DNA of 64,000 nt from the NCBI RefSeq assembly GCF_011045165.1, contig NZ_JAAKZI010000009.1, forward strand, positions 1-64,000, read 5' to 3'. This DNA comes from Arthrobacter silviterrae. Lineage in GTDB: Bacteria; Actinomycetota; Actinomycetes; Actinomycetales; Micrococcaceae. A program made the translations under genes and the position numbers. Within the stretch, counting starts at the first letter, position 1; the number at the start of each line of letters is the position of its first letter. Below the pieces are notes generated by a model. That model saw only the letters and a program-made list of their open reading frames with translations, did no database searches and was not told the origin of the DNA. Shown piece after piece: positions 1 through 64,000 of the stretch.

Positions 1-1
1 C

Positions 2-79
2 ATGTTCGAGAAGGGCCCCATGGATATTTCCGTTAGCGCCAAAGTTTCAGACAAGGACTGCTCGGGCGTTGCCCCATGA
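2..79 (+). CDS. 3' end of a truncated upstream gene (possible)
   Basis: An open frame enters from the left edge and stops with TGA at 77-79. It reads as a C-terminal tail ending ...KDCSGVAP. Only about 25 residues are visible, so no family can be named. The frame is short enough to be chance. It is listed because the DNA before the next promoter would otherwise be unexplained and the following gene is on the same strand. Confidence 0.3.
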   Translation: MFEKGPMDISVSAKVSDKDCSGVAP

Positions 80-150
80 CGCGGTGACCTCCGTGCCAGC
101 GGTCCGGCCGTCAACTTGCTCCTGAAGACTACTTTGTCAGACCCCCTACC

Positions 151-187
151 TACATTGTGAATATGCGAATTCGCACCGGATTCGCAC
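151..187 (+). promoter_or_regulatory. Promoter region with a 12-bp palindrome
   Basis: TACATT at 151-156 is a plausible -10 hexamer. Just downstream lies the perfect palindrome TGCGAATTCGCA (164-175), and its half ATTCGCAC recurs at about 180-187. Such an arrangement over a start region is typical of a repressor operator. No regulator gene is adjacent, so the binding protein is unknown. It would control the lipoprotein at 242. Confidence 0.35.
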
Positions 188-241
188 GCCGGCGGCACAC
201 ACCAAGCCGTGGCAGCTTCATCATCACTCATAGGGGAAATC

Positions 242-778
242 ATGAAAAAGTTGTTCATTGCAGTACCGCTCGTGGGGCTTTTGCTGGCCGGTTGTTCCAC
301 TCCCGCTCCCACGGTGGACAAGGCTGCGGCTGACAAGCCCGCGGCGACCCAGGCCGCAAAGACGGCCGACCGTTCGGCCGCCCTGGGCGGGACGGTCACC
401 TACGACAGTGGGGTCAAGGTCACGGTGAAGTCGGACGGCTTCAAGCCGGTGAGCCAGTATGCCTACGGCGCTGTTGACGGCAAGGCGGCTGTTTTCGAGC
501 TGACCGTGGTCAACGGTGGAAAGGAAGAATTGAACGCCGGGCTCATGTCCATGCCCAAGGTCACCGTCGGCGCCAAAAACGCCAAGGCAGAGTCTGTGAT
601 TGATTCGGAGGCCAAGCTCGGCGTTGACACGCTCAGCACCATTCTGCCCGGCGAAACCCAGACAGTTAAGTTCGCGGCCGGCATCACGGCCGCGGATGCC
701 GGGGTGGTCCGCGTGGAGGTCATGGGTCCCAACCCCTTTACCGACAAGGCCGCCATATTCAAGGGCGCCGTCAAATAG
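242..778 (+). CDS. Secreted lipoprotein, DUF4352-like beta-sandwich
   Basis: A 178-residue predicted lipoprotein. The ATG at 242 is preferred over the in-frame 209 start because an AGGGGA ribosome site sits just upstream and the signal peptide then begins with MKK. Residues 1-17 are hydrophobic and end in the lipobox LLAGC, with Cys18 as the lipidation site. A low-complexity Ala/Lys/Thr linker of about 30 residues follows, then a domain rich in beta strands resembling the immunoglobulin-like DUF4352/telokin-like proteins of actinobacterial cell surfaces. The function is unknown; such proteins are anchored on the outer face of the membrane. It is monocistronic and ends at a hairpin terminator. 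Confidence 0.75.
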   Translation: MKKLFIAVPLVGLLLAGCSTPAPTVDKAAADKPAATQAAKTADRSAALGGTVTYDSGVKVTVKSDGFKPVSQYAYGAVDGKAAVFELTVVNGGKEELNAGLMSMPKVTVGAKNAKAESVIDSEAKLGVDTLSTILPGETQTVKFAAGITAADAGVVRVEVMGPNPFTDKAAIFKGAVK

Positions 779-833
779 CGCCTGGACGGCTGTCGGGAAG
801 ATGATTTCGTGGCGGGTCGTTCCCGGGAGGGCG

Positions 834-857
834 GCCTGCCACGCCTCTGTGGCAGGC
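834..857. terminator. Hairpin terminator between convergent genes
   Basis: GCCTGCCAC (834-842) pairs perfectly with GTGGCAGGC (849-857) over a short loop. It lies between the convergent lipoprotein and the first small membrane protein, so it can serve both strands. There is no long T run, which is common for high-GC terminators. Confidence 0.55.
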
Positions 858-878
858 GTTGCAATCATTCCGCCGGGG

Positions 879-1223
879 CTACAGCGATGCCACCACAATG
901 AATACCGCAACGGCAACGAAAACGCATGCACCCAGCGCGATCCACCACAGGCGCCTGCGAGTCACCACGGCGGTGCCGAGCAGCGGGGGACCGGCAACCA
1001 TGGCGGCCAGGAAGACCACGCCCGCTGTTCCTCCTGCGGGGTCCGGTGCGGTGCATTCCAGAAAGCAGCCGGAGAACATTGTCGCCGTCGCAAACAGCAA
1101 GAAGAATGCCGGGATCGCCAAGATCAGCCAGCCGACCAGGGTAATGCCCACGCCCCACCATGGGGACATCGGTCCAGTGGCGGATTTCTCCAGCAGGGGC
1201 GCCTTGGCAGGTAAGCGGTCCAT
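879..1223 (-). CDS. Small integral membrane protein, tandem family copy 1
   Basis: A 114-residue protein. A short cytoplasmic head (PLLEKSATGPMSPWW) leads into about three hydrophobic segments, near residues 25-50, 65-85 and 93-113, with a basic TRRR turn before the last. The order (polar head, aromatic start of TM1, a G-x-x-x-hydrophobic TM1, a short acidic/glycine loop, a long TM2, a small basic turn, TM3) repeats in the three neighbours down to 2429. No known family is recognised and the function is unknown. It contains two Cys in the TM1-TM2 loop (SGCFLEC). There is no clear ribosome site; the sequence TGGTACAAA lies just before the ATG. Confidence 0.6.
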   Translation of the reverse strand: MDRLPAKAPLLEKSATGPMSPWWGVGITLVGWLILAIPAFFLLFATATMFSGCFLECTAPDPAGGTAGVVFLAAMVAGPPLLGTAVVTRRRLWWIALGACVFVAVAVFIVVASL

Positions 1224-1350
1224 GGCAACTTTGTACCAGCATTCGGTCGGTTAGTCTACCAAATGGATTATTCCGAACCCGAACCGGGCCGGCCGCCGAA
1301 GCCCGGCAGCCGCCGTCGTGCTTCAGACAGCTGGACTTCAGGCAAGCGCC

Positions 1351-1749
1351 TCAGCCCAGCGGAACCACCCACTCGACGATCACATAGACCACGGCGGCGA
1401 GGGAGAGGATGCCCGTGGCGATGGCACCGATCCACAAGCCTCGGCCGCGCCTTGCCACGGCCAGCCCGAACAGCACAGGCGCCGCAACCATGCACAACAC
1501 AAACGCCAGTCCGAGCACCCCGGCAGCCGTGGAACCGCCTGTCGAGCCGTCGATCCCGCTGCCTGTCATCAAGATCCACGAAATCAGCACCAGCAAAACG
1601 GCCGGGTACGCCAACAGGGCCCAACCGCCAATGGCAATGCCTGCCGCCCACCACATGGACCGCGGCGCCTTGGCGGCCTCCTTGACCTGGACGGTGGAGA
1701 CGGACAGGGGCAGGCGCTGGGAGGGGATGTGGTGTGGGCGTCGGCTCAT
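1351..1749 (-). CDS. Small integral membrane protein, tandem family copy 2
   Basis: A 132-residue relative of its neighbours. The head contains KAAKAPRSMWWAAGIAIGGW, closely matching MWW...GI.VGG in copy 3 and SPWWGVGITLVGW in copy 1. Three predicted membrane segments follow, near residues 35-58, 75-98 and 107-131, with RRGRGLW before the last, as in copy 1 (RRRLWW) and copy 4 (RERALW). Function unknown. The intergenic DNA before it (1224-1350) carries the recurrent GCCGCCGTCGTGCTT motif but no gene. Confidence 0.6.
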   Translation of the reverse strand: MSRRPHHIPSQRLPLSVSTVQVKEAAKAPRSMWWAAGIAIGGWALLAYPAVLLVLISWILMTGSGIDGSTGGSTAAGVLGLAFVLCMVAAPVLFGLAVARRGRGLWIGAIATGILSLAAVVYVIVEWVVPLG

Positions 1750-1794
1750 GAACCATTTGTAGCAGGGGAAGCTATGCGGATGCTGTGCCGTGGC

Positions 1795-2022
1795 TCAGCT
1801 GTTCAGCGCCCGCCACCCCAACAGCACCACGGCAAAGGCCAAGTCGCCCGGATCAGATCCGCCGCTCCAGGCCGGACCAACAAAGAAGGCCAGCGATGCC
1901 AACACAAAAAGTGCACCCACCGGAAGGGCCATGAAAACAGTGCCACCCACCAAGATGCCCACCATCCACCACATGGAGCGCTGCTCCGGTGCTGCCGTGG
2001 AAGCCCGACCCGTGTGTGCCAT
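1795..2022 (-). CDS. Small integral membrane protein, tandem family copy 3 (short)
   Basis: A 75-residue, shortened member of the same family. It keeps the head and first hydrophobic segment (RSMWWMVGILVGG) and a second segment after a GGSDPGD loop, then ends at LLGWRALNS where copies 1, 2 and 4 continue into a third segment. The C-terminal third has therefore been lost or never existed. It may be a degenerating copy. The upstream sequence ACTGGTAGACAT is nearly identical to that before copy 4. Confidence 0.5.
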   Translation of the reverse strand: MAHTGRASTAAPEQRSMWWMVGILVGGTVFMALPVGALFVLASLAFFVGPAWSGGSDPGDLAFAVVLLGWRALNS

Positions 2023-2066
2023 GGGCCATGTCTACCAGTGTTGCCGTCGTCGGACAAGCAGTACGA

Positions 2067-2429
2067 TCAGCTGTTCAGCAGCCACCGGAACGCGAGGTAC
2101 AGCAGCACTCCCACCGTTGGCACCCCGGTCCACAGGGCCGCCTTCCACAAGGCCCGCTCGCGGTGGATTACGGCCTGGCCCAACAGGTGTGGGGAGGCGA
2201 TCATGCAGAAGAGCAGCACGGCCCCCAGCACGATCAGGGCGATCTTGCCAACCGTGGCGATGCTGCTTTCTGGGTTGGTCACTGCGGCAAAGATGATTAG
2301 CGCCATGGCAATGATGGGCACAATGACAACAACCCAGCCCACCAGGGCCGCCACTGTGCCGGCCACTTGCGGGCGGGGCGGCAGCTGCTGGTCGCGCCTG
2401 GGGGCTGCTGGATTTTGGGGGCCGGTCAT
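2067..2429 (-). CDS. Small integral membrane protein, tandem family copy 4
   Basis: A 120-residue protein with a proline-rich head (about 20 residues), then three predicted membrane segments near 23-48, 60-85 and 97-117. The pattern ASPHLLGQAVIHRERALWKAAL parallels AGPPLLGTAVVTRRRLWWIA in copy 1, which supports common ancestry despite low overall identity. Function unknown. ACTGGTAGAAAT stands 5-8 nt before the ATG, and no ribosome site is obvious. It is transcribed toward copies 3, 2 and 1, each with its own spacer of 40-130 nt. Confidence 0.6.
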   Translation of the reverse strand: MTGPQNPAAPRRDQQLPPRPQVAGTVAALVGWVVVIVPIIAMALIIFAAVTNPESSIATVGKIALIVLGAVLLFCMIASPHLLGQAVIHRERALWKAALWTGVPTVGVLLYLAFRWLLNS

Positions 2430-2555
2430 GCTCTATTTCTACCAGTGAACGTGCGGCGTTGCCGAACCCGATGCAAGGGGCCCGGGGCCGGTCCGTCGGG
2501 GAAATGCGGGGTGAATGCGGGGGAAATGCGCGGTCAGGGCGCGGCCAACGCGCGG

Positions 2556-4025
2556 TCAGTGCATTTCCAGTGCTTCCGCGGGCGCGTGGTCCGTGTCCTG
2601 CGCTGCGGCGGCCTTGCCCATGAACATCGCAATGACCACGATGCCCAGCGACACAAACGCCGCCACCAGGAAGCTGGCGCTGAAGCCGCTGGCCTGTGCC
2701 GCAAGGGGATCCTTGCCGGCCGTGGCTGCCGCCAGCGTTCCCGCCGTCATGACCCCCACCAACAGGGCCGTGCCGGCGGCGCCGCCCAGCTGCTGCAGCG
2801 TGGCCAGCACCGCCGAGCCGTGCGAGTGCAGCGAGTGCGGCAGCGGGTTCAAACCCGCCGTGAAACCGGGTGTGAAAATGAAGGCCAGCCCGATCGACAT
2901 CAGGATGTGCAGCCCGACAACGGCGACCAGCGGGGTGGTGGCGTTGAGCTGCGTGTAGCCAAACAGGACGGCGGAGAGGACCAGGCCTCCGGGAATCAGC
3001 AGCGGCCGGGCGCCAAACTTGTCGAACAGCTTCCCCACCCAGGGCGCCAGCAGGCCCATGAGCAGCCCGCCCGGCAGCATCAGCAGGCCGGTGGACAAAA
3101 CGTCCAGGCCGCGCACGTTCTGCAGGTACATGGGGAGCAGGATGATGACCCCGAACATGGCCACCATGGCCATGACCATCAGGGCCAGGGCGAGGGTGAA
3201 CTGGCGGTGCAGGAACGGGCGCAAGTCCAGCAGGGCGCCGTCGTGCCTTTGCAGCCGCAGCTGGAGCAGCACGAAGGTCACCAGCGCCACCAGCGAAACG
3301 CCCAGTGCCAGCAGGGCAATATCATGGGTCTTCGCGTCAGGTGAGCCAATGCCGCTGAGCCCATAGACCAGGCCCCCGAAGGCCGGAATCGAAATGAGCA
3401 GCGACGGCACTGACAGCCTGGACGTGCTCCGTTTGCCGTCGGAGGGCAGCAGCCGCGCGCCCAGCACCAGCGCCAGCAGGGCGATGGGCAGCACGGCAAG
3501 GAACATGAAGCGCCACGAGAGCGAGTGCAGGATGAATCCGGACAGGGTGGGGCCGATGGCTGGCGCCACGGCGATCACGATCGAGACGTTGCCCATGATG
3601 GCGCCGCGGCGGTTGGACGGGACCAGGTCCAAAATGGTGGTCATGAGCAGCGGCATCATGATGGCCGTCCCGGAGGCCTGGATCACGCGGGCCACCACCA
3701 GCACCTCAAAGCCCGGGGCAAGCCCGGCCAGCAATGTTCCCGTGGAGAACAGGCCCATGGCCAGGATGAATGCGCTGCGGATGGGGAAGCGGGTCAGCAG
3801 GTAGCCGGTGGCCGGAATGACCACGGACATGGTCAGCATGAACGCCGTGGCCAGCCACTGGATGGCGGACGCGGACACGTGGAACTGTTCCATCAGGCGC
3901 GGCAGGGCAACGTTCATGATGGTCTCGTTGAGGATCACCACAAACGCGGAGACAATCAGCACGGTGATGGTGGTGCGGTCGCGCGCAGGCAGCCTGTCGG
4001 GCAATGTTGCGTTGGGGCGGGGCAT
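2556..4025 (-). CDS. MFS multidrug exporter, DHA2 (EmrB/QacA) family
   Basis: A 489-residue proton-driven exporter with about 14 membrane segments. The first half has the typical DHA2 opening (ITVLIVSAFVVILNETIMNVALP), the motif A region between TM2 and TM3 (GYLLTRFPIR) and motif C-like glycine/proline residues (ATGxxxGP, here VAPAIGPTLSGFIL). Its length and internal order match EmrB/LmrB-type pumps. The substrate cannot be read from sequence. A ribosome site AGGA precedes the ATG. The stop codon lies in a short inverted repeat (GGAAATGC/GCATTTCC) with a doubled CGCGGTCAG around 2520-2568, which may act as terminator. An imperfect palindrome upstream may bind a regulator, but no regulator gene is adjacent. 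Confidence 0.9.
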   Translation of the reverse strand: MPRPNATLPDRLPARDRTTITVLIVSAFVVILNETIMNVALPRLMEQFHVSASAIQWLATAFMLTMSVVIPATGYLLTRFPIRSAFILAMGLFSTGTLLAGLAPGFEVLVVARVIQASGTAIMMPLLMTTILDLVPSNRRGAIMGNVSIVIAVAPAIGPTLSGFILHSLSWRFMFLAVLPIALLALVLGARLLPSDGKRSTSRLSVPSLLISIPAFGGLVYGLSGIGSPDAKTHDIALLALGVSLVALVTFVLLQLRLQRHDGALLDLRPFLHRQFTLALALMVMAMVAMFGVIILLPMYLQNVRGLDVLSTGLLMLPGGLLMGLLAPWVGKLFDKFGARPLLIPGGLVLSAVLFGYTQLNATTPLVAVVGLHILMSIGLAFIFTPGFTAGLNPLPHSLHSHGSAVLATLQQLGGAAGTALLVGVMTAGTLAAATAGKDPLAAQASGFSASFLVAAFVSLGIVVIAMFMGKAAAAQDTDHAPAEALEMH

Positions 4026-4060
4026 GAAGGGTCCTGATCCATAAAAGTTTGGGGTTGCGA

Positions 4061-4073
4061 GCTATCAGTTAGC
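4061..4073. promoter_or_regulatory. Possible operator upstream of the MFS exporter
   Basis: GCTATCAGTTAGC has inverted GCTA/TAGC ends and lies about 40 nt before the exporter start. The size and place would suit a TetR- or MarR-type repressor site, but the arms are short and no cognate gene is beside it. Confidence 0.2.
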
Positions 4074-4153
4074 AGCGCTGAAGCCGGTGTCAGTATTCCC
4101 GCATGCCCTTGGCAATTCCCGCGTGCTGCCGTGCTGGTGACGGTGCGGCAGGG

Positions 4154-5047
4154 TTACCCAATGTCCTCAAGCACCTGGCGGATTTGGTACTTGGAAACCT
4201 CGGCCAGCACCGGGTTGGAATACTCGTAGTAGGGCAGTGCCACCAGTCCGATGGACAATGCCCAGGCGCGGCCGCGTTCCCACATGCCGCGTTCCACGTT
4301 GAGTTCCGCGCGGAACCGCCGGCGTGCCTCCCCGCCGAGCAGGTTCCACGCCACGATCAGGTCCACGGCCGGATCCCCTACGGCCAGGCCGCCCCAGTCC
4401 AGCACCCCGGAGAGCCTGCCCTGGAGCGTCAACAGGTTGCCGGGGTGGAGGTCCGTGTGGATCCAGGTGTGCGGGACGTTGCCTTCCGGGGCTTCGAGTG
4501 CAATGTCCCAGGCGCGGGTGAGCGCGTCAGTGTCGAAGTGCTCGCCGCAGCGGGAAATGGCCGTCCGGGTTTCCAGCTCGCGTGCGGCCACGGCCCCGCC
4601 ACGGTACTGCGTCAGCTCCTCCGTGGCGTCGGGCGGCGCGATGGCGTGCAGGGCGCGGATGAATCGGGCCATGTCCAGCGTGAACGTGTCCGCGCTGGTG
4701 ACGGTGCGCGGATTCCAGCCCTCCAGCCAGGTGGAGACGGACCACCTGAACGGGTACCACTGCGTGGGGGTGCCGGATTCCAGCGGGTGGGGGATCGGTG
4801 CCGGCAGCCACAACCGAAGTTTCGGCGGATATTTCAGTTCCTTCTCCAGTGACAGGGCTGCAGCCGGTGTGCGGGGAAGGCGCACGGCCAGACGGCCACC
4901 CAACCTGAACATGACGTTGTCCGTGCCGGCCGGAAACACGGGCTTCACGGGCAGGCCCGCCCACTGCGGGAACTGCCCGGCCACCATCTCGGCCACCAGG
5001 TTGGTGTCAATGTCGACCTCGTCCACATGCAGTTTTTCAATCAGCAT
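4154..5047 (-). CDS. Aminoglycoside phosphotransferase (APH) family kinase
   Basis: A 297-residue protein of the APH/choline-kinase fold. The ATG at 5047 is chosen because AAGG lies just upstream; a frame extension to 5149 is not needed. The N-lobe includes TDNVMFRLGGRLAVRLPR, with the ATP-binding Lys position replaced by Arg within RLP. The catalytic loop HTDLHPGN puts Asp at about 199 and Asn at about 204, and the metal-binding LDWG puts Asp at about 217. Many such actinobacterial proteins phosphorylate antibiotics or small alcohols; the substrate here is not predictable. It is divergent from the hydrolase at 5172 across about 120 nt. Confidence 0.85.
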   Translation of the reverse strand: MLIEKLHVDEVDIDTNLVAEMVAGQFPQWAGLPVKPVFPAGTDNVMFRLGGRLAVRLPRTPAAALSLEKELKYPPKLRLWLPAPIPHPLESGTPTQWYPFRWSVSTWLEGWNPRTVTSADTFTLDMARFIRALHAIAPPDATEELTQYRGGAVAARELETRTAISRCGEHFDTDALTRAWDIALEAPEGNVPHTWIHTDLHPGNLLTLQGRLSGVLDWGGLAVGDPAVDLIVAWNLLGGEARRRFRAELNVERGMWERGRAWALSIGLVALPYYEYSNPVLAEVSKYQIRQVLEDIG

Positions 5048-5171
5048 GCCTTCACGGTACCTGCAGGCACTGACGCGGGAGGCCGCCGTCGTTCTTCCCT
5101 GTGGATATCGGACGTGCGGATGCAAGGCAGGCTGGTACCTTGGGAGCAAAACCTCCGGGAGGGTGTTTCAC

Positions 5172-5852
5172 ATGGCAACAATTGTGCTGGTGCATGGCCT
5201 GTGGTCCGACGGGTCCGCCTGGAACGAGGTCATCACCGAATTGCGCGCCCTGGGCCATGTGCCGGTGGCGGCCCAGCTTTCGCTTGAGTCCATGGACGAC
5301 GACGTTGCCTCCGTGCGCCGCACCCTCGCCACCGTGGTGGGCCCGGTGTTGCTGGCGGGGTGGTCGTATGGCGGGGCCGTGATTGGCGAGGCGGCCCGCG
5401 GCGAGGGCAGCGTGAAGGCGCTGGCGTATGTGGCAGCCTTTGCGCCTGCGGAGGGGGAAACCGTGAGCGGGCTTTCCCGGAAACACCCCGGCAGCCTGAT
5501 TCCGAAGCATGTGGTGGTTGCCGGCGGCTACACGTACATTGACCGCGCCTACTTTGGCGAAGTGCTGGCCGCTGATGCGCCCGCCGAACGCGTTCACGCG
5601 GCGGCGGCCGTGCAACGGATGGTGCGGATTGGCCTGGACCGCGTTCCCGTGGGCCGGCCTGCCTGGCTGGACCTGCCCTCGTTTTATTTGCTCACCACGG
5701 CGGACCAGGCCGTGCCCCCGGCCCTGCAGCGCGAGCTGGCGGAGCGCATGGGCGCACGGATTGAGGAGATCGACTCCAGCCACGCACCCATGTGGTCACA
5801 CCCCCGGCAGCTGGCGGAGTTCCTGGACGCGGCGTGCAGGGCCGCGCTATGA
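5172..5852 (+). CDS. Alpha/beta hydrolase, EstC/salicylate-esterase-like
   Basis: A 226-residue protein with the full minimal alpha/beta hydrolase layout. An HGLWSDGS oxyanion turn lies at residues 8-15. The nucleophile elbow GWSYGG has Ser65. A late acid region is LTTADQAVPP, and the catalytic His is in SSHAPMWSHP near residue 202. Its length and the HG-W pattern match the small plant-hydroxynitrile-lyase/EstC-like esterases common in actinomycetes. The ATG at 5172 follows GGGAGGGTG. The preceding intergenic DNA carries a GCCGCCGTCGTTCTT motif. The stop is only 10 nt from the convergent primase-helicase. The physiological ester is unknown. Confidence 0.8.
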   Translation: MATIVLVHGLWSDGSAWNEVITELRALGHVPVAAQLSLESMDDDVASVRRTLATVVGPVLLAGWSYGGAVIGEAARGEGSVKALAYVAAFAPAEGETVSGLSRKHPGSLIPKHVVVAGGYTYIDRAYFGEVLAADAPAERVHAAAAVQRMVRIGLDRVPVGRPAWLDLPSFYLLTTADQAVPPALQRELAERMGARIEEIDSSHAPMWSHPRQLAEFLDAACRAAL

Positions 5853-5862
5853 ATCTGGTGGC

Positions 5863-8277
5863 CTAAAGCCCGCGCGGATCCGGGAATCCCAGCGACACGT
5901 AGCCTGGTGCCCGCTTGGCCAGGGATGACGCCAAAACCGGTGTGAGGTGGTCCCAGTAATCGTGCACCACCGCCCGCGGCTTCCCCGGGTACGGCCGCGT
6001 GATCCGCCCGGCGTACTGCACCAGCCGGCCCTTGAAGGAGATCGGCGCCGCCAGGAACAAGGTGTCCAGCTTCGGACAGTCAAAACCCTCGCCGATGTAC
6101 TGACCCGTGCCCAAGACCAGCAGCGGCTCATCGTCCGGGGAGGCATCAAGGAGTTCGACGGCGGCCGTCCGGTCCTTCGCCTTCATCCCGCCGGAAAAGA
6201 CCACAGGGTGAATCCCGGCTTCCTCCAACCGCACTCGGAACGCCTCAAGATGCGCCTTCCATGTGGTGAGGAGCAGAATGCGCGAGTTGGAAGCATAGGC
6301 AGCCATCACGTCGTCGAAAATTTGCTCAAAGCGGGGCCCATTGGCAATCAGGTCCTTGTAGATCACCGCGATTTGGCCGGGCTCGCTAGGGTCCGCTTCG
6401 CCGTCGTAAATGTATGAAGTCCGGTGCAGCTTCAGTTCCAGCGAGGGCGAAGGGATCTCCAGTTCGTGCCGAGGGAGCTGTTGGGGCGCCACCGGGGTGA
6501 TGGTGTGCTCCACCTGGCCCAACTGGTGGTACATAAGCGCATCCAGTTTGTCCCGGCGGTATGGCGTGGCCGTGAGCCCCAGCCAATATCGCGCCGGGAT
6601 TTGGTTCATGACGTGACTGAACGCGGCGGCTGGAACATGGTGGCACTCGTCCGCGATCACGAACCCATAGCCGGCAGCCAGCTGGGCCACGTTCTCCCGC
6701 CTTGCCAGGGTGGGAAGGAGAGCGATATCGACGCGGCCCGTGGTTTTGGCGCGCCCGCCGCCAATCTGGCCGCACTTGATGTCCATGAGCTCACGAATCC
6801 GGGTCCGCCACTGGTCTGCGAGTGCCTTCCGGTCGACCAGGATCAGGGTGGAAACGCCCCGACGGGCCATGGCTGCACAGGCGATCACAGTTTTCCCTGT
6901 GCCCGGCGGTGCCACGAGAATGCCCTGGTCCACGGCGAGCATGGCCTCCACGGCCCGCAGCTGTTCGGGGCGCAACGTTGCCGAAAAATCCAGTTCCTCA
7001 GTAGTGCCGGAGACGCGCTGGTCCGTGATTTGGAGCGTGCTGCCGGCGGACTCGACCAGTTGGCGCAACAGCGGAAGCAGGCCCCGCGGCAGGATGAGGT
7101 CGCCCTCAAGCGTTTCATCGAAGAAGTGCAGGATGCGGGGGACGTTCCAGGTGGAACGGCGCAGGCGCTGGCGTTCGTAGTACTCGGGGTTCAGCATGGA
7201 CGCCGCATGCTTGACGGCGGAGATCATGGCTGGGCCAAGTTCCTCCGCGTGGATCGTGATCCGCGCTGCAAACGTGGCCCGGACGATCAACGCCGGCCGC
7301 GGCACAATTTTTGATGACTGCGGCAGCTCCAGCCGCCTGACCTCCTGGCCGAGCCGGACGGGCGGCAGCCTGCGGATCAGCGCGGACACTGCCGCAGGCG
7401 TGAGCCGGTCCAGGCTGGAGAGATACGCCCACTGGTCCGGGTACGGTTCCAGGGTGGTGGTGTCGAGGAACAAGGTGGTCCCGTGGAGGCGGCGCTTGCC
7501 GTTCATCGGGGCGGCAATCTGGTTACCCATGCCCTTGCCGGAGTGAACGTCCTGGGAAGGAAATAGCCTGTCGTAGCTGGACAGGCTCATGCTGCCGCGC
7601 AGCCCCATCGCCTCATGGATAAGGCCGGTGCCCAGCTGGCGGGCCCGCTCCCCGGGGATGGCGTCAGTGAAAAAGATCCAAACATGCGCGCCGCGGCCCG
7701 ACTGCGAAATTTCCAGGGCCGCAGGAATCCCGCGAAACCGGGCCGCCTTGACATAGGCAAGGGCATCCATCATGGCCGCAGCGCCGTCGAAGTCGGCCGC
7801 AACCCACCAGCAGGTGTCATTCTTCAGCAGCGGATAAAAGCCAATGTGCTGGGTGCCCCGCAAATGGTCGGCAACGGTGGCGGGGGTGAGGCGCAGGAAG
7901 TTGGCGTTGTCCCGCACCGTTCCCTTCCGCCAACCACCGACGACGGCTGGCACCCACCCCGAGCGGCCCTCGCGCGCATTTTCCCAGCGGGTCGCATACA
8001 CGTCGGTGCGGGCCCGGAACAGGTCCTGGTAGAGCCGCACCTTCATTTCCGGGCTGGAATCCATGGTGACTGGCCCGATGGGCGTGATCGCAGGGGCCAG
8101 CGCCGGCTGGTCCGGGTGCGCGGCCTTCGCTTCCGCCTCGCTCAGTTCCAGCAGCTTGCGCAGGCGTGCATTGTCGAGCCGGAGCTCCTCGATTTCACGT
8201 TTTAGCGCGCGGTCGCCGTCCGCATCAAGGCCCGGAAGTGCCGCTTGTCCGTCGTCGGGTGCAAATTCTCCGCTCAC
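5863..8277 (-). CDS. TOTE-type archaeo-eukaryotic primase fused to SF2 helicase
   Basis: An 804-residue fusion with a GTG start. Residues 24-50 form a Glu/Arg/Leu coiled coil. Residues about 75-330 are an archaeo-eukaryotic primase (AEP) domain: the catalytic DFD at 162-164, the SQSGRGAHVW motif with His198, and a later RLFPSQD acidic motif. Residues about 430-790 are a superfamily 2 helicase: APPGTGKT (Walker A, 456-463), ADECHH (542-547), GLTATPYR, and GEGFDCPKLDT followed by QYAGRITR (about 754-761). This order matches the AEP-helicase proteins described from TOTE conflict systems. All key residues are present, so an active enzyme is likely. No partner nuclease, methylase or transposon lies beside it. 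Biological role unknown; defence or replication repair are possible. Confidence 0.85.
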   Translation of the reverse strand: MSGEFAPDDGQAALPGLDADGDRALKREIEELRLDNARLRKLLELSEAEAKAAHPDQPALAPAITPIGPVTMDSSPEMKVRLYQDLFRARTDVYATRWENAREGRSGWVPAVVGGWRKGTVRDNANFLRLTPATVADHLRGTQHIGFYPLLKNDTCWWVAADFDGAAAMMDALAYVKAARFRGIPAALEISQSGRGAHVWIFFTDAIPGERARQLGTGLIHEAMGLRGSMSLSSYDRLFPSQDVHSGKGMGNQIAAPMNGKRRLHGTTLFLDTTTLEPYPDQWAYLSSLDRLTPAAVSALIRRLPPVRLGQEVRRLELPQSSKIVPRPALIVRATFAARITIHAEELGPAMISAVKHAASMLNPEYYERQRLRRSTWNVPRILHFFDETLEGDLILPRGLLPLLRQLVESAGSTLQITDQRVSGTTEELDFSATLRPEQLRAVEAMLAVDQGILVAPPGTGKTVIACAAMARRGVSTLILVDRKALADQWRTRIRELMDIKCGQIGGGRAKTTGRVDIALLPTLARRENVAQLAAGYGFVIADECHHVPAAAFSHVMNQIPARYWLGLTATPYRRDKLDALMYHQLGQVEHTITPVAPQQLPRHELEIPSPSLELKLHRTSYIYDGEADPSEPGQIAVIYKDLIANGPRFEQIFDDVMAAYASNSRILLLTTWKAHLEAFRVRLEEAGIHPVVFSGGMKAKDRTAAVELLDASPDDEPLLVLGTGQYIGEGFDCPKLDTLFLAAPISFKGRLVQYAGRITRPYPGKPRAVVHDYWDHLTPVLASSLAKRAPGYVSLGFPDPRGL

Positions 8278-8448
8278 ACTCTCAATTCTTGCGTGGAATC
8301 GACAGTTTGCCGCGTTGTGACATCAACGCATGCGATGAACCCAGGGCGGCTTGAGCGCACCGCCCAACCCTCGACGCCGCCGCAGTCCGGGCCTATGGTG
8401 GAAGCAAGGGCCCGGAATCCCAATCGGGCCGCACCAGAAGGCTGAAAA

Positions 8449-9480
8449 ATGGTTACGACTCCAGTGACTGACACGTTGAAGCGGCCGTTGCGTGACCTGC
8501 GGATTTCCGTCACCGACCGTTGCAACTTCCGCTGCGTCTATTGCATGCCGAAAGAGGTTTTTGGCCGCGACTTCGCCTTCATGCCCAAGGACCAGCTGCT
8601 CACCTTCGAGGAAATCACCCGCCTGGCCCGGATTGCCATGGACCACGGCGTGCGCAAGATCCGGCTCACGGGCGGCGAACCGCTGCTGCGCAAGGGCATC
8701 GAGGACCTGGTGGCCATGCTCGCCGCACTGCGCACCCCGGAGGGCGAACCGCCGGACTTGGCCATGACCACCAACGGTTCGGCCCTGGCCCAGAAAGCAC
8801 AAGCCCTCAAGGCTGCCGGGCTGGACCGGGTCACCGTTTCCCTGGATTCCCTGGACGACTCCGTATTCCAGGCCATGAATGATGTGGCCTATCCCGTGGC
8901 GAAGGTGCTGCACGCGCTGGACGCCGCCGAGGAGGCCGGGCTGGGGCCGGTCAAGGTCAACATGGTGGTCAAGCGCGGACTCAACGACCACAGCATTGTG
9001 GACATGGCCCGGCACTTTCGCGGCACGCCGTTCATCCTGCGCTTCATTGAGTACATGGACGTGGGCTCCTCCAACGGCTGGAAGATGGACCAGGTGGTGC
9101 CCTCCGCCGAAATCATGGAGCGCATCAACAAGGTGTTCCCCGTGGAGCCGCTGGAGGCCAATTACCGCGGGGAAACGTCCCAGCGGTGGCGCTATGTGGA
9201 CGGCCAAGGGGAAATTGGCGCCATCTCCAGCGTGACCCGCGCCTTCTGCAGCGGGTGCACGCGCGCCCGGCTCTCCGCTGACGGGAAGCTGTTCACCTGC
9301 CTGTTCGCCACGGCCGGTACCGACCTCCGGGAGCTGCTGCGCGGCGGCGCCACCGATCAGGAACTGGCCAATGCGCTCGCAGCCCTGTGGGGCGCCCGCA
9401 CGGACAGGTACTCGGAGCTGCGCAGCGCCAATACGCCCGGGCTGCGCAAAAAGATAGAGATGAGCTACATCGGCGGCTGA
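8449..9480 (+). CDS. moaA: GTP 3',8-cyclase MoaA
   Basis: A 343-residue radical SAM enzyme that makes (8S)-3',8-cyclo-7,8-dihydro-GTP, the first step of molybdenum cofactor synthesis. The N-terminal cluster motif is CNFRCVYC (Cys25, Cys29, Cys32), followed by GGEPLLR for SAM. The C-terminal second 4Fe-4S site is FCSGC...FTC, and the protein ends with the conserved GG dipeptide (SYIGG) needed for catalysis. AGAAGG precedes the ATG. It fits with the molybdopterin oxidoreductase at 11303, although the rest of the cofactor pathway is not in this window. A GCGTTG/CAACGC inverted repeat at 8312-8329 lies in the divergent upstream region. Confidence 0.95.
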
Positions 9481-9648
9481 CCTCCGCGCGTGAACAACCC
9501 GCATAAACAACCCGCATGAACATTGCGTCACATTAACCCCGGCACGCTGGCGAAGCACGCTGCCATGGGTCTACTGTTGCCACGGACGATTTAACAGAAT
9601 TGACAACGGGGTGCGCGGCCCCACAAGCCGGGCGGAATTGAGTGAACC

Positions 9649-11163
9649 GTGACCATGGCAACCACAGGCATGGCAAGGGCCTTCCTCGCCGCCGCAGACA
9701 CCGCAAACTCGCCCTGGACCGGCCACGACACCCAGGTCCTGGTGGTCGCCGCCGTCGGCATCGCCATCGTGGTGCTCCTGATCGTCTGGCTCAAGATGCA
9801 CGCCTTCCTGGCCTTGACCATCGGCGCCCTGTTCGTGGGCATTGGCTCCGGCATCGCGCTGAACAAGGTCACCGGCTCCTTTGAAACCGGCGTGGGCGGC
9901 GTGCTCGGCTACGTCGGCATCCTCATCGCCCTCGGCGCCATGCTGGGCAAGCTCCTGGCGGATTCCGGCGGCGCCGACAAGGTGGTGGAGACGCTGCTGC
10001 GCGGCCGGCCCGCCACCCTCCCGTGGAAAATGGCCCTCATCGCCGGCATCATCGGCATCCCGATGTTCTTTGAAATCGGCCTGGTCCTGCTGATCCCCGT
10101 GGTCATGCTGGCCGTGCGCCGCACCAACGGCCCCGCCATGCGCCTGGGCATCCCGGCCCTCGCCGGCCTGTCAGTGCTGCACGGCTTCATCCCGCCGCAC
10201 CCCGGCCCGCTCGCCGCCATCGGCATCCTGAACGCCAACGTCGGCGTCACCCTGGCCCTGGGCCTCATCGTTGCCATTCCCACAGTCATCGTGGCCGGCC
10301 CGCTCTTCAGCATCCTGGCCGCCCGCATGGTCCCCATCGGTGCCGCCGGTGCCGCGCTCGCCGTCACAGGAGGCACGACGGCGGCCGCCTCACCCGCCGC
10401 TGTGGGACGCTCCGGCGGCGGTTCCGCAAAGGGCAAAAAGGCCAACGCCCCGGCAGGCACGGGCGAAACCCGCGCCCAGGATCCCGACGCAACCGGCACG
10501 CCGTCGTTCGCCATCACCCTGGTCACCCTCTTGTCCCCCCTGGTCCTCATGCTCATCAAGGCCGCTGCGGACGTCTGGATGGCCAAGGGCAACCCGTTCC
10601 ACCCCCTCCTGGATTTCATTGGCGACCCGGTGGTTGCCCTGACGGTGGCCGTGCTGCTGGCCATGGTCACGTTCGGCACCGGCGTGGGCTTCTCCGCCAA
10701 TGTGCTGACGAAGAAGATCGGCCAGAGCCTGCTCCCCATCGTCGGCGTGATGCTGATTGTGGGCGCCGGCGGCGGCTTCAAGCAGGTCCTGGTGGACGGC
10801 GGAACCGGCATTGCCATTGCCAAGATCGCCGTTGCCGCCAGCCTCTCGGTGCTGCTGCTGGGCTGGATCGTGGCCGTACTGATCCGCCTGGCCACCGGCT
10901 CCGCCACCGTGGCAACCGTGACGGCCGCGGGCATCATCGCCCCGCTGGCCGGCGGCCTGGACCCCGTGCACCTGTCCCTGGTGGTGCTGGCCGTGGGCGC
11001 CGGATCGCTGTTCTTCTCCCACGTGAACGACGCCGGCTTCTGGCTGGTCAAGGAATACTTTGGCCTGACCGTGGGCCAGACCATCAAGACCTGGTCCGTC
11101 ATGGAAACCATCATTTCGGTCATGGGCCTGCTGCTGACCTGGCTTTTGTTCGCCATCTTGTAG
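9649..11163 (+). CDS. Gluconate:H+ symporter, GntP family
   Basis: A 504-residue permease of the Gnt family with about 12-14 membrane segments. Typical Gnt features include HAFLALTIGALFVGIGSG near the start, the HGFIPPHPGPLAA loop in the first half, and a C-terminal FFSHVNDAGFWLVKEYFG motif. A hydrophilic Ala/Gly/Lys-rich insertion (residues about 240-285) divides the halves. Likely substrate: gluconate or a related sugar acid. The GTG at 9649 is accepted with caution; an ATG two codons later (9655) is equally possible, as neither has a strong ribosome site. The preceding 168 nt contain a doubled ACAACCCGCAT and a TTGACA-like hexamer. No gluconate kinase is adjacent. Confidence 0.9.
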   Translation: MTMATTGMARAFLAAADTANSPWTGHDTQVLVVAAVGIAIVVLLIVWLKMHAFLALTIGALFVGIGSGIALNKVTGSFETGVGGVLGYVGILIALGAMLGKLLADSGGADKVVETLLRGRPATLPWKMALIAGIIGIPMFFEIGLVLLIPVVMLAVRRTNGPAMRLGIPALAGLSVLHGFIPPHPGPLAAIGILNANVGVTLALGLIVAIPTVIVAGPLFSILAARMVPIGAAGAALAVTGGTTAAASPAAVGRSGGGSAKGKKANAPAGTGETRAQDPDATGTPSFAITLVTLLSPLVLMLIKAAADVWMAKGNPFHPLLDFIGDPVVALTVAVLLAMVTFGTGVGFSANVLTKKIGQSLLPIVGVMLIVGAGGGFKQVLVDGGTGIAIAKIAVAASLSVLLLGWIVAVLIRLATGSATVATVTAAGIIAPLAGGLDPVHLSLVVLAVGAGSLFFSHVNDAGFWLVKEYFGLTVGQTIKTWSVMETIISVMGLLLTWLLFAIL

Positions 11164-11302
11164 CAAGGCGGCCGCCCCCGCTGGCGTGCAGGGGGGACAT
11201 CCCATGTGAGCTGCGTCACCATGGATTCCCGTTGCCTTTGTCGTGGGGCGGTGATAGACCGGAATGGAAAGCTCATTCTTCCTACAGAAGGTTGTGTTTG
11301 CC

Positions 11303-13612
11303 ATGGGCAGCAAGCCCCCAGTCCAGGATGATTCCGACGCCGACATTGAGGTCAGCCGGCCGGCCCGGGCGGCGGCCGGGCTGCATGGCATTACCGAATC
11401 CGTGCCTCAGGCTCTTGCGGCCATGGGACCCGTGCGCACCCTGAAGACGCTCCGGGCAATGAACCAGAAGGACGGCTTCGACTGCATGAGCTGTGCCTGG
11501 CCGGATCCGCCGGACCGCAAGCTGGCCGAGTTCTGCGAGAACGGCGCGAAGGCCGTCACCTGGGAGGCCGGGCTGCTGACAGTGCCGAAGGATTTCTGGG
11601 CAGCCAATTCGGTGTCGTCCCTGCGCAGCCGCAGCGAGTACTGGCTGGGCCAGCAGGGCCGGCTGGTTGACCCGGTGTACAAGCCGGCCGGTGCGGACCA
11701 CTACCAGCCCATCAGCTGGGACAATGCGTTCCGCATAGTGGCACGGGAACTCAACGCCCTCGATTCCCCCAACGAGGCCGCCTTCTACACCAGCGGGCGC
11801 ACCAGCAACGAGACAGCCTTCCAGTACCAACTCTTTGCCCGAGCTTTCGGCACCAACAACCTGCCGGACTGCTCCAACATGTGCCACGAGTCCACCGGCC
11901 TGGCCATGGGGGAGACCATCGGGGTGGGCAAGAGCGCCATCGCTTATGAAGACTTTGCCAAGTCGGACCTGATCATCATCATGGGCCAGAACCCCGGCAC
12001 CTGCCATCCGCGCATGCTGACGGCGCTGGAGGAGGCCAAGGAGGCCGGGGCCGAAATTGTGGCCGTCAACCCGCTGCCCGAGGCCGGGCTCATCAACTTC
12101 CGGAACCCGCAAAAGCCGCGCGGCCTGGTGGGCAAGGGCACCGACCTGGCCGACCAGTTCCTGCAAATCAGGCTGGCTGGCGACATGGCACTCATGCAGG
12201 CCGTGGCCAAGCGGGTCTTTGCCGCCGAGGACGCCGCCCCCGGCGCCGTGCTGGACCACGCCTTCCTGGAAAGCAGCTGCCAGGGCCTGGAAGAGTACCG
12301 GGCGCACATTGACCAGCTGGACGACGCCGCCGTGCTGGAAGCCACCGGCCTGACGACGGCGGAAATCGACGAGCTCGCCGCCCGGTATCTGAAGGCGGAC
12401 AAGGTCATCATCACCTGGGCCATGGGCCTGACCCAGCACAAGCGGGCCGTCCCCACCATCAAGGAAATCATCAACCTGCTCCTGCTGCGTGGAAACATCG
12501 GCAAGCCCGGCGCCGGGCCCTCACCCATCCGCGGGCACAGCAACGTCCAGGGGGACAGGACCATGGGCATCTGGGAGCAAATGCCGCCGTCGTTCCTGGA
12601 CGCCCTGGGCAAGGAATTCAACTTCGAGCCTCCGCGGGAAAACGGGGTGGACGCCGTCCAGAGCATCCGCGCCATGCGCGACGGCAAGCTCAAGGTGCTC
12701 TTCGCCATGGGCGGGAACCTGGTGGGAGCCATCTCCGACACCGCCGTGGCCGAGGCTGCGCTGCAAAAGACAAGGCTGTCGGTGCAGGTCTCCACCAAGC
12801 TGAACCGATCTCACGCGTTCACGGGCGATCAGGCCCTGATCCTGCCCACCATGGGACGCACCGAAATTGACCGTCAGGCCGCTGGCGAGCAGTTCGTCAC
12901 CGTCGAGGACACGGTGTGTGCCGTGCACGCCTCCTCCGGGAAGGTGGAACCGGTGGGGGAGAACCTACTGTCCGAGATGGCGATTGTCAGCCGCCTGGCC
13001 CGGGCCGTCCTGGGCAATGACCACCCCATCGACTGGGCCGGCTTCGAGGCCGACTACGACACCATCCGCGAGCACATCGGCCACGTCTGCAAGGGTTGCG
13101 AGGACTACAACGCCAAGGTCCGCCGCCCGGGCGGCTTCGTGCTGCCCCACCCGCCGCGCGACAGCCGCACCTTCCCCACACCGTCCGGCAAGGCCGTGTT
13201 CACAGTCAGCGCCCTGGAGACGGTTGAGGTGCCCGCGGGCCGGCTGCTGCTGCAGACCGTGCGCGCCCACGACCAGTTCAACACCACCATGTACAGCCTC
13301 AATGACAGGTACCGCGGGGTGAAGAAGGGCCGGCACGTGCTGTTCGTGAACCCGGAGGACCTGGCCGGGCTGGGCATCGCGGACGGCAGCTATGTGGACA
13401 TCCACAGCGAATCCGCCGACGGCGTCGACAGGGTGCTGCGCCAGCAGCGGATCATCAGCTACCCCACGGCGCGCGGCTGCGTGGCCGCCTACTTCCCCGA
13501 AGCAAATGTGCTTGTCTCCCTGGATGAAACAGCGGAAGGCTCAAACACCCCGGTGTCCAAGTCCGTCGTCGTCCGGCTGGAAAAGGCTGCGGCCCCGGCC
13601 TACGCCAACTAG
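11303..13612 (+). CDS. YdeP/FdhF-like molybdopterin oxidoreductase
   Basis: A large molybdenum enzyme of the formate dehydrogenase alpha-subunit superfamily, about 769 residues from the ATG at 11303 (AGAAGG 11 nt upstream; an ATG at 11264 adds 13 residues and is less well supported). The N-terminal cluster region has CMSC and a later Cys (AEFCENG), the reduced cluster ligand set of YdeP-like proteins. The Mo ligand position is Cys, in NNLPDCSNMCHEST, not selenocysteine. MGQNPGTCHPRM and the C-terminal NDRYRG and TARGCVAAYFPE stretches match molybdopterin-dinucleotide binding. YdeP homologues are linked to acid resistance, but the substrate is unproven. No electron-transfer subunit or fdhD adjoins it. 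Confidence 0.9.
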   Translation: MGSKPPVQDDSDADIEVSRPARAAAGLHGITESVPQALAAMGPVRTLKTLRAMNQKDGFDCMSCAWPDPPDRKLAEFCENGAKAVTWEAGLLTVPKDFWAANSVSSLRSRSEYWLGQQGRLVDPVYKPAGADHYQPISWDNAFRIVARELNALDSPNEAAFYTSGRTSNETAFQYQLFARAFGTNNLPDCSNMCHESTGLAMGETIGVGKSAIAYEDFAKSDLIIIMGQNPGTCHPRMLTALEEAKEAGAEIVAVNPLPEAGLINFRNPQKPRGLVGKGTDLADQFLQIRLAGDMALMQAVAKRVFAAEDAAPGAVLDHAFLESSCQGLEEYRAHIDQLDDAAVLEATGLTTAEIDELAARYLKADKVIITWAMGLTQHKRAVPTIKEIINLLLLRGNIGKPGAGPSPIRGHSNVQGDRTMGIWEQMPPSFLDALGKEFNFEPPRENGVDAVQSIRAMRDGKLKVLFAMGGNLVGAISDTAVAEAALQKTRLSVQVSTKLNRSHAFTGDQALILPTMGRTEIDRQAAGEQFVTVEDTVCAVHASSGKVEPVGENLLSEMAIVSRLARAVLGNDHPIDWAGFEADYDTIREHIGHVCKGCEDYNAKVRRPGGFVLPHPPRDSRTFPTPSGKAVFTVSALETVEVPAGRLLLQTVRAHDQFNTTMYSLNDRYRGVKKGRHVLFVNPEDLAGLGIADGSYVDIHSESADGVDRVLRQQRIISYPTARGCVAAYFPEANVLVSLDETAEGSNTPVSKSVVVRLEKAAAPAYAN

Positions 13613-13701
13613 GGATTGCGCCTTGCGGAAATAAGGAAGTGCATGCCTATGAACCTGCCTGAATTGTCAACAACTTTTCACTAAGGCAAAGGAGTAGGGC
13701 A

Positions 13702-14286
13702 ATGAACTTGATCTTTGCGTCCTCGGCATATGCACCGCTTGCATTGGGCTTTTTCGGTTTGGGAACCGGGTATTTGATCTATGGTCCCGAGGAATTGTTC
13801 CACTGGCCCAAGCGCAATGAGTCCGTGGACAAGTCGACCGGCGTGTGGGGCATCTGGCTCCCCGGCTTCTGCCAGCTGGTGACGGGCATCATCCTGTTCG
13901 TGGGCATGACCTGGTTCCAGGTGTTCAAGGACGCGCCGCTGTATATGGCTGCGCTGGCGTTCTCCGCGTACGGGATCCACTGGTTCGCATTGGGCTACAA
14001 CCGGTGGCAGGGCGTGGACCCGCGCACCAACGCCGGGATGTCCGTGGCGTACACCATCCTGTCGGTGCTCGGCATTGTCGTGTTCTTCGCGGCCGGCGAC
14101 TGGCCCGTGGGACTGCTGTTTGTGGGCCTGACGCTCATCTACATCAGCGACTTCTTCCACACCATCGGGCAGGCGTGGGGCGAACGTTCGCTGGGGCTGT
14201 GGCACCTGGTCACGGGCCTCTGGCTGATGTACCTGACGTTTGCCACGGGGCTGAACTTCTCCCTGGGGATGACACTGCCGCTGTAG
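13702..14286 (+). CDS. Acetate/succinate-type transporter, GPR1/FUN34/YaaH family
   Basis: A 194-residue membrane protein with six predicted segments. It starts APLALGFFGLGTGYL, analogous to the NPAPLGLxGF signature of YaaH/SatP. It has GIWLPGFCQLVTGI where the family has a G-x-x-Q-x-x-x-G segment, and AFSAYGIHWFALG matching the F-x-S-Y-G-x-F-W motif. These features support an acetate-uptake carrier or channel, but the match is by eye and AmiS/UreI-type amide channels are an alternative. AAGGAGTAGGG gives a strong ribosome site. The next gene starts 9 nt after its stop, so it is probably co-transcribed with the acyl-CoA dehydrogenase. Confidence 0.65.
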   Translation: MNLIFASSAYAPLALGFFGLGTGYLIYGPEELFHWPKRNESVDKSTGVWGIWLPGFCQLVTGIILFVGMTWFQVFKDAPLYMAALAFSAYGIHWFALGYNRWQGVDPRTNAGMSVAYTILSVLGIVVFFAAGDWPVGLLFVGLTLIYISDFFHTIGQAWGERSLGLWHLVTGLWLMYLTFATGLNFSLGMTLPL

Positions 14287-14295
14287 CCTGTTGCC

Positions 14296-15981
14296 ATGAC
14301 CGCCAACGACGCCGGCACTGCCGCCGCACCCCCAGCCCCTCCCGCCGCACGCGCCAGCTATCCCACCCACCAGGTGTTCAACCAGCCGCCGCCGCGGGTC
14401 GATGTCAACGAGTTCACCGCGAATGTCCCCTTGGCCGAATACCTCTCCACGCTTGGCGGGGCCGGCGCGGAGGCGGCGGAAGGGCTGGAGGTGCTGGGCG
14501 CCGTGGTTGGTTCTGCGCAGTTCCAGGAGGACGCGCGGCTGGCCCAACGCAACCCGCCCGTGCTCCACACCCACAGCAGGTACGGGCAGCGGATTGACGA
14601 GGTGGAGTACCACCCTGCCTACCACCGGATCATTGGCCAGGCAGTGGCGGCGGGGGCGCACACTTCCGCGTGGGCCGCTCCCGGGGCGGGCGCGAACGCG
14701 CGGCGGGCCGCAGCGTTCATGCTGTTCGCGCAGGTGGAACCGGGCCATGCGTGCCCCATTTCCATGTCGCACGCGGCGGTGGAATCCCTGCAGCTGGCCC
14801 CGGAGCTGGCGGGGGAGTGGCTGCCGCGGCTGTTCTCGCGCGAATATTCGCCCGAACTTGCCGAGGGCAAGCCGGGTGCCCTGTTCGGCATGGCGATGAC
14901 GGAAAAACAGGGCGGCTCCGATGTCCGCGCAAACACCACGCGCGCCGAACCGTTTGACGACCATTTCCTGCTGGCCGGCCACAAGTGGTTTTGTTCGGCG
15001 CCCATGTCCGACGCCTTCCTGGTCCTGGCGCAGGAGGACGCGGGGCTGGGGTGTTTCCTAGTCCCGCGGGTGCTGCCGGGCGGGGAGCGCAACCCGTTTT
15101 TGCTCCAGCGGCTCAAGGACAAGGCCGGCAATCGCTCCAATGCCTCCTCCGAGGTGGAGTTCGCCAACACGCACGGCTGGCGGATCGGCGAGCCCGGCCG
15201 CGGTGTGCGGGCCATCATTGGCATGGTGGGCCGGACCCGGCTGGACTGCGTGCTGGGCACGGCTGCCGGGATGCGCCAGTCGGTGGCGGAGGCCGTGTGG
15301 CATGCCCGGCACCGGAGGGCCTTTGGGGCACGGCTGGTGGACCAGCCGGCCATGGCCAACGTGCTGGCCGACCTGGCCCTGGAGGCCGAGGCTGCCGCAA
15401 TTGTGGGCATGCGCCTGGCCCGTTCCTTTGACGACGACGCCGGCACCTCCGAGAGTGCCTTCCGCCGCCTTGCGGTGGCCGTCACCAAGTATTGGGTGTG
15501 CAAGCGCGGGCCCAACCACGCCTACGAGGCCATGGAATGCCTGGGCGGCAACGGCTACATAGAGGACTTCCCGCTGGCCATGCGCTACCGGGAACAGCCT
15601 GTCATGGCCATCTGGGAGGGCACCGGGAACGTCATTGCCCTGGATGTGCTGCGGGCCATGGCGGTTGAGCTGGAGTCCGTGGATGCGTTTTTTGCCGAGT
15701 TGCGGCTGGCGTCCGGGACCCACGCCATCCTTGACGACTTTGTCGCCGGGTTGAAGGAGGCTGTGTCGCCGGTCCGGCTTGCGCCGGCAGATTTTGCCGG
15801 CTCGGCTCGGGCGCTCGTGGAGAAGATGGCCCTGGCGTTGCAGGCATCGCTGCTGGTCCGGTATGCCCCGTCCGCCGTGGCGGATGCGTTTGTTGTCTCC
15901 CGGCTGGGACCTGGCCGCTCCTTCAACTACGGCACACTGCCGGACTCGGTGGACCTGGACGGCATATTGGCGCGGGCATAA
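14296..15981 (+). CDS. AidB-like acyl-CoA dehydrogenase
   Basis: A 561-residue flavoprotein of the acyl-CoA dehydrogenase superfamily with AidB-specific layout. It has the extended N-terminal region (HQVFNQPPP, then ...HPAYH), the FAD/substrate motif GMAMTEKQGGSDVRANTT, WFCSAPMSDAFLVLAQ, and the later ECLGGNGYIEDFP and WEGTGNVIALDVLRA stretches. The catalytic Glu of dehydrogenases corresponds to ExxxGGNG here. AidB in Escherichia coli is induced by alkylating agents and binds DNA. Homologues outside enteric bacteria may oxidise branched acyl-CoA, so the physiological role remains open. It is downstream of, and tightly spaced from, the acetate-type transporter. Confidence 0.9.
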   Translation: MTANDAGTAAAPPAPPAARASYPTHQVFNQPPPRVDVNEFTANVPLAEYLSTLGGAGAEAAEGLEVLGAVVGSAQFQEDARLAQRNPPVLHTHSRYGQRIDEVEYHPAYHRIIGQAVAAGAHTSAWAAPGAGANARRAAAFMLFAQVEPGHACPISMSHAAVESLQLAPELAGEWLPRLFSREYSPELAEGKPGALFGMAMTEKQGGSDVRANTTRAEPFDDHFLLAGHKWFCSAPMSDAFLVLAQEDAGLGCFLVPRVLPGGERNPFLLQRLKDKAGNRSNASSEVEFANTHGWRIGEPGRGVRAIIGMVGRTRLDCVLGTAAGMRQSVAEAVWHARHRRAFGARLVDQPAMANVLADLALEAEAAAIVGMRLARSFDDDAGTSESAFRRLAVAVTKYWVCKRGPNHAYEAMECLGGNGYIEDFPLAMRYREQPVMAIWEGTGNVIALDVLRAMAVELESVDAFFAELRLASGTHAILDDFVAGLKEAVSPVRLAPADFAGSARALVEKMALALQASLLVRYAPSAVADAFVVSRLGPGRSFNYGTLPDSVDLDGILARA

Positions 15982-16087
15982 GCGGTTCAGCCGGGCGGCA
16001 AGGTGGTTTCAATTAGTCGTTTGACAACCGTTTGACACCCCGAAATTGAAAAGAGCCTAGACTGGCCAAAAGCCAAGGGGAGGCGCC

Positions 16088-16408
16088 ATGACCTGGAAAC
16101 GAGTATTCATTGCCGCCGGGTTTGTTCTGGCACTTGTGGCCGTTGCGGTTTACGGCTACTTTGATCCGGCCGGGCTCCGCCGCACAACCACCGCCATCAT
16201 TGTGGTGTTCGCCCTGGCCGTGGTGTTCGGAGTGGCCCTGAGGCTGGTCAAGGCCAAGCGCGGCCGCAAGATCCGTTCGGCGCTGTCACCGCTTGCCGGC
16301 GCCGCAGAGGTGTACCAATCGCTCCTGCTGGGCCGGGACACCAACAGCCAAAGCATCGAAAAGGCGATCGCCCACGACGACACCGACAGGTACTCCAGCG
16401 GGCAGTGA
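16088..16408 (+). CDS. Small membrane protein, unknown
   Basis: A 106-residue protein with two membrane segments (about residues 6-26 and 36-56), then a basic stretch (KAKRGRKIR) and a soluble tail with SxEKAIAHDD. The topology suggests both ends inside. No family recognised. AAGGGGAGG is a strong ribosome site. Upstream, TTTGACA occurs twice (16020-16026, 16031-16037), followed by TAGACT at 16058-16063, a likely promoter although the 20-nt spacing from the second TTGACA is long. Confidence 0.65.
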   Translation: MTWKRVFIAAGFVLALVAVAVYGYFDPAGLRRTTTAIIVVFALAVVFGVALRLVKAKRGRKIRSALSPLAGAAEVYQSLLLGRDTNSQSIEKAIAHDDTDRYSSGQ

Positions 16409-16620
16409 GCCCGGCCGTGATCCGGCGGCCGTGGGCCGCAGCTCGGTGAGCCGGGCACCTGGGCGGGCAGCCGGCGTCGTGCCTTAACATTGTGTGAACG
16501 GAAAATGACACTTTGAGTCACGCATCACTCCTGCGGCACCCTAAAACCGCTAGATCCAGCGCATTTATTCCACCACTGTGACGAATGGGGCGGCAAGAGT
16601 GACGCACCTCTCAAAAATTA

Positions 16621-16649
16621 CTGGCATTGGCGCAATAGGTATGTATACT
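16621..16649 (+). promoter_or_regulatory. Promoter of the cold-shock gene
   Basis: CTGGCA (16621-16626), a 17-nt spacer and TATACT (16644-16649) make a good housekeeping promoter. Transcription would start near 16656, giving a leader of about 140 nt before the cold-shock gene. The region 16409-16620 otherwise holds only a GCCGGCGTCGTGCCTT motif (about 16470) and no gene. Confidence 0.55.
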
Positions 16650-16684
16650 TGGACGTAGTTGTAGTGTTGCGTTTTTTGTAGTTG

Positions 16685-16766
16685 AAGCGACGCCATCCTT
16701 CGGGACGACGTCGCTTTTCTGGAGAAGCGGACTTACACCGTAAAAACGGAGGCCCGAAGGTCGGGC
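16685..16766 (+). promoter_or_regulatory. Structured leader of the cold-shock mRNA
   Basis: AAGCGACG (16685-16692) pairs with CGTCGCTT (16709-16716). Nested inside is TCC-TTCG-GGA, a stable UUCG tetraloop hairpin, and T residues follow the outer stem. A second hairpin, GCCCGA/TCGGGC (16752-16766), sits 15 nt before the ribosome site AGAAGGAAAT. Long structured leaders control cold-shock mRNAs in other bacteria. The first hairpin could also work as an attenuator because of its T-rich end. Confidence 0.5.
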
Positions 16767-16798
16767 GGAATCTCCAACTTCAGAAGGAAATAGAAATA

Positions 16799-17002
16799 AT
16801 GGCAACAGGTACCGTCAAGTGGTTCAACGCTGAAAAGGGCTTCGGCTTCATCTCCCCCGATGACCAGAGCCAGGATGTTTTCGCGCACTACTCCGCGATC
16901 AACTCCTCCGGCTACCGCTCCCTCGAAGAGAACCAGAAGGTCTCTTTCGATGTTGAGCAGGGTCCGAAGGGTCCTCAGGCAGTCAACATCCAGGCCATCT
17001 AA
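16799..17002 (+). CDS. Cold-shock protein, CspA family
   Basis: A 67-residue single cold-shock domain. RNP1 is KGFGFISP and RNP2 is DVFAHYSAI; the protein begins [16 protein letters not shown], the classic CspA opening. It binds single-stranded RNA and DNA and prevents unwanted mRNA structure. The ATG at 16799 follows AGAAGGAAAT; the longer frame from 16682 would read through the leader hairpins and is rejected. A small GNRA hairpin (ATGCGG-GAAA-CCGCAT, 17016-17031) and a strong terminator follow. Regulation is likely partly post-transcriptional through the leader. Confidence 0.97.
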
Positions 17003-17058
17003 TTTCAAAGTAACCATGCGGGAAACCGCATAACCACTTTGGTCTTAACAGGCTGGAG

Positions 17059-17097
17059 CGAATAGGGTTCGGGCGTGTCCCGGCCCTATTCGTTTTT
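17059..17097 (+). terminator. Strong intrinsic terminator after csp
   Basis: CGAATAGGG (17059-17067) pairs with CCCTATTCG (17084-17092), extended inward by CGGG/CCCG, and is followed by TTTTT. This is a textbook rho-independent terminator. Confidence 0.9.
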
Positions 17098-17192
17098 AAC
17101 TTCCCTTTCGCGGACCGTTTGCGCACCGATTGCGGGCCCTTACCGGCGCTTCTCAAGGCCACCCCGGGTTCCGTGTGGCACCATGGAAGACG

Positions 17193-18527
17193 ATGAATAC
17201 CAAAGCGGCCCGGGGCCAACGCGACGGACTTCCCATGCCGCTGGGGCTGCAGGGGGCATTTGAGGCTGCCCAGGTCTTTGTGATTTCCGCCCTCGTGATC
17301 GTGGTGCCTCTGGCGGCCGTCTGGCTGGCCGGCGGCTTTGCCCAGAAAGATCCCTCCGTCATGGCACGCCTGGCAGGGCAAATGTGGCTGGCCATCCACG
17401 GCGTGCCGCTCACCCTAACCGTCACCAACGGCCCCAGCTCCGCCTCCGTCGAGACCGGTGTCTTCAGCCTGCTGCCGCTGGGCCTGGTGCTCCTGCCGTT
17501 CCTCTTGTCGTGGCGGGCCGGACGCCGCCTGGCCCGCGCCTCCTACACCGACCAGTTGTGGCAGCCCCTGTTTGGCGCCCTGGTGGTGTACGCCGCTGCG
17601 GGGCTGGCCACCGGATTTGTGTGCAGTGAGCCCGGCATCCAGGCGCCCCTGCTGGCCAGCACGTTCATTCCCGTCATCCCCGCCGGGCTTGGCATGATCA
17701 TCGGCGCGCGGCGGGAGGCCGGCTCCTGGGGCCGGCTGATCGGCGTCAACGCGGCCGACTGGATCGCCAAGACCAGCCAGGACCAGCGCTGGGCCGGCTC
17801 CTATGTCTGGGCCGTGGCCCGCTCCGGTTTCGTGGCGGCCATGACCGCGATCTCGCTGGCCGCGCTCCTGCTGGCCGTGGACATCATGGCCCGGTGGACG
17901 GACATCATCGGCGTCTACCAGGGCCTGCGCCCCGGTGCCGTCGGGGGAGCGGGGCTGACGCTCGCCCAGCTCAGCTACCTGCCCAACCTTGCGGCCTGGG
18001 CCCTGGCCTGGGCCAGCGGCGCCGGTTTCTCCCTGGGCGTCGGCTCCACCGTGACACCCCTGGCCACCTCCGTGGCTCCCGTCCCGCCCATCCCTTTGCT
18101 GGCGGCCCTGCCGTCCGGGACCCTTGGCTGGGGCTTCGCGGCCATGGTCATCCCCGTGCTGGGAGGACTGCTGGCCGGCTGGTGGTTTGTGCGCACAGGT
18201 GAAAACCACCTGGACGAATGGATCTCCCTCAAGGCGCGCCAGCGGTGGGTCTCCCTACCCGTCTCCACGCTCCTGCTGGGCATCGCCGTCGGCGTCGTCG
18301 CCGCGGCGCTCACGGGTGTGCTCTTCTGGCTCTCGGGCGGCTCCGCGGGGCTGGGGCGCCTGACCGAGATCGGGCCCAACCCGGCCACGGCGGCACTGTG
18401 GGTGGGCACGGAGGTGGCCGCCGGCGTCGTGCTGGGATCCCTGGTGGCACCGTGGCTGGAGGAAAGCCGCGCCACCGCCCGCGCCACCACACCTTCGCCG
18501 CGGCGCAGGAACCAGCACAGCGAATAG
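17193..18527 (+). CDS. PerM-like DUF6350 integral membrane protein
   Basis: A 444-residue polytopic membrane protein with roughly nine to eleven hydrophobic segments and a basic tail (SPRRRNQHSE). It resembles DUF6350, whose mycobacterial member PerM is linked to cell division and persistence. In actinobacteria this family commonly sits before purN, as here (stop 18527, purN start 18562). The ATG at 17193 is chosen because the family N-terminus is short and polar; GGAAG sits close upstream. The molecular function is not established. Confidence 0.75.
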   Translation: MNTKAARGQRDGLPMPLGLQGAFEAAQVFVISALVIVVPLAAVWLAGGFAQKDPSVMARLAGQMWLAIHGVPLTLTVTNGPSSASVETGVFSLLPLGLVLLPFLLSWRAGRRLARASYTDQLWQPLFGALVVYAAAGLATGFVCSEPGIQAPLLASTFIPVIPAGLGMIIGARREAGSWGRLIGVNAADWIAKTSQDQRWAGSYVWAVARSGFVAAMTAISLAALLLAVDIMARWTDIIGVYQGLRPGAVGGAGLTLAQLSYLPNLAAWALAWASGAGFSLGVGSTVTPLATSVAPVPPIPLLAALPSGTLGWGFAAMVIPVLGGLLAGWWFVRTGENHLDEWISLKARQRWVSLPVSTLLLGIAVGVVAAALTGVLFWLSGGSAGLGRLTEIGPNPATAALWVGTEVAAGVVLGSLVAPWLEESRATARATTPSPRRRNQHSE

Positions 18528-18548
18528 GGCATTGCCCGCGCATGCCCC

Positions 18549-18561
18549 TAAAATTGTGGCC
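18549..18561 (+). promoter_or_regulatory. Probable leaderless promoter of purN
   Basis: TAAAAT (18549-18554) lies exactly 7 nt before the purN ATG, and no ribosome site is present. This is the geometry of actinobacterial leaderless transcripts, where the A of ATG is the first base of the mRNA. The -35 region is not convincing. Confidence 0.45.
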
Positions 18562-19125
18562 ATGCGCATTGTTGTTTTAGTTTCCGGGACCGGCTCCAAC
18601 CTCCAGGCAGTGATCGACGCCGTGGCCTCGGGCTCGCTGGACGTGGAGATTGCCGCCGTGGGCGCGGACCGGCAGGGAACCTACGGCATTGAGCGCTCCG
18701 CCGCGGCCGGGCTGGAGACATTTGTGGTGAACTTCAAGGATTATCCCGTGCGGGCTGACTGGGACGCCGCGCTGCTGGACGCCGTGGCCGTGCACCAGCC
18801 GGACTACGTCATTTCCAGCGGATTCATGCGGATTGTGGCACCAAGCTTCATTGACGCCTTCGCCGGCCGCTATGTCAACACGCACCCCGCGCTGCTGCCC
18901 GCCTTCCCCGGCGCCCACGGTGTCCGGGACGCGCTGGCCTACGGCGTGAAGGTCACCGGCTGCACCGTCCACTTCGCCGACGCCGGCGTGGACACGGGCC
19001 CCATCATCGCCCAGACCCCCGTTGCCGTGCTCGACGGCGACACCGAGGAAACCCTCCACGAGCGCATCAAGGTGGCCGAGCGCGAACTGCTCATCCAGGT
19101 GCTCGGGGAGCTGTCCCGCGCCTGA
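18562..19125 (+). CDS. purN: Phosphoribosylglycinamide formyltransferase (GART 1)
   Basis: A 187-residue enzyme that transfers formyl from 10-formyl-THF to GAR in purine synthesis. It has the N-terminal VVLVSGTGSNLQA phosphate loop, the substrate region FMRIVAP, the catalytic NTHPALLPAFPGAHG (Asn and His), and the distal HFADAGVDTGPII Asp loop. The ATG at 18562 gives the usual family start; a TTG at 18532 would add ten residues. purH, normally next to purN in actinobacteria, is about 8 kb away (27135). Confidence 0.97.
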   Translation: MRIVVLVSGTGSNLQAVIDAVASGSLDVEIAAVGADRQGTYGIERSAAAGLETFVVNFKDYPVRADWDAALLDAVAVHQPDYVISSGFMRIVAPSFIDAFAGRYVNTHPALLPAFPGAHGVRDALAYGVKVTGCTVHFADAGVDTGPIIAQTPVAVLDGDTEETLHERIKVAERELLIQVLGELSRA

Positions 19126-19147
19126 GCGCCCGGGGGTGGGGCCCTTC

Positions 19148-19468
19148 TTACTTGCGCTTGACGTCTTCCTTGCGCTTGCGGCCCAGCGCCAGCGAGGCAA
19201 GGGCCGTGGCGCCGGTCACGGCATATACGGCGGGCCAGGCGCCGATCTTCTTGGCCAGCGGGTGGGAGGCGCCGAATGCGCCAAGGTAACCGGCAGTCAG
19301 CGCCGCCGCGGTTCCCGCCCCCGCGTTCTTCTTCCAGGCGAAAAATGCTGCAGCCCCGGCGGCCGCGAGGACCGCGCCGCCCAGCTGGCGGTTCTTCGTG
19401 GCGCGGGCGGCCTTGAAGCCGCCAATCAGGCCGGCGGTGGTGAAGGCGGTGGGGAGCAGGGCGTTCAT
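19148..19468 (-). CDS. Small Ala/Gly-rich membrane protein
   Basis: A 106-residue protein. The ATG at 19468 has a perfect AAGGAGA site 6 nt upstream. It has three hydrophobic stretches (about 5-22, 29-45, 50-95 with a break), Lys/Arg connectors (ARATKNRQ, FAWKKN) and a strongly basic end (GRKRKEDVKRK). No enzyme motif is visible. Its stop faces the purN stop across 22 nt. Function unknown. Confidence 0.7.
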   Translation of the reverse strand: MNALLPTAFTTAGLIGGFKAARATKNRQLGGAVLAAAGAAAFFAWKKNAGAGTAAALTAGYLGAFGASHPLAKKIGAWPAVYAVTGATALASLALGRKRKEDVKRK

Positions 19469-19645
19469 GGTTCTCCTTAAACGTGAAATGGGAATTGGCA
19501 ACAGGCTACCCGTCCAAGGTGGGCAAATGCTGACAGGTTCCGCTCCGGGCAGGCTCCGCTCCCGACAGGGAGGCGCGCGGAAGGGGGCGGCGCATGGGAG
19601 GGGGTGGCCGGCGTCGTGCCTCACAAGCCGCGCCCCAGGAACCAA

Positions 19646-20998
19646 TCAGTGCAGCGCGGCGCCCCGGGTCTCCGGCGCCGACAGCGCCATCCACACCACG
19701 GCCAGCAGCACCAGTCCGCCGGTCAGTGCGAACGTCAGGGGCAGGCCCAGCACCGGCCACAGCAGCGAGCCGAAGATCAGCGGGACCAGCCCGGCACCAA
19801 CGCGGGAAACGGTGGACGCCCAGCCAAAGCCGGTGGCGCGCAAATGCGTCGGGTACAGCTCCGAGACGTAGGTGTACAGGACCGGGATGGCCACCTGGAT
19901 GACGAATCCGAACACCAGCAGCCACGCCTGGGCGGCGGCCGGCGCATCCAGGACCAGGGCAAAGATGACCAACGACAGCGCAGCGCCGGGGCCGGTGACG
20001 GCCAGGATCCACTTGCGGCCCACACGCTCCACCAGCAGGGCCGCGGCCACCACGCCCAGGAAGCCGATGGCCGTCATGGACGCCGTGGCCATGAATGCCT
20101 TGTTTTGCGCGTAGCCGGTGGCCACCAGGATGGACGGCATCCAGGTCAGCGCGCCGTAGTAGACCAGCAGGATGGTCAGAAACAGCGACCACGCAACGCC
20201 GGTGACGCGCCAGTTGAACTTCCACAGCCCGGCCAGCTGGTCGGTGACCCTGCCCAGCGACAGGCGGGGCGCGGCGGCCGGATCGGGCAGCTTCCACGGC
20301 CCCACCTCCGCGCCCGTGCGCTCGATGAGGCGTTCAATGACGGCCTTCGCCTCCACAGTCCGGCCCGCCCGGACCAGGAACAGCGGCGATTCCGGCACAT
20401 GGGTGCGGACCCAAAAAACCAGCAGCGCAGGCAGCACCAGCACCAGCATCAGGAATCGCCAGTTCCCGAAAGAGGCCATCAGCAGCGCGGACACCACGCC
20501 GCACAGCGAAGCGCCGATGGGCCACCACGCGTCCATGGCGGTCAGCACCCGGCCACGGTGCTTGCGCGGGGTGAACTCGCCCACCAGCGCGTAGTCCACG
20601 GGGATGCAGCCGCCCAGACCAAAGCCGGCCATGAACCTGAACGCGCAGAACAGCACCATGTCATTGGACGCGGCGCCGAGCACGGTGAACAGGGAGAAAA
20701 TCAGCAGTGTCAGCGCAAACGCCTTCTTGCGCCCGATCACGTCCGCAATGGAACCCCACGCAAACGCGCCCACGGCCATGCCGATCAGGTTCGCCGTGCC
20801 GATCCAGGCCGCCTGCCCGGGCACCAGCCCCCACTCCTTCGACAGCAGCGGAATGAGGAAGCCGTTGAGGGTCACGTCCCAGGCGTCGAACATGAAGCCC
20901 AGCCCGCCAATGAGGAAGATGCTGCCCTGGACGCGCCACCGCCACGGCAGCTCCTGGACCACCTGGTCGCCGGTGATGAGTGCGGTGTTTGTGCCCAT
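19646..20998 (-). CDS. MFS transporter of the sugar/organic-acid porter type, candidate MurNAc importer
   Basis: A 450-residue major facilitator with 12 predicted segments. It has the GSIADVIGRKKAF motif A, RFMAGFGLGGCIPVDY in TM4, PESPLFLVRAG at the central loop (the PESPRWL equivalent of sugar porters), LLVERVGRKW in the second half and PTHLRATGFG after TM10. Its position directly downstream of murQ and an AmiE-like hydrolase suggests import of a cell-wall sugar or muropeptide part. The substrate is inferred only from context. MFS import would not phosphorylate the sugar, unlike PTS MurP. Confidence 0.85.
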   Translation of the reverse strand: MGTNTALITGDQVVQELPWRWRVQGSIFLIGGLGFMFDAWDVTLNGFLIPLLSKEWGLVPGQAAWIGTANLIGMAVGAFAWGSIADVIGRKKAFALTLLIFSLFTVLGAASNDMVLFCAFRFMAGFGLGGCIPVDYALVGEFTPRKHRGRVLTAMDAWWPIGASLCGVVSALLMASFGNWRFLMLVLVLPALLVFWVRTHVPESPLFLVRAGRTVEAKAVIERLIERTGAEVGPWKLPDPAAAPRLSLGRVTDQLAGLWKFNWRVTGVAWSLFLTILLVYYGALTWMPSILVATGYAQNKAFMATASMTAIGFLGVVAAALLVERVGRKWILAVTGPGAALSLVIFALVLDAPAAAQAWLLVFGFVIQVAIPVLYTYVSELYPTHLRATGFGWASTVSRVGAGLVPLIFGSLLWPVLGLPLTFALTGGLVLLAVVWMALSAPETRGAALH

Positions 20999-21013
20999 GG
21001 TGCCTATTTCCGG

Positions 21014-22090
21014 TTAGTTATGGTCATTTCCACCAGAATAGACGACGTCGGACACCGCCTTCCGCAGCCCCGTCGCGTCATCGCCGTCCCGGCTGGGGCT
21101 GACGCGGTTGGTGAGCAGGGCGATGACCACCCCGCGGGCCTTGTCCACCAGGAGCGAGGTGCCCGTGAAGCCGCCATGGCCGCGGGCCTCGCTGCCGGCG
21201 CTGCCCATCCACGGCTGCTGGTTGATGCGCAGCCCCAGGCCGTGGCCAAATCCCGGGTCGGCTGGGTTGAAGTTGGTGCCCAGCACCTCGGGCAGCTGGC
21301 TGCGCCACATCTCGGCGGCCAGTTCCGGGGAGAGGATGCCGTCAAGCCCGGTGCGCAGGGCCTCGCCAAAGACGGCCAGCCCGGCGGCCGTGGCGAACAT
21401 GCCGGCGTTGCCGCTGAGCCCGCCCAGGGACCAGGCTGCCTCGTCGTGCACAATGCCGCGAACCAGCCCACGCCCCAGTTCCGGCTGTAATTCCGTGGGC
21501 GCGCACAGTGCCGGATCCGGCGTGCCCGTGATGGCGCCGGTGCCAAGCCGGGACAGCACCCTGTCATTGACCAGGGCGGCCCACGGGCGCCCCGTCACGT
21601 GCTCGGCCAGCGCCATGGCCGTGTTGAAGCCGGCGCAGGAATACTCGAACCGTGTGCCGGGCGCCGCCTCCAGGGCCGTGCCGAGCAGCTCGTCGATGAG
21701 CAGGATCCGGTCAAACGACCGTCCCTCGCGCAGCGCACTTTCCCAGCCCCGCCACTCCGACGGCAGGCCCGAGGTGTGGGTCAGCAGGTGCCGCAGCGTC
21801 ACCCCGGCCTTGGCTCCGTGCGAGTACGCGGGCAGCCATTTGCCGATGGGGGCGTCCAGCTCCAGCACGCCGCCGTCCACCAGGGAAAGCATGGTGGCCG
21901 TGGTGAACAGCTTGGTCACTGAAGCCAGGTCAAAGAAGGTCCCTTCCCCTGCCTGGCCGGACGTGAGCGTGGGCAGCGCTTCCCCGCCAAGCACGACGGC
22001 GCAGCTCGCCGCGGGCGCGACCCCTTCAGTGACTGCCTGGTCCAGCAGGCGCTGTATGTCTGTGGCAAGGTGTCGGTGGATGGCAGGCAT
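21014..22090 (-). CDS. Beta-lactamase-fold serine hydrolase, AmiE-like
   Basis: A 358-residue penicillin-binding-protein/beta-lactamase-fold hydrolase. The nucleophile motif is SVTK (in FFDLASVTKLFTTATM), the second motif is YSC in FEYSCAGFN, and the third is HGGFTGTS, replacing KTG. No signal peptide is evident, so it is cytosolic. In Bacillus subtilis the related AmiE (YbbE) is encoded with nagZ, murP, murR and murQ and removes peptides from MurNAc. The same neighbours here (murQ, murR-like, nagZ) support a MurNAc-L-alanine amidase. The ATG at 22090 starts 24 nt after the murQ stop; that gap carries a CCGGCGTCGTTCTTC motif. Confidence 0.8.
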   Translation of the reverse strand: MPAIHRHLATDIQRLLDQAVTEGVAPAASCAVVLGGEALPTLTSGQAGEGTFFDLASVTKLFTTATMLSLVDGGVLELDAPIGKWLPAYSHGAKAGVTLRHLLTHTSGLPSEWRGWESALREGRSFDRILLIDELLGTALEAAPGTRFEYSCAGFNTAMALAEHVTGRPWAALVNDRVLSRLGTGAITGTPDPALCAPTELQPELGRGLVRGIVHDEAAWSLGGLSGNAGMFATAAGLAVFGEALRTGLDGILSPELAAEMWRSQLPEVLGTNFNPADPGFGHGLGLRINQQPWMGSAGSEARGHGGFTGTSLLVDKARGVVIALLTNRVSPSRDGDDATGLRKAVSDVVYSGGNDHN

Positions 22091-22113
22091 TGGCGGGCTC
22101 CGGCGTCGTTCTT

Positions 22114-23058
22114 CTAAAGGGTTGCAGCGGTGATGGCGGCGGGCAGGAAGCCCCGGTTTTGCTCGAGCAAATCCTCGGCGCGGCTGGCCGGCAGGCCCGT
22201 CATGACGGCCAGGATGGCGGCCTTGACGTGGCCGCCGGCGGCTTCGAGGGCGGCGGCGGCCGTGGAGGCGTCGCAGCCGGTGGCCCGCATCAGAGTGCGT
22301 TCGCTGCGGGCGCGGAGCTTGGCGTTGGTGGCGCGCAGGTCCACCATGAAGTTCTTGTAGGTTTTGCCGAGGCGGACCATGGTGATGGTGCTGACCATGT
22401 TCAGGACCAGTTTTTGGCAGGTCCCGGATTTCAGGCGGGTGGAGCCGGTGAGGATTTCCGGGCCCACCTCGATCTCCAGCGCGGTGTCCGCGGCGGCGCC
22501 CAGGGCGGAGTTGGCGTTGCAGGAGAAGCCCACGGTGTAGGCGCCGCTTTTCTTCGCGGCGGCGACGGCGGCGATGACGTAGGGCGTGCGGCCCGAGGCG
22601 GCGATGCCGATCACGGAATCCTTGTCGGTGAGGGCCAGGGCGGCCATGTCCTTCTGGGCTTCCTCTTCGCTGTCCTCGGCGTTCTCCACTGCCTGGCCCA
22701 CGGCCCTGCTGCCGCCGGCAATCACGCCCACCACCAGGGAAGGATCGGTGCCGAAGGTGGGAGGGCACTCGCTGGCGTCGAGGATGCCCATGCGCCCGGG
22801 CGTGCCGGCGCCCACGTAGATGAGGCGGCCGCCGCTGGCCATGTTGGCGGCAATGCGGTCAATGATGGCGGCGATGTCGGCGGTGTGGCGGGCGATGGCC
22901 GCCGGGACCAGGGCGTCCTCGGCGTTCATGGCGGCAGCGAGTTCGCCCGTGGTGAGCGCGGCCAGGTCGGGGTGGCGCGGGTTGGGGGACTCGGTGGTGA
23001 GCGTGCCCAGTTCGGTGCGGACGGCGTCCTGGGCCTGCGTGGTGCGTGGGGCGCTCAC
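22114..23058 (-). CDS. murQ: N-acetylmuramic acid 6-phosphate etherase MurQ
   Basis: A 314-residue SIS-domain lyase that splits D-lactate from MurNAc-6-phosphate to give GlcNAc-6-phosphate. Seen: the PNPRHPDL entry, the VGAGTPGRMGILDASECPPTF active-site region with its catalytic Glu, IGIAASGRTPYV for phosphate binding, and a C-terminal helical HTH-like end. The GTG start at 23058 has AGGGAG at the right distance. It is the first gene of the minus-strand operon murQ-amiE-like-MFS, divergent from the RpiR regulator. It requires a 6-phosphorylated substrate, yet no kinase or PTS is in the window. Confidence 0.97.
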   Translation of the reverse strand: MSAPRTTQAQDAVRTELGTLTTESPNPRHPDLAALTTGELAAAMNAEDALVPAAIARHTADIAAIIDRIAANMASGGRLIYVGAGTPGRMGILDASECPPTFGTDPSLVVGVIAGGSRAVGQAVENAEDSEEEAQKDMAALALTDKDSVIGIAASGRTPYVIAAVAAAKKSGAYTVGFSCNANSALGAAADTALEIEVGPEILTGSTRLKSGTCQKLVLNMVSTITMVRLGKTYKNFMVDLRATNAKLRARSERTLMRATGCDASTAAAALEAAGGHVKAAILAVMTGLPASRAEDLLEQNRGFLPAAITAATL

Positions 23059-23119
23059 GGTGTTCTCCCTAGTGCGGCGGGTGCGTGGTGGCCGGAAATT
23101 ACGGCCATATATAACGATT

Positions 23120-23132
23120 GTAAATTATTTAC
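23120..23132. promoter_or_regulatory. Candidate MurR-type operator between murQ and its regulator
   Basis: GTAAATTATTTAC is a perfect palindrome with 6-nt arms in an otherwise very GC-rich genome. It sits in the 145-nt divergent region between murQ (start 23058) and the RpiR regulator (start 23204). AT-rich palindromes of this size are typical targets for RpiR proteins. ATATATAACG just left of it could be part of the promoter. Confidence 0.6.
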
Positions 23133-23203
23133 GCGTTTTGGACAGGGGCGGCCGTAGACTGGCGGGAACTGGAGGGGGTCCGGATCGTTGGAGGAAGGCT
23201 GCA

Positions 23204-24079
23204 GTGAGCATTCAGTCAGTTATTTATTCCCGGCGGCAGGGCCTCACGCCCGCCGCCCGGCGCGTGGCAGATGCCATTATTGCCAACCCCGCCGTGGTGC
23301 TGGACCACACCGTGACGGAATTGGCACAGCTGTGCTCCACCTCCGATCCCACCGTGGTGCGGTTTTGCCGTGCCGTAGGGCTGACGGGCTACGCGCAGCT
23401 GCGCCTGGCCATGGCCGCCGAACTGGGCCGCGAGGATGCCTCCCTGACGGAGGTGCACGAGCCCGCCTTTGGTGACGACATCAGCCCGGACGCCACGCTG
23501 GCGGACATTGTGGCGCGGATCCGCTTCACCGAGGTGATGGGCCTTGAGGAAACCACCCACAACCTTGACCTCGCCTTGCTGCGCAGTGCCGTGGACCTGG
23601 TCTCCGGGGCGCGGAGCGTTAACATCTACGGCGTGGGGGCCGGTGCCATCGTGGCCGAGGACCTGCGGTACAAGCTGTTCCGCATTGGCTTGAACGTCAG
23701 CGCGTTTGGCAATGCCGACAATGCGCTGATGGGGGCCTCCCTCATGAGCGGCCAGGACGTGGCCGTGGCGTTTTCCCACGGCGGCCGGACGGAATCCGTG
23801 GTCGAGTTTCTCCGGCTGGCCCGCACGGCCGGTGCGCCGACAGTGTTGGTGACCAATGCGCCGCAGTCCCCGGCGGCGGCGCACGCCACGGTGGCCCTGG
23901 CCACGATGGTGCGTGAGACGGCGTTCCGGGCGGGGGCCATGGCCTCGCGTATTTCGCAGCTGGCCGTGGTGGACTGCCTGTTTGTGGCCGTGGCGCAGGG
24001 CAAGTACGCGCAGTCCGTGGCCGCACTTGGCGCCACGCGCTCCGCCGTCAGGGGCCCGGACTCCGCCTCCCGCGCCTGA
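23204..24079 (+). CDS. RpiR-family regulator, MurR-like
   Basis: A 291-residue regulator. The GTG at 23204 has GAGGAAGG 5 nt upstream; the longer frame from 22820 overlaps murQ antisense and is rejected. The N-terminal winged helix-turn-helix includes LTPAARRVADAIIANP and TSDPTVVRFCRAVGLTGYAQLR. The C-terminal SIS domain (residues about 105-270) has IYGVGAGAIVAEDLRYKLFR and AFSHGGRTESVVEFLRLAR, for binding a sugar phosphate. Divergence from murQ points to control by MurNAc-6-phosphate. The palindrome at 23120 is the likely site. Confidence 0.9.
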   Translation: MSIQSVIYSRRQGLTPAARRVADAIIANPAVVLDHTVTELAQLCSTSDPTVVRFCRAVGLTGYAQLRLAMAAELGREDASLTEVHEPAFGDDISPDATLADIVARIRFTEVMGLEETTHNLDLALLRSAVDLVSGARSVNIYGVGAGAIVAEDLRYKLFRIGLNVSAFGNADNALMGASLMSGQDVAVAFSHGGRTESVVEFLRLARTAGAPTVLVTNAPQSPAAAHATVALATMVRETAFRAGAMASRISQLAVVDCLFVAVAQGKYAQSVAALGATRSAVRGPDSASRA

Positions 24080-24133
24080 CCCCTCCCCGGCCCGTCCGGC
24101 CCGTCCGCCCGCCTTCCCTCCCTCCCGCCCTCC

Positions 24134-24205
24134 CAACTGTGCGTCAGAAACTGCACGGAAAGTGGCCGATTTGGCGTCTTTTCGTGCAGTTTCTGACACC
24201 TAGTT
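24134..24205. repeat. Long palindromic repeat, copy A
   Basis: A left arm beginning AACTGTGCGTCAGAAACTGC and its inverse (24183-24205) share a 15-nt core GTCAGAAACTGCACG plus outer AACT/AGTT; four positions near the ends no longer pair. The right arm contains the TAG stop codon (24200-24202) of the nuclease gene. Copies B, C and D occur at 25200, 51680 and 60150. Confidence 0.9.
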
Positions 24206-25135
24206 TTGCGGACGCCAGCCGCGACTGAACAACGCCGAACGAATCTTCCGGACGGCGGCGCGGGCGTCGTCCGTCATGTGGTTCTTCGCGATCCGCACCT
24301 CGGTCCATCCGGCCGCCGCAAAGTCCTCCTGGCGCCTGATGTCGCGAATGACCTGGTCGGGGTCGGCGTGTGTGCCGCCGTCGTACTCCACCGCGACCCG
24401 ATAGTCGGGGTAGGACTGGTCCGGCTGGCGTGACTTCCCGTCGGCCAGCGGTATGTTCTTGTTGATGTCCGGTTCCGGAAGGCCAGCATAGACAACGGCG
24501 AGCCGGAGACGTGTTTCAGGCGCTGAATCGGACCCGACTCTCGCAAGCGTACGTGCGGCACGGGCTTTTTGTATGCCAGGTGTGCCCTTGTGCCGCTCCA
24601 ACATTTGGGACAGTTCAGCCAAAGTGGCGTAGGCCTCGGAGCGGCCTTCGAACTCGGGCCGCGGAATGCGGATCAAGTGGTCCGCGACCACCACCAGCTC
24701 ATCGACTGTCATTCGGCGGGCACAGTCCAGCCACGTCCTTACCCGGGTGGTGATCCACAGGCCGTCGAGACATTCCACTTCATCGTCCCGGAATTTGGTT
24801 CGGTGGCCTTCCACGCCGTGGCGGCGGGGAATGTTGTGTGGGAACTGGCGGGAAATGTGAATGAGGGTGTCATTCCGGACGGGGAGGAACCCTGGAAGTT
24901 CCCAGATGGCAAACGCCGTGGCGTGGGATGCAGCGGAATATCCGGTGACCTGGGTGAATGGCCGGGTGAGAAGCGCCAAAGGAACATCAGCGTCATCGAG
25001 GCTCTTGATGCCGCGGCTGATCCGCACGATTTCCTTGTGGCGCAGCCGGCCGGGACTCACCAGGCAGTCTTTGGCCGTGTCGAGAGTAAAGGGTCCGGAT
25101 TGAAGTCGGTCCGGGAACCCGGCGCGGGTGAACAT
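24200..25135 (-). CDS. Vsr/DUF559-type nuclease-like protein with AbiEi-like N-terminus
   Basis: A 311-residue protein of a type frequent in actinomycetes. Residues about 1-200 resemble the AbiEi-like antitoxin/regulator region (SAASHATAFAIWELPG; GLWITTRVRTWLDCAR; VVVADHLIR). The C-terminus (about 205-305) carries PD-(D/E)XK-type signatures of very-short-patch-repair-like DUF559 proteins: SAPETRLRLAVVYAGLPEPD, DQSYPDYRVAVEYDGGTH, then RRQEDFAAAGWTEVRI. Acidic residues in ETRLR, DYRVAVEYDG and the following basic helix could form an active site. It is bracketed by palindromes A and B and interrupts the MurNAc cluster. DNA cleavage is inferred, not shown. Confidence 0.75.
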   Translation of the reverse strand: MFTRAGFPDRLQSGPFTLDTAKDCLVSPGRLRHKEIVRISRGIKSLDDADVPLALLTRPFTQVTGYSAASHATAFAIWELPGFLPVRNDTLIHISRQFPHNIPRRHGVEGHRTKFRDDEVECLDGLWITTRVRTWLDCARRMTVDELVVVADHLIRIPRPEFEGRSEAYATLAELSQMLERHKGTPGIQKARAARTLARVGSDSAPETRLRLAVVYAGLPEPDINKNIPLADGKSRQPDQSYPDYRVAVEYDGGTHADPDQVIRDIRRQEDFAAAGWTEVRIAKNHMTDDARAAVRKIRSALFSRGWRPQN

Positions 25136-25199
25136 GTGACCATGATGGCAATTTTGGGCGGATTCCGTTTAAGTTATCCACAGCCTCCGCCGGGTAGGG

Positions 25200-25270
25200 A
25201 ACTGTGAGTCAGAAACTGCATGAAAAATGGACATTTCGACGAGTTTCGGTGCAGTTTCTGACTCACAGTT
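25200..25270. repeat. Long palindromic repeat, copy B
   Basis: 71 nt. The left arm AACTGTGAGTCAGAAACTGC+A (25200-25220) is perfectly inverted at 25250-25270, with a 29-nt spacer. The nagZ stop codon TGA (25263-25265) lies inside the right arm, so the last two codons and stop of nagZ (CAA CTG TGA) are repeat sequence. It begins 64 nt upstream of the nuclease start. Confidence 0.95.
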
Positions 25271-27059
25271 GGGAGAGGGTGAGGAGGGTGGTGACGGCTT
25301 GGGCGGTCACCTGGCTGAAGCCGTGGCAGTGGATGGTGGTCAGTGCCGTGCCGGAGGCCTTGCGGCTGGCCGGGACCAGCCCGGCGTTGATGCAGATGGC
25401 GTGCGGGGCCACGGAGGCCACCTGTGCCAGGGTGGCCTGCTGGTCGTGGGACATCAGCGAATCCACCAGCACCAGCACCGGTTCGCCCAGTGATTCCTCC
25501 GTGCTCACCAGGTCGGACAGGTTCTCCGCATTCAGCGAGGACGCGGAGAGTGCGTTCACCTGGAAATGGTCCAGCAGGGCCGCGGCGAGGAAGTTGTCCG
25601 TGGGTCCGGCCGCCATGTTGTGGCCCGTGCGGGCATCAACCAGGGTGACGACGGCGTCCGGCAGCGGCAACGTCCCGGCGCCCTGGTCCACTTGGCATGC
25701 CTTGGCGGCCACAGAGATCCAGTCGGGGGAGTCCACGTCCACGTTGGAGCCGGCGGACGCGTTGCCGTCGGACGCCTTGCCGCCGTCGTCCGCCTTGCCG
25801 CCGTCGTCCGCCTTGCCGCCGTCGGACGCGTTGCCGCCGTCGGACGCGTTGCCGCCGTCGGACGCGTTGCCGCCGTCGGACGCGTTGCCGCCGTCGGCCG
25901 CGGCGCTCCCCGCCCGGGCAGCCGCCGTCGACCATTGGGCAAACGCAGCGACCCGCGCCGCCGCGCCCTGCAGCACGGAAACCGGCAGCCGGCCGGAGGA
26001 AACCGCCGACATCAGCGCGGAATGCACCTCGAGGTAGCACGATTGGTCGTCACGCCCCGTGGTGTAGGCATTGAGCGGGTTGCCCACGCAGAGCAGGTCT
26101 GAGCCCGCCAGCAGCGCCAGCACCGCCCCTTCGCCCGGGCCCACGGTGGCACGGACGGCGGCCATGTCCAGGGCGTCGGTGACCAGCAGCCCGTTGAACC
26201 CCATCCCGCGGAGCAGGGCCGCCGCCCGCGGATTCAGCGTGGAGGGCGCCTCGCCCAGCTCCGGCACAATGATGTGCGCCGTCATGACGGCGGCCACACC
26301 GGCATCCACGGCGGCCTGGAATGGCGGCAGGTGGTCCCGGCGCAGCTGAGCCAGGGTCAGGTCCACGCGGGCCACATCCATGTGCGAGTCCGCCACCGTG
26401 TCCCCGTGCCCCGGAAAATGCTTGGCACACGCGCCCACGCCCACTGACTGGATGCCGGCCACGGCCGCCGCGGTGTGTTTGCTGACCAGGTCCGTGGTGG
26501 CACCAAACGCCCGCACCCCGATCACCGGGTTCAGCGGGTTCGTGTTGACGTCCGCCACCGGTGCGATGGCCAGGTTCACGCCGGCCTCCCGGCACAACCG
26601 CCCAATGGCCCGGCCCGCGGCTTCCGTGACGGCCGCATCGTCCAGCGCCCCCAGCACCGCGGCGCCGGGTACGGTGGAGCCGTCCCGGGACTGCAGCCGG
26701 GTCACGTTTCCGCCTTCCTCATCAACGCCGACGACGGCGGACGGGTTGGCTTCCCGGATTGCGGCAGAGAGTGCCGCCACCTGTCCGGGGACGTCGGGAT
26801 CGATGTTGTGGCTGAAATACACCACGCCCGCCAGGCCGTTGCGCAGGGCCGCATCGAGCCAGGCCGGGACCGTGGTGCCGACAAAACCGGGCCAGATGAC
26901 GGAGTTGACCAGGCGGGACAGCTCCGGGGAATACCCCGCTGCGGCCCCGGCGGCAGCCCCGGCTTCAGCCCCGGCTGCGGCCCCGGAAAATCCAACAGCC
27001 TCGGCGGCATCGGGGCTGGATTCGGGCGCGGGGGAGTGGGGCAGCTCACGGGACGTCAT
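25263..27059 (-). CDS. nagZ: NagZ-like beta-N-acetylglucosaminidase, GH3
   Basis: A 598-residue glycoside hydrolase family 3 enzyme from the ATG at 27059. The catalytic domain shows GVDEEGGNVTRL, KHFPGHGDTVADSHMD (the His/Asp dyad typical of NagZ rather than other GH3), and GLLVTDALDMAAV with the nucleophile Asp. No signal peptide, so probably cytosolic, removing GlcNAc from muropeptides for recycling. A Ser/Asp/Gly/Asn repeat linker (residues about 385-435) joins a C-terminal domain of about 165 residues, making it longer than the ~340-residue Gram-negative enzyme but similar to Firmicutes NagZ. It is separated from murQ-murR by the nuclease and palindromes, and its stop comes from palindrome B. 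Confidence 0.9.
   Translation of the reverse strand: MTSRELPHSPAPESSPDAAEAVGFSGAAAGAEAGAAAGAAAGYSPELSRLVNSVIWPGFVGTTVPAWLDAALRNGLAGVVYFSHNIDPDVPGQVAALSAAIREANPSAVVGVDEEGGNVTRLQSRDGSTVPGAAVLGALDDAAVTEAAGRAIGRLCREAGVNLAIAPVADVNTNPLNPVIGVRAFGATTDLVSKHTAAAVAGIQSVGVGACAKHFPGHGDTVADSHMDVARVDLTLAQLRRDHLPPFQAAVDAGVAAVMTAHIIVPELGEAPSTLNPRAAALLRGMGFNGLLVTDALDMAAVRATVGPGEGAVLALLAGSDLLCVGNPLNAYTTGRDDQSCYLEVHSALMSAVSSGRLPVSVLQGAAARVAAFAQWSTAAARAGSAAADGGNASDGGNASDGGNASDGGNASDGGKADDGGKADDGGKASDGNASAGSNVDVDSPDWISVAAKACQVDQGAGTLPLPDAVVTLVDARTGHNMAAGPTDNFLAAALLDHFQVNALSASSLNAENLSDLVSTEESLGEPVLVLVDSLMSHDQQATLAQVASVAPHAICINAGLVPASRKASGTALTTIHCHGFSQVTAQAVTTLLTLSQL
25762..25902 (-). repeat. 18-nt tandem repeat inside nagZ
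   Basis: One 15-nt unit and seven 18-nt units (consensus on the + strand TTGCCGCCGTCGGACGCG; two units carry GTCCGCC). Four consecutive units at 25813-25884 are identical. It encodes repeats of Asp-Gly-Gly-Asn-Ala-Ser or Lys-Ala variants, a flexible linker between domains. Copy number could vary without a frameshift. Confidence 0.95.
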
Positions 27060-27134
27060 GCCTGACAGCCTACCTAGTGGTAGTGGCATAAACTTGAGGT
27101 GTCGCCATCATCGACCAACCCCTGGAGAATTTCT

Positions 27135-28802
27135 GTGACCAGCTCACGCCTTAATCGTGTTCCCATCCGCCGGGCCCTCATCTCGGTCTACGACAAAACC
27201 GGTTTGGAGGAGCTGGCCGCGGGCTTGCACGCCGCTGGCGTCGCCATTGTTTCCACGGGTTCCACCGCGGCCAGGATTGCCGCGGCGGGCGTCCCCGTGA
27301 CGGAAGTTTCCGAGGTCACCGGCTTCCCGGAATGCCTTGACGGCCGCGTGAAGACCCTGCACCCGCTGGTCCACGCCGGCATCCTGGCTGACCGCCGCCT
27401 GCCGGACCACGTCCGCCAGCTGGCCGAAATGAACATTGAACCCTTCGACCTGGTGGTGGTGAACCTCTACCCCTTCGTGGACACCGTGAAGTCCGGTGCC
27501 GGGCAGGACGCAGTGGTTGAGCAGATCGACATTGGCGGCCCCTCGATGGTGCGCGCAGCCGCCAAGAACCACCCGTCGGTGGCCGTGGTGGTGGACCCGG
27601 CCAAGTACGCCGACGTCGTGCTGGCCGCAGCGGAAGGCGGGTTTACGCTGGTGGCCCGCCAGCGCCTGGCCGCGGCAGCCTTTGCCCACACGGCCGCGTA
27701 TGACAACGCCGTGGCCGCCTGGACGTCCGCCCAGTTCCTGGATGAGGACGGCGACGGCGCCATTGACTGGCCCGCCTACGCCGGCTACTCGCTGGAGCGT
27801 TCCGAGGTGCTGCGCTACGGCGAAAACCCGCACCAGCAGGCGGCCCTCTACGTGGACAAGGCGGCCCCGGCCGGCATCGCCCAGGCAGACCAGCTCCACG
27901 GCAAGGCCATGAGCTACAACAACTTTGTCGACGCCGACGCCGCCCTCCGCGCCGCGTTCGACTTCGCCGGACCGGCCGTGGCAGTGGTTAAGCACGCCAA
28001 TCCCTGCGGCGTGGCCGTGGGCTCCCCGGACGCCGCGGATCCTATCGCGGACGCCCACGCCAAGGCCCACGCCTGCGACCCCCTCTCTGCCTTTGGCGGC
28101 GTGATCGCGGCCAACCGCACCGTCACCAAGGCCATGGCGGAGACGGTGAAGGGCATTTTCACCGAGGTGGTCATCGCCCCCGACTTTGAGCCCGAAGCCG
28201 TGGAAATCCTGTCCAAGAAGAAGAACATCCGCCTGCTGGCCCTGCCCGAGGGCTACGACCGCTACCCGGCCGAGGTCCGCCAGGTCTCCGGCGGCATGCT
28301 GGTGCAGATGGCTGACAAGATCAACGCCGACGGCGACAATCCCGCCAACTGGACCCTCGCCGCAGGCCCCGCCGCCGACGACGCCACCCTCGCGGACCTC
28401 GCGTTCGCCTGGACGGCCGTGCGGGCCGCCAAGTCCAACGCCATCCTGCTCGCCCACAACGGCGCCACGGTGGGCATCGGCATGGGCCAGGTCAACCGGG
28501 TTGACTCCTGCAAGCTGGCCGTGGAACGCGCCAACACGCTGGGCGTTTCGGTTGAATCCGACGTGGACGGCGCCGGCGGGGCAGCCGGCACCGGTGCTGT
28601 TTCCGAACAGCGCTCCGTGGGTGCCGTGGCCGCCTCCGACGCGTTCTTCCCCTTCGCCGACGGCCTGGAAATCCTGCTCGACGCCGGTGTGCGCGCGGTG
28701 GTCCAGCCTGGCGGCTCAGTCCGCGACGAGGAAGTCATCGCCGCCGCCAACAAGGCCGGCGTGACCATGTACTTCACCGGCGCGCGCCACTTCTTCCACT
28801 AA
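27135..28802 (+). CDS. purH: Bifunctional AICAR formyltransferase/IMP cyclohydrolase PurH
   Basis: A 555-residue enzyme for the last two steps of IMP synthesis. The N-terminal MGS-like IMP cyclohydrolase domain has [30 protein letters not shown] and [15 protein letters not shown]. The C-terminal transferase has [25 protein letters not shown] with the catalytic Lys-His pair, and the final [14 protein letters not shown] and TGARHFFH. The GTG at 27135 has GGAG 7 nt upstream. It consumes 10-formyl-THF; its substrate ZMP is the ligand of the riboswitch at 61165. It is divergent from nagZ and ends at a 20-bp terminator. Confidence 0.98.
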
Positions 28803-28809
28803 TTGGAGA

Positions 28810-28858
28810 ACGACGGCGGCGGGGCACCTTCCAGCGGGAGGTGCCCCGCCGCCGTCGT
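28810..28858. terminator. 20-bp perfect hairpin terminator after purH
   Basis: The arms at 28810-28829 and 28839-28858 (ACGACGGCGGCGGGGCACCT and its inverse) pair perfectly over a 9-nt loop, followed by GCTTT. It shares its outer ACGACGGCGG arm with terminators at 36918 and 63620. The rest of the 309-nt gap to icd holds a CATAAT-like -10 around 28986 and no gene. Confidence 0.85.
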
Positions 28859-29111
28859 GCTTTAAGAGCGTTCGGGGTGGACAATGCCAAACGCCGGGGG
28901 CGCACCGGGGGCGCATGGCAACAACCACCCCCGGGCCCGCGCAGGGAAACGTGCCGGACAGCTTTTGGCGGACGGGCCGCAGTGGGTCATAATAGCGCCC
29001 GCACGGCGGCCGATAGCGGGCTGGGGCGCTCCCTCGGGTAAGTTGGAGGGGATAGAAATCTCACCAGATTCGCTTTTAAGCACCTGATTTTTACAGGAGA
29101 CGCCTCAACCC

Positions 29112-31331
29112 ATGGCTAAAATCATCTACACCCATACCGACGAAGCGCCCATGCTGGCCACGTATTCACTCCTGCCCATCGTCCAGGCCTTCGCCTCGAC
29201 TGCCGGCGTTGACGTCGAAACCCGCGACATTTCACTCTCCGGTCGCATCATTGCTGTTTTCGGCGACTACCTGGCCGAGGACCAGCGCATTGAAGACGCC
29301 CTGGCCGAGCTGGGCGCCCTGGCCAAGGACCCCGACGCCAACATCATCAAGCTGCCGAACATCAGCGCTTCCATCCCGCAGCTCAAGGCCGCCATCGCCG
29401 AGCTCCAGGGCCAGGGCTTCGCCCTCCCGGACTACCCGGACGACCCCTCCACGGATGAGGAAAAGGACGTCCGCGCCCGCTACGACAAGATCAAGGGAAG
29501 CGCCGTGAACCCGGTGCTGCGCGAAGGCAACTCGGACCGCCGCGCGCCCCTGTCGGTGAAGAACTACGCCCGCCAGAACCCGCACAGCATGGGCGCCTGG
29601 TCCAAGGACTCCAAGACCAACGTGGCCACCATGTCCACGGGCGACTTCCGCCACAACGAGAAGTCGGTGGTCATCCCCGCCGACGACAAAATCAAGATCC
29701 AGTTCGTGGCCGCCGACGGCACCGCCACCGTGCTCAAGGACGCCTTCCCCGTCCTGGCGGGGGAGATCGTGGACGGCACCGTGATGCGCGCCGCCGCCCT
29801 GGACGAATTCCTGGCCGCCCAGGTGGCCCGCGCCAAGGAGGAGGGCATCCTGTTCTCCGCGCACCTGAAGGCCACCATGATGAAGGTCTCCGACCCCGTC
29901 ATCTTCGGCCACGTGGTCAAGGCCTACTTCCCCGAGCTCTTCGCCAGCTACGGCGATGCGCTGGCCAAGGCGGGCCTGAGCCCCGCCAACGGCCTCGCCT
30001 CCATCCTCAACGGCCTGGACGCGCTGCCGGCCGATGTCCGCGAGGGCGTCCAGGCTGCCATCAAGAAGGGGTACGACGACGGCCCCGCCCTGGCCATGGT
30101 CGATTCCGACAAGGGGATCACCAACCTGCACGTCCCTTCCGACGTGATTGTGGATGCCTCCATGCCCGCCATGATCCGCTCCTCCGGCCACATGTGGGGT
30201 GCCGACGGCAAGGAGCACGACACCCTGGCCGTGCTGCCGGACAGCAGCTACGCCGGCGTGTACCAGGTGGCCATTGACGACTGCCGCAACAACGGCGCCC
30301 TGGATCCCGTGACCATGGGCACCGTGCCCAACGTGGGGCTCATGGCCCAGGCCGCAGAAGAGTACGGCAGCCACGACAAGACCTTCATTCTCGATGAAGC
30401 CGGCAGCGTCCAGATCGTCAATACTGCCGGCGAAGTGCTGATCTCCCACGACGTGGCAGCCGGCGACATCTGGCGTGCCTGCCAGGTCAAGGACATCCCC
30501 GTCCGCGACTGGGTCAAGCTGGCCGTCACCCGCGCCCGCGCCTCCGCCACCCCCGCCGTGTTCTGGCTGGACCCGAGCCGCGCGCACGACTCCCGGCTGA
30601 TCGAAAAGGTCAACGAGTACCTCAAGGACCACGACACCGAGGGCCTGGACATCCGGATCATGACCCCGGAGGAGGCCACGGCGTTCAGCTTCGAACGCAT
30701 CCGCCGCGGTGAAGACACCATCTCCGTCACCGGCAATGTGCTCCGCGACTACCTCACGGACCTGTTCCCGATCCTGGAACTGGGCACCAGCGCCAAGATG
30801 CTCTCGATCGTCCCCCTCATCGCGGGCGGCGGGCTCTTTGAAACCGGCGCCGGCGGCTCCGCCCCGAAGCACATCCAGCAGCTCGTGAAGGAAAACCACC
30901 TGCGCTGGGACAGCCTGGGCGAATTCCTGGCCCTGGCCGTCAGCTTTGAGCACCTGGCCGTCTCCAAGGGCAATGCCCGGGCACAGATCCTGGCCGACAC
31001 CCTGGACCGCGCCACCGGCACGTTCCTGCTGCAGAACAAGTCCCCGAAGCGCAAGGTGGGCGAAATTGACAACCGCGGCAGCCACTTCCACCTGGCCAAG
31101 TTCTGGGCGCAGGAACTGGCAGCCCAGACCGACGACGCCGAACTGGCCGCCGCGTTCGCAGCCGTCGCCGCGGACCTGACCGACAATGAGGACACCATCG
31201 TCGCCGAGCTGCTGGCCGTGCAGGGCTCCCCGGTGGACCTGGGCGGCTACTACCGCACTGACCCGGCCAAGGTTGTCGCCGTCATGCGCCCCTCGGCCAC
31301 GCTGAACAAGGCCATCGACACCCTGAGCTAG
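29112..31331 (+). CDS. icd: Isocitrate dehydrogenase (NADP+), monomeric type
   Basis: A 739-residue monomeric NADP-isocitrate dehydrogenase (TCA cycle: isocitrate to 2-oxoglutarate, CO2 and NADPH). Its length is exactly that of the family (about 740), roughly twice the dimeric enzyme. Seen: [21 protein letters not shown] at the start, [20 protein letters not shown] for substrate, [40 protein letters not shown] for metal and substrate, and [13 protein letters not shown]...[12 protein letters not shown] for NADP. The monomeric form is usual in Corynebacterium and Micrococcales. The ribosome site AGGAGA is upstream, and the gene is monocistronic with its own terminator. Confidence 0.98.
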
Positions 31332-31375
31332 GCTCCGGCCCCAAAAAAAGCCCGCCCGCGGGCCTGCGCCGCAAG

Positions 31376-31407
31376 AAAAGCCCGCCTCCCACTGGAGGCG
31401 GGCTTTT
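31376..31407. terminator. Intrinsic terminator after icd
   Basis: AAAAGCCCGCCTCC (31376-31389) pairs perfectly with GGAGGCGGGCTTTT (31394-31407) over CACT, and the T run continues. It is bidirectional in form. A smaller GCCCGC-CGGGC hairpin lies just before it (31350-31362). Confidence 0.92.
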
Positions 31408-31589
31408 TATTGTCCCCGGGCGCCGCCGTCGTGCCTTTCGGCGCAAAAAACCTTCCGTTATCAGATCTTTATGAGCAAATGTGTCTTGCACCACATTTGG
31501 GGGGTAGTGTCTGATGTCGTGAAGAGTAAGGATCCCGGTAGGACGACGACGTCCGCCGGCCCTTGCGACATAGTCTGGAAGGCGAATCT

Positions 31590-32828
31590 ATGTACCGTAA
31601 GAAAGTTATGACCACGCTGGCCGCAGCCGCCACCCTTGGCATGCTGCTCGGTGGTTGTGCAAACCAAGCTGCCACTCCAGGCGGCAGCACGTCGGGAAGC
31701 GGTGGAGGCTCCACCACCGTCAACATCCCGGCCCTGACCTCCATCGAAACGCCGAAGGATGCGGTGCTCCCCGCAGGCAACGGCAAGGCCACCTGCCCCT
31801 CCACCACCACGCTGGCGTACATCGGTGCCGAAACAGGCGCAAATGCCCAGCTCGGCATCAACATCTTCAACGGCATCCAGCTGGCCATCAACCAGCACAA
31901 CAAGGCCAACGCCGGCTGCCAGGTGCAGTTCAAGAAGTTTGACACTGAAGGCGACCCGAACAAGGCCACCGGCCCGGTCACCCAGGCCACCAAGGAAGCC
32001 GACATCATCGGCGTCGTGGGCCTGCCGTTCTCCGGCGAGTCCAAGGCAACCGGCAACATTTTCGAACAGCAGGGCCTGGTCCACATCACCCCTGCGGCGA
32101 CGAACCCGACGCTGACCACCAACGGCTGGAAGACGTTCTTCCGTGGCCTGGGCAACGACGCCGTGCAGGGTCCTGCTGCCGCGAAGTTCATGACCGGCAA
32201 GCTCGGCGCCAAGAAGGTCTACGTTGTTCAGGATGACTCGGATTACGGGATCGGCCTGGGCAAGACCACCTCGGACGGCCTCGGTTCGGCGCTGATCGGC
32301 ACCGACAAGGTCACCACGGGCCAGAAGGACTTCTCGGTCACGATCTCCAAGATCATGAACGCCAAGGCCGACGCCGTCTTCTACTCCGGCTACTACGCCG
32401 AGGGCGCCCCCTTCGACCAGCAGCTGGTGGCGAAGGGCTTCACCGGAACGTTCGTCGGCCCGGATGGCCTGAAGGATGACCAGTTCATCAAGCAGGCAGG
32501 CTCGGCCTCGGCCAACGCCTTCTTCACCTGCCCCTGCATCCCGGGCGAGCTCATCCCGACGTTTGAATCCGCGTACAAGGCTCTGGCCAACGCCGAACCC
32601 GGCACGTACTCCATTGAGGGTTACGACGCCGCCACCGTGCTGCTGGCGGGCATTGACGCCGGCAACCAGGACCGGGCCAAGCTCGTGAACTGGGTCAAGA
32701 CCTACGACAAGGACGGACTGAGCAAGCACTACAAGTGGGACGACAAGGGCGAGCTCCAGGCCCCGACTGTTTACGGCTACAAGGTTGAGAACGGCAAGAT
32801 CGTTCCGATCGGCGCCATCGGCCAGTAA
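31590..32828 (+). CDS. livK: Branched-chain amino acid ABC transporter, binding lipoprotein
   Basis: A 412-residue periplasmic-type binding lipoprotein. The ATG at 31590 has GGAAGG 7 nt upstream. Signal peptide residues 1-24 end with the lipobox LLGGC. The mature part is a type I LivJ/LivK fold: AYIGAETGANAQLGINIFNGIQLAINQHN, GVVGLPFSGESKATGNIFEQ, then FRGLGNDAVQGPAAAKFM and VYVVQDDSDYGIGL. It captures branched-chain or related amino acids on the outside and hands them to LivHM. It is the first gene of livKHMGF. The 258-nt region upstream of it contains a terminator and a likely promoter. Confidence 0.95.
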   Translation: MYRKKVMTTLAAAATLGMLLGGCANQAATPGGSTSGSGGGSTTVNIPALTSIETPKDAVLPAGNGKATCPSTTTLAYIGAETGANAQLGINIFNGIQLAINQHNKANAGCQVQFKKFDTEGDPNKATGPVTQATKEADIIGVVGLPFSGESKATGNIFEQQGLVHITPAATNPTLTTNGWKTFFRGLGNDAVQGPAAAKFMTGKLGAKKVYVVQDDSDYGIGLGKTTSDGLGSALIGTDKVTTGQKDFSVTISKIMNAKADAVFYSGYYAEGAPFDQQLVAKGFTGTFVGPDGLKDDQFIKQAGSASANAFFTCPCIPGELIPTFESAYKALANAEPGTYSIEGYDAATVLLAGIDAGNQDRAKLVNWVKTYDKDGLSKHYKWDDKGELQAPTVYGYKVENGKIVPIGAIGQ

Positions 32829-32960
32829 TTCGGGCGCACAAGGCTGTGGGACGGGGGATCTCCGGCCCACAGCCTTTGCGTGCCACCTTATCCCGTTCTC
32901 CCTACCGGCAGCGGCCGGCCCATCCGATGCCGTGGGCGCTGCCAAGATCAGGATGTCCGC

Positions 32961-33980
32961 ATGATTCCCACCCTCCTAACCGTCCTACCCGCCCTGTCCA
33001 CTGACGACAATTCCTGGATCACCTTCGACATTCCGTCGCTGATGCAGAACTTTTGGAGCGCCACCTTTGACGGGCTGACCTTCGGCTCCATCTACGCGCT
33101 GGTGGCCCTGGGCTACACCCTCGTCTACGGCGTGCTGAACCTCATCAACTTTGCCCACTCCGAAGTGTTCATCATGGGCTGCTACGGCGTCTGGTTCACC
33201 CTCAGCTTTCTGGGGTTCGGGCCGTCCGCACCCAACCTCTCGCTCGGGTCGATCGTCGTCAACCTGCTGCTGGCGCTGATTGTGGCCGTTTGCGCCTCCG
33301 CCCTTACCGCGTTCGTGCTCGAGCGGCTGGCCTATAAACCGCTGCGCAAACGCAACGCGCCCCGCCTGGTCTTTTTGATCACGGCCATCGGCGCGTCCTT
33401 CACCATCCAGTACACGATCTTCCTGGTCCGCGGACCCGTGCCGGAGCAGGCCTTGACCATGTTCAAGCCGACCCCCATATTTGACGTCTTCGGCACGATC
33501 GTTGACTCGCAGCAGCTGCTCATTGTCATTGCAGCCGTCATCATGATGGTTGTCACCGAGCGCTTCATCAGCAAGTCCCGCACGGGGCGCGGCATCCGCG
33601 CCGTTGCGCAGGACCCTGACACGGCAACGCTGATGGGCGTCAACAAGGAAAAGATCATCATCACCACGTTCGTGATCGGCGGCATCCTGGCCGGCGCGGC
33701 GGCATTGTTCTATGTCATGAAGATCCCATCCGGAGTGCAGTACAACGGCGGGTTCATCCTCGGCATCAAGGCTTTTGCCGCAGCTGTGCTGGGTGGCATC
33801 GGCAACGTCCGCGGCGCGCTGCTGGGCGGCCTGCTGCTCGGGCTGATCGGCAACTACGGGCAAATCCTGCTGGGCAACTCCCAGTGGACCGACGTCGTCG
33901 CCTTTGTGGTGCTGGTGCTGGTGCTGCTGCTGCGGCCCGAAGGCATCCTGGGCACCTCTCTGGGAAGGAGCAGGGCATGA
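32961..33980 (+). CDS. livH: Branched-chain amino acid ABC permease LivH
   Basis: A 339-residue inner-membrane permease with about eight segments. Diagnostic stretches are YALVALGYTLVYGVLNLINFAHSEVFIMG at the start and ITAIGASFTIQ, then RTGRGIRAVAQDPDTATLMGVN (the EAA-like cytoplasmic loop contacting the ATPases) and GIKAFAAAVLGGIGNVRGALLGGLLLG. The ATG at 32961 follows AGGA. Its last codons overlap the start of livM (ATGA), giving translational coupling. Confidence 0.95.
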   Translation: MIPTLLTVLPALSTDDNSWITFDIPSLMQNFWSATFDGLTFGSIYALVALGYTLVYGVLNLINFAHSEVFIMGCYGVWFTLSFLGFGPSAPNLSLGSIVVNLLLALIVAVCASALTAFVLERLAYKPLRKRNAPRLVFLITAIGASFTIQYTIFLVRGPVPEQALTMFKPTPIFDVFGTIVDSQQLLIVIAAVIMMVVTERFISKSRTGRGIRAVAQDPDTATLMGVNKEKIIITTFVIGGILAGAAALFYVMKIPSGVQYNGGFILGIKAFAAAVLGGIGNVRGALLGGLLLGLIGNYGQILLGNSQWTDVVAFVVLVLVLLLRPEGILGTSLGRSRA

Positions 33981-35194
33981 GCATGGTAGACGGACCCACA
34001 CCACTCCACACCGCCAAGGCAGATCAGGCTGCGGAGGACCGAGAAGCTGTCGGCACGCCGCCCGGCTCCAGTGCCGCAGTCCGCCGCAAGGGCTGGTTTG
34101 GCGGCCTGGGCGAGAAATGGCAGGAGCTGCCGCGCCAGAAGCAATGGGCGGTGCTCATCATCGTGGTGGTCCTGGCCTATTTGCTGCCGGTCATCAACCC
34201 GCCGCTGATTTCCACCGAACCAGGCAACGACTTCCCGCTCGCCTGCCAGACCATGGCTGTCTGGGCGCTGGTGGCCGTGGGCCTGAACGTGGTGATCGGC
34301 TACGCAGGCCTGCTGGACCTGGGCTACATCGCCTTCTTCGCCGTCGGCTCCTATGTGGCGGCCATGCTCACCAGTCCCGACTCCACGTTCCTGAAGATTC
34401 CGTACCTGTGGACCATTCCGGTGGCCATGGCGGTGACCATGTTCTTCGGCGTGCTGCTCGGTGTGCCAACGCTGCGACTGCGCGGGGACTACCTGGCAAT
34501 CGTCACCCTCGGCTTCGGTGAGATCGTGCGCATCCTGGCCACCATCATCCCGGCCATGAAGGGCCAGGTCGGCTTCCAAAACCTGGGCCATCCGCCGGGA
34601 TTGGACGCCCACGGGGTGCCAATCTTTGCCAACTCCAACGGAACCCCCTGGTATTGGCTCACACTGACAATATTGATCATTGTGCTGCTGTTGGCGGGCA
34701 ACCTGGAACGCAGCCGCGTGGGCCGCAACTGGATCGCCATCCGCGAGGATGAGGACGCCGCCGAGACAATGGGCGTTCCCACCTTCAAGTACAAGGTCTG
34801 GGCCTTCGCGATCGGCGCGGGCATCGGCGGCATGTCAGGCGCGCTCATGTCCGGGCAGGTCGGCTTCGTGAACAACCAGAAGTTCGACGTCGTCACTTCC
34901 GTCCTGTTCGTCGCCGCGGTGGTGCTGGGCGGGGCAGGCAACAAGGTTGGCGCCATTCTGGGCGGGGCCCTGGTGGCCTACATTCCGCTGCGCTTCACCG
35001 CAATCGCCGACTACAAGTACCTGATCTTTGGCCTGGCGCTGTGCCTGATCATGATCTTCAGGTCGCACGGCCTGCTTGCCGCGCGACAGCAACTTTTGGC
35101 CTATGGCAGACACGCCTACAACGAGGTAAAGGCCCGCACGGACGCCAAGTCCGCCAAGGCCAAGGCCGCGCCCGGGAAGGAGGCGTCACTGTGA
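33977..35194 (+). CDS. livM: Branched-chain amino acid ABC permease LivM
   Basis: A 405-residue permease with a polar N-terminal extension of about 55 residues before the first membrane segment (WAVLIIVVVLAYLLP). Typical LivM motifs are VVIGYAGLLDLGYIAFFAVGSYVAAML, LRLRGDYLAIVTLGFGEIVRI and NWIAIREDEDAAETMGV (ATPase-contact loop). A Lys/Ala-rich tail closes the protein. It overlaps livH by 4 nt and livG by 4 nt (GTGA). Confidence 0.95.
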   Translation: MSMVDGPTPLHTAKADQAAEDREAVGTPPGSSAAVRRKGWFGGLGEKWQELPRQKQWAVLIIVVVLAYLLPVINPPLISTEPGNDFPLACQTMAVWALVAVGLNVVIGYAGLLDLGYIAFFAVGSYVAAMLTSPDSTFLKIPYLWTIPVAMAVTMFFGVLLGVPTLRLRGDYLAIVTLGFGEIVRILATIIPAMKGQVGFQNLGHPPGLDAHGVPIFANSNGTPWYWLTLTILIIVLLLAGNLERSRVGRNWIAIREDEDAAETMGVPTFKYKVWAFAIGAGIGGMSGALMSGQVGFVNNQKFDVVTSVLFVAAVVLGGAGNKVGAILGGALVAYIPLRFTAIADYKYLIFGLALCLIMIFRSHGLLAARQQLLAYGRHAYNEVKARTDAKSAKAKAAPGKEASL

Positions 35195-36078
35195 GCGAGT
35201 CAAACGAAACGAGCGGCCGGCATGCCGACGTCGACATTGCCGGGGTCGACACCGTAGTGGCGGAAGCCGCGGCACCGGAACGCGACATCGCCGTCAAGGT
35301 GGGCGACGACCTGGTCGAGGTGAAGAACCTCACCATGAGGTTCGGCGGCCTGCTGGCGCTGGACGACATCAGCTTTACCATCAAGCGCGGGGAAATTCTG
35401 GGGTTGATCGGCCCCAACGGCGCCGGCAAGACCACCTGCTTCAACGCCATGACAGGGGTATACAAGCCCACCAGCGGCCAGGTGCTGCTGGAGGGGCGGG
35501 TGCTCAACGGGGTCAAGCAGCACAAGATCACCCGTGCCGGACTGGCCCGCACCTTCCAGAACATCCGCCTTTTTGGCGAGATGACGGCGCTGGAAAATGT
35601 GGTGGTGGGCCTGGACGCCCGGCACAAGACGTCCGTGATCGGGGCCCTGCTGCGCCTGCCGCGGCACACCCGGGAAGAAAAGTCCGCCATCGAGCGGGGC
35701 ATGGCGCTGCTGGAATTTGTGGGCATTGCCGACCAGGCAGCCACGCTGTCCCGGCACCTGCCGTACGGCAGCCAGCGCCGCCTGGAGATTGCCCGCGCCC
35801 TCGCGACGGACCCCAAGGTGCTGTGCCTGGACGAGCCCGCGGCCGGCTTCAACCCTGCGGAAAAGGAAGAGCTCATGCAGCTCATCCGCACCATCCGCGA
35901 CGACGGCTACACTGTGCTGCTCATCGAGCACGACATGAAACTGGTCATGGGGGTGACCGACAGGATTGTGGTGCTGGAATTCGGGAAGAAGATTGCCGAC
36001 AATGTGCCATCCGTGATCAGGGAAGACCCGAAGGTCATTTCCGCTTACCTAGGGGAGCCCGAAGATGACTTTGCTTGA
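35191..36078 (+). CDS. livG: Branched-chain amino acid ABC ATPase LivG
   Basis: A 295-residue ATPase with a GTG start overlapping the livM stop. After a variable 40-residue acidic head it shows Walker A GPNGAGKTT, the Q-loop RTFQNIRLF, the signature region LPYGSQRRLEIARAL (LSGGQ replaced by LPYGS, normal for LivG), Walker B VLCLDEPAAGFNP and the switch HD in LLIEHDMKLVMG. It pairs with LivF on the inside of the membrane. It overlaps livF by 14 nt. Confidence 0.96.
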   Translation: MSESNETSGRHADVDIAGVDTVVAEAAAPERDIAVKVGDDLVEVKNLTMRFGGLLALDDISFTIKRGEILGLIGPNGAGKTTCFNAMTGVYKPTSGQVLLEGRVLNGVKQHKITRAGLARTFQNIRLFGEMTALENVVVGLDARHKTSVIGALLRLPRHTREEKSAIERGMALLEFVGIADQAATLSRHLPYGSQRRLEIARALATDPKVLCLDEPAAGFNPAEKEELMQLIRTIRDDGYTVLLIEHDMKLVMGVTDRIVVLEFGKKIADNVPSVIREDPKVISAYLGEPEDDFA

Positions 36079-36775
36079 GCTGAAAAACATTTCCGTGCAC
36101 TACGGGCGGATCCAGGCCATCAAGGAGATGTCCTTTACGGTGGAGGAAGGGGAGATCGTTTCCCTGATCGGGGCCAACGGTGCAGGGAAAACCACCACCA
36201 TGAAGACCATTTCCGGGCTGCTGAACCCTTCGGGCGGTTCCATTTCCTTCATGGGGCAGGACATCACCAAGATGAAGGCCCACATCCGCGTGGTGCAGGG
36301 AATCTCCCAGGCCCCCGAAGGGCGCGGGATCTTCCCCGCCATGACGGTCCTGGAGAACCTGGACATGGGGACCTTCGGCCGCAAGGACCGCAGCGGTGTC
36401 AGCGAGGACCTGGACCGCGTGTTCACCCTCTTCCCTCGCCTGAAGGAGCGCGAGAAGCAGTTCGGCGGCACCATGAGCGGCGGCGAGCAGCAGATGCTTG
36501 CCATTGGCCGCGCACTGATGTCCCGTCCCAAGCTGCTGCTGCTGGACGAGCCCTCCATGGGGCTGGCCCCGCAGTTCATCCGGCAGATCTTTAAGATCAT
36601 CACCGAGATCAACAGCCAGGGCACCACGGTGCTGCTCGTGGAACAGAACGCCAACCAGGCGCTGGCCCGGGCACACCGTGCCTTTGTGTTGGAGACCGGG
36701 GAGATCACGCACAGCGGCACCGGCAAGGAGCTGCTGGCGAATCCGGCCATCAAGGAGGCCTACCTAGGCGTCTAG
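36065..36775 (+). CDS. livF: Branched-chain amino acid ABC ATPase LivF
   Basis: A 236-residue ATPase, the standard LivF size. Walker A is GANGAGKTTT, the Q-loop is in VVQGISQAPEGRGIFPAMTV, the signature is MSGGEQQMLAIGRALM, Walker B is LLLLDEPSMGLAP and the switch region is LLVEQNANQAL. Last gene of livKHMGF. Its stop is followed by the repeat-rich convergent region 36786-37116, which contains the terminator. Confidence 0.97.
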   Translation: MTLLELKNISVHYGRIQAIKEMSFTVEEGEIVSLIGANGAGKTTTMKTISGLLNPSGGSISFMGQDITKMKAHIRVVQGISQAPEGRGIFPAMTVLENLDMGTFGRKDRSGVSEDLDRVFTLFPRLKEREKQFGGTMSGGEQQMLAIGRALMSRPKLLLLDEPSMGLAPQFIRQIFKIITEINSQGTTVLLVEQNANQALARAHRAFVLETGEITHSGTGKELLANPAIKEAYLGV

Positions 36776-36785
36776 CCCCACCTAA

Positions 36786-36884
36786 GATCCTCCCTCACCT
36801 TTTGTGGTGTTTTGGGGGGATCCTCCCTCACTTTTCGGGGTGTTTGGCGGGGATCCTCCCTCACCTTTAGTGCTTCCCGGGGTA
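36786..36884 (+). repeat. Three 33-nt tandem repeats, forward block
   Basis: GATCCTCCCTCAC starts at 36786, 36819 and 36852, each followed by CTTTT- and G-rich sequence, with a period of exactly 33 nt. The core CCTCCCTCACCTTTTG is the inverse of the core in the 32-nt block at 36974. It is non-coding, between convergent livF and the dehydrogenase gene. Confidence 0.9.
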
Positions 36885-36917
36885 GCCAGCGGGTCGCGCG
36901 GCTTCTCTCCCAACGGC

Positions 36918-36965
36918 CGACGGCGGCGGGTTACCTTCGATGCGGAAGGTGACCCGCCGCCGTCG
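36918..36965. terminator. 21-bp hairpin terminator between repeat blocks
   Basis: The left arm (36918-36938, beginning CGACGGCGGCGGGTTACC) pairs with 36945-36965 over GATGCG with one G-T wobble; TACTTTAA follows. It belongs to the same CGACGGCGG arm family as the hairpins at 28810 and 63620. It is central to the two inverted repeat blocks. Confidence 0.8.
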
Positions 36966-36973
36966 TACTTTAA

Positions 36974-37116
36974 GTTGAGGGAGGGTCGGGTGGAAACCGG
37001 CAAAAGGTGAGGGAGGGTCGGGCAGGAACCGACAAAAGGTGAGGGAGGGTCGGGCAGGAACCGACAAAAGGTGAGGGAGGGTCGGGCAGGAACCGACAAA
37101 AGGTGAGGGAGGGTCG
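36974..37116 (-). repeat. 32-nt tandem repeats, reverse block (4.5 copies)
   Basis: Units begin at 36974 (diverged), 37006, 37038, 37070 and 37102 (15 nt only), with a period of exactly 32 nt; the three units from 37006 are identical. The core GGTGAGGGAGGGTCGGGCAG contains the inverse of the forward-block core. It abuts the stop codon of the dehydrogenase gene at 37117. There are no unique spacers, so it is not CRISPR. Confidence 0.95.
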
Positions 37117-38214
37117 CTAGAGGTCGGTGCGGGAATCGTTGGGGTAGGTGACTCCGAGCTGGCGGCGGGCCTCGTCGAAGAGTTCCATGATGGCCACGGA
37201 GTCGTCCAGCGGCATGGTGGCGGATTCGGTCAGCCCGGCCTGGATGCAGCGGGTCACCTCGCGCAGCTGGTACGTGTAGCCGCGGCCCGGGTGCTCGAAT
37301 GACTCGGTGCGCACCCCGTCCCAGCCCACCGAGACACGCAGCCCCTTGGGATTGTTGGGGGAGCCCACGGTCTCCACAAAACCTTCCGTTCCGGCCACCG
37401 TGGCCACCCGCGGCCCTTGCGACACCAGGTAGCTCATCAGCTGCGCCTGCGCCCCGGAGGCATAGCTGAGCGACAGCGAATTCTGGGCATCCACGCCGGG
37501 GGCCGTCAGCTCGCCGGTGGCTGCCACGGCGGCCGGCTTGCCCAGCGTGGCCCAGGCCCACAGCAGCGGGTACACCGTGATGTCCAGGAGGGCGCCGCCG
37601 CCGTCGGCCGGGGCCCAAATGCGGGCGGTGTCGTCGAGCGGGGCCGGGAAGCCGAGGTCCGCACGCACCCACTTCACCTCGCCAATCTCGCCCGAGGCAA
37701 TGATCTCCAGCGCGCGCTGAAAGCCCGGGACAAAGCGCGCCCACACGGCCTCCATGAGGAACAGCTGCCGCTCCCGGGCCAGCGCCACCAGGGAACGTGC
37801 CTCCGCAGCAGTGATGGTCAGCGCCTTTTCGCACAAAACGTGCTTGCCATGCTCCAGCGCCGCCCGGGCAATGTCGTAATGCTGGGCGTGCGGGGTGGCG
37901 ATGTAGACGACATCCACCGCGGGGTCCTGCACCAGCTGGAGGTAACCCGGGGCACCCAGGCCGTCCGGACCGCCGTCGTAATAGTGGGAGGTGAAGCCAA
38001 AATCCTCGGCAAACGCCGCGGCGCTGGCCCCGCTGCGCGAACTGACGGCCGACAGCACGGCATCCTCCAGCAGGGCCAGGTCCGCCGTGACGGTCCTGGC
38101 GATGTTGCCTGTGGCCACCACGCCCCAGCGCAGGGGGGCGCCGGTGGCGGAGAGGGTCTCGGGGTTGAACGTGGTGTACCAGTCGGGACGGCCGACATAA
38201 CGGGGAATGGTCAT
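37117..38214 (-). CDS. Gfo/Idh/MocA-family NAD(P)-dependent dehydrogenase
   Basis: A 365-residue oxidoreductase. The Rossmann domain begins RWGVVATGNIARTVTADL, followed by VDVVYIATPHAQHYDIARAALEHGKHVLCEKALTI, where the EK(A/P) Lys is catalytic. The C-terminal alpha/beta domain includes GGGALLDITVYPLLWAW with the conserved Asp and Tyr. It is similar to trans-dihydrodiol/1,5-anhydrofructose-type dehydrogenases; the sugar or polyol substrate is unknown. The ATG at 38214 is chosen from the family start. Its neighbour is a sugar ABC operon on the same strand, but a strong terminator (38248-38292) separates them. Confidence 0.9.
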   Translation of the reverse strand: MTIPRYVGRPDWYTTFNPETLSATGAPLRWGVVATGNIARTVTADLALLEDAVLSAVSSRSGASAAAFAEDFGFTSHYYDGGPDGLGAPGYLQLVQDPAVDVVYIATPHAQHYDIARAALEHGKHVLCEKALTITAAEARSLVALARERQLFLMEAVWARFVPGFQRALEIIASGEIGEVKWVRADLGFPAPLDDTARIWAPADGGGALLDITVYPLLWAWATLGKPAAVAATGELTAPGVDAQNSLSLSYASGAQAQLMSYLVSQGPRVATVAGTEGFVETVGSPNNPKGLRVSVGWDGVRTESFEHPGRGYTYQLREVTRCIQAGLTESATMPLDDSVAIMELFDEARRQLGVTYPNDSRTDL

Positions 38215-38247
38215 GGCGCCATTCTGCCAGCTATTGGGGGGATGGCG

Positions 38248-38292
38248 AAGGCCCCGTCCGGTGTCGTGATGCACGACGCCGGACGAGGCCTT
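38248..38292. terminator. Terminator of the chvE operon
   Basis: The 21-nt arms 38248-38268 and 38272-38292 (core GTCCGGTGTCGTG / CACGACGCCGGAC) pair with only two imperfections over a 3-nt loop, and TTGGG follows on the + side. It separates the sugar transporter operon from the dehydrogenase downstream. Confidence 0.8.
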
Positions 38293-38318
38293 GGGCTGTT
38301 GTGTTGCCTTGGTTGGGG

Positions 38319-39425
38319 CTACTTGGTCAGCGGGCCAAGCACCTTGTCATTGGCGTATTCCTCGGCAGCGTTGGCCTTGGTCACGATCTTGGGAACCAGC
38401 AGGAACGCCGGAACAACCTTGGTGCCGTTGTTGTAGGAAGTGGGGTCGTTGATCTCCGGCTTGGTGCCCTTCTGCAGGCCCTTCACCATTTCGATGGCGT
38501 GGTTGACCAGCGCGGTGGTGTCCTTGTTGATCGTGGAGTACTGCTCCCCGGCCATGATGGACTTGACGGATTCAACCTCGGAGTCCTGGCCGGTGACGGT
38601 CGGGACGGGCTTGCCGGCGGCCTTCACGGAGGTGATGATGGCGCGTGCCAGGGTGTCGTTCGGGGACAGCACGCCGTCCAGGGCGGCCGTGCCGTAGCTG
38701 CCCACCAGCAGGGAGTCCATGCGCTTCTGGGCGTTCTCGGCCTTCCAGCCCTGGGTCACTGCCTGCTCGAAGGTCTTCTGGCCGGAAACAACCTTGAGGG
38801 TGCCGTCCTGGATCTTGGGCTGGAGGATCTTCATGGCGCCGTCAAAGAAGACCTTGGCGTTGGCGTCGTCGGGGGAGCCGGCGAAGAGCTCGATGTTGTA
38901 CGGGCCGTTCGGCTTCTTGGCCTTCATGCCGTCCAGCAGGGCCTGGCCCTGGAGCTCACCGACCTTGAAGTTGTCGTAGGCCACGTAGTAGTCCACGTTC
39001 GGGGTGTTCAGCAGCAGGCGGTCGTAGGCGATGACCGTTGCGCCGGCATCCTTGGCCTGCTTGAGCTGCGTGCCCAGCTGGCCGCCGTCGATGGCGCCGA
39101 CAATGATGACCTTGGCGCCCTTGGCCACCATGGCGCTGATCTGGTTCTGCTGCTCGGCAACGCCGCCGTTGGCAAACTGGACGTCGCCCTTGAAGCCGGC
39201 CTGGGTGAGCCCGTCGTTGAAGAGTTTCTCCGCCAGGACCCAGTTTTCACTGGTCTTCTGGGGAAGCGCGACGCCGATCAGCGCGTCCGCGGCGAAACCG
39301 CCTGCCGCGCCGGAGGACGCTGCGGGCGCAGCCGCGCGTCCGCAGCCCGTCAGTGCCAGGGCGGAGGCCGCCAGGACAACCGCCATGGTTTTGGCAGCCT
39401 TGTTGAGCTTGAACATGGTGTTCAC
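38319..39425 (-). CDS. chvE: Multiple-sugar ABC transporter binding lipoprotein, ChvE-like
   Basis: A 368-residue lipoprotein. Signal peptide residues 4-27 end in the lipobox ALTGC. The mature protein is the ribose/galactose-binding type: IGVALPQKTSENWVLAEKLFNDGLTQAG, ISAMVAKGAKVIIVGAIDG, AYDRLL and the central GPYNIELFAGSPDDANAKVFFDGAM, plus VTGQDSEVESVKSI. ChvE-GguAB systems take up several monosaccharides such as glucose, galactose, xylose or arabinose. A GTG at 39425 begins the frame; an ATG three codons later (39416) is equally possible. It is the last gene of mmsA-mmsB-chvE. Confidence 0.92.
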   Translation of the reverse strand: MNTMFKLNKAAKTMAVVLAASALALTGCGRAAAPAASSGAAGGFAADALIGVALPQKTSENWVLAEKLFNDGLTQAGFKGDVQFANGGVAEQQNQISAMVAKGAKVIIVGAIDGGQLGTQLKQAKDAGATVIAYDRLLLNTPNVDYYVAYDNFKVGELQGQALLDGMKAKKPNGPYNIELFAGSPDDANAKVFFDGAMKILQPKIQDGTLKVVSGQKTFEQAVTQGWKAENAQKRMDSLLVGSYGTAALDGVLSPNDTLARAIITSVKAAGKPVPTVTGQDSEVESVKSIMAGEQYSTINKDTTALVNHAIEMVKGLQKGTKPEINDPTSYNNGTKVVPAFLLVPKIVTKANAAEEYANDKVLGPLTK

Positions 39426-39474
39426 TTTCTGTTGGGTTACGTGAAGTGTTGCTCGGTGGTGCTTCGGGGAAGAA

Positions 39475-40743
39475 TTAGGATTCGGTCCTGACGGCGTCCC
39501 TGAGGGGTTCGGCCACGGCCAGGTCCGGATTGTCCCGGCCGCCCAGCTTCTTCATCATCAGGCCGATGAAGGACGCCTTGCCCTGGGACTTGTTGTAGAC
39601 GTCAAAGACGACGGCGGCCAGCAGGACCAGGCCCTTGATGATCTGGGTCATGTCCGAACCGACGCCCATCAGCTGCAGGCCGTTGTTCAGCACGGCCATG
39701 ACCAGGCCACCAATCATGGAGCCGACCACGGTGCCGACGCCGCCGGTGACTGCGGCGCCACCGATGAAAACGGCGGCAATGGCATCCAGTTCCCAGCCGA
39801 CGCCGTCGGACGGGCCGGAGGCGTTGGAGCGGGCCACGAAGATCATGCCGGCCAGCCCGGCCAACACGGCCATGTTGAGGATGACCAGGAAGTCGGTGCG
39901 CTTGCTCTTGACGCCGGAGAGTGCGGCTGCGTGCCTGTTGCCGCCCACTGCGTAGATGTGGCGGCCGATGGTGGTGCGGGCGGCGATGAAGCCGTAGGCC
40001 AGGACCAGGACGCCCAGGATGATGCCGGGGACCGGGAAGGACGTGCCGGGGCGGCCCGTGGCGAACAGGTAGGTGGCGTAGAGGACCACGGCGCACAGGA
40101 TCACGAGCTTGGTGATGGTGACCCAGAGGGGCTTGACGTCGGCGCCCAGCGCCACGGCCTTGCGGTGGTTGCGCAGCCCGCTCCAGATGAGGGCGGCGAC
40201 GATGATGAAGCCGACCAAAAGGGTCAGGTTGTTGTAGCCGGTGTCCGGGCCGACTTCATTCAGGTAGCCGGCGCCGATGAACTGGAAGTCGGTGGGCACG
40301 GGCACGGTCAGGGACTTGCCGAAGTATTGGTTGGCGCCGCGGAAGAGGAGCATGCCGGCCAGGGTGACGATGAAGGCCGGGATGCCCACATAGGCCACGA
40401 AGAAGCCCTGCCAGGCACCAATCAGGGCACCCAGCACCAGGCCCACCACAATCCCCATGTACCAGGGCAGGTGCCAGTCACGCATGGTCAGGGCCACCAC
40501 AATGCCCACGAAGGCGGCAACGGAGCCCACGGAGAGGTCAATGTGGCCGGCGATGATGACCAGCACCATACCGATGGCCAGGATCAGGATGTAGGAGTAG
40601 CCATTGACCAGGTTGATGACGTTGTCCGGGGTGAGAATCACTCCGCCTGTCATGAACTGGAAGAAGACGATCAGGGCGACGAGCGCGAAGATCATCCCGA
40701 ATTGGCGGGTGTTGCCGCCGAATAGCTGTTTGATGGCGTTCAT
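39475..40743 (-). CDS. mmsB: Multiple-sugar ABC permease MmsB/GguB
   Basis: A 422-residue permease of the ribose/xylose class with about ten membrane segments. Marker stretches are LAIGMVLVIIAGHIDLSVGSVAAF, WQGFFVAYVGIPAFIVTLAGMLLFRG, RHIYAVGGNRHAAALSGV (ATPase-contact loop) and VFIGGAAVTGGVGTVVGSMIGGLVM. Its length is that of GguB/XylH, larger than RbsC. It lies 24 nt after the mmsA stop and 49 nt before chvE, so it belongs to the same transcript. Confidence 0.94.
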   Translation of the reverse strand: MNAIKQLFGGNTRQFGMIFALVALIVFFQFMTGGVILTPDNVINLVNGYSYILILAIGMVLVIIAGHIDLSVGSVAAFVGIVVALTMRDWHLPWYMGIVVGLVLGALIGAWQGFFVAYVGIPAFIVTLAGMLLFRGANQYFGKSLTVPVPTDFQFIGAGYLNEVGPDTGYNNLTLLVGFIIVAALIWSGLRNHRKAVALGADVKPLWVTITKLVILCAVVLYATYLFATGRPGTSFPVPGIILGVLVLAYGFIAARTTIGRHIYAVGGNRHAAALSGVKSKRTDFLVILNMAVLAGLAGMIFVARSNASGPSDGVGWELDAIAAVFIGGAAVTGGVGTVVGSMIGGLVMAVLNNGLQLMGVGSDMTQIIKGLVLLAAVVFDVYNKSQGKASFIGLMMKKLGGRDNPDLAVAEPLRDAVRTES

Positions 40744-40767
40744 GGGGGTCCTGTTTCTTCCCTTGGT

Positions 40768-42348
40768 CTAGGCAGATTTCTTGGCAGCGGTCATGCGTTT
40801 CATCAACGATTCCTGGCTGGCCTGGCTTTTGTTCAGGACGCCGGTGATGGCGCCTTCAAAGATGGTGTAGATCCTGTCCGAAATGCCCAGCAGTTCGGGC
40901 AGTTCGGAGGAGATGACGATGACGCCCTTGCCCTGGTTGGCGAGGGCCTGGATGATGCCGTAAATCTCATACTTGGCGCCGACGTCGATCCCGCGGGTGG
41001 GTTCGTCCAGGATGAGGAGGTCCGGGTCGGTGAACATCCACTTGGCCAGGACCACCTTTTGCTGGTTCCCGCCGGAAAGCTTCGACACGCCCTCATCCAC
41101 GCTGGGCGTCTTGGTGCGCAGCTGCTTGCGGTATTGCTCGGCCACCTCGTATTCCTTGCCAAGGTTCACCACCGAGCGCTTGGAGATGGCATCGAGGTTG
41201 GCGGCGACAGTGGTGGTCTTGATGTCGTCGAGGAGGTTCAGCCCCAGGGTCTTGCGGTCTTCGGTGACATAGCCCAGGCCGTGCTTGATGGCCTCGGGGA
41301 CGTTGCGAAGGGTGATTTCCTTGCCGTCCTTGATGATCTGCCCCGAAATGTAGTGGCCGTAGGAGCGGCCGAAGAGGGAGCGCGCCAGCTCGGTGCGCCC
41401 GGCACCCATGAGGCCGGCAAAGCCGACAATCTCCCCGCGGCGGACATTGAAGCTGGAGTTCTTGCACACCAGCCGGTCCGCAATTTGTGGGTGCCTGACG
41501 GTCCAGTTCTTGACTTCGAAGAAGACCTCGCCGATTTTGGGCGTGTGCTCGGGGAAGCGCGATTCGAGCGTCCGGCCCACCATGCCCTTGATGATCCGGT
41601 CCTCGTCCACGCCGTCTGCCTTGACGTCCAGGGTCTCGATCGACTTGCCGTCGCGGATGATGGTGATGGAGTCGGAGACCTGCTCGATCTCGTTGAGCTT
41701 GTGGGAAATCATGATGCAGCTGATGCCCTTGCCCTTCAGGCCGCGGATCAGGTCCAGGAGGTGCTGGGAATCGGACTCGTTCAGGGCTGCCGTGGGCTCG
41801 TCGAGAATGAGCAGCTTGACCGACTTGTTGAGGGCCTTGGCGATTTCCACCAGCTGCTGCTTGCCGACGCCGATTTCCTTGACGGGGGTGTCGGGGTCCT
41901 CGCTCAACCCCACCCGGGCCATCAGCTCGATGGTCCGCAGCCGGGCTTCGTCCCAGTTGATGATGCCGAACTTGGTGGGTTCGTTGCCGAGGAAGATGTT
42001 CTCGGTGATGGAGAGTTCAGGGATCAGCGCGAGTTCCTGGTGGATGATCACGATGCCGGCGTGCTCGCTGGCCCGGATGTCCTTGAATTGGCAGACCTCG
42101 TTCTGGAACACGATCTCGCCGTCGTAGCTGCCGTAAGGGTAGACGCCGGAGAGGACCTTCATGAGCGTGGACTTGCCGGCCCCGTTTTCGCCGCAGATTG
42201 AGTGGATCTCGCTGGCGCGGACTGTGATGGAGACGTCGGAGAGGGCCTTGACGCCGGGAAATTCCTTGGTAATGGATTGCATCTGAAGAATGATGGGGTT
42301 TGCGGACGGCATGAGCGTGTCGCTTTCCAAGACGGACGTCTTTGTCAT
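40768..42348 (-). CDS. mmsA: Multiple-sugar ABC ATPase MmsA/GguA (double cassette)
   Basis: A 526-residue protein with two fused ATPase cassettes. The first has Walker [10 protein letters not shown], a signature region reading [15 protein letters not shown] and Walker [12 protein letters not shown]. The second has a degenerate Walker A (GLMGAGRTE, usual in this class), [15 protein letters not shown] and [14 protein letters not shown]. It energises sugar uptake with MmsB and ChvE. First gene of the operon. It starts 121 nt from the end of the ROK regulator, and a TTAACGCAA half-site lies in that gap. Confidence 0.95.
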
Positions 42349-42442
42349 TGCCCCACAGCCACAACAGGTGAGTGGGTGTGATGCGGTACATCAAAATTTG
42401 GTACTTAGGAGATTCAACTCGGTTGCGGCGTTGACGTCAAGC

Positions 42443-42454
42443 CTTTAACGCAAC
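42443..42454. promoter_or_regulatory. Candidate ROK operator half-site before mmsA
   Basis: CTTTAACGCAAC shares TTAACGCAA with one arm of the inverted repeat in front of the ROK gene (43715-43744). It is about 95 nt upstream of the mmsA start, a suitable place for repression of the sugar operon. Confidence 0.4.
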
Positions 42455-42469
42455 AGGATGGTAACGGTT

Positions 42470-43675
42470 TTACAAAGTTTGCTGCGAGGGCTCGTGCTGA
42501 AACACCAGCGACACGGCCCCCAGGGCTTCCGAGCGCGGTCCCAGCGACGAGGTGGCCAGAGTGGTGTTCTCCCCGACCACGGGCACGGCGTGGCGCAGCA
42601 GGCCGCGGCGCACGGGTGTGAGCAGGAGTTCGCCCAGGGTGGCCAATGGCCCGCCGATGACGATGACATCCGGGCTCATCAGGTTGGAGATCGTGGCGAG
42701 TGCGCGGCCCACAGCAGTGCCGGCGTCCTCCAGCACGCGCAAGGTGGTGGGGTCCCCGGACTTGGCCTGCCGGACAATGTCCTCCGCGTCGATGGGTTGC
42801 GACCTGTCGCGGCTGAGCAGTTGGATCATGGTGGCCGTGGAGGCTATGGTTTCCAGGCAGCCGCGGTTCCCGCACCGGCAGATCAGTCCGGCCTCGGTGA
42901 TGGTCAGGTGCCCGATTTCGCCGGTCACCCCGATGCTGCCTGAATACAGCGCCCCGTTCACGATCAGGCCGGCACCGATGCCCGTGCCGATCTTGACGAA
43001 GACCAGGTTGGGGACGGCGGCAAAGGCGCCCCAGGAGATTTGGGCCAGGGCGCCGAGGTTGGCGTCATTCTCAATGAATACGGGCAGGTTCAGGGCGGAT
43101 TTGAGCCGTTCATGGAGGTTGATGCCCACCCATTCGGGAAGGATGGCACCCTGGATGACCTTCCCCGTCCGCCGGTCGATGGGCCCCGGGATTCCGGCCC
43201 CCGCGCCGATCAGGTTCGAGCGGGAAATGCCATTTTCCGCAAGCAGCACCTCAAGGAGCTTGGCGGCGGCGGCAATGCCCACCGTGGCATCGTGTCCCAG
43301 GGGAAGCGGGATCTCACGTTCTGCCACCACCTGGTGGGAGCGGTTGGCCAGGACCACGCGGAGGTGGCTGCGGCCAAAGTCGATTCCTGCCGCAATGGAG
43401 CTGTCCCCGACGTAGCGCACGGAGTGTGCGCGCCGCCCGGAACTGGTGGTGGGTGTCAGGCTGACCAGGCCGGCAGTGTGCATGCTCTTGACGATGTTGG
43501 ACACGGTGGCGGTCGACAGCCCGGTCATTCTGGACAGCTCTGCCTGGGTGGCGGGCCCGCCGCGCAGCAGCTGGTCCGTCACCCGGAGCTGGTTGCGCAT
43601 CCGCAGGGCGGATTGCGATCCGGGATTGGCGGATCGGCCAGCTTTGGGGCGCGCGGTGGTTTCGTCGTCGAACAT
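42470..43675 (-). CDS. ROK-family transcriptional repressor
   Basis: A 401-residue NagC/XylR-type regulator. The N-terminal winged helix (residues about 25-75) reads LLRGGPATQAELSRMTGLSTATVSNIVKSM. The ROK domain has AAGIDFGRSHLRVVLAN, GAGAGIPGPID, ENDANLGALAQ, FVKIGTGIGAGLIVNG and a zinc-type motif CRCGNRGCLE. The ATG at 43675 is preferred to a TTG two codons earlier. It probably senses a sugar brought in by the adjacent mmsA-mmsB-chvE system and represses that operon and itself. Confidence 0.93.
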   Translation of the reverse strand: MFDDETTARPKAGRSANPGSQSALRMRNQLRVTDQLLRGGPATQAELSRMTGLSTATVSNIVKSMHTAGLVSLTPTTSSGRRAHSVRYVGDSSIAAGIDFGRSHLRVVLANRSHQVVAEREIPLPLGHDATVGIAAAAKLLEVLLAENGISRSNLIGAGAGIPGPIDRRTGKVIQGAILPEWVGINLHERLKSALNLPVFIENDANLGALAQISWGAFAAVPNLVFVKIGTGIGAGLIVNGALYSGSIGVTGEIGHLTITEAGLICRCGNRGCLETIASTATMIQLLSRDRSQPIDAEDIVRQAKSGDPTTLRVLEDAGTAVGRALATISNLMSPDVIVIGGPLATLGELLLTPVRRGLLRHAVPVVGENTTLATSSLGPRSEALGAVSLVFQHEPSQQTL

Positions 43676-43714
43676 AAACAAAAGCGTGCCCTACTCCGCC
43701 CTTGAGGTCAAGAA

Positions 43715-43744
43715 CTTAACGCGAGTTTTGTGATTTGCGTTAAG
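43715..43744. promoter_or_regulatory. Candidate ROK operator (autoregulation)
   Basis: CTTAACGC (43715-43722) and GCGTTAAG (43737-43744) are perfect inverted arms with 14 nt between them, 40-70 nt upstream of the ROK start. Matching TTAACGCAA is found before mmsA. Confidence 0.5.
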
Positions 43745-43770
43745 CGGGTTTAGTCAAGCGTCTGCCGCAG

Positions 43771-44289
43771 TCAGCCGTGGATGGCCTTGTGCTTGCGGGC
43801 CAGCTCCACATAGTGCGCTGCGTTTTCCCGCACATGCTCCTGTTCCTCCGTGGTCAGCTCCCGCCGGACCTTGCCGGGCACCCCGGCCACCAGGGAACCG
43901 GCGGGAATCACTGCGCCCTCCAGGACCACGGCCCCGCCGGCCACCAGGGAACCGGCGCCAATGACGGCCCCGTTCATGACGGTGGCGCCCATGCCGATCA
44001 GGCAGTTGTCCTCCACGGTGCAGCCGTGCACCACTGCATTGTGGCCCACGCTGACGCCGTCGCCAATGGCGGTGGGGAAGCCTGGGTCGGCATGGAGCAC
44101 CACGTTGTCCTGCAGGTTGGAACCGGCCCCCACCGTGATGGAATTCGTGTCGCCGCGCACAACCACGCCGTAGAACGCACTGGAATCCTCACCGAGGGAG
44201 GCCTGGCCGATGAGGGTGGCTGTCGGCGCCACGAAGGCCGATTCGTGGACGGAGGGCGAGTGGCCGTCGAAGTCGATGAGCTGGTTCAT
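43771..44289 (-). CDS. Gamma-carbonic-anhydrase-like hexapeptide protein
   Basis: A 172-residue left-handed beta-helix protein. Hexapeptide repeats run from about residue 12 to 130. The metal-binding pattern of the gamma-CA/PaaY/YrdA group is present: GDTNSITVGAGSNLQDNVVLHAD, then SVGHNAVVHG, giving His near 67, 84 and 89. It ends with a C-terminal amphipathic helix (EEQEHVRENAAHYVELARKHK). The family includes active carbonic anhydrases and CoA thioester hydrolases (PaaY); which applies is unclear. The ATG at 44289 fits the family. It is divergent from the DavA-like amidase across about 190 nt. Confidence 0.9.
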   Translation of the reverse strand: MNQLIDFDGHSPSVHESAFVAPTATLIGQASLGEDSSAFYGVVVRGDTNSITVGAGSNLQDNVVLHADPGFPTAIGDGVSVGHNAVVHGCTVEDNCLIGMGATVMNGAVIGAGSLVAGGAVVLEGAVIPAGSLVAGVPGKVRRELTTEEQEHVRENAAHYVELARKHKAIHG

Positions 44290-44482
44290 GGTGGGGTCCG
44301 TTCCTTTGGGTGCCGTCAATTCACGTGCCGGCATTTCACTGTCACAGCCGATGCTACCCAGATCCACGCCGGCGCAACGGGCAAATCGTCCCAAATGTGC
44401 TGCGCCGCAGTATTTTTCGCCCGGGCGGCCGGACCCCGCCGGCATTACTGTTGAGGGAAACCCTACGAGGAGGAGCCCCCAC

Positions 44483-45280
44483 ATGCTGCTGGCACTCATG
44501 CAGGCCCAGGCCCGCCCGCTGGACGTGGCGGCGAACCTGGCCGCCATTGACCACGCCGCCCGGGACGCCGCGGCCGCCGGCGCGCAGCTGCTGCTGACGC
44601 CGGAGCTGTTCCCCCTCGGCTACGCGCCGCTGCGCATCCACGCAGACTTTGACATGGCTCGCCTGCCCGACATCCGGGCTGTGCTGGCGGAAACAGCGCG
44701 CCGCCACGGGATCGGCCTGGTCTACAGCCTGCCGGGGGACCGCGACGGCACCCGTCCCGGCATTTCGGCCACCCTGCTGGACGCTGCCGGGACCGAACTC
44801 CTCACGTACGGCAAGGTGCACCTCTTTGGCGGGGACGAGCGCACGGCCTTTTCCCCCGCAAGCCGGCCGCCCGGCGTCGTGCAGTTCATGGGGCTCAACA
44901 TCTCCATGGTCATTTGCTACGACGTGGAATTCCCCGAAACCGTCCGGGCTGCCGCGGTGCGGGGCGCCGACGCGGTGCTGGTGCCCACGGCGCTGGCGCA
45001 CGGCTTTGACGAGGTCCCCAACATCATCCTGCGGGCACGGGCCCTGGAAAACCATGTTGCCGTGGCCTATGCCAACCACTGCGGCATCGAGGACGGCACC
45101 ACTTTTGGCGGCGGCAGCATCATTGCCGGGCCCGACGGCGGTGTCCTGGCCTCCGCGGGGATCGGCGCCGAGCTGCTGTACGCCGAGCTGGACGCGGACG
45201 CGATCCGCGGTTCGCGCGCAGGCGTGCCCTACCTGGCCGAGCGCCGCCCGGAGCTCTACCGCGAGTGGGAGAACGGGTAG
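44483..45280 (+). CDS. Nitrilase-superfamily amidase, DavA-like
   Basis: A 265-residue carbon-nitrogen hydrolase. The catalytic triad is visible: Glu in LLLTPELFPLGY, Lys in YGKVHLFGGDE, Cys in MVICYDVEFPE. Its length and motifs, including RARALENHVAVAYANHCG and PYLAERRPEL, resemble Pseudomonas DavA (5-aminovaleramide amidase). The neighbouring DavB-like oxygenase at 49992 would supply that substrate from lysine. The ATG at 44483 has GAGGAGGAG upstream. Other amidases of the same branch cannot be excluded without comparison. Confidence 0.8.
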   Translation: MLLALMQAQARPLDVAANLAAIDHAARDAAAAGAQLLLTPELFPLGYAPLRIHADFDMARLPDIRAVLAETARRHGIGLVYSLPGDRDGTRPGISATLLDAAGTELLTYGKVHLFGGDERTAFSPASRPPGVVQFMGLNISMVICYDVEFPETVRAAAVRGADAVLVPTALAHGFDEVPNIILRARALENHVAVAYANHCGIEDGTTFGGGSIIAGPDGGVLASAGIGAELLYAELDADAIRGSRAGVPYLAERRPELYREWENG

Positions 45281-45322
45281 CGCCGCCGCTGATTGAGCTT
45301 GTCGAAATCTCGGGCCGCCGCC

Positions 45323-45434
45323 GGGTCTCGACGCGCTCGCAGGGCTCGCTGCTCGACCACCGACGCGCTCTCGGGTCTCGACGCGCTCGCAGGGCTCGCT
45401 GCTCGACCACCGGGTCTCGACGCTCGACCACCGG
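45323..45434. repeat. Intergenic GGTCTCGACGCGCTCG repeats
   Basis: A 39-nt unit, GGGTCTCGACGCGCTCGCAG followed by GGCTCGCTGCTCGACCACC, occurs at 45323 and, 50 nt later, at 45373, with a shortened third copy to about 45434. Each unit can fold (GGTCTCGA against the TCGACCACC-type end). GAGCTTGTCGAAATC just before is a related half. It fills the gap between the convergent amidase and PucR genes, likely as a terminator or packaging-type repeat. Confidence 0.85.
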
Positions 45435-45435
45435 C

Positions 45436-47052
45436 CTACAGGTACTGCAGCGCAATCCAGAGGTCGGCGCGGGACTGGGGGTCGTTGGGGTCCCGCTCCA
45501 GCAGCTCGAAGGCGGCGCCTATGTGCCGGCGGACGCTGTTGCGGTGCAGCGACAGCGCCTTGGCCGTGGCGTCCCAGCTGCCATTGTGCGTGAGCCAGCC
45601 GCGCAGCACCTCCAGCAGCACGTCCCGCCGTTCGGGCTCCAGTTCCAGCAGCGGCGCCAGGACCTGCCCCGCCAGCATGGTGCCGGCCTCCCGGCCCAGC
45701 AGGCCCGTGACGGACCACGTCACCGAATCCACGCGCAGCGTCTCCGAGGTGGCCCGGGCCCGGGCCCGCAGCGAGCCGACCCGCTGATACGCGGCCGGGA
45801 GGTCGTTGGGTTCCACGGGGTCGCCCACCACCAGCCGCCAGCCCAGCCGTTCCACCTCGGCCACGGAAGCCTCGTCCACCTTCAGCCGGGTCACGGCCGC
45901 GAAGCCGTAGTCGGTGATTTCCACCAGCTTGGTGTCGAAGATCCGCCGCCACTGCAGCAGTTCCCGCACGGGGCTGTCGGTGCTGCGCCACTGCGGCGCA
46001 TCCACATTCACGCCCTGCACCACCCGCATGGGCGCGGACCGGGAGGAGGAAAGGCTCTGCGCCAGCAGGTCCTTCGCCGCCGTTATCTGCCGTGAGGTTC
46101 CGGCGGCCAGTGTTTCCGGGTGCAGCAGCAGCGCGGTGGCCAGCTGGCTCGGTGCCAGGGAGCCGCTGGTGCGCTGGCGCGAGAGCAGCTCCAGGAGGCC
46201 GACGGCGGCGGAAACTATGTTGTTGTGCGCCGGGGACAGCCGCTCCGCGGAGCCAATCACCAGGGCGCCCAGGTTGACGTCGCGGTTGCTGCGCAGCGGG
46301 TGCCCCACCACAAATTCGGACCCCTCCGCCGGGTAGCTGTCCAGCTCCACGCGCGGGCCCGAGCCCTGGAACAGCCGTTCCAGCAGCGGCCCCAGCAGCA
46401 CGACGTCGGCCGGCCGGGTTCCGGCGCGCGCCCGCACCTTGCCGTCGGCCCCCACCAGCACGGCCCAGCAGGGCACCCGCTGCACCAGCGTTGCCAGCAC
46501 CTCCTGGTCGGGGCGCGGGGAGAGCACGGAGCGCATCAGCAGCCGGTTGGTCTCGGCCAGGCTGCGGAACACCTTCGCCGAATCCGATTCCAGCAGCTGC
46601 GCAAACTGCAGCCCGATCGCGGCGAACGGGACGGACGGCGGCACCTCCACCAGTGTGATCCCGTGGCGGCGGCAGGACGCCGCCAATGCGGGCGGCACCG
46701 CATCATGGTACGGGGTCAGGCCAAAGCCCAGGGCGCAGACGCGGGCCACGGCCAGCCGCGCCACGTAGGCCTCGACCGCGTCCGCCGTGCCGCCGTCGTC
46801 CATCAGGGGAAGGCCGGCGGTGAGCACAAACTCGCCGTCCATGAGGTACGGGGTGGGGTCCGCCAGTTCACTGGGCTCCACCCAGCGCAGCCGGGCGTCC
46901 AGGTCCGCGGCGTGCAGGATCTTCAGCTCATGCGGCAGCTCCGCCAGGAACTGGGACAGCGTCACGGAGCGGAAGCGGGACTCCACTTCCTCCGTGGAAA
47001 GCGGCAGCGAGCGCACCCGCCCGGAGGTGCCGCCGTCGGTGCTAGCGGCCAT
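45436..47052 (-). CDS. PucR-family transcriptional regulator
   Basis: A 538-residue regulator. The N-terminal PucR/purine-catabolism-type domain (about 28-160) includes TLSQFLAELPHELKILHAADLDARLRWV and LMDGEFVLTAGLPL. A GAF-like middle follows. The C-terminal PucR helix-turn-helix (about 465-530) reads LRGWLTHNGSWDATAKALSLHRNSVRRHI. Such regulators control catabolism of nitrogen compounds (purines, polyamines, amino acids). It overlaps the 3' end of the racemase gene by 11 nt, so the two are co-expressed. It likely governs the lysine-type genes on either side. Confidence 0.9.
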   Translation of the reverse strand: MAASTDGGTSGRVRSLPLSTEEVESRFRSVTLSQFLAELPHELKILHAADLDARLRWVEPSELADPTPYLMDGEFVLTAGLPLMDDGGTADAVEAYVARLAVARVCALGFGLTPYHDAVPPALAASCRRHGITLVEVPPSVPFAAIGLQFAQLLESDSAKVFRSLAETNRLLMRSVLSPRPDQEVLATLVQRVPCWAVLVGADGKVRARAGTRPADVVLLGPLLERLFQGSGPRVELDSYPAEGSEFVVGHPLRSNRDVNLGALVIGSAERLSPAHNNIVSAAVGLLELLSRQRTSGSLAPSQLATALLLHPETLAAGTSRQITAAKDLLAQSLSSSRSAPMRVVQGVNVDAPQWRSTDSPVRELLQWRRIFDTKLVEITDYGFAAVTRLKVDEASVAEVERLGWRLVVGDPVEPNDLPAAYQRVGSLRARARATSETLRVDSVTWSVTGLLGREAGTMLAGQVLAPLLELEPERRDVLLEVLRGWLTHNGSWDATAKALSLHRNSVRRHIGAAFELLERDPNDPQSRADLWIALQYL

Positions 47053-48217
47053 GGGTGTACACCCGCTGCAGCCGGGGCGCGATCCGGTTGATGACCTCGT
47101 CGCCGTGGCTGTTGATGGCGGCGCCCCAGTCGTCGGCGCTCGCGGCCCCGGCGGCCGGGTCGCCGAACAGCAGGGCGGTTTCGCCCACGCGGACGGATGT
47201 CTCGTGGCCCAGATCCACCATGAACTGGTCCATGCAGACCTTGCCGATCACCGGCACCCTTTGGCCGCCCACCATCACCACGCTGCTGCCGGATATCCCC
47301 TTGGGGATGCCGTCCGCGTAACCCAGCGGGATCAGGCCGAGGTAGCGGGACTCGTGCGTGATGGCGCGGTGTTCGTAGCTGACGCCGGTGCCCGCCGGCA
47401 CATGCTTGACCAGCACCACGGGGGCCGTGACGGAGAGCGCGGGGCGCAGCCCGTAGTCGGCCGGGTCCATGTGCTCTGCGGGGGAGAGGCCGTACATGGC
47501 CAGCCCGGCGCGCACCATGTCAAAGTGGAACTCGGGCCGGGCCAGGATGTTCGCCGAACTGGCCACGTGTCGCAGGGTGGGCGCCAGCCCGGCGTCGAAC
47601 GCCTCCCGGACCGCCTCCTCAAACTCGGCGACGGCGGCCGTGTTGGCCGGGTGGGCGGGGACGTCGGCCCAGGCCAGGTGCGTCCACACGCCGCGGACCG
47701 TGACGGAGCCGCTGAGCTCCGCCGCCCGTGCGGCCGCCACCAGGGCCGGCCAATCCTCGCGCCGGGCGCCGCCGCGGCTCAGTCCGCTGTCCAGCTCCAG
47801 GTGGATGAACGCGGTACGGCCCAGCCCGCTTGCTATGCCGGCCACCACCTCAAGCTGGGCCGGGCTGCCCAGGGAAATGTCGACGTCGTTCCCCACCGCC
47901 TCGGCCATGGCGCCGCCGGAGGTGGTGGCCAGGTAGAGCCACGCCAGGATGGGGGCCGTGATGCCGGCGCGGCGCAGGGCCAGCGCCTCGGAGAGCTGTG
48001 CCGTGCCGAGCCAGTCCGCGCCGGCGGCGAGGGCGGTCCGGGCCGTCTCCAGCAGGCCGTGCCCATAGGCGTTACCCTTGACGACGGCCATCAAGTGCGC
48101 GGAACGCGTGCGTTCCCGCAGGATTCCCACATTGTGCCCGATGGCATCCAGGTCCACGCTGACCGTGCCGGTGGTGAGCTCCGCCACAGCGGAGGCTGGT
48201 AGTGCATTCTGTCTCAT
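47042..48217 (-). CDS. alr: Alanine racemase family enzyme (possibly broad-specificity)
   Basis: A 391-residue PLP fold-III racemase. The PLP lysine is in LMAVVKGNAYGHG, the second catalytic Tyr in GVSYEHRAI, with the phosphate-binding region YGLSPAEH and the substrate region VCMDQFMVDLG. The family converts L- and D-alanine, and some members act on lysine. The setting (PucR, amino-acid permease, lysine-oxygenase-like gene) suggests a catabolic, possibly broad-specificity role rather than the cell-wall enzyme. The ATG at 48217 is used. TACGCT lies 6 nt before it with no ribosome site, so a leaderless mRNA is possible. Confidence 0.93.
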   Translation of the reverse strand: MRQNALPASAVAELTTGTVSVDLDAIGHNVGILRERTRSAHLMAVVKGNAYGHGLLETARTALAAGADWLGTAQLSEALALRRAGITAPILAWLYLATTSGGAMAEAVGNDVDISLGSPAQLEVVAGIASGLGRTAFIHLELDSGLSRGGARREDWPALVAAARAAELSGSVTVRGVWTHLAWADVPAHPANTAAVAEFEEAVREAFDAGLAPTLRHVASSANILARPEFHFDMVRAGLAMYGLSPAEHMDPADYGLRPALSVTAPVVLVKHVPAGTGVSYEHRAITHESRYLGLIPLGYADGIPKGISGSSVVMVGGQRVPVIGKVCMDQFMVDLGHETSVRVGETALLFGDPAAGAASADDWGAAINSHGDEVINRIAPRLQRVYTHGR

Positions 48218-48329
48218 GTGGATAGCGTACAGGATGTTTTGCACTACGTTGAGATGTGGGTCACAGCTTTATTGTTGAGAAACGGGAACAGCGCCTCCAG
48301 CAGGCTTTCGAGAGAATTGGATCAAGAGG

Positions 48330-49988
48330 ATGACACTGCGTGATCAACTCAGCCAGCGGTCAAAGGCGACCGCACCACGCCCGCAAGGACGCGGGCCGCA
48401 AGGACGCGGGCCGCAAGGACGCGGGCCGCAAGGACGCGGGCCGCAAGGCGGCAACCATGGCGGCGGCCCCGCCGTCGGGCTTGGCACCCAGCTCATGCGG
48501 CGCAAGCCGCTGGGCCAGATGCTCCACGAAGCCGGCAACGGCACCGACGGCCGGAAGCTGGTGCGCAGCTTTGGCGTGCTGCAGCTGACCATGATCAGCG
48601 TGGGCGCCACCCTGGGCACCGGCATCCTGGTGATCCTGGGCGACTCCGTGCCGCTGGCCGGGCCCGCCGTCTTCATCTCCTTCCTCATCGCCGGCGTCGC
48701 GGCCCTGCTTTCGGCCGTGTCCTACGCGGAAATGGCCGGCATGGTCCCGGTCTCCGGCTCCAGCTACTCCTACACCTACGCCACCCTCGGCGAGGGCATG
48801 GCCTGGATTTGCGGCTGGTGCCTGGTGCTCGAATACGCGGTGTCCGTGGCAGCCGTGGCCGTGGGCGCGGGGCAGTACATCAACGAGGCCGTGGCCGGCT
48901 TCGGGTGGGCGCTGCCGGACTTCATCTCCCAGCCGCCGGGTTCGGGCGGATTCCTGAACCTGCCCGCCATGGCCATTGTGCTGCTGGCCATGTTCCTGCT
49001 GGTGCGCGGCGCCAAGGAAAGCGCCGTCATCAACACGGTGATCGTGTTCGTGAAAATCATCATCCTGCTCTTCTTCTGCGCCATCGCCTTCACCGCTTTC
49101 CAGGCCGGCAACTTCAGCCCGCTCATGCCGATGGGCGCCGCCGGCGTCTCCGCGGCAGCCTCACGCGTGTTCTTCTCCTACATCGGCTTCGACGCCGCCT
49201 CCACGGCCGGGGAGGAAGCCAAGAACCCGCAGCGCGACCTGCCCCGGGCCATCATGCTCTCCATGTTGATCGTGACCTCGCTGTACGTGCTGGTGGCTGT
49301 GGCCGCCGTGGGCGCCCGCCAGTGGACCTGGTTTGAGGGCACGCAGGCCGCCCTGGTGCAGATCCTGCTTGAAATCACGCACCAGCCGTGGATGGGCCTG
49401 GTGTTCTCCGTGGGCGCCGTGCTCGCCATCGCCTCCATCGTGCTGACCGTGCTCTACGGCCAGACCCGCATCCTGATGTCCATGTCCCGCGACGGCCTGG
49501 TCCCGGAAATCTTCGGCCGCATCTCAGCCAAGCGCGGCACCCCCGTGGCCGGCACCCTGATCGTGGGCATCGCCGTCGCCCTGACCGCGGGCCTGATCCC
49601 GCTGGGCGCGCTCGCCGACGCAACCAGCATCGGCACGCTCTTTGCTTTCGCGCTGGTCAACGTGGCCGTGATCTACCTGCGCCGCAATCGCCCTGACCTC
49701 AAGCGCAGCTACAAAGTGGCCTTCTACCCGGTCACCCCCATCCTGGGCTCGCTCATGTGCATCTACCTGATGGTCAACCTGGGCGGCGTCACCTGGATTG
49801 TCTTCGTTGCCTGGATGCTGGTGGGCCTGCTGGCGTACTTTGGCTACGGCCGCAAGCACTCCCGCGTGGCCGCCCTGACGGTTGCAGAGTACGACGAACT
49901 CTCCGCGCAGTCCCTGGAAACCACTGACATGTTCGACGCCGGGTCCCCGGCTGCCGCTTCCGCCGCACCCGAGGCAAAGGTACCGTAA
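48330..49988 (+). CDS. APC-family amino acid permease, cationic (CAT) type
   Basis: A 552-residue permease with 12-13 membrane segments. After an unusual Arg/Gly/Pro/Gln repeat head of about 50 residues the CAT-type opening appears: QLTMISVGATLGTGILVILG, SAVSYAEMAGMVPVSGSSYSYTYATLGEGMAWICGW, FFSYIGFDAASTAGEEAKNPQRDLPRAI and LYGQTRILMSMSRDG. This subgroup often carries lysine, arginine or ornithine. Three nt separate its stop from the amine-oxidase-family gene, so uptake and oxidation are coupled. It is divergent from the racemase. Confidence 0.92.
   Translation: MTLRDQLSQRSKATAPRPQGRGPQGRGPQGRGPQGRGPQGGNHGGGPAVGLGTQLMRRKPLGQMLHEAGNGTDGRKLVRSFGVLQLTMISVGATLGTGILVILGDSVPLAGPAVFISFLIAGVAALLSAVSYAEMAGMVPVSGSSYSYTYATLGEGMAWICGWCLVLEYAVSVAAVAVGAGQYINEAVAGFGWALPDFISQPPGSGGFLNLPAMAIVLLAMFLLVRGAKESAVINTVIVFVKIIILLFFCAIAFTAFQAGNFSPLMPMGAAGVSAAASRVFFSYIGFDAASTAGEEAKNPQRDLPRAIMLSMLIVTSLYVLVAVAAVGARQWTWFEGTQAALVQILLEITHQPWMGLVFSVGAVLAIASIVLTVLYGQTRILMSMSRDGLVPEIFGRISAKRGTPVAGTLIVGIAVALTAGLIPLGALADATSIGTLFAFALVNVAVIYLRRNRPDLKRSYKVAFYPVTPILGSLMCIYLMVNLGGVTWIVFVAWMLVGLLAYFGYGRKHSRVAALTVAEYDELSAQSLETTDMFDAGSPAAASAAPEAKVP
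48381..48449 (+). repeat. 15-nt tandem repeat in the permease N-terminus
   Basis: CCGCAAGGACGCGGG is repeated four times exactly (48381, 48396, 48411, 48426) and then partially. It encodes (Gly-Arg-Gly-Pro-Gln)n before the first membrane segment. Copy number may change in frame. The equivalent segment is absent from ordinary CAT permeases. Confidence 0.95.
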
Positions 49989-49991
49989 GGC

Positions 49992-51641
49992 ATGACCGAA
50001 GCCATCACCATGCTGAACCCCGATTTCCCGTTCAGCTACGACCACTACCTTGCGCACCCGGCCGGCCTGGGCAGCGTGCCCGCCGCAGCCTACGGGACGG
50101 AGGTTGCCGTGATCGGCGGCGGGCTCTCCGGGCTTGTCGCCGCGTACGAGCTCATGAAAATGGGGCTCAAGCCAGTCATCTTCGAGGCGGACCAGATCGG
50201 CGGGCGGCTGCGCACGGCCAGCTTCCCGGGCGCCCCGGACGTCACGGCCGACCTGGGCGGCATGCGCTTCCCCGTCTCCGGCCGCGCCTTCTACCATTAT
50301 GTGGACCTGCTGGGCCTGTCCACCGAGGCGTTCCCCAACCCGCTCGCCGAGGCCACCTCCAGCACCGTGATCGAGCTGGCCGGGAAGCGGCACTACGCCA
50401 CCACCGAGGCGGAACTGCCGGAATTCTTCCGCGAGGTGGCGCGGGCCTGGAAGGACGCCGTTAACGACGGCGCCGCGTTCTCGCAGATGCAGGACGCCAT
50501 CCGGGCCAGGGACACCAGGCGCATCAAGGAACTGTGGAACGCACTGGTCCCGGAGCTGGACGAGGAAACGTTCTACGGCTTCATCGCCGGCTCCGCCTCG
50601 TTCCGGAAGGCAGGGTTCGGGCACCGGGAGGCCTTTGGCCAGGTGGGCTTTGGCACGGGCGGCTGGGACACCGACTTCCCGAATTCCATCCTGGAGATCC
50701 TGCGCGTGGTCTACACCGATGCGGACGACGGCCACCGCAGCATTTCAGGCGGGGCGCAGAGGCTCCCCGAGGCACTCTGGCGGGACACGCCGTCGGGCCT
50801 GGAATTTTGGCCCGAAGGCACCTCGCTGAGCTCGCTGCATGCAGGCTCCCCGCGCGGTGCCGTGGCGAAGATTGCCCGCGCCGGCGACGGTTCCCTCGAG
50901 ATCACCGAACGGTGGGGGCGGGTGCAGCGCTTCGCGGCCGTGGTCAGCACCTGCCAGTCGTGGCTGCTGTCCACGCGCATCAACACGGAGGAATCGCTGT
51001 TTGCCGCGCCCATGTGGACGGCCATTGAGCGGTCGCACTACATGCAGTCGTCCAAGACTTTTGTCATGGTGGACCGGCCGTTTTGGAAGGACATTGACCC
51101 CGCCACGGGCCGCGAAACCATGTCCATGACGCTGACGGACCGGCTCAACCGCGCCACATACCTACTGGACAACGGCCCGGACAAGCCCGCCGTCATCCTG
51201 CTGTCCTACACCTGGAACGACGACGCGCTGAAGTGGCTGGCGCTCTCCGCCGAGGAACGCGTGGAGCTGATGTTGCATTCGCTGGCGCAGATCTACCCGG
51301 GCGTGGACATCGCGTCCCACATTGTGGGCGCGCCGATCACCGTTTCGTGGGAGGCAGACCCCAACTTCATGGGTGCCTTCAAGGCCAACCTGCCCGGGCA
51401 CTACCGCTACCAGCAGCGCCTGTTCACGCACTTTGCGCAGGACGGGCTGCCGGATTCGCAGCGCGGCATCTTCCTGGCCGGCGACGACGTTTCCTGGACC
51501 GCGGGCTGGGCCGACGGCGCCGTCACCACGGCGCTGAACGCCGTCTGGGGCGTGGTGCGCCATCTGGGCGGCACGTCTGCCGAGGGGAATCCCGGGCCGG
51601 GCGAGCTTCTTCCGGAGATTGGCCCGATGTCCCTCGACTGA
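49992..51641 (+). CDS. FAD-dependent L-lysine oxidase/monooxygenase, DavB-like
   Basis: A 549-residue flavin amine oxidase-superfamily protein. The dinucleotide fold is VAVIGGGLSGLVAAYELM, then FEADQIGGRLR and DLGGMRFPVS. The C-terminal FAD motif is GIFLAGDDVSWTAGWADGAV. Stretches such as HREAFGQVGFGTGGWDTDFPNS and MQSSKTFVMVDRPFWKD, and the end GPGELLPEIGP, closely resemble the L-amino acid oxidase/monooxygenase group that includes lysine 2-monooxygenase DavB. Lysine to 5-aminovaleramide is the likely reaction; tryptophan monooxygenase is a related alternative. It is coupled to the permease upstream; palindrome C follows 38 nt after the stop. Confidence 0.88.
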   Translation: MTEAITMLNPDFPFSYDHYLAHPAGLGSVPAAAYGTEVAVIGGGLSGLVAAYELMKMGLKPVIFEADQIGGRLRTASFPGAPDVTADLGGMRFPVSGRAFYHYVDLLGLSTEAFPNPLAEATSSTVIELAGKRHYATTEAELPEFFREVARAWKDAVNDGAAFSQMQDAIRARDTRRIKELWNALVPELDEETFYGFIAGSASFRKAGFGHREAFGQVGFGTGGWDTDFPNSILEILRVVYTDADDGHRSISGGAQRLPEALWRDTPSGLEFWPEGTSLSSLHAGSPRGAVAKIARAGDGSLEITERWGRVQRFAAVVSTCQSWLLSTRINTEESLFAAPMWTAIERSHYMQSSKTFVMVDRPFWKDIDPATGRETMSMTLTDRLNRATYLLDNGPDKPAVILLSYTWNDDALKWLALSAEERVELMLHSLAQIYPGVDIASHIVGAPITVSWEADPNFMGAFKANLPGHYRYQQRLFTHFAQDGLPDSQRGIFLAGDDVSWTAGWADGAVTTALNAVWGVVRHLGGTSAEGNPGPGELLPEIGPMSLD

Positions 51642-51679
51642 CCCCCGGTGGGCGCGTTCGAGAATCGACAACCCCCCCC

Positions 51680-51750
51680 AACTGTGAGTCAGAAACTGCA
51701 CGAAAACCCGTCGTTTTGGGCGAATTCCGTGCAGTTTCTGACTCACAGTT
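51680..51750. repeat. Long palindromic repeat, copy C
   Basis: 71 nt with perfect 23-bp arms (beginning AACTGTGAGTCAGAAACTGC) and a 25-nt spacer. The TGA stop (51743-51745) of the DUF2891 gene lies in the right arm, and its last codons are CAA CTG TGA, exactly as for nagZ in copy B. It lies between convergent davB-like and DUF2891 genes. Confidence 0.97.
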
Positions 51751-52807
51751 GAGGGTGGAGAGCGGCGGAGGCCAGGGCGTCCCAGGCGAAGCTGGCCAGC
51801 CAGTGGCTCGACATGAACTCTTCCGTCATTACGGAAGCCAGGCCCGGCTCGAGCAGCAGCGGCACGGCGGCGTCCACCACTGCGGCGAGCTGTCCGGCGT
51901 CGGGGCCGCCGTTTGCCCCGCCATGCCGGAGGGCCTGGCCGATGCGAATGAGCTGCCCGGCCCGGGTCAGGTTGAGCCCGTTCAGGTGGGCCAGGTAGCC
52001 GTCGGATTCGTCGGTGACCGAATACCTCGCCAGGATCCGCGAGTCCGGGCCAAGGTCCGGCAGGAAGGCGGCGAACCACTCGGCAAACGCCTCGGGAGCG
52101 AGCACCCGCGCCATGAGGTCGGCTTCGCTCAGCCCCGCGGAGAGGAAGTCCTGCCCGCTCATTTCCCACCCGCCGGGCCAGCCGGCGTCGTGCTTGAACC
52201 AGCGCAGCGCAGTCTGCTCGCACACACCAGCCGCCTTGTCGCGCCCCAGGGCGCGGAAGGCGTCGAGCAGGAGGCCCAAGCCGAAGGCCGCGTTGGTGTG
52301 CAGGCCGTGGCGGACCGGGAATTCCGCCTTCTCCGCCCAACCCGCCACAAGCCCGGCCACGATGTCCACCAGCGGATCGAGGGCGGCGCCCCACGCCTTG
52401 ACCTGCGGATCGGCGGAAGCGGCCGCCGCCGCGGCGAGCCGCACCAGCCAGGCCCAGCCGTAGGGGCGCTCCCAACTGGGGTTGTTCAGCAGGTACGCGC
52501 CCTCAACGACCAGGTTTTCCGGCGTCAGGTTCGCAGCAAGGGCCGTGCGCAGCTGGGCGTCCAGGCCGGCGTCGAGCCCGTGGCCCAGCAGCGTCACGCC
52601 CAGCCAGCTCATGTGGACGCAGGAGTGCCAGTCGAAGGACGTGTAAAACGCGGGGTGCAGTTCCTGCGGGCTGGGCCTGTCCGCCAGTGACGTCTCCACA
52701 TGGTGGGAAGCGTACGGGTAAGGCCGGGCCAGGTTGTCCAGGACGATCCCGGCGTAGTGGTTGGCCAGCGAATCCATGCGGGCGGCGGCGTCGGGGGCGG
52801 TGGTCAT
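51743..52807 (-). CDS. DUF2891 family protein
   Basis: A 354-residue soluble protein. It is rich in His/Trp/Tyr motifs expected of an alpha/alpha-toroid: YPYASHHVE, HPAFYTSFDWHSCVHMSWLG, NPSWERPYGWAWLVRL, NLTRAGQLIRI and SSHWLASFAWDAL. These match DUF2891, whose function is not established. The ATG at 52807 is preferred because AAGGATG sits 6 nt before it. It lies downstream of DUF979 and DUF969, and probably in their transcript, which links it to the 5-oxoproline-type cluster. Its stop codon is provided by palindrome C. Confidence 0.85.
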   Translation of the reverse strand: MTTAPDAAARMDSLANHYAGIVLDNLARPYPYASHHVETSLADRPSPQELHPAFYTSFDWHSCVHMSWLGVTLLGHGLDAGLDAQLRTALAANLTPENLVVEGAYLLNNPSWERPYGWAWLVRLAAAAAASADPQVKAWGAALDPLVDIVAGLVAGWAEKAEFPVRHGLHTNAAFGLGLLLDAFRALGRDKAAGVCEQTALRWFKHDAGWPGGWEMSGQDFLSAGLSEADLMARVLAPEAFAEWFAAFLPDLGPDSRILARYSVTDESDGYLAHLNGLNLTRAGQLIRIGQALRHGGANGGPDAGQLAAVVDAAVPLLLEPGLASVMTEEFMSSHWLASFAWDALASAALHPQL

Positions 52808-52875
52808 GGGCATCCTTCGGTGGTTATCTCGAACTTCGACGGGGCGACGGGGGGAGGGGGCGAGCGGGGGAGGGG

Positions 52876-53853
52876 CTAGGCGTGGGGGAAGGCGAGGAAG
52901 TACATCAGGGCGATGTTGACGAACAGGAGCGGCACGCCGGTGGCCACCTGGGCCGTGATGACGCCGTACTTGTTCTTCATTTCCAGCAGCGCGGACGGGA
53001 CCAGGTTGAAGTTGGCCGCCATGGGCGTGCACAGGGTGCCGCAGAATCCGGCCAGCATGCCGATCGCAAACACGATGGCCGGCTGGCCGTGGAAGCCCTG
53101 CACCAGCACGGGCCAGCCGATGGCCGCCGTCATGATCGGGAACGCGGCAAAACCGTTGCCCATCAGCACCGTGAAGATGAACATGCCCACGCAGTAGACC
53201 ACCACGGCGGCAATCAGGGAACCGTTCGGCAGCAAACCCTTGGCAAGCGTTCCGACGGCGGTCCCCACCCCGGCCTTCGTGAACAGGATGCCCAGGGTTG
53301 AGAGCATCTGGGGCAGCAGCGCGGCCCAGCCGATGGTTTCCAGGATGCGCCGGCCCTCCAGGACTGGGGCCAGCTTATTCTTCGGGCGCAGGATGGCGAC
53401 ACCGACGACGGCGGCAACCACGGCGCCGATGCCCAGGGCCACCAGCGTGGTGTGGGTGGGGTCGATGAGGGGCTTGGCGCCAATCTTGAGCACGGGTGCC
53501 AGCAGGACGACGGCGACTGTAACCACCGGCAGTGCCAAGGCGGGGATGAAGAGCTTGTTGCCGAACTTTCCGGCGAAGGCGGTCCGCTGTTCCTCCGTGG
53601 TGGTCTTGGCGCGGCCGTCGCCCAGCAGCCCCGTGCTGGCCAGGGCCACCAGAACCAGGACGGCGATGCCCAGCACCCAGGCCGGGGCGGTTTTCGCCTC
53701 AACGGCGGTGCCGTAGAAGAAGCACAGGCCAAGCAGCCCCCAGAAGGACGAGCTGCCCCAGCGGCGCGGGTGGGTTGCGTCACGGGCTATCAGGAATGCC
53801 CAGCCGACAAACAGCAGGCCAATGAGCCAGTAGATGGATTCGACGTTGATCAT
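52876..53853 (-). CDS. DUF979 membrane protein, transporter subunit
   Basis: A 325-residue membrane protein with nine or ten hydrophobic segments. Family-like stretches are WLIGLLFVGWAFLIARD, LLPQMLSTLGILFTKAGVG and MGNGFAAFPIMTAAIGWP, plus GTLCTPMAANFNLVPSALLE. It always pairs with DUF969. In several bacteria the pair lies beside pyroglutamyl peptidase or 5-oxoprolinase genes, so a 5-oxoproline or peptide-derived substrate is likely. It overlaps DUF969 by 4 nt (ATGA). Confidence 0.88.
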   Translation of the reverse strand: MINVESIYWLIGLLFVGWAFLIARDATHPRRWGSSSFWGLLGLCFFYGTAVEAKTAPAWVLGIAVLVLVALASTGLLGDGRAKTTTEEQRTAFAGKFGNKLFIPALALPVVTVAVVLLAPVLKIGAKPLIDPTHTTLVALGIGAVVAAVVGVAILRPKNKLAPVLEGRRILETIGWAALLPQMLSTLGILFTKAGVGTAVGTLAKGLLPNGSLIAAVVVYCVGMFIFTVLMGNGFAAFPIMTAAIGWPVLVQGFHGQPAIVFAIGMLAGFCGTLCTPMAANFNLVPSALLEMKNKYGVITAQVATGVPLLFVNIALMYFLAFPHA

Positions 53854-54575
53854 GCTGCTCCTCCGGCGGGGGCGGTGTGTGCGGCTGCGGACTCTTCGGC
53901 GCGGGCCTCCTGGACGGCCTTGTCCAGCTGGCGGTCAAGGCGCAGCAGGCGGAAGCCGTGGATCAGGAAGGCGCAGATGGCCGTGGGGATGGCCCAGATG
54001 GCCAGCTGCAGGGGCTCCAAGTGGAGCCCGTAGGTGGTGTCGACGAAGGTGGTGATCAGCAGAATGGAGCCGACGGCGACAAACACGTCCTCGCCAAAGA
54101 ACACGCCGACATTGTCCGCCGCGGCACTGTGGCCCTTGATCTTCTCCCGCACCTTGTCCGGCACGGAGCCGTAGCGCCGCAGCGCAGCACCTTCGGCCAT
54201 GGGGAAGACCAGCGGGCGGACCGTCTGGGCGTGACCGCCGATGCTGGTCAGGCCCACAGCGGCGGTGGCCTGGCGGATCAACAGGTAGCCGATGAGCACC
54301 CTGCCGGTGGTGAGCCGGGCCAGCTTGGAAATGAGCGCCTTGGCCTGTTCCTGCAGCCCGAACCGCTCGATCAGGCCGATGACAGGGAGCACCACCACGA
54401 AGATGGTGACGGAGCGGCTGCTGGAGAATCCGGAGCCGAAGGCGTTGAGGATCTGCAGAGGGGTCATGCCGCCCAGGAGCGCCGTGACGATGCCGGAAAT
54501 GGTGACAACAAGGAGGGGGTTCAGGCGGATGGCGAAGCCAACAATCACCAGCAGGACCCCGATGAGTACAAGCAT
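53850..54575 (-). CDS. DUF969 membrane protein, transporter subunit
   Basis: A 241-residue membrane protein with about six segments and a soluble Ala/Glu tail. Characteristic are NPLLVVTISGIVTALLGGMTPLQILNAFGSGF, FVVVLPVIGLIERFGLQEQAK and GGHAQTVRPLVFPMAEGA, as well as DNVGVFFGEDVFVAVGSILL. It is the partner of DUF979 and the first gene of the DUF969-DUF979-DUF2891 transcript. The promoter upstream contains two GntR-type sites. Confidence 0.88.
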   Translation of the reverse strand: MLVLIGVLLVIVGFAIRLNPLLVVTISGIVTALLGGMTPLQILNAFGSGFSSSRSVTIFVVVLPVIGLIERFGLQEQAKALISKLARLTTGRVLIGYLLIRQATAAVGLTSIGGHAQTVRPLVFPMAEGAALRRYGSVPDKVREKIKGHSAAADNVGVFFGEDVFVAVGSILLITTFVDTTYGLHLEPLQLAIWAIPTAICAFLIHGFRLLRLDRQLDKAVQEARAEESAAAHTAPAGGAA

Positions 54576-54697
54576 AATTATCCGTTCCTGCCGCGGCAGG
54601 AAGCCGGGCCGTTATGACGGGCGTAGTGGATCCGGTGGGCGTGCTGCCCGGGCCGGCCGGACGCCCGCCAAGGGTGGCGGCCGTCACTGTGAACTAC

Positions 54698-54743
54698 ATC
54701 ATATGCTTTTGTTCAACAATCCTGCAAGTGTTTGTTGAACAAT
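54698..54743 (-). promoter_or_regulatory. DUF969 promoter with two GntR operators
   Basis: On the minus strand TTGCAG (54722-54727 on +) and TATGAT (54698-54703 on +) are 18 nt apart, a good promoter for DUF969. TTGTTCAACAAT (54709-54720) fills the spacer, and TTGTTGAACAAT (54732-54743) sits just upstream of the -35. Both fit the TTGT-N3-ACAA pattern of FadR-type GntR proteins. The first site would block RNA polymerase directly. Confidence 0.75.
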
Positions 54744-54756
54744 CCCGGAAAGGGTC

Positions 54757-55431
54757 TTAAGGGGCGACGGCGAACTGCTCCAGCAGCTCCGCCTCAGCGA
54801 CGTCGAGGTAGCTGCGCAGCCTCTCGGCGGCCTCGGCCCGCTGCCCGGCGGCCAGCAGCTCGAGGAGTTCAGCATTGAGTTCCACGTAGCGGCTGTGGAA
54901 GCCCGGGGCGCTGCCCATGGCATGGAACACCAGCCGCATCTGCGCCAGCACCCGCGACATCACCTCCAGCAGCCCGGTGCTGCCCGTGCCCAGGATGAGA
55001 GCCTCGTGGAAACGCTGGTTGGCGGCGGCCATTTCCGGCACCGAGCTGCGCGCCTGGGCGTCCCGGGCCTCCGCCACCACCCGGCGGAGTTCCGCGATGT
55101 CCGGCCCGGGTCCCCAGAGGGCGGCCGCCGGCTCCAGGATGCGGCGCACGCTGTAAATCTCACGGATCTCCTCCGGCCCGGGGGAGGCGACAAACACTCC
55201 ACGGTTCGGGATCCGCGTGACGATCAGCTCGCCGTCGAGCACGGTGAAGGCCTCGCGCAGGGTGTTGCGGGAAACGCCCAACGTGGCCGAGAGGGACTGT
55301 TCGGAGAGCTTGGTGCCGGGCACCAGCTGGCCCTCTGCGATGCGGCTGCGCAGCACCGAGGCCACCCATGCGCCCGTGTGGGCATGGGTGGCGGCGGATG
55401 GAAGGTCCCCGAGGGCGGCGTTCATTGGCAT
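54757..55431 (-). CDS. GntR-family regulator, FCD/FadR subfamily
   Basis: A 224-residue repressor. The N-terminal winged helix (about 20-85) has LRSRIAEGQLVPGTKLSEQSLSATLGVSRNTLREAF and RIPNRGVFVASPGPEEIREIYSVRRILEPAA. The C-terminal FCD ligand domain has metal-type residues in NQRFHEALI and HSRYVELNAELLELLAAG. It lies between the two transcripts it probably controls. Matching TTGTTSAACAA sites occur before DUF969 and before pxpA. The likely signal is 5-oxoproline or a product. Confidence 0.93.
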   Translation of the reverse strand: MPMNAALGDLPSAATHAHTGAWVASVLRSRIAEGQLVPGTKLSEQSLSATLGVSRNTLREAFTVLDGELIVTRIPNRGVFVASPGPEEIREIYSVRRILEPAAALWGPGPDIAELRRVVAEARDAQARSSVPEMAAANQRFHEALILGTGSTGLLEVMSRVLAQMRLVFHAMGSAPGFHSRYVELNAELLELLAAGQRAEAAERLRSYLDVAEAELLEQFAVAP

Positions 55432-55489
55432 GGTTCCAATCTATCCAACCCGGCGGGCCATGCTGCGCACGGCAGCTATTCGATGGGGG

Positions 55490-57271
55490 CTATTCGATGC
55501 GGCACACTGCCTCGCCGCGCGCAATCTGCCCGCCCACGGTGTGGGGGCCGTGCACCACGGTGCCGGCACGGTGTGCCGTGACGGTTGATTCCATCTTCAT
55601 CGCTTCAAGCACGACGACGGCGTCCCCGGCCGCGACGGTGGCCCCGTCGGCTGCCGCCCACTTCACGAGCCTGCCGGTCATGGGGGCCGCCAGTACCACG
55701 GCGTCGACGGCGGGGCCGCCGTCGTCCGTGGTGTCCGGGGTGCCGGCGCCGGAGATCCGGCCGGCGGTGCCGTCGTCGTCAAAAATCCCGCTGTTTCCGT
55801 TGCGCAGGCCGGCCAGCAGCCGCGCGGGCAGCCCGATCCGCAGCGCCTTTCCGTCCACGTCCACGGTCAGTTCCTCGCGCCGGCCATCCGGCTCGGCCCG
55901 GGCGATCTGGTCCGAGGCGGCCAGCGTGGCCGCGAACTCCGACTCGATCCAGGTGGTGTGCACGCCGAAGCGGCCCTCCGCGGTGAAGGCAGGGTCGCGG
56001 ACCACGGCGCGGTGGAACGGCAGCACGGTGGGCAGGCCCGTGATGGCCATTTCGTCCAGGGCCACCCGGGCCCGGCGCAGGGCCTGGGCGCGGTCGGCGC
56101 CGTGGACAATGAGCTTGGCCAGCAGGGAGTCGTAGTCGCCGGGCACGGTGGAGCCGCTCCGGACGCCGGAATCGACGCGGATGCCGGACCCTGTGGGCGG
56201 CTCGAAGGCCGTGATGGTGCCGGGGCCGGGCAGGAAACCGCGGGCCGGGTCCTCGGCATTGAGGCGGAACTCAAAGGCGTGGCCCACAGCCGGCGGATCC
56301 TCCGTGAAGCTCAGCGGCTCCCCGGCGGCGATGCGGAACTGCTCGGCAACCAGGTCCACGCCGGTGGTTTCCTCCGTGATGGGGTGTTCCACCTGGAGGC
56401 GGGTGTTGACCTCCAGGAAGGAGACAGTGCCGTCATCGGCCACGAGGTACTCCACTGTGCCTGCGCCCTGGTAGCCGGCCTCCCGGCAGATGGCCTTGGC
56501 GGAGGCGTGGATGCTGGCCCGCTGGGCATCTCCGAGGAATGGCGCCGGGGCCTCCTCGACCAGTTTTTGGTGGCGGCGCTGGAGGGAGCAGTCCCGCGTG
56601 CCCACCACCACCACATTGCCGTGCTGGTCCGCCAGCACCTGGGCCTCCACATGGCGGGGGCGGTCCAGGAACCGCTCCACGAAGCATTCCCCGCGCCCAA
56701 ACGCGACGGTTGCCTCGCGGACGGCGGATTCAAAGGCGTCGTCAATCTCGTCCAGGGTCCGGGCAATTTTCAGCCCGCGACCGCCCCCGCCGAACGCCGC
56801 CTTGATGGCGACGGGCAGGCCGAACTGCTCCGCGAACGCCCGGACCTCGGCGCCGGATCCCACGGGGCCGTCGCTGCCGGGCACCAGCGGGGCGCCGGCG
56901 CGGACGGCAATGTCGCGGGCCGTGACCTTGTTGCCCAGGTCCCGGATGGCCTGCGGCGGCGGCCCGATCCACGTCAGCCCGGCGTCGATCACGGCCTGGG
57001 CGAAATCCGCGTTCTCGGACAGGAAGCCGTAGCCGGGGTGGACGGCGTCGGCCCCGGAGCGGACGGCCACGTCAATGAGCTTTTCGATGTTCAGGTACGT
57101 GTCCGCACCGCTACGCCCGCCCAGCGCGTAGGCCTCGTCGGCCCGGCGCACGTGCAGGGCGTCGGCGTCGGGCTCGGAGTATACGGCAACGGACGCGAGC
57201 CCGGCATCGGCGCAGGCGCGGGCCACGCGGACGGCAATTTCGCCGCGGTTGGCAATCAGGACTTTCTTCAT
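55490..57271 (-). CDS. Biotin carboxylase with BCCP domain (AccC-like)
   Basis: A 593-residue protein. The N-terminal biotin carboxylase (about 1-450) shows [47 protein letters not shown] for ATP and [17 protein letters not shown]. The C-terminal 75 residues are a biotinyl domain with [11 protein letters not shown], Lys being the biotin site. It starts inside the end of the PxpB-PxpC gene (4-nt ATGA overlap), so the products are made together. It probably supplies carboxybiotin to the neighbouring carboxyltransferase-like fusion rather than to fatty acid synthesis. Confidence 0.93.
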
Positions 57272-59025
57272 GAACGGGTTCCTTGGTGGCTCGGGGTGTC
57301 GGTGGGGGTGGCGGGGTTCGCGGGGACAAAGCGCACCCGGGTGCCTGGCGGCAGCTGCGCGGCGGCGGAGAGATCCTCCGGAACGACGGCGGCAATGACT
57401 GGGTAGCCGCCCGTGACCGGGTGGTCGGCCAAAAACAGCACGGGCAGCCCGGACGGCGGCACCTGCAGGGCCCCCCAGACCACGCCTTCACTGGCCAGCT
57501 CGCCGTCACGCAGCCGCGGAACGGGCATGCCGCCGTCGGCCAGTTCCAGGCGGATGCCAATCCGGTTCGAGGCGGCGCCCACCAGCCAGTCCTGCCCGGC
57601 CAGCGCCGCCATGCCCGCCCCGCCGAACCAGTCGTCCCGCGGGCCGGGCGTGATGCGGAGCGTGGCGGTGCCGGAGGCGGGCAGCGGGCGCAGGGTGGAC
57701 GGCTCCGGTGAACCCACCACATGGGCGCCGCGGACGGGCCCCACGGGAATGCGGCTGCCGGGGGCCAGGGGGGCCGGGCCGATCCCCGACATCAGGTCAG
57801 TGGACCGGCTGCCCATCACCTTGGCCACCGCCGCACCGCCGCGCACGCCGAGGTAGCAGCGCAGCCCCTCCGTGGCGGGATCCAGCGTGAGCGTCTCGCC
57901 GTCCAGCAGCGCGAACGGGGCATCCTGTGCGGGATGGCGTTCGCTCCGGCTGGGGTCCGCCGGGGTGATGCGGAGCGCGGTCCGGGCGCCGGTCACGGCC
58001 AGGACCTGGTCGGATTCGGCCCGCAGGACCAGGGAACCCAGCAGATTTTCGACGACGGCGTCCCCTGCCTGGTTGCCCACCAGCCGGTTGGCCTGCCGGG
58101 CCGCCGAAGGGTCCGCGGCGCCTGCCGCAGACACTCCCAGATCGCCCAGGCCCGGCCTGCCCAGATCCTGGATGAGCGACTGCAGGCCGGCGCAGACCAC
58201 CAGCAGGCTGCCCGCTTGCTGGCCTGTGGCTTCGGCTGTGGCTTCCGCGGTGCCGACCATTGCTTCCGCGGTGCCGGCCGGGGAGGTGCCGGCGTCGTGC
58301 TTGCTTGGGGTTGTTCCGGCGTGGAGGCGCAGGGCGGGGCGGGCCGGGATGAAGCGGACGCGGTCCTGGGGGCGGATGAGGGCCGGGCTTTCGCGCTCCA
58401 GCGACCAGAGGAGGGCGTCGGTGTGGCCTATCAGCTGCCAGCCGCCGGGGGACTGGCGCGGGTACACGGCGGAATAGTCGCCGGCGAGTGCCACGGCGCC
58501 GGCGGGCACGGCGGTGCGCGGGGTGCTGCGGCGGGGGACGTGCAGGGCCGTGTTTTCGCCCAGCAGGTACGCGAAGCCCGGGGCGAATCCGCCAAATGCC
58601 GCCCGCCAGGTCTGGCCTGTGTGCGCGGCGATGACGCCTTCCGGGCTCAGGCCCGTCAGTGCGGCAACTTCGGCGAGGTCGGCGCCGTCGTAGTTCACCT
58701 CGACCTCCACCAGCCGGCCTGTCCCTGTGGGGGCCGTGCCGAGGTCCAGTGCCCGGATGGCGGCGGCGGCCTTGCGGGCCGCATTGGGGGAGTCAAACTT
58801 GACCAGCACCGTGGCCGCCGCGGACAGGGCATCCAGCTGGCCGGGCAGGGGGGATTCCGCCAGCCGGGCCGCCAGGGCCAGCACGGCTTCAAGCGTGGAG
58901 AGCTCCACCAGGAGGGCGCGCGTGCCGGCGGGGCGGATGGCCGTGATGGTGCCGGTTTCCCGGATCGGTGCGGCCATGGCGGGGGCATTTGCCGCGCTCA
59001 CGCTGGCGGGCATGCTGGCGTTCAC
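57268..59025 (-). CDS. pxpBC: Fused PxpB-PxpC (KipI-KipA type carboxyltransferase/5-oxoprolinase)
   Basis: A 585-residue fusion with a GTG start overlapping the pxpA stop by 4 nt. Residues about 20-230 are the AHS1/PxpB (KipI) part with [34 protein letters not shown] and [21 protein letters not shown] low-complexity linker of about 40 residues rich in Ala/Thr/Glu follows. Residues about 275-570 are the AHS2/PxpC (KipA) part with [31 protein letters not shown] and GPRDDWFG. In Escherichia coli the same parts with PxpA open 5-oxoproline to glutamate with ATP. Coupling to a biotin carboxylase gives a urea-carboxylase-like set. Confidence 0.92.
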
Positions 59026-59780
59026 GCAAAGCTCTTGATCTGCACGCCGGCATTTTCCAGTGCGGCGCGGACAGCTGCGGCCATGGCCACGGCGCCGGCG
59101 GTGTCGCCGTGGACGCAGATGCTCTCGGCCGGCATGGGGATGACGCTGCCGTCGATTGCCGTGACGGTGCCCTCGGTGGCCAGGCGGACCATGTTGGCGG
59201 CGACCTGCGCGGGATCGTGCAGCACGGCATTGGCCTCGCGGCGGGAGACCAGCGTTCCCTCCGGCGTGTAGTTGCGGTCCGCGAAGGCCTCCGCCACGGC
59301 GCGCAGCCCCTGCGCCCCCGCCTTGGCCAGGGCCACCGATCCGGGCAGGAGCAGGAGGGGAAGGTCCGTTCCGAACGCCTTGACAGCGTCGACCACGGCC
59401 TGGGCGTGCCCTTCGTGGTGGACGATCGTGTTGTAGAGCGCGCCGTGGGGCTTGACGTACTTGATGGTGGCCCCGGCGGCCCCTGCCAGGGCGGACAGGG
59501 CGCCGAGCTGGTACAGGACGTCGTCGGCGAGTTCGGTGGGGGAGCAGTCCAGGAAGCGGCGGCCAAATCCGGCCAGGTCCCGGTATCCCACGTGTGCCCC
59601 GATGGTGACGCCGGCGGCCACGGCGTCGCGGCACGTTTGGGCAATGGTGCTCGGGTCCCCGGCATGGAATCCGCAGGCTACGTTGGCGCTGGAGACGGAG
59701 GTGAAGATGGCGGCGTCGTCGCCCATGGTCCAGTTCCCGAACGATTCGCCGACGTCGGAATTGAGGTCAATGTAAGGCAT
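59022..59780 (-). CDS. pxpA: 5-oxoprolinase subunit PxpA (LamB/YcsF family)
   Basis: A 252-residue protein. Typical PxpA stretches are [53 protein letters not shown] and [14 protein letters not shown], including the conserved His and Asp residues of the putative active site. The ATG at 59780 is chosen over 59813 because MPYIDLN is the normal start and GGGGAT lies 6 nt before. First gene of pxpA-pxpBC-accC, downstream of the GntR-type site at 59833. Confidence 0.95.
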
Positions 59781-59832
59781 GTGTGATCCCCGTCTCGTGA
59801 TGTGGTTCTCCAAGCATGCCCTACTTCTGTAG

Positions 59833-59845
59833 ATTGTTCAACAAT
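59833..59845. promoter_or_regulatory. GntR operator before pxpA
   Basis: ATTGTTCAACAAT is a perfect palindrome apart from its centre, 53 nt upstream of the pxpA start. It is the same sequence as the operator in the DUF969 promoter (54709). On the minus strand TTGAAC within it could serve as the -35, with CATGCT 17 nt downstream as the -10. Confidence 0.75.
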
Positions 59846-59951
59846 CTTGGCCGGCGAATTTGGCGGGGTGCCGGCGCGCGCCAACGTTCAGCAGCCGTCA
59901 CGGCGCCCGTCACCAATGCCTGGTGCCCAGCCCGACGGCGGCACTTCTCGC

Positions 59952-60020
59952 GGGGGCCAAACTCGTGGCGGGTTTTGCCCCGGGTGCACTGGGGGCCAAA
60001 CTCGTGGCGGGTTTTGCCCC
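59952..60020. repeat. Two tandem 30-nt hairpin repeats
   Basis: GGGGGCCAAACTCGTGGCGG followed by GTTTTGCCCC occurs identically at 59952-59981 and 59991-60020, 39 nt apart. Each copy folds as GGGGC-AAAC-CG against CG-GTTT-GCCCC over TGG. They lie between the divergent pxpA promoter and the purU 3' region. They could act as terminators for transcripts coming from purU, or be a repeated nucleoid element. Confidence 0.9.
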
Positions 60021-60045
60021 AGCGGAAACTCCCGGGCAACTCGTT

Positions 60046-60100
60046 TTAGTCGAAAACCACCGTGCGGTGGCCGTCGAGGAGCACGCGGTGCTCGGCGTGC
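60046..60100 (-). pseudogene. Duplicated 3' end of purU
   Basis: These 55 nt match the true purU 3' end (60243-60297) at 52 positions, in the same orientation, 197 nt apart. Both read HRVLLDGHRTVVFD and stop; all three differences are synonymous. The similarity ends abruptly at 60100/60101. There is no start and the rest of the gene is missing. Between the two tails lie 49 nt of unrelated sequence, palindrome D and 22 nt. Confidence 0.9.
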
Positions 60101-60149
60101 GGCCAGACGGCAGGTGAAGCCGGGGGCGCACCGACGCAGTGCCGTTCCA

Positions 60150-60220
60150 AACTGTGTGTCAGAAACTGCATGGAATTCCCCGTTTTTGGGTGAATTCCAT
60201 GCAGTTTCTGACACACAGTT
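60150..60220. repeat. Long palindromic repeat, copy D
   Basis: 71 nt with perfect 29-bp arms (starting AACTGTGTGTCAGAAACTGC) and a 13-nt loop that itself has CCC/GGG. It is the best-preserved copy. It lies 22 nt after the purU stop codon, between the real purU end and its duplicated tail. Confidence 0.97.
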
Positions 60221-60242
60221 GCCGGAGGGAGGGTGACAGGTG

Positions 60243-61118
60243 TTAGTCGAAGACGACCGTGCGGTGGCCGTCGAGGAGGACGCGGTGCTCGGCGTGCCAT
60301 TGCACGGCCTGGGCCAGCGTGCGGGCCTCCACTGCGCGGCCCATGGAGACGAACTTTTCCACGGAGTGACCGTGGTCCACGCGGATCACTTCCTGCTCAA
60401 TGATGGGGCCCTCATCCAGTGCGGCCGTCACGTAGTGGGCGGTGGCGCCGATGATCTTCACGCCACGCGCGTGGGCCTGGTGGTACGGCTTGGCACCCTT
60501 GAAGGACGGCAGGAACGAATGGTGGATGTTGATCGCCCGGCCCTCGAGGTGGCGGCACAGCGTGTCGGAAAGGACCTGCATGTAGCGGGCCAGGACCACC
60601 AGCTCCACGTCAAGGCGCGTCACCAGCTCCAGCAGCTGGTCCTCCGCGTGGGCCTTCGTTTCCGGGGTGACCGGGATGTAGTAAAACGGGATGCCGTAGA
60701 AGTCCGCCAACGGTTCCAGGTCCCGGTGGTTGGAGACGATGGCCGGAATCTCAATGGGCAGGGTGCCGGAGCGCTGGAGGAACAGCAGGTCATTGATGCA
60801 GTGCGCGGCCTTGGAGGCCAGGATCAGTGTGCGCACCGGCGCCCCGGCCCGGTGCAGCTGCCAATTGAGCGCAAACTGGCCCGCCACAGAGTCCAGGTGC
60901 TCGCGGAGGCGGGTGAACGTCGTCGTGGTTTCCACAGCCACCCGCATGAAGAAGGTGCCGGTGTCCGGATTGCCGTACTGCTGGGAGTCGGTGATGTTGC
61001 AGCCGGCCTCCAACAGTGCGCCCGCCACGGCATGGACAATGCCGGGCCGGTCGGCGCAGGACAGCGTGAGGACAAATCCGTTGGAGGCATGCTGGGTGCG
61101 GGAGTTCAGTTCAGTCAC
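60243..61118 (-). CDS. purU: Formyltetrahydrofolate deformylase PurU
   Basis: A 291-residue enzyme that releases formate from 10-formyl-THF. The N-terminal ACT domain (about 14-95) has VLTLSCADRPGIVHAVAGALLEAGCNI. The C-terminal formyltransferase-like domain has NHRDLEPLADFYGIPF, the catalytic NIHHSFLPSFKG, GVKIIGATAHYVTAALDEGPII with the conserved Asp, and EHRVLLDGHRTVVFD at the end. It balances one-carbon pools with glyA and folD, which diverge from it. The 3' end is duplicated 197 nt downstream. Confidence 0.96.
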   Translation of the reverse strand: MTELNSRTQHASNGFVLTLSCADRPGIVHAVAGALLEAGCNITDSQQYGNPDTGTFFMRVAVETTTTFTRLREHLDSVAGQFALNWQLHRAGAPVRTLILASKAAHCINDLLFLQRSGTLPIEIPAIVSNHRDLEPLADFYGIPFYYIPVTPETKAHAEDQLLELVTRLDVELVVLARYMQVLSDTLCRHLEGRAINIHHSFLPSFKGAKPYHQAHARGVKIIGATAHYVTAALDEGPIIEQEVIRVDHGHSVEKFVSMGRAVEARTLAQAVQWHAEHRVLLDGHRTVVFD

Positions 61119-61152
61119 CCGTTCAACGTTACCGGCACCGGGGGGCCTGTAC

Positions 61153-61158
61153 TACAAT
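61153..61158 (+). promoter_or_regulatory. Promoter -10 for the ZTP riboswitch transcript
   Basis: TACAAT stands 6-7 nt before the first base of the riboswitch P1 stem, so transcription would start near 61164-61165 and the RNA would begin with the aptamer. The -35 is not evident in the GC-rich sequence before it. Confidence 0.55.
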
Positions 61159-61164
61159 TAAGGC

Positions 61165-61243
61165 GTTGCGACTGGCGATGAGGTGGGACACCACCGGGGA
61201 GCAGCACTGTGGTTGGACCTGCGGATCGTACGCCTGGGACGCG
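61165..61243 (+). ncRNA. ZTP (pfl) riboswitch upstream of glyA-folD
   Basis: All conserved parts of the ZMP/ZTP aptamer are seen in order. P1 is GTTGC (61165-61169) with GCAGC (61201-61205). Inside are GACTGGCG, P2 as GGTGG/CCACC (61182-61186/61191-61195), and GGGGA-GC. After a linker comes the 3' subdomain CGCCTGGGACGCG (61231-61243). ZTP riboswitches turn on one-carbon and purine genes when 10-formyl-THF is short and ZMP builds up. Here the output is glyA-folD. The 180 nt from the aptamer to the GTG of glyA contain a repeat of the 3' core at 61350-61362. Confidence 0.93.
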
Positions 61244-61349
61244 GGGTCATGAACGCCGATTGAAAGATTGGCGGTGTACATGTCCTTGCCTGTGCCACTT
61301 AACACACATGTGCTTGACGTCGCTGCACTTCACACTGCGAAGCGGCCTG

Positions 61350-61362
61350 CGCCTGGGACGCG
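61350..61362 (+). repeat. Second copy of the riboswitch 3' core
   Basis: CGCCTGGGACGCG, identical over 13 nt to the 3' subdomain of the ZTP aptamer, lies 119 nt downstream and 60 nt before the glyA start. GCG-CCTGGGA-CGC can form a short stem-loop. No second 5' subdomain accompanies it. Confidence 0.85.
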
Positions 61363-61422
61363 TACACCGGATAATCTGGCCTAGATAAAGATTTTTCGTG
61401 TTGTCCATCCAGGAGCCTTGAC

Positions 61423-62709
61423 GTGTCTTTTACCCCCACCCAGTCCGTGACCAATGCCCCGCTCTCCGAGCTGGACCCTGAGATTGCCGCCGTCCTCAAG
61501 GACGAGTTGGGCCGCCAGCGTGACACGCTGGAAATGATCGCCAGCGAAAACTTCGCCCCCCGCGCCGTCCTGGAAGCCCAGGGCTCCGTGCTGACCAACA
61601 AGTACGCCGAAGGCTACCCGGGACGCCGCTACTACGGCGGCTGCGAGTATGTGGACGTGGCCGAAAACCTGGCCATCCAGCGCGTGAAGGACCTGTTCGG
61701 CGCCGAATACGCCAACGTCCAGCCGCACTCCGGCGCCCAGGCCAACGCCGCCGCCCTTGCCGCCATGATCAAGCCCGGCGAAAAGATCCTCGGCCTGTCA
61801 CTGGCCCACGGCGGGCACCTGACCCACGGCATGAAGCTGAACTTCTCCGGAAAGCTGTACGACGTCGCCGCCTACCAGGTGGAGGCCGACACCTTCCGCA
61901 TCGACATGGACAAGCTGCGCGAGCAGGCCATCGCCGAAAAGCCGCAGGTCATCATTGCCGGCTGGTCCGCCTACCCCCGGCACCTCGACTTTGAGGCGTT
62001 CCGCTCCATCGCCGACGAGGTTGGCGCGCTGCTCTGGACGGACATGGCGCACTTCGCCGGGCTGGTGGCCGCCGGCCTGCACCCGAGCCCGGTGCCGTAC
62101 TCCGACGTCGTGACTTCCACGGTCCACAAGACCCTCTCCGGACCGCGCTCCGGCGTAATCCTGGCCAAGCAGGAATGGGCCAAGAAGCTCAACTCCGCCG
62201 TGTTCCCCGGACAGCAGGGCGGCCCGCTCATGCACGTCATCGCAGCCAAGGCCGTGGCGTTCAAGGTGGCCGCGGGCCAGGAATTCAAGGAGCGCCAGGC
62301 TCGCGTCCTGGAAGGCGCCAAGATCATCGCCGAGCGCCTCAACGCGGCTGACGTCTCCGAGGCCGGCGTGTCCGTGCTGACCGGCGGCACCGACGTCCAC
62401 CTGGTGCTGGTGGACCTGCGCAACTCGCTGCTGGACGGCCAGCAGGCCGAGGACCTCCTGCACTCCGTGGGCATCACGGTCAACCGCAACGCCGTCCCGT
62501 TCGACCCCCGCCCCCCGATGGTCACCTCCGGCCTGCGCATCGGCACCCCCGCACTGGCCACCCGCGGCTTCGGCGCAACGGAATTCACCGAGGTGGCCGA
62601 GATCATCGCCTCCGCGCTGAAGGGCAACGCCGACGTCGAAGCCCTCGCCGCCCGCGTGAAGAAGCTCGCCGCCGACTTCCCGCTGTACCCCGGCCAGGAG
62701 CAGTGGTAA
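61423..62709 (+). CDS. glyA: Serine hydroxymethyltransferase
   Basis: A 428-residue PLP enzyme that converts serine and THF to glycine and 5,10-methylene-THF. Seen: [40 protein letters not shown], here cited in parts for the substrate loop; [31 protein letters not shown] with the PLP-contacting Asp and His; and the PLP Lys in [12 protein letters not shown]. The GTG at 61423 has AGGAG 7 nt before. Expression should rise when ZMP accumulates, via the riboswitch. folD begins 4 nt after its stop. Confidence 0.98.
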
Positions 62710-62713
62710 CCGC

Positions 62714-63598
62714 ATGACCGAGGTACAAACCGCACAAATCCTGGACGGCAAGGCCACGGCTGCAGCGATCAAGGCAGAGTTGAAGGAACGCGTCTCCGCC
62801 TTGGCCGCCCGCGGCATCACGCCCGGCCTGGGCACCATTCTGGTGGGTTCGGACCCGGGCTCGCAGTGGTACGTGGCCGGCAAGCACAAGGACTGTGCTG
62901 AGGTGGGCATCAACTCCATCCGCATTGACCTGCCGGAAACTGCCACCCAGGAGGAGGTGCTCGACGCCGTCCGCCGGCTCAACGCCGATCCCGCCTGCAC
63001 CGGCTACATTGTCCAGCTGCCCCTGCCTGCGCACGTGGACCAGGACGTGGTGCTGGAAGCCATTGACCCCGCCAAGGACGCCGACGGCCTGCACCCGATG
63101 AACCTGGGCCGCCTGGTGGCCAACGTCAACCGGCCCATGGTTTCCCCCCTGCCGTGCACGCCCAAGGGCTGCGTGGAGCTGCTGCTGCGCCACGGGATCG
63201 ACCTCAACGGCAAGAAGGTCCTGGTGGTGGGCCGCGGCGTGACGATCGGCCGGCCCGTGGGCCTGCTGCTCACCCGCCGCGACATCAATGCGACAGTCAC
63301 GCTGGCCCACACCGGCACACGGGACCTGGCCGCGGAACTGCGGCAGGCCGACGTCGTTATTGCCGCCGCCGGCCAGCCGCACATGGTCAAGGCTGCGGAC
63401 TTGAAGCCGGGCGCCATAGTGCTCGACGTCGGCGTGTCCCGCGTGGATGACGGCAGCGGCAAGGCTGTTGTCACCGGTGACGTGGAGCCCGCCGCCGCTT
63501 CCGTGGCGAGCTGGATTTCCCCGAACCCGGGCGGCGTGGGCCCCATGACCCGCGCCATGCTGCTGGCCAATGTGGTGGAGGCCGCCGAGCGAGCCTGA
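62714..63598 (+). CDS. folD: Methylene-THF dehydrogenase/cyclohydrolase FolD
   Basis: A 294-residue bifunctional enzyme that turns 5,10-methylene-THF into 10-formyl-THF with NADP. Family motifs are [20 protein letters not shown] with the catalytic Lys, [38 protein letters not shown] and [25 protein letters not shown] (one-residue variants of the usual VVGRS). It directly follows glyA and shares its riboswitch. Together they refill 10-formyl-THF for PurH and PurN. Two strong hairpins end the operon. Confidence 0.98.
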
Positions 63599-63619
63599 CG
63601 CACGCCAAGGCAGTGGGAT

Positions 63620-63652
63620 GACGACGGCGGAACGCAAGGTTCCGCCGTCGTC
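63620..63652 (+). terminator. Terminator 1 of glyA-folD
   Basis: GACGACGGCGGAAC (63620-63633) pairs perfectly with GTTCCGCCGTCGTC (63639-63652) over GCAAG, followed by CTCTGTTTT. Its outer arm is the GACGACGGCGG family arm seen at 28810 and 36918. Confidence 0.9.
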
Positions 63653-63669
63653 CTCTGTTTTGTGTGCAA

Positions 63670-63699
63670 GGGCCCGTACTCCCAGCGGAGTACGGGCCC
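63670..63699. terminator. Terminator 2 after folD
   Basis: GGGCCCGTACTCC (63670-63682) pairs perfectly with GGAGTACGGGCCC (63687-63699) over CAGC. It has no T run and may back up the first hairpin. Confidence 0.6.
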
Positions 63700-63751
63700 G
63701 TGCGCGCCCGGGGTGATGTGCGCCGGCGGGGTGCCGGGATACGCTCAAGCC

Positions 63752-64000
63752 ATGACAGGAGCGCGCCGCAGACGGCCCATGGCGGCAGTGGCCGTGCTGG
63801 CAGCCGTGATCCAGCTGGCGGGCACGCATTTCGCGGCGTCGCGCCAGCCGGGTTCCCACCTGGACTGGCTGGGCTACCTGTTGCTGCTGGCCGGCCCGGC
63901 GCTGCTGCTGCTGTGGCGGCGCGCACCCGAGGTGATGCTGGCCGGTGCCGTGGCAGTGGCCGCCGGCTACCTGGCACTGGGCTACCCGTGGGGGCCCGTG
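63752..64000 (+). CDS. N-terminal part of a membrane sensor, probably histidine kinase (truncated by window edge)
   Basis: 83 residues are visible from the ATG at 63752. A basic head (MTGARRRRPM) is followed by three hydrophobic segments (about 11-28, 40-55, 62-80) separated by polar turns (RRAPEVMLAG). This is the usual opening of actinobacterial NarL-linked histidine kinases with a multi-pass sensor, but the kinase part is outside the window, so other membrane proteins are possible. TACGCT lies 6 nt before the ATG with no ribosome site, suggesting a leaderless mRNA. Confidence 0.6.
   Translation, partial: MTGARRRRPMAAVAVLAAVIQLAGTHFAASRQPGSHLDWLGYLLLLAGPALLLLWRRAPEVMLAGAVAVAAGYLALGYPWGPV

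Follow-up and report, generated by a model that had tools for sequence, protein, structure and literature searches.

Among the closest described systems to the palindromes analyzed here are the REP/RAYT (TnpAREP) REPtrons. According to the portions of three papers used here, an enzyme gene is bordered by the palindromes that it supposedly mobilizes, solo copies lie elsewhere, several families occur per genome, and the enzymes are family-specific (PMC6006769, PMC8266576, PMC3733652). In TIRYT/TIRtrons, as outlined in part of one of these papers, a transposase gene is flanked by inverted repeats, and some of these repeats make up a repeat family as well (PMC3733652). Excerpts from two further sources report that AbiEi binds two 23 bp inverted repeats (PMC7319586) and describe MTES_1575 as a Vsr-fold REase (PMC3710099). 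Our literature search found no paper linking DUF559 to such palindromic repeats.

We analyzed a 64-kb stretch of the Arthrobacter silviterrae genome (G000), referred to here as the window. The original prediction named four palindromes, A to D, and all four were found where it had placed them. It overlooked the gene flanked by A and B, which is a candidate cognate nuclease, and the presence of this gene leads us to read the nature of the element differently. The features were as follows.

22820 to 24079, plus strand: rpiR/murR-type regulator ORF, left neighbor of the nuclease unit (longest ORF; the true start is probably further in).
24134 to 24206, no strand: F1 copy A, the 3' bracket of the nuclease gene, with the nuclease TAG stop inside its right arm.
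24200 to 25135, minus strand: AbiEi/DUF559 fusion, candidate cognate nuclease, 311 aa, between F1 copies A and B.
25199 to 25271, no strand: F1 copy B, on the upstream side of the nuclease, about 64 bp from its start; the right arm of copy B forms the last codons and TGA of the GH3/nagZ-like gene.
25263 to 27089, minus strand: GH3 (nagZ-like) gene, right neighbor of the nuclease unit, used in the empty-site comparison.
51679 to 51751, no strand: F1 copy C, with convergent genes on either side; its right arm forms the last codons and TGA of the DUF2891 gene.
51743 to 53032, minus strand: DUF2891 gene, its 3' end within copy C.
60149 to 60221, no strand: F1 copy D, separated by 21 bp from the purU-like gene's stop codon.
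60243 to 61118, minus strand: purU-like gene (formyltransferase and ACT), adjoining copy D.

With the outer base counted, all four palindromes were 73 nt, compared to the 71 nt predicted for three of them. The predicted uninterrupted outer pairing of 21 bp in B and 29 bp in D was observed, and that in C was 24 bp rather than 23; in copy A, the outer pairing was interrupted near the palindrome ends. As predicted, CAA CTG TGA formed the last codons of two unrelated genes, supplied by B (GH3/nagZ-like) and C (DUF2891), and copy A carried the stop of a third gene, the nuclease ORF. The 13-mer GTCAGAAACTGCA had eight exact occurrences in the window, which formed four inverted pairs; when up to 2 mismatches were allowed, there were 9 matches versus 0.88 expected, and 0 of 100 shuffles reached 9. 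An Rfam scan of the window at the gathering score left the palindromes unmatched, and its sole match was a ZTP riboswitch elsewhere in the window.

Palindromes A to D belonged to F1, a 72- to 74-bp family with 15 copies in the 4.29-Mb genome. With this copy number, the prediction of many copies per genome was only partly right. Because the whole genome had 15, the four copies in 64 kb constituted a local cluster, and half of this cluster was explained by the fact that A and B bracket one gene. Pairing in F1 was conserved through sequence change: 13 of 31 pairs had changed on both sides (9.2 in shuffles), corresponding to 35 cells versus 17.7 in shuffles, which 0 of 500 shuffles reached, in a test that covered 14 of the 15 copies (copy C12 was found later) and used shuffles that take no account of relatedness.

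The predicted preference for gene 3' ends held for F1, since convergent neighbors were found at 10 of 15 copies compared to 83 of 457 intergenic regions (9 of 14 without doubtful copy D). With a strict coding score, 10 of the 15 copies had a gene 3' end nearby and 5 had nothing, so strand context was rescored with a looser score; no solo F1 copy was between divergent genes by the looser score. A cruder codon-score gene caller, which was used for the F2 context and the 680-gene scan described below, made errors, calling copy A "inside" and copy C74 "divergent." Integron attC sites are also imperfect palindromes of considerable length that lie at the 3' ends of genes. The palindrome edges here do not fit what we take to be the attC R''/R' core, and, unlike attC sites, these palindromes have convergent chromosomal genes as neighbors. 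Flanking direct repeats of at least 20 nt were absent at 14 of the 15 F1 copies and present once, at D, which counts against the explanation favored below, and no short target duplications, a feature of MITEs of DDE insertion sequences, were evident by eye at the 15 copies.

The ORF at 24200 to 25135 fuses an AbiEi-antitoxin-like half to a DUF559/Vsr-like PD-(D/E)XK nuclease half. Residues 12 to 151 were AbiEi-like (PADLOC E value of 4.6e-13, P0001), with PADLOC AbiEi reaching 1.5e-15 in P0004 and matching 6 of 6 nucleases at an E value of ≤0.1; the Pfam AbiEi match was weak, in 3 of 30 nucleases. Residues 243 to 302 matched both REase_MTES_1575 (Pfam E value of 2.2e-7; 31.3 bits, cut-off of 38.2) and DUF559 (E value of 4.1e-4; 20.6 bits, cut-off of 20.6). 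At an E value of ≤0.1, DUF559 was detected in 24 and MTES_1575 in 22 of the 30 nucleases; among 11 scored singly, MTES_1575 was never above the cut-off, and DUF559 was at or above it in 8. D239, G253, H256, D265, R268, and W277 were invariant across the 30 aligned nucleases, and D239, H256, and D265 are of catalytic type. A sequence search of the 30 nucleases against solved structures, up to an E value of 1, gave three weak matches, of which only 3hrl (endonuclease-like, E value of 0.009) fits. Single-sequence structure prediction of the window nuclease gave a mean pLDDT of 37 and no usable model.

The locus resembles a REPtron in that an enzyme gene, here the DUF559 fusion, is bordered by its own palindromes, with solo copies elsewhere. 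It differs in that the enzyme is an AbiEi-DUF559/Vsr-like fusion rather than an HUH enzyme and the palindromes are about 50 to 74 bp compared to 20 to 40 bp for REPs. By eye, no constant unpaired GTAG/CGTC foot was evident in 74 listed palindrome edge pairs. TIRtrons, as partly described, are also similar, because a gene is enclosed by inverted repeats, some of them also a family, but they use an HUH tyrosine enzyme, whereas each single repeat here is a palindrome. The N-terminal half likens the nuclease to AbiEi/Rv2827c type IV antitoxins, with inverted-repeat binding reported for AbiEi in the part of PMC7319586 used here; unlike in those antitoxins, this half is fused to a nuclease, the direct neighbors are murR-type and GH3 genes rather than a toxin, and the matching sites are dispersed. 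The C-terminal half, with its six invariant residues, resembles the Vsr/REase_MTES_1575/DUF559 nucleases, although MTES_1575, as described, is large and has multiple domains, and palindromes are unmentioned in the part of PMC3710099 concerned.

At least three families in this genome bracket their own nuclease gene: F1, F2 (at C24), and F3 (at C12). The unit consists of a palindrome, an AbiEi/DUF559 fusion nuclease, and a second palindrome, and solo palindromes that share its arms are dispersed elsewhere. Among 680 called genes in 839 kb of this genome, 5 were between matching palindromes (score of ≥50); 3 were AbiEi/DUF559-type nucleases, and 2 were not nucleases, which counts against the favored explanation. 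Terminator-like hairpins of other sequence coexisted with the palindrome families in this genome.

The bracketing extended to the genus and the class. Homologues of the window ORF (65 to 67%) in G010 and G017 were each exactly between two palindromes, and the nuclease was the only gene that matched when stretches of 5.0, 5.2, and 9.5 kb were compared. Of 70 nuclease loci fetched from 23 genus genomes, 67 were analyzed (L187, L188, and L189, broken or duplicate, were left out): 26 had a long palindrome at both ends, 26 at one end, and 15 at neither, with about 0.016 palindromes expected per flank, compared to 3 non-family palindromes in the 64-kb window. Across the Actinomycetes, the nuclease was present in 75 of 118 genomes. 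Thirty genomes were each represented by their best locus. Of these 30 loci, which were selected by score rather than at random and included the window itself, 22 had at least one palindrome (both ends in 11, one end in 11) and 8 had none, compared to 2 in the 66 kb of sequence that made up the outer flanks; L304 and L311 were cut by contig ends, with one or both flanks misplaced. In all 11 two-ended class loci, the palindrome pair matched (score of 52 to 128). The loci with no palindrome at the threshold used (15 of 67 and 8 of 30) count against the favored explanation, as does a divergent DUF559 subgroup (L170, L174 to L176, L191, and L198) with only a terminator-like 3' hairpin. In Sinomonas mesophila, a divergent nuclease homologue was flanked by a matching pair of longer palindromes, and this species gave the only match when genome contigs were searched with the arm pattern at a gap of 24 to 54 (records near G000 may be omitted); a gap of 15 to 45 gave 0. 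Copy C had no match in plasmids and phages, the narrow two-arm pattern had none in viral contigs, and none of 191 pattern stretches in viral contigs was confirmed as the nuclease.

The 5' and 3' palindromes of the same unit shared arms, with a score of ≥44 in 24 of the 26 two-ended genus units, and the own partner was the best arm match among all 26 for 20 units. Arms differed between different nucleases: between-unit scores had a median of 16, a 95th percentile of 32, and a maximum of 82 (related nucleases included). A Mantel test of nuclease against arm similarity over the 26 nucleases gave a rho of 0.35, reached in 0 of 2,000 permutations; the correlation is modest, which counts against the favored explanation. 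By best arm match, 19 distinct F1-type palindromes of G017, part of those present, were split 14/4/1 over the three close-clade nucleases of that genome, and none was assigned to two other nucleases tested. F2 had 17 exact-pattern sites in G000 and 0 in 22 congeners. Because 13 of 16 classified F2 copies (the 17th was classed as "other") were between tandem genes, the preference for 3' ends was not general.

F1 model matches (both strands; at most 150 candidates per genome scored in a first pass) had a median of 16 in the 9 congeners that carry the close nuclease clade and 2 in the 13 that do not (P = 0.0003). Two genomes count against this association: G018, without the clade, had 6 model matches, and its copy L089 was of good F1 type, with 19 of 22 outer pairs, and G015, with a close-clade nuclease, had 1. 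Presence/absence at orthologous loci, a check named in the original prediction, differed between congeners: F1 copies G012:C34:55090 and G002:C1:539606 were missing from the other member of the compared pair. Similarly, the murR-nagZ junction held the nuclease in G000, G009 (inverted), and G015, and murR was directly beside nagZ without it in G005, G013, and G014. All 8 palindromes in 200 kb of the close pair G001/G022 (97.7% identical) were at matching places, which counts against the favored explanation.

Taken with the mechanism below, the best explanation, and a probable one, is that A to D are copies of one of several REP-like families in a system that resembles a REPtron but uses an unrelated nuclease. 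The association of palindromes with the nuclease is demonstrated; we infer both arm binding by the nuclease and a driving role for it in the spread of the repeats. The AbiEi-like half would bind the ~22-bp arms as an inverted pair, by analogy with AbiEi and its two 23-bp inverted repeats, and the Vsr-type half would nick or cut the palindrome as a duplex, cruciform, or hairpin. Repair would then seed new solo palindromes, which may persist where they are least harmful (gene 3' ends in the case of F1), and arms and nuclease specificity would change together.

The main rival, which we regard as unlikely, is an autoregulatory-operator model: the palindromes would be bound by the AbiEi-like nuclease to repress the nuclease gene, and solo copies would be an immobile regulon or decoys. 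Many nuclease starts have a palindrome at a distance of roughly 40 to 160 bp on the upstream side, the N-terminal half of the nuclease is AbiEi-like, and F1-type lengths, measured between pattern ends, formed two classes that differed by about one helical turn (39 sites at 56 to 57, 23 at 65 to 68, none elsewhere in 47 to 77; the pattern misses the F1 copies of G000, which have T instead of purine). In the account consulted (PMC7319586), the 23-bp inverted repeats bound by AbiEi and Rv2827c are located upstream of the genes that encode these proteins, and the spacers are 3 or 13 bp long. Against repression, the 3' palindromes of nuclease genes match equally well, solo F1 copies are at gene 3' ends with none between divergent genes, and F1 copies vary in presence between congeners. 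Nuclease binding and palindrome mobility can be compatible with each other.

It is much less probable that the palindromes are selected bidirectional terminators or mRNA 3' stabilizers that share sequence by chance. Predicted hairpins were strong on both strands (-19 to -58 kcal/mol in the 14 F1 copies folded), and the convergent 3' ends and compensatory arm changes fit this reading, but sequence families vary by genome, F2 is mainly between tandem genes, palindromes also occur upstream of nuclease genes, and the coexisting terminator-like hairpins have other sequence. As one of the two readings originally offered, it leaves unexplained the nuclease-matched palindromes at both ends and the presence/absence among congeners, and termination may be a side effect; the mobile REP/MITE-like reading was the better of the two, although it did not include the cognate nuclease candidate. 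Slightly more doubtful still is a defense/TA-like module, in which the nuclease attacks DNA with or without palindromes and genomic copies titrate it or mark self; this would suit the AbiEi and restriction-type domains, but families and copy numbers vary widely among congeners. A system of classical REPs with a RAYT (Y1/HUH) transposase would have the same overall layout, yet this is very improbable and was rejected for G000, which has no Y1_Tnp as far as the Pfam model reaches. Y1_Tnp was present in only 2 of 23 genus genomes (G016 and G019, with 15 and 4 F1 model matches), and the four F1-richest congeners (G017, G012, G002, and G021) were without it.

For the preferred nuclease-linked system, the recurring layout in actinobacteria suggests a little-known way in which genomes gain scattered palindromes. 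A broader proposal, which we advance tentatively as falling somewhat short of probable, is a new Actinomycetes class of mobile repeats in which AbiEi-guided Vsr-type nucleases mobilize palindromes, convergent with RAYT/REP yet chemically unrelated, with fast co-evolution of arms and specificity (the palindromes of related species differ) and with changes in the loop at constant length. The findings give a function-shaped context to an orphan nuclease family that is common, and they make the spread of palindromic repeats, a long-standing question, testable with a non-RAYT enzyme. If the nuclease moves palindromes, REP-like elements had at least two origins, from nucleases unrelated to each other. 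Some hairpins of these genomes that pass for "terminators" may belong to nuclease-linked repeat families. At the palindrome edges, TTAA was found within 8 bp in 24 of 74 copies, compared to 5 of 68 palindrome-free convergent gaps.

The original prediction had placed four palindromes in the window, and all four were found, as copies A to D of a family that we call F1. The features are as follows.

24134-24206: F1 copy A, palindrome
24200-25135, minus strand: nuclease gene, the sole gene between copies A and B
25199-25271: F1 copy B, palindrome
51679-51751: F1 copy C, palindrome
60149-60221: F1 copy D, palindrome

The C-terminal part of the nuclease matched REase_MTES_1575 and DUF559, and its N-terminal half matched AbiEi antitoxins (PADLOC E value of 4.6e-13). 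MTES_1575 itself has been described as a nuclease of the Vsr fold (PMC3710099). In the congeners G010 and G017, the top homologues (65 to 67% identical) were each exactly bracketed by two palindromes, and no other matching genes were found among the compared stretches of the A. silviterrae (G000), G010, and G017 neighborhoods, aside from overlapping frames of the nuclease gene. A profile of four proteins detected the family in all 23 genus genomes and a close clade (E ≤ 7e-125) in 10. Two close-clade genes were apparently split by other DNA, G010:C4:58566-61068 (L187) by about 1.5 kb and G002:C1:522803-526701 (L189) by about 2.9 kb. Homologues of the window nuclease also occurred in a 6.7-kb "Bacteriophage sp." record from human feces (MT837503.1, 4956-5957; 30.7% identical) and in large plasmid records of Arthrobacter and Tsukamurella (NZ_AP024648.1, NZ_AP024649.1, NZ_CP012477.1, and NZ_LR134454.1; 30 to 55% identical).

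A covariance model trained on 14 genome copies and applied to 150 of the 552 candidates from a first look at G000 identified 15 strong F1 copies (E ≤ 3.1e-8, either strand) and two weak ones in 4.29 Mb, with copy lengths of 72, 73, or 74 nt. The arms kept their pairing, as had been proposed: both sides were altered in 13 of 31 pairs (35 cells versus 17.7 in shuffles). The predicted stop codons also held up, since the arms of A, B, and C contained one and the identical CAA CTG TGA ending was given by B to a GH3/nagZ-like gene and by C to a DUF2891 gene. Genes beside F1 copies were convergent at 10 of 15 sites and tandem at 5 by strand score (background convergent, 83 of 457); the coding status of the left flank of copy D is doubtful, and the convergent count is 9 of 14 when D is left out.

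At copy D, the 3' tail of a purU-like gene was duplicated across the palindrome (60034-60100 and 60231-60297; 67 nt, 88%), and such a flanking direct repeat was seen at none of the remaining 14 copies. An F1-type palindrome also lay at the purU 3' end in G012 and G002. Nearby were a perfect 30-nt direct repeat (59952-60020; two copies, spacing of 39 nt) and, just past the purU-like gene on the opposite strand, a ZMP/ZTP riboswitch match (61158-61246, plus strand; RF01750, 46.3 bits).

F1 was one of several families. A blind search of 839 kb of G000 yielded 77 palindromes, including F1 (11), F2 (17), F3 (4), smaller families, and terminator-like hairpins. F2 bracketed a nuclease at C24:23994-24920, and F3 bracketed another at C12:100019-100951. 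Five of 680 called G000 genes lay between matching palindromes (score ≥ 50); three were the F1, F2, and F3 nucleases, and the other two lay between F2 copies. Separately from the blind search, an exact F2 pattern whose gap could range from 5 to 25 nt was matched 17 times across all of G000 and in none of 22 congeners; the gap measured 11 nt at every site. The outer bases of this gap were near-constant and the middle seven variable (1.0 to 1.95 bits). In G017, the best arm match assigned 19 distinct F1-type palindromes from the fetched set to the genome's three close-clade nucleases, with a split of 14/4/1. Smaller G000 families (contigs C19, C12, C96, C74, and C36), with no assigned nuclease, included CGTTGAGGTTGGAGATAACCACC (three copies) and TGCCGCCGCTCCCGCATTTTGC (three copies); a palindrome like the former was also present in G022/G001.

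Bracketing extended to many nuclease loci. Under a rule of 44 to 100 bp, 16 of 18 outer pairs, and a position no more than 60 bp within or 280 bp beyond either gene end, 67 genus loci had palindromes at both ends (26), one end (26), or neither (15). The same rule gave seven palindromes in the window, four being A to D, and therefore about 0.016 unrelated palindromes were expected per flank. The 5' and 3' palindromes of a unit scored ≥ 44 against each other in 24 of 26 units and were the best match among all in 20; palindromes of different units were mostly unlike (median score 16, 95th percentile 32, maximum 82). Across the class Actinomycetes, the protein occurred in 75 of 118 genomes. When the top locus in each of 30 genomes was taken, palindromes lay at both ends (11), one end (11), or neither (8), compared to two palindromes in 66 kb farther out at the same loci. 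At five loci in other actinomycete genomes (L301, L304, L306, L308, and L322), the flanking palindromes began alike with a TTGATC(A/T)TGG-like sequence, hinting at a possible large separate family.

The units varied between congeners. At the murR-nagZ junction, the nuclease unit was present in G000, G009, and G015 (with the nuclease inverted in G009), and murR adjoined nagZ without it in G005, G013, and G014; murQ adjoined nagZ in 15 other genomes, and G018 and G021 differed from all these arrangements. The G005 gap held a palindrome of another family, resembling one beside a different G005 nuclease (L209). Over 200 kb of G002 and G012 (about 90% identical), one F1 copy was found in G012 only (C34:55090) and one in G002 only (C1:539606), both differences unpolarized; three further aligned copies were shared, one degenerate in G002, and C34:79368 was unplaced. 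Over 200 kb of G001 and G022 (97.7%), no palindrome difference was found, with 8 of 8 at matching sites. F1 copy number followed the close nuclease clade (median of 16 model hits in congeners with it and 2 in those without), with the exceptions of G015, which was low in copies, and G018, which had copies and no close-clade gene. A search of 58 genomes, G000 among them, did not find the exact F1 13-mer in 21 of 22 congeners; outside G000, it had one unpaired match in G005 and also occurred in Sinomonas mesophila (family Micrococcaceae), in which a pair of longer palindromes bracketed a divergent AbiEi-DUF559 protein whose gene extended into the second palindrome.

Beyond the nuclease-palindrome association, we infer a mechanism: the system would work like a REPtron, in which a RAYT (Y1_Tnp) gene is bordered by its own REP palindromes and solo copies lie elsewhere (PMC6006769, PMC8266576, PMC3733652). 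It is not a REPtron by membership: its nuclease has no relation to RAYT, and G000 lacks Y1_Tnp. The main rival is that the palindromes are the nuclease's own regulatory sites, through which it represses its gene, a model that is compatible with mobility. In open-license PMC literature, we found no paper joining DUF559 with AbiEi; of 14 papers with DUF559, two also contained "palindrom", one on CRISPR and one on NAD metabolism as judged by titles and the starts of abstracts. AbiEi and palindromes came up together in 39 papers, and other term combinations returned nothing, known REP work, or unrelated subjects. Because the search covered open-license PMC papers only, nuclease-linked palindromes are "not described" as far as that literature reaches.

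An F1-type pattern with a free gap of 25 to 55 nt matched 62 sites in 11 of 23 genus genomes (34 in G017) and had no control matches; the pattern length was always 56 to 57 (39 sites) or 65 to 68 (23 sites), a step of about one helical turn. This points to a protein that reads the two arms from the same side of the duplex, and two founder lengths preserved by descent would explain the two classes as well. The published AbiEi and Rv2827c sites are 23-bp inverted repeats separated by 3 and 13 bp (PMC7319586). At the edges, TTAA is missing from two-thirds of F1-type copies. It lay within 8 bp in 24 of 74; the figure was 5 of 68 for convergent gaps free of palindromes and 20 of 680 for stops. The motif may serve as a target, or as an unpaired foot resembling the GTAG of REPs.
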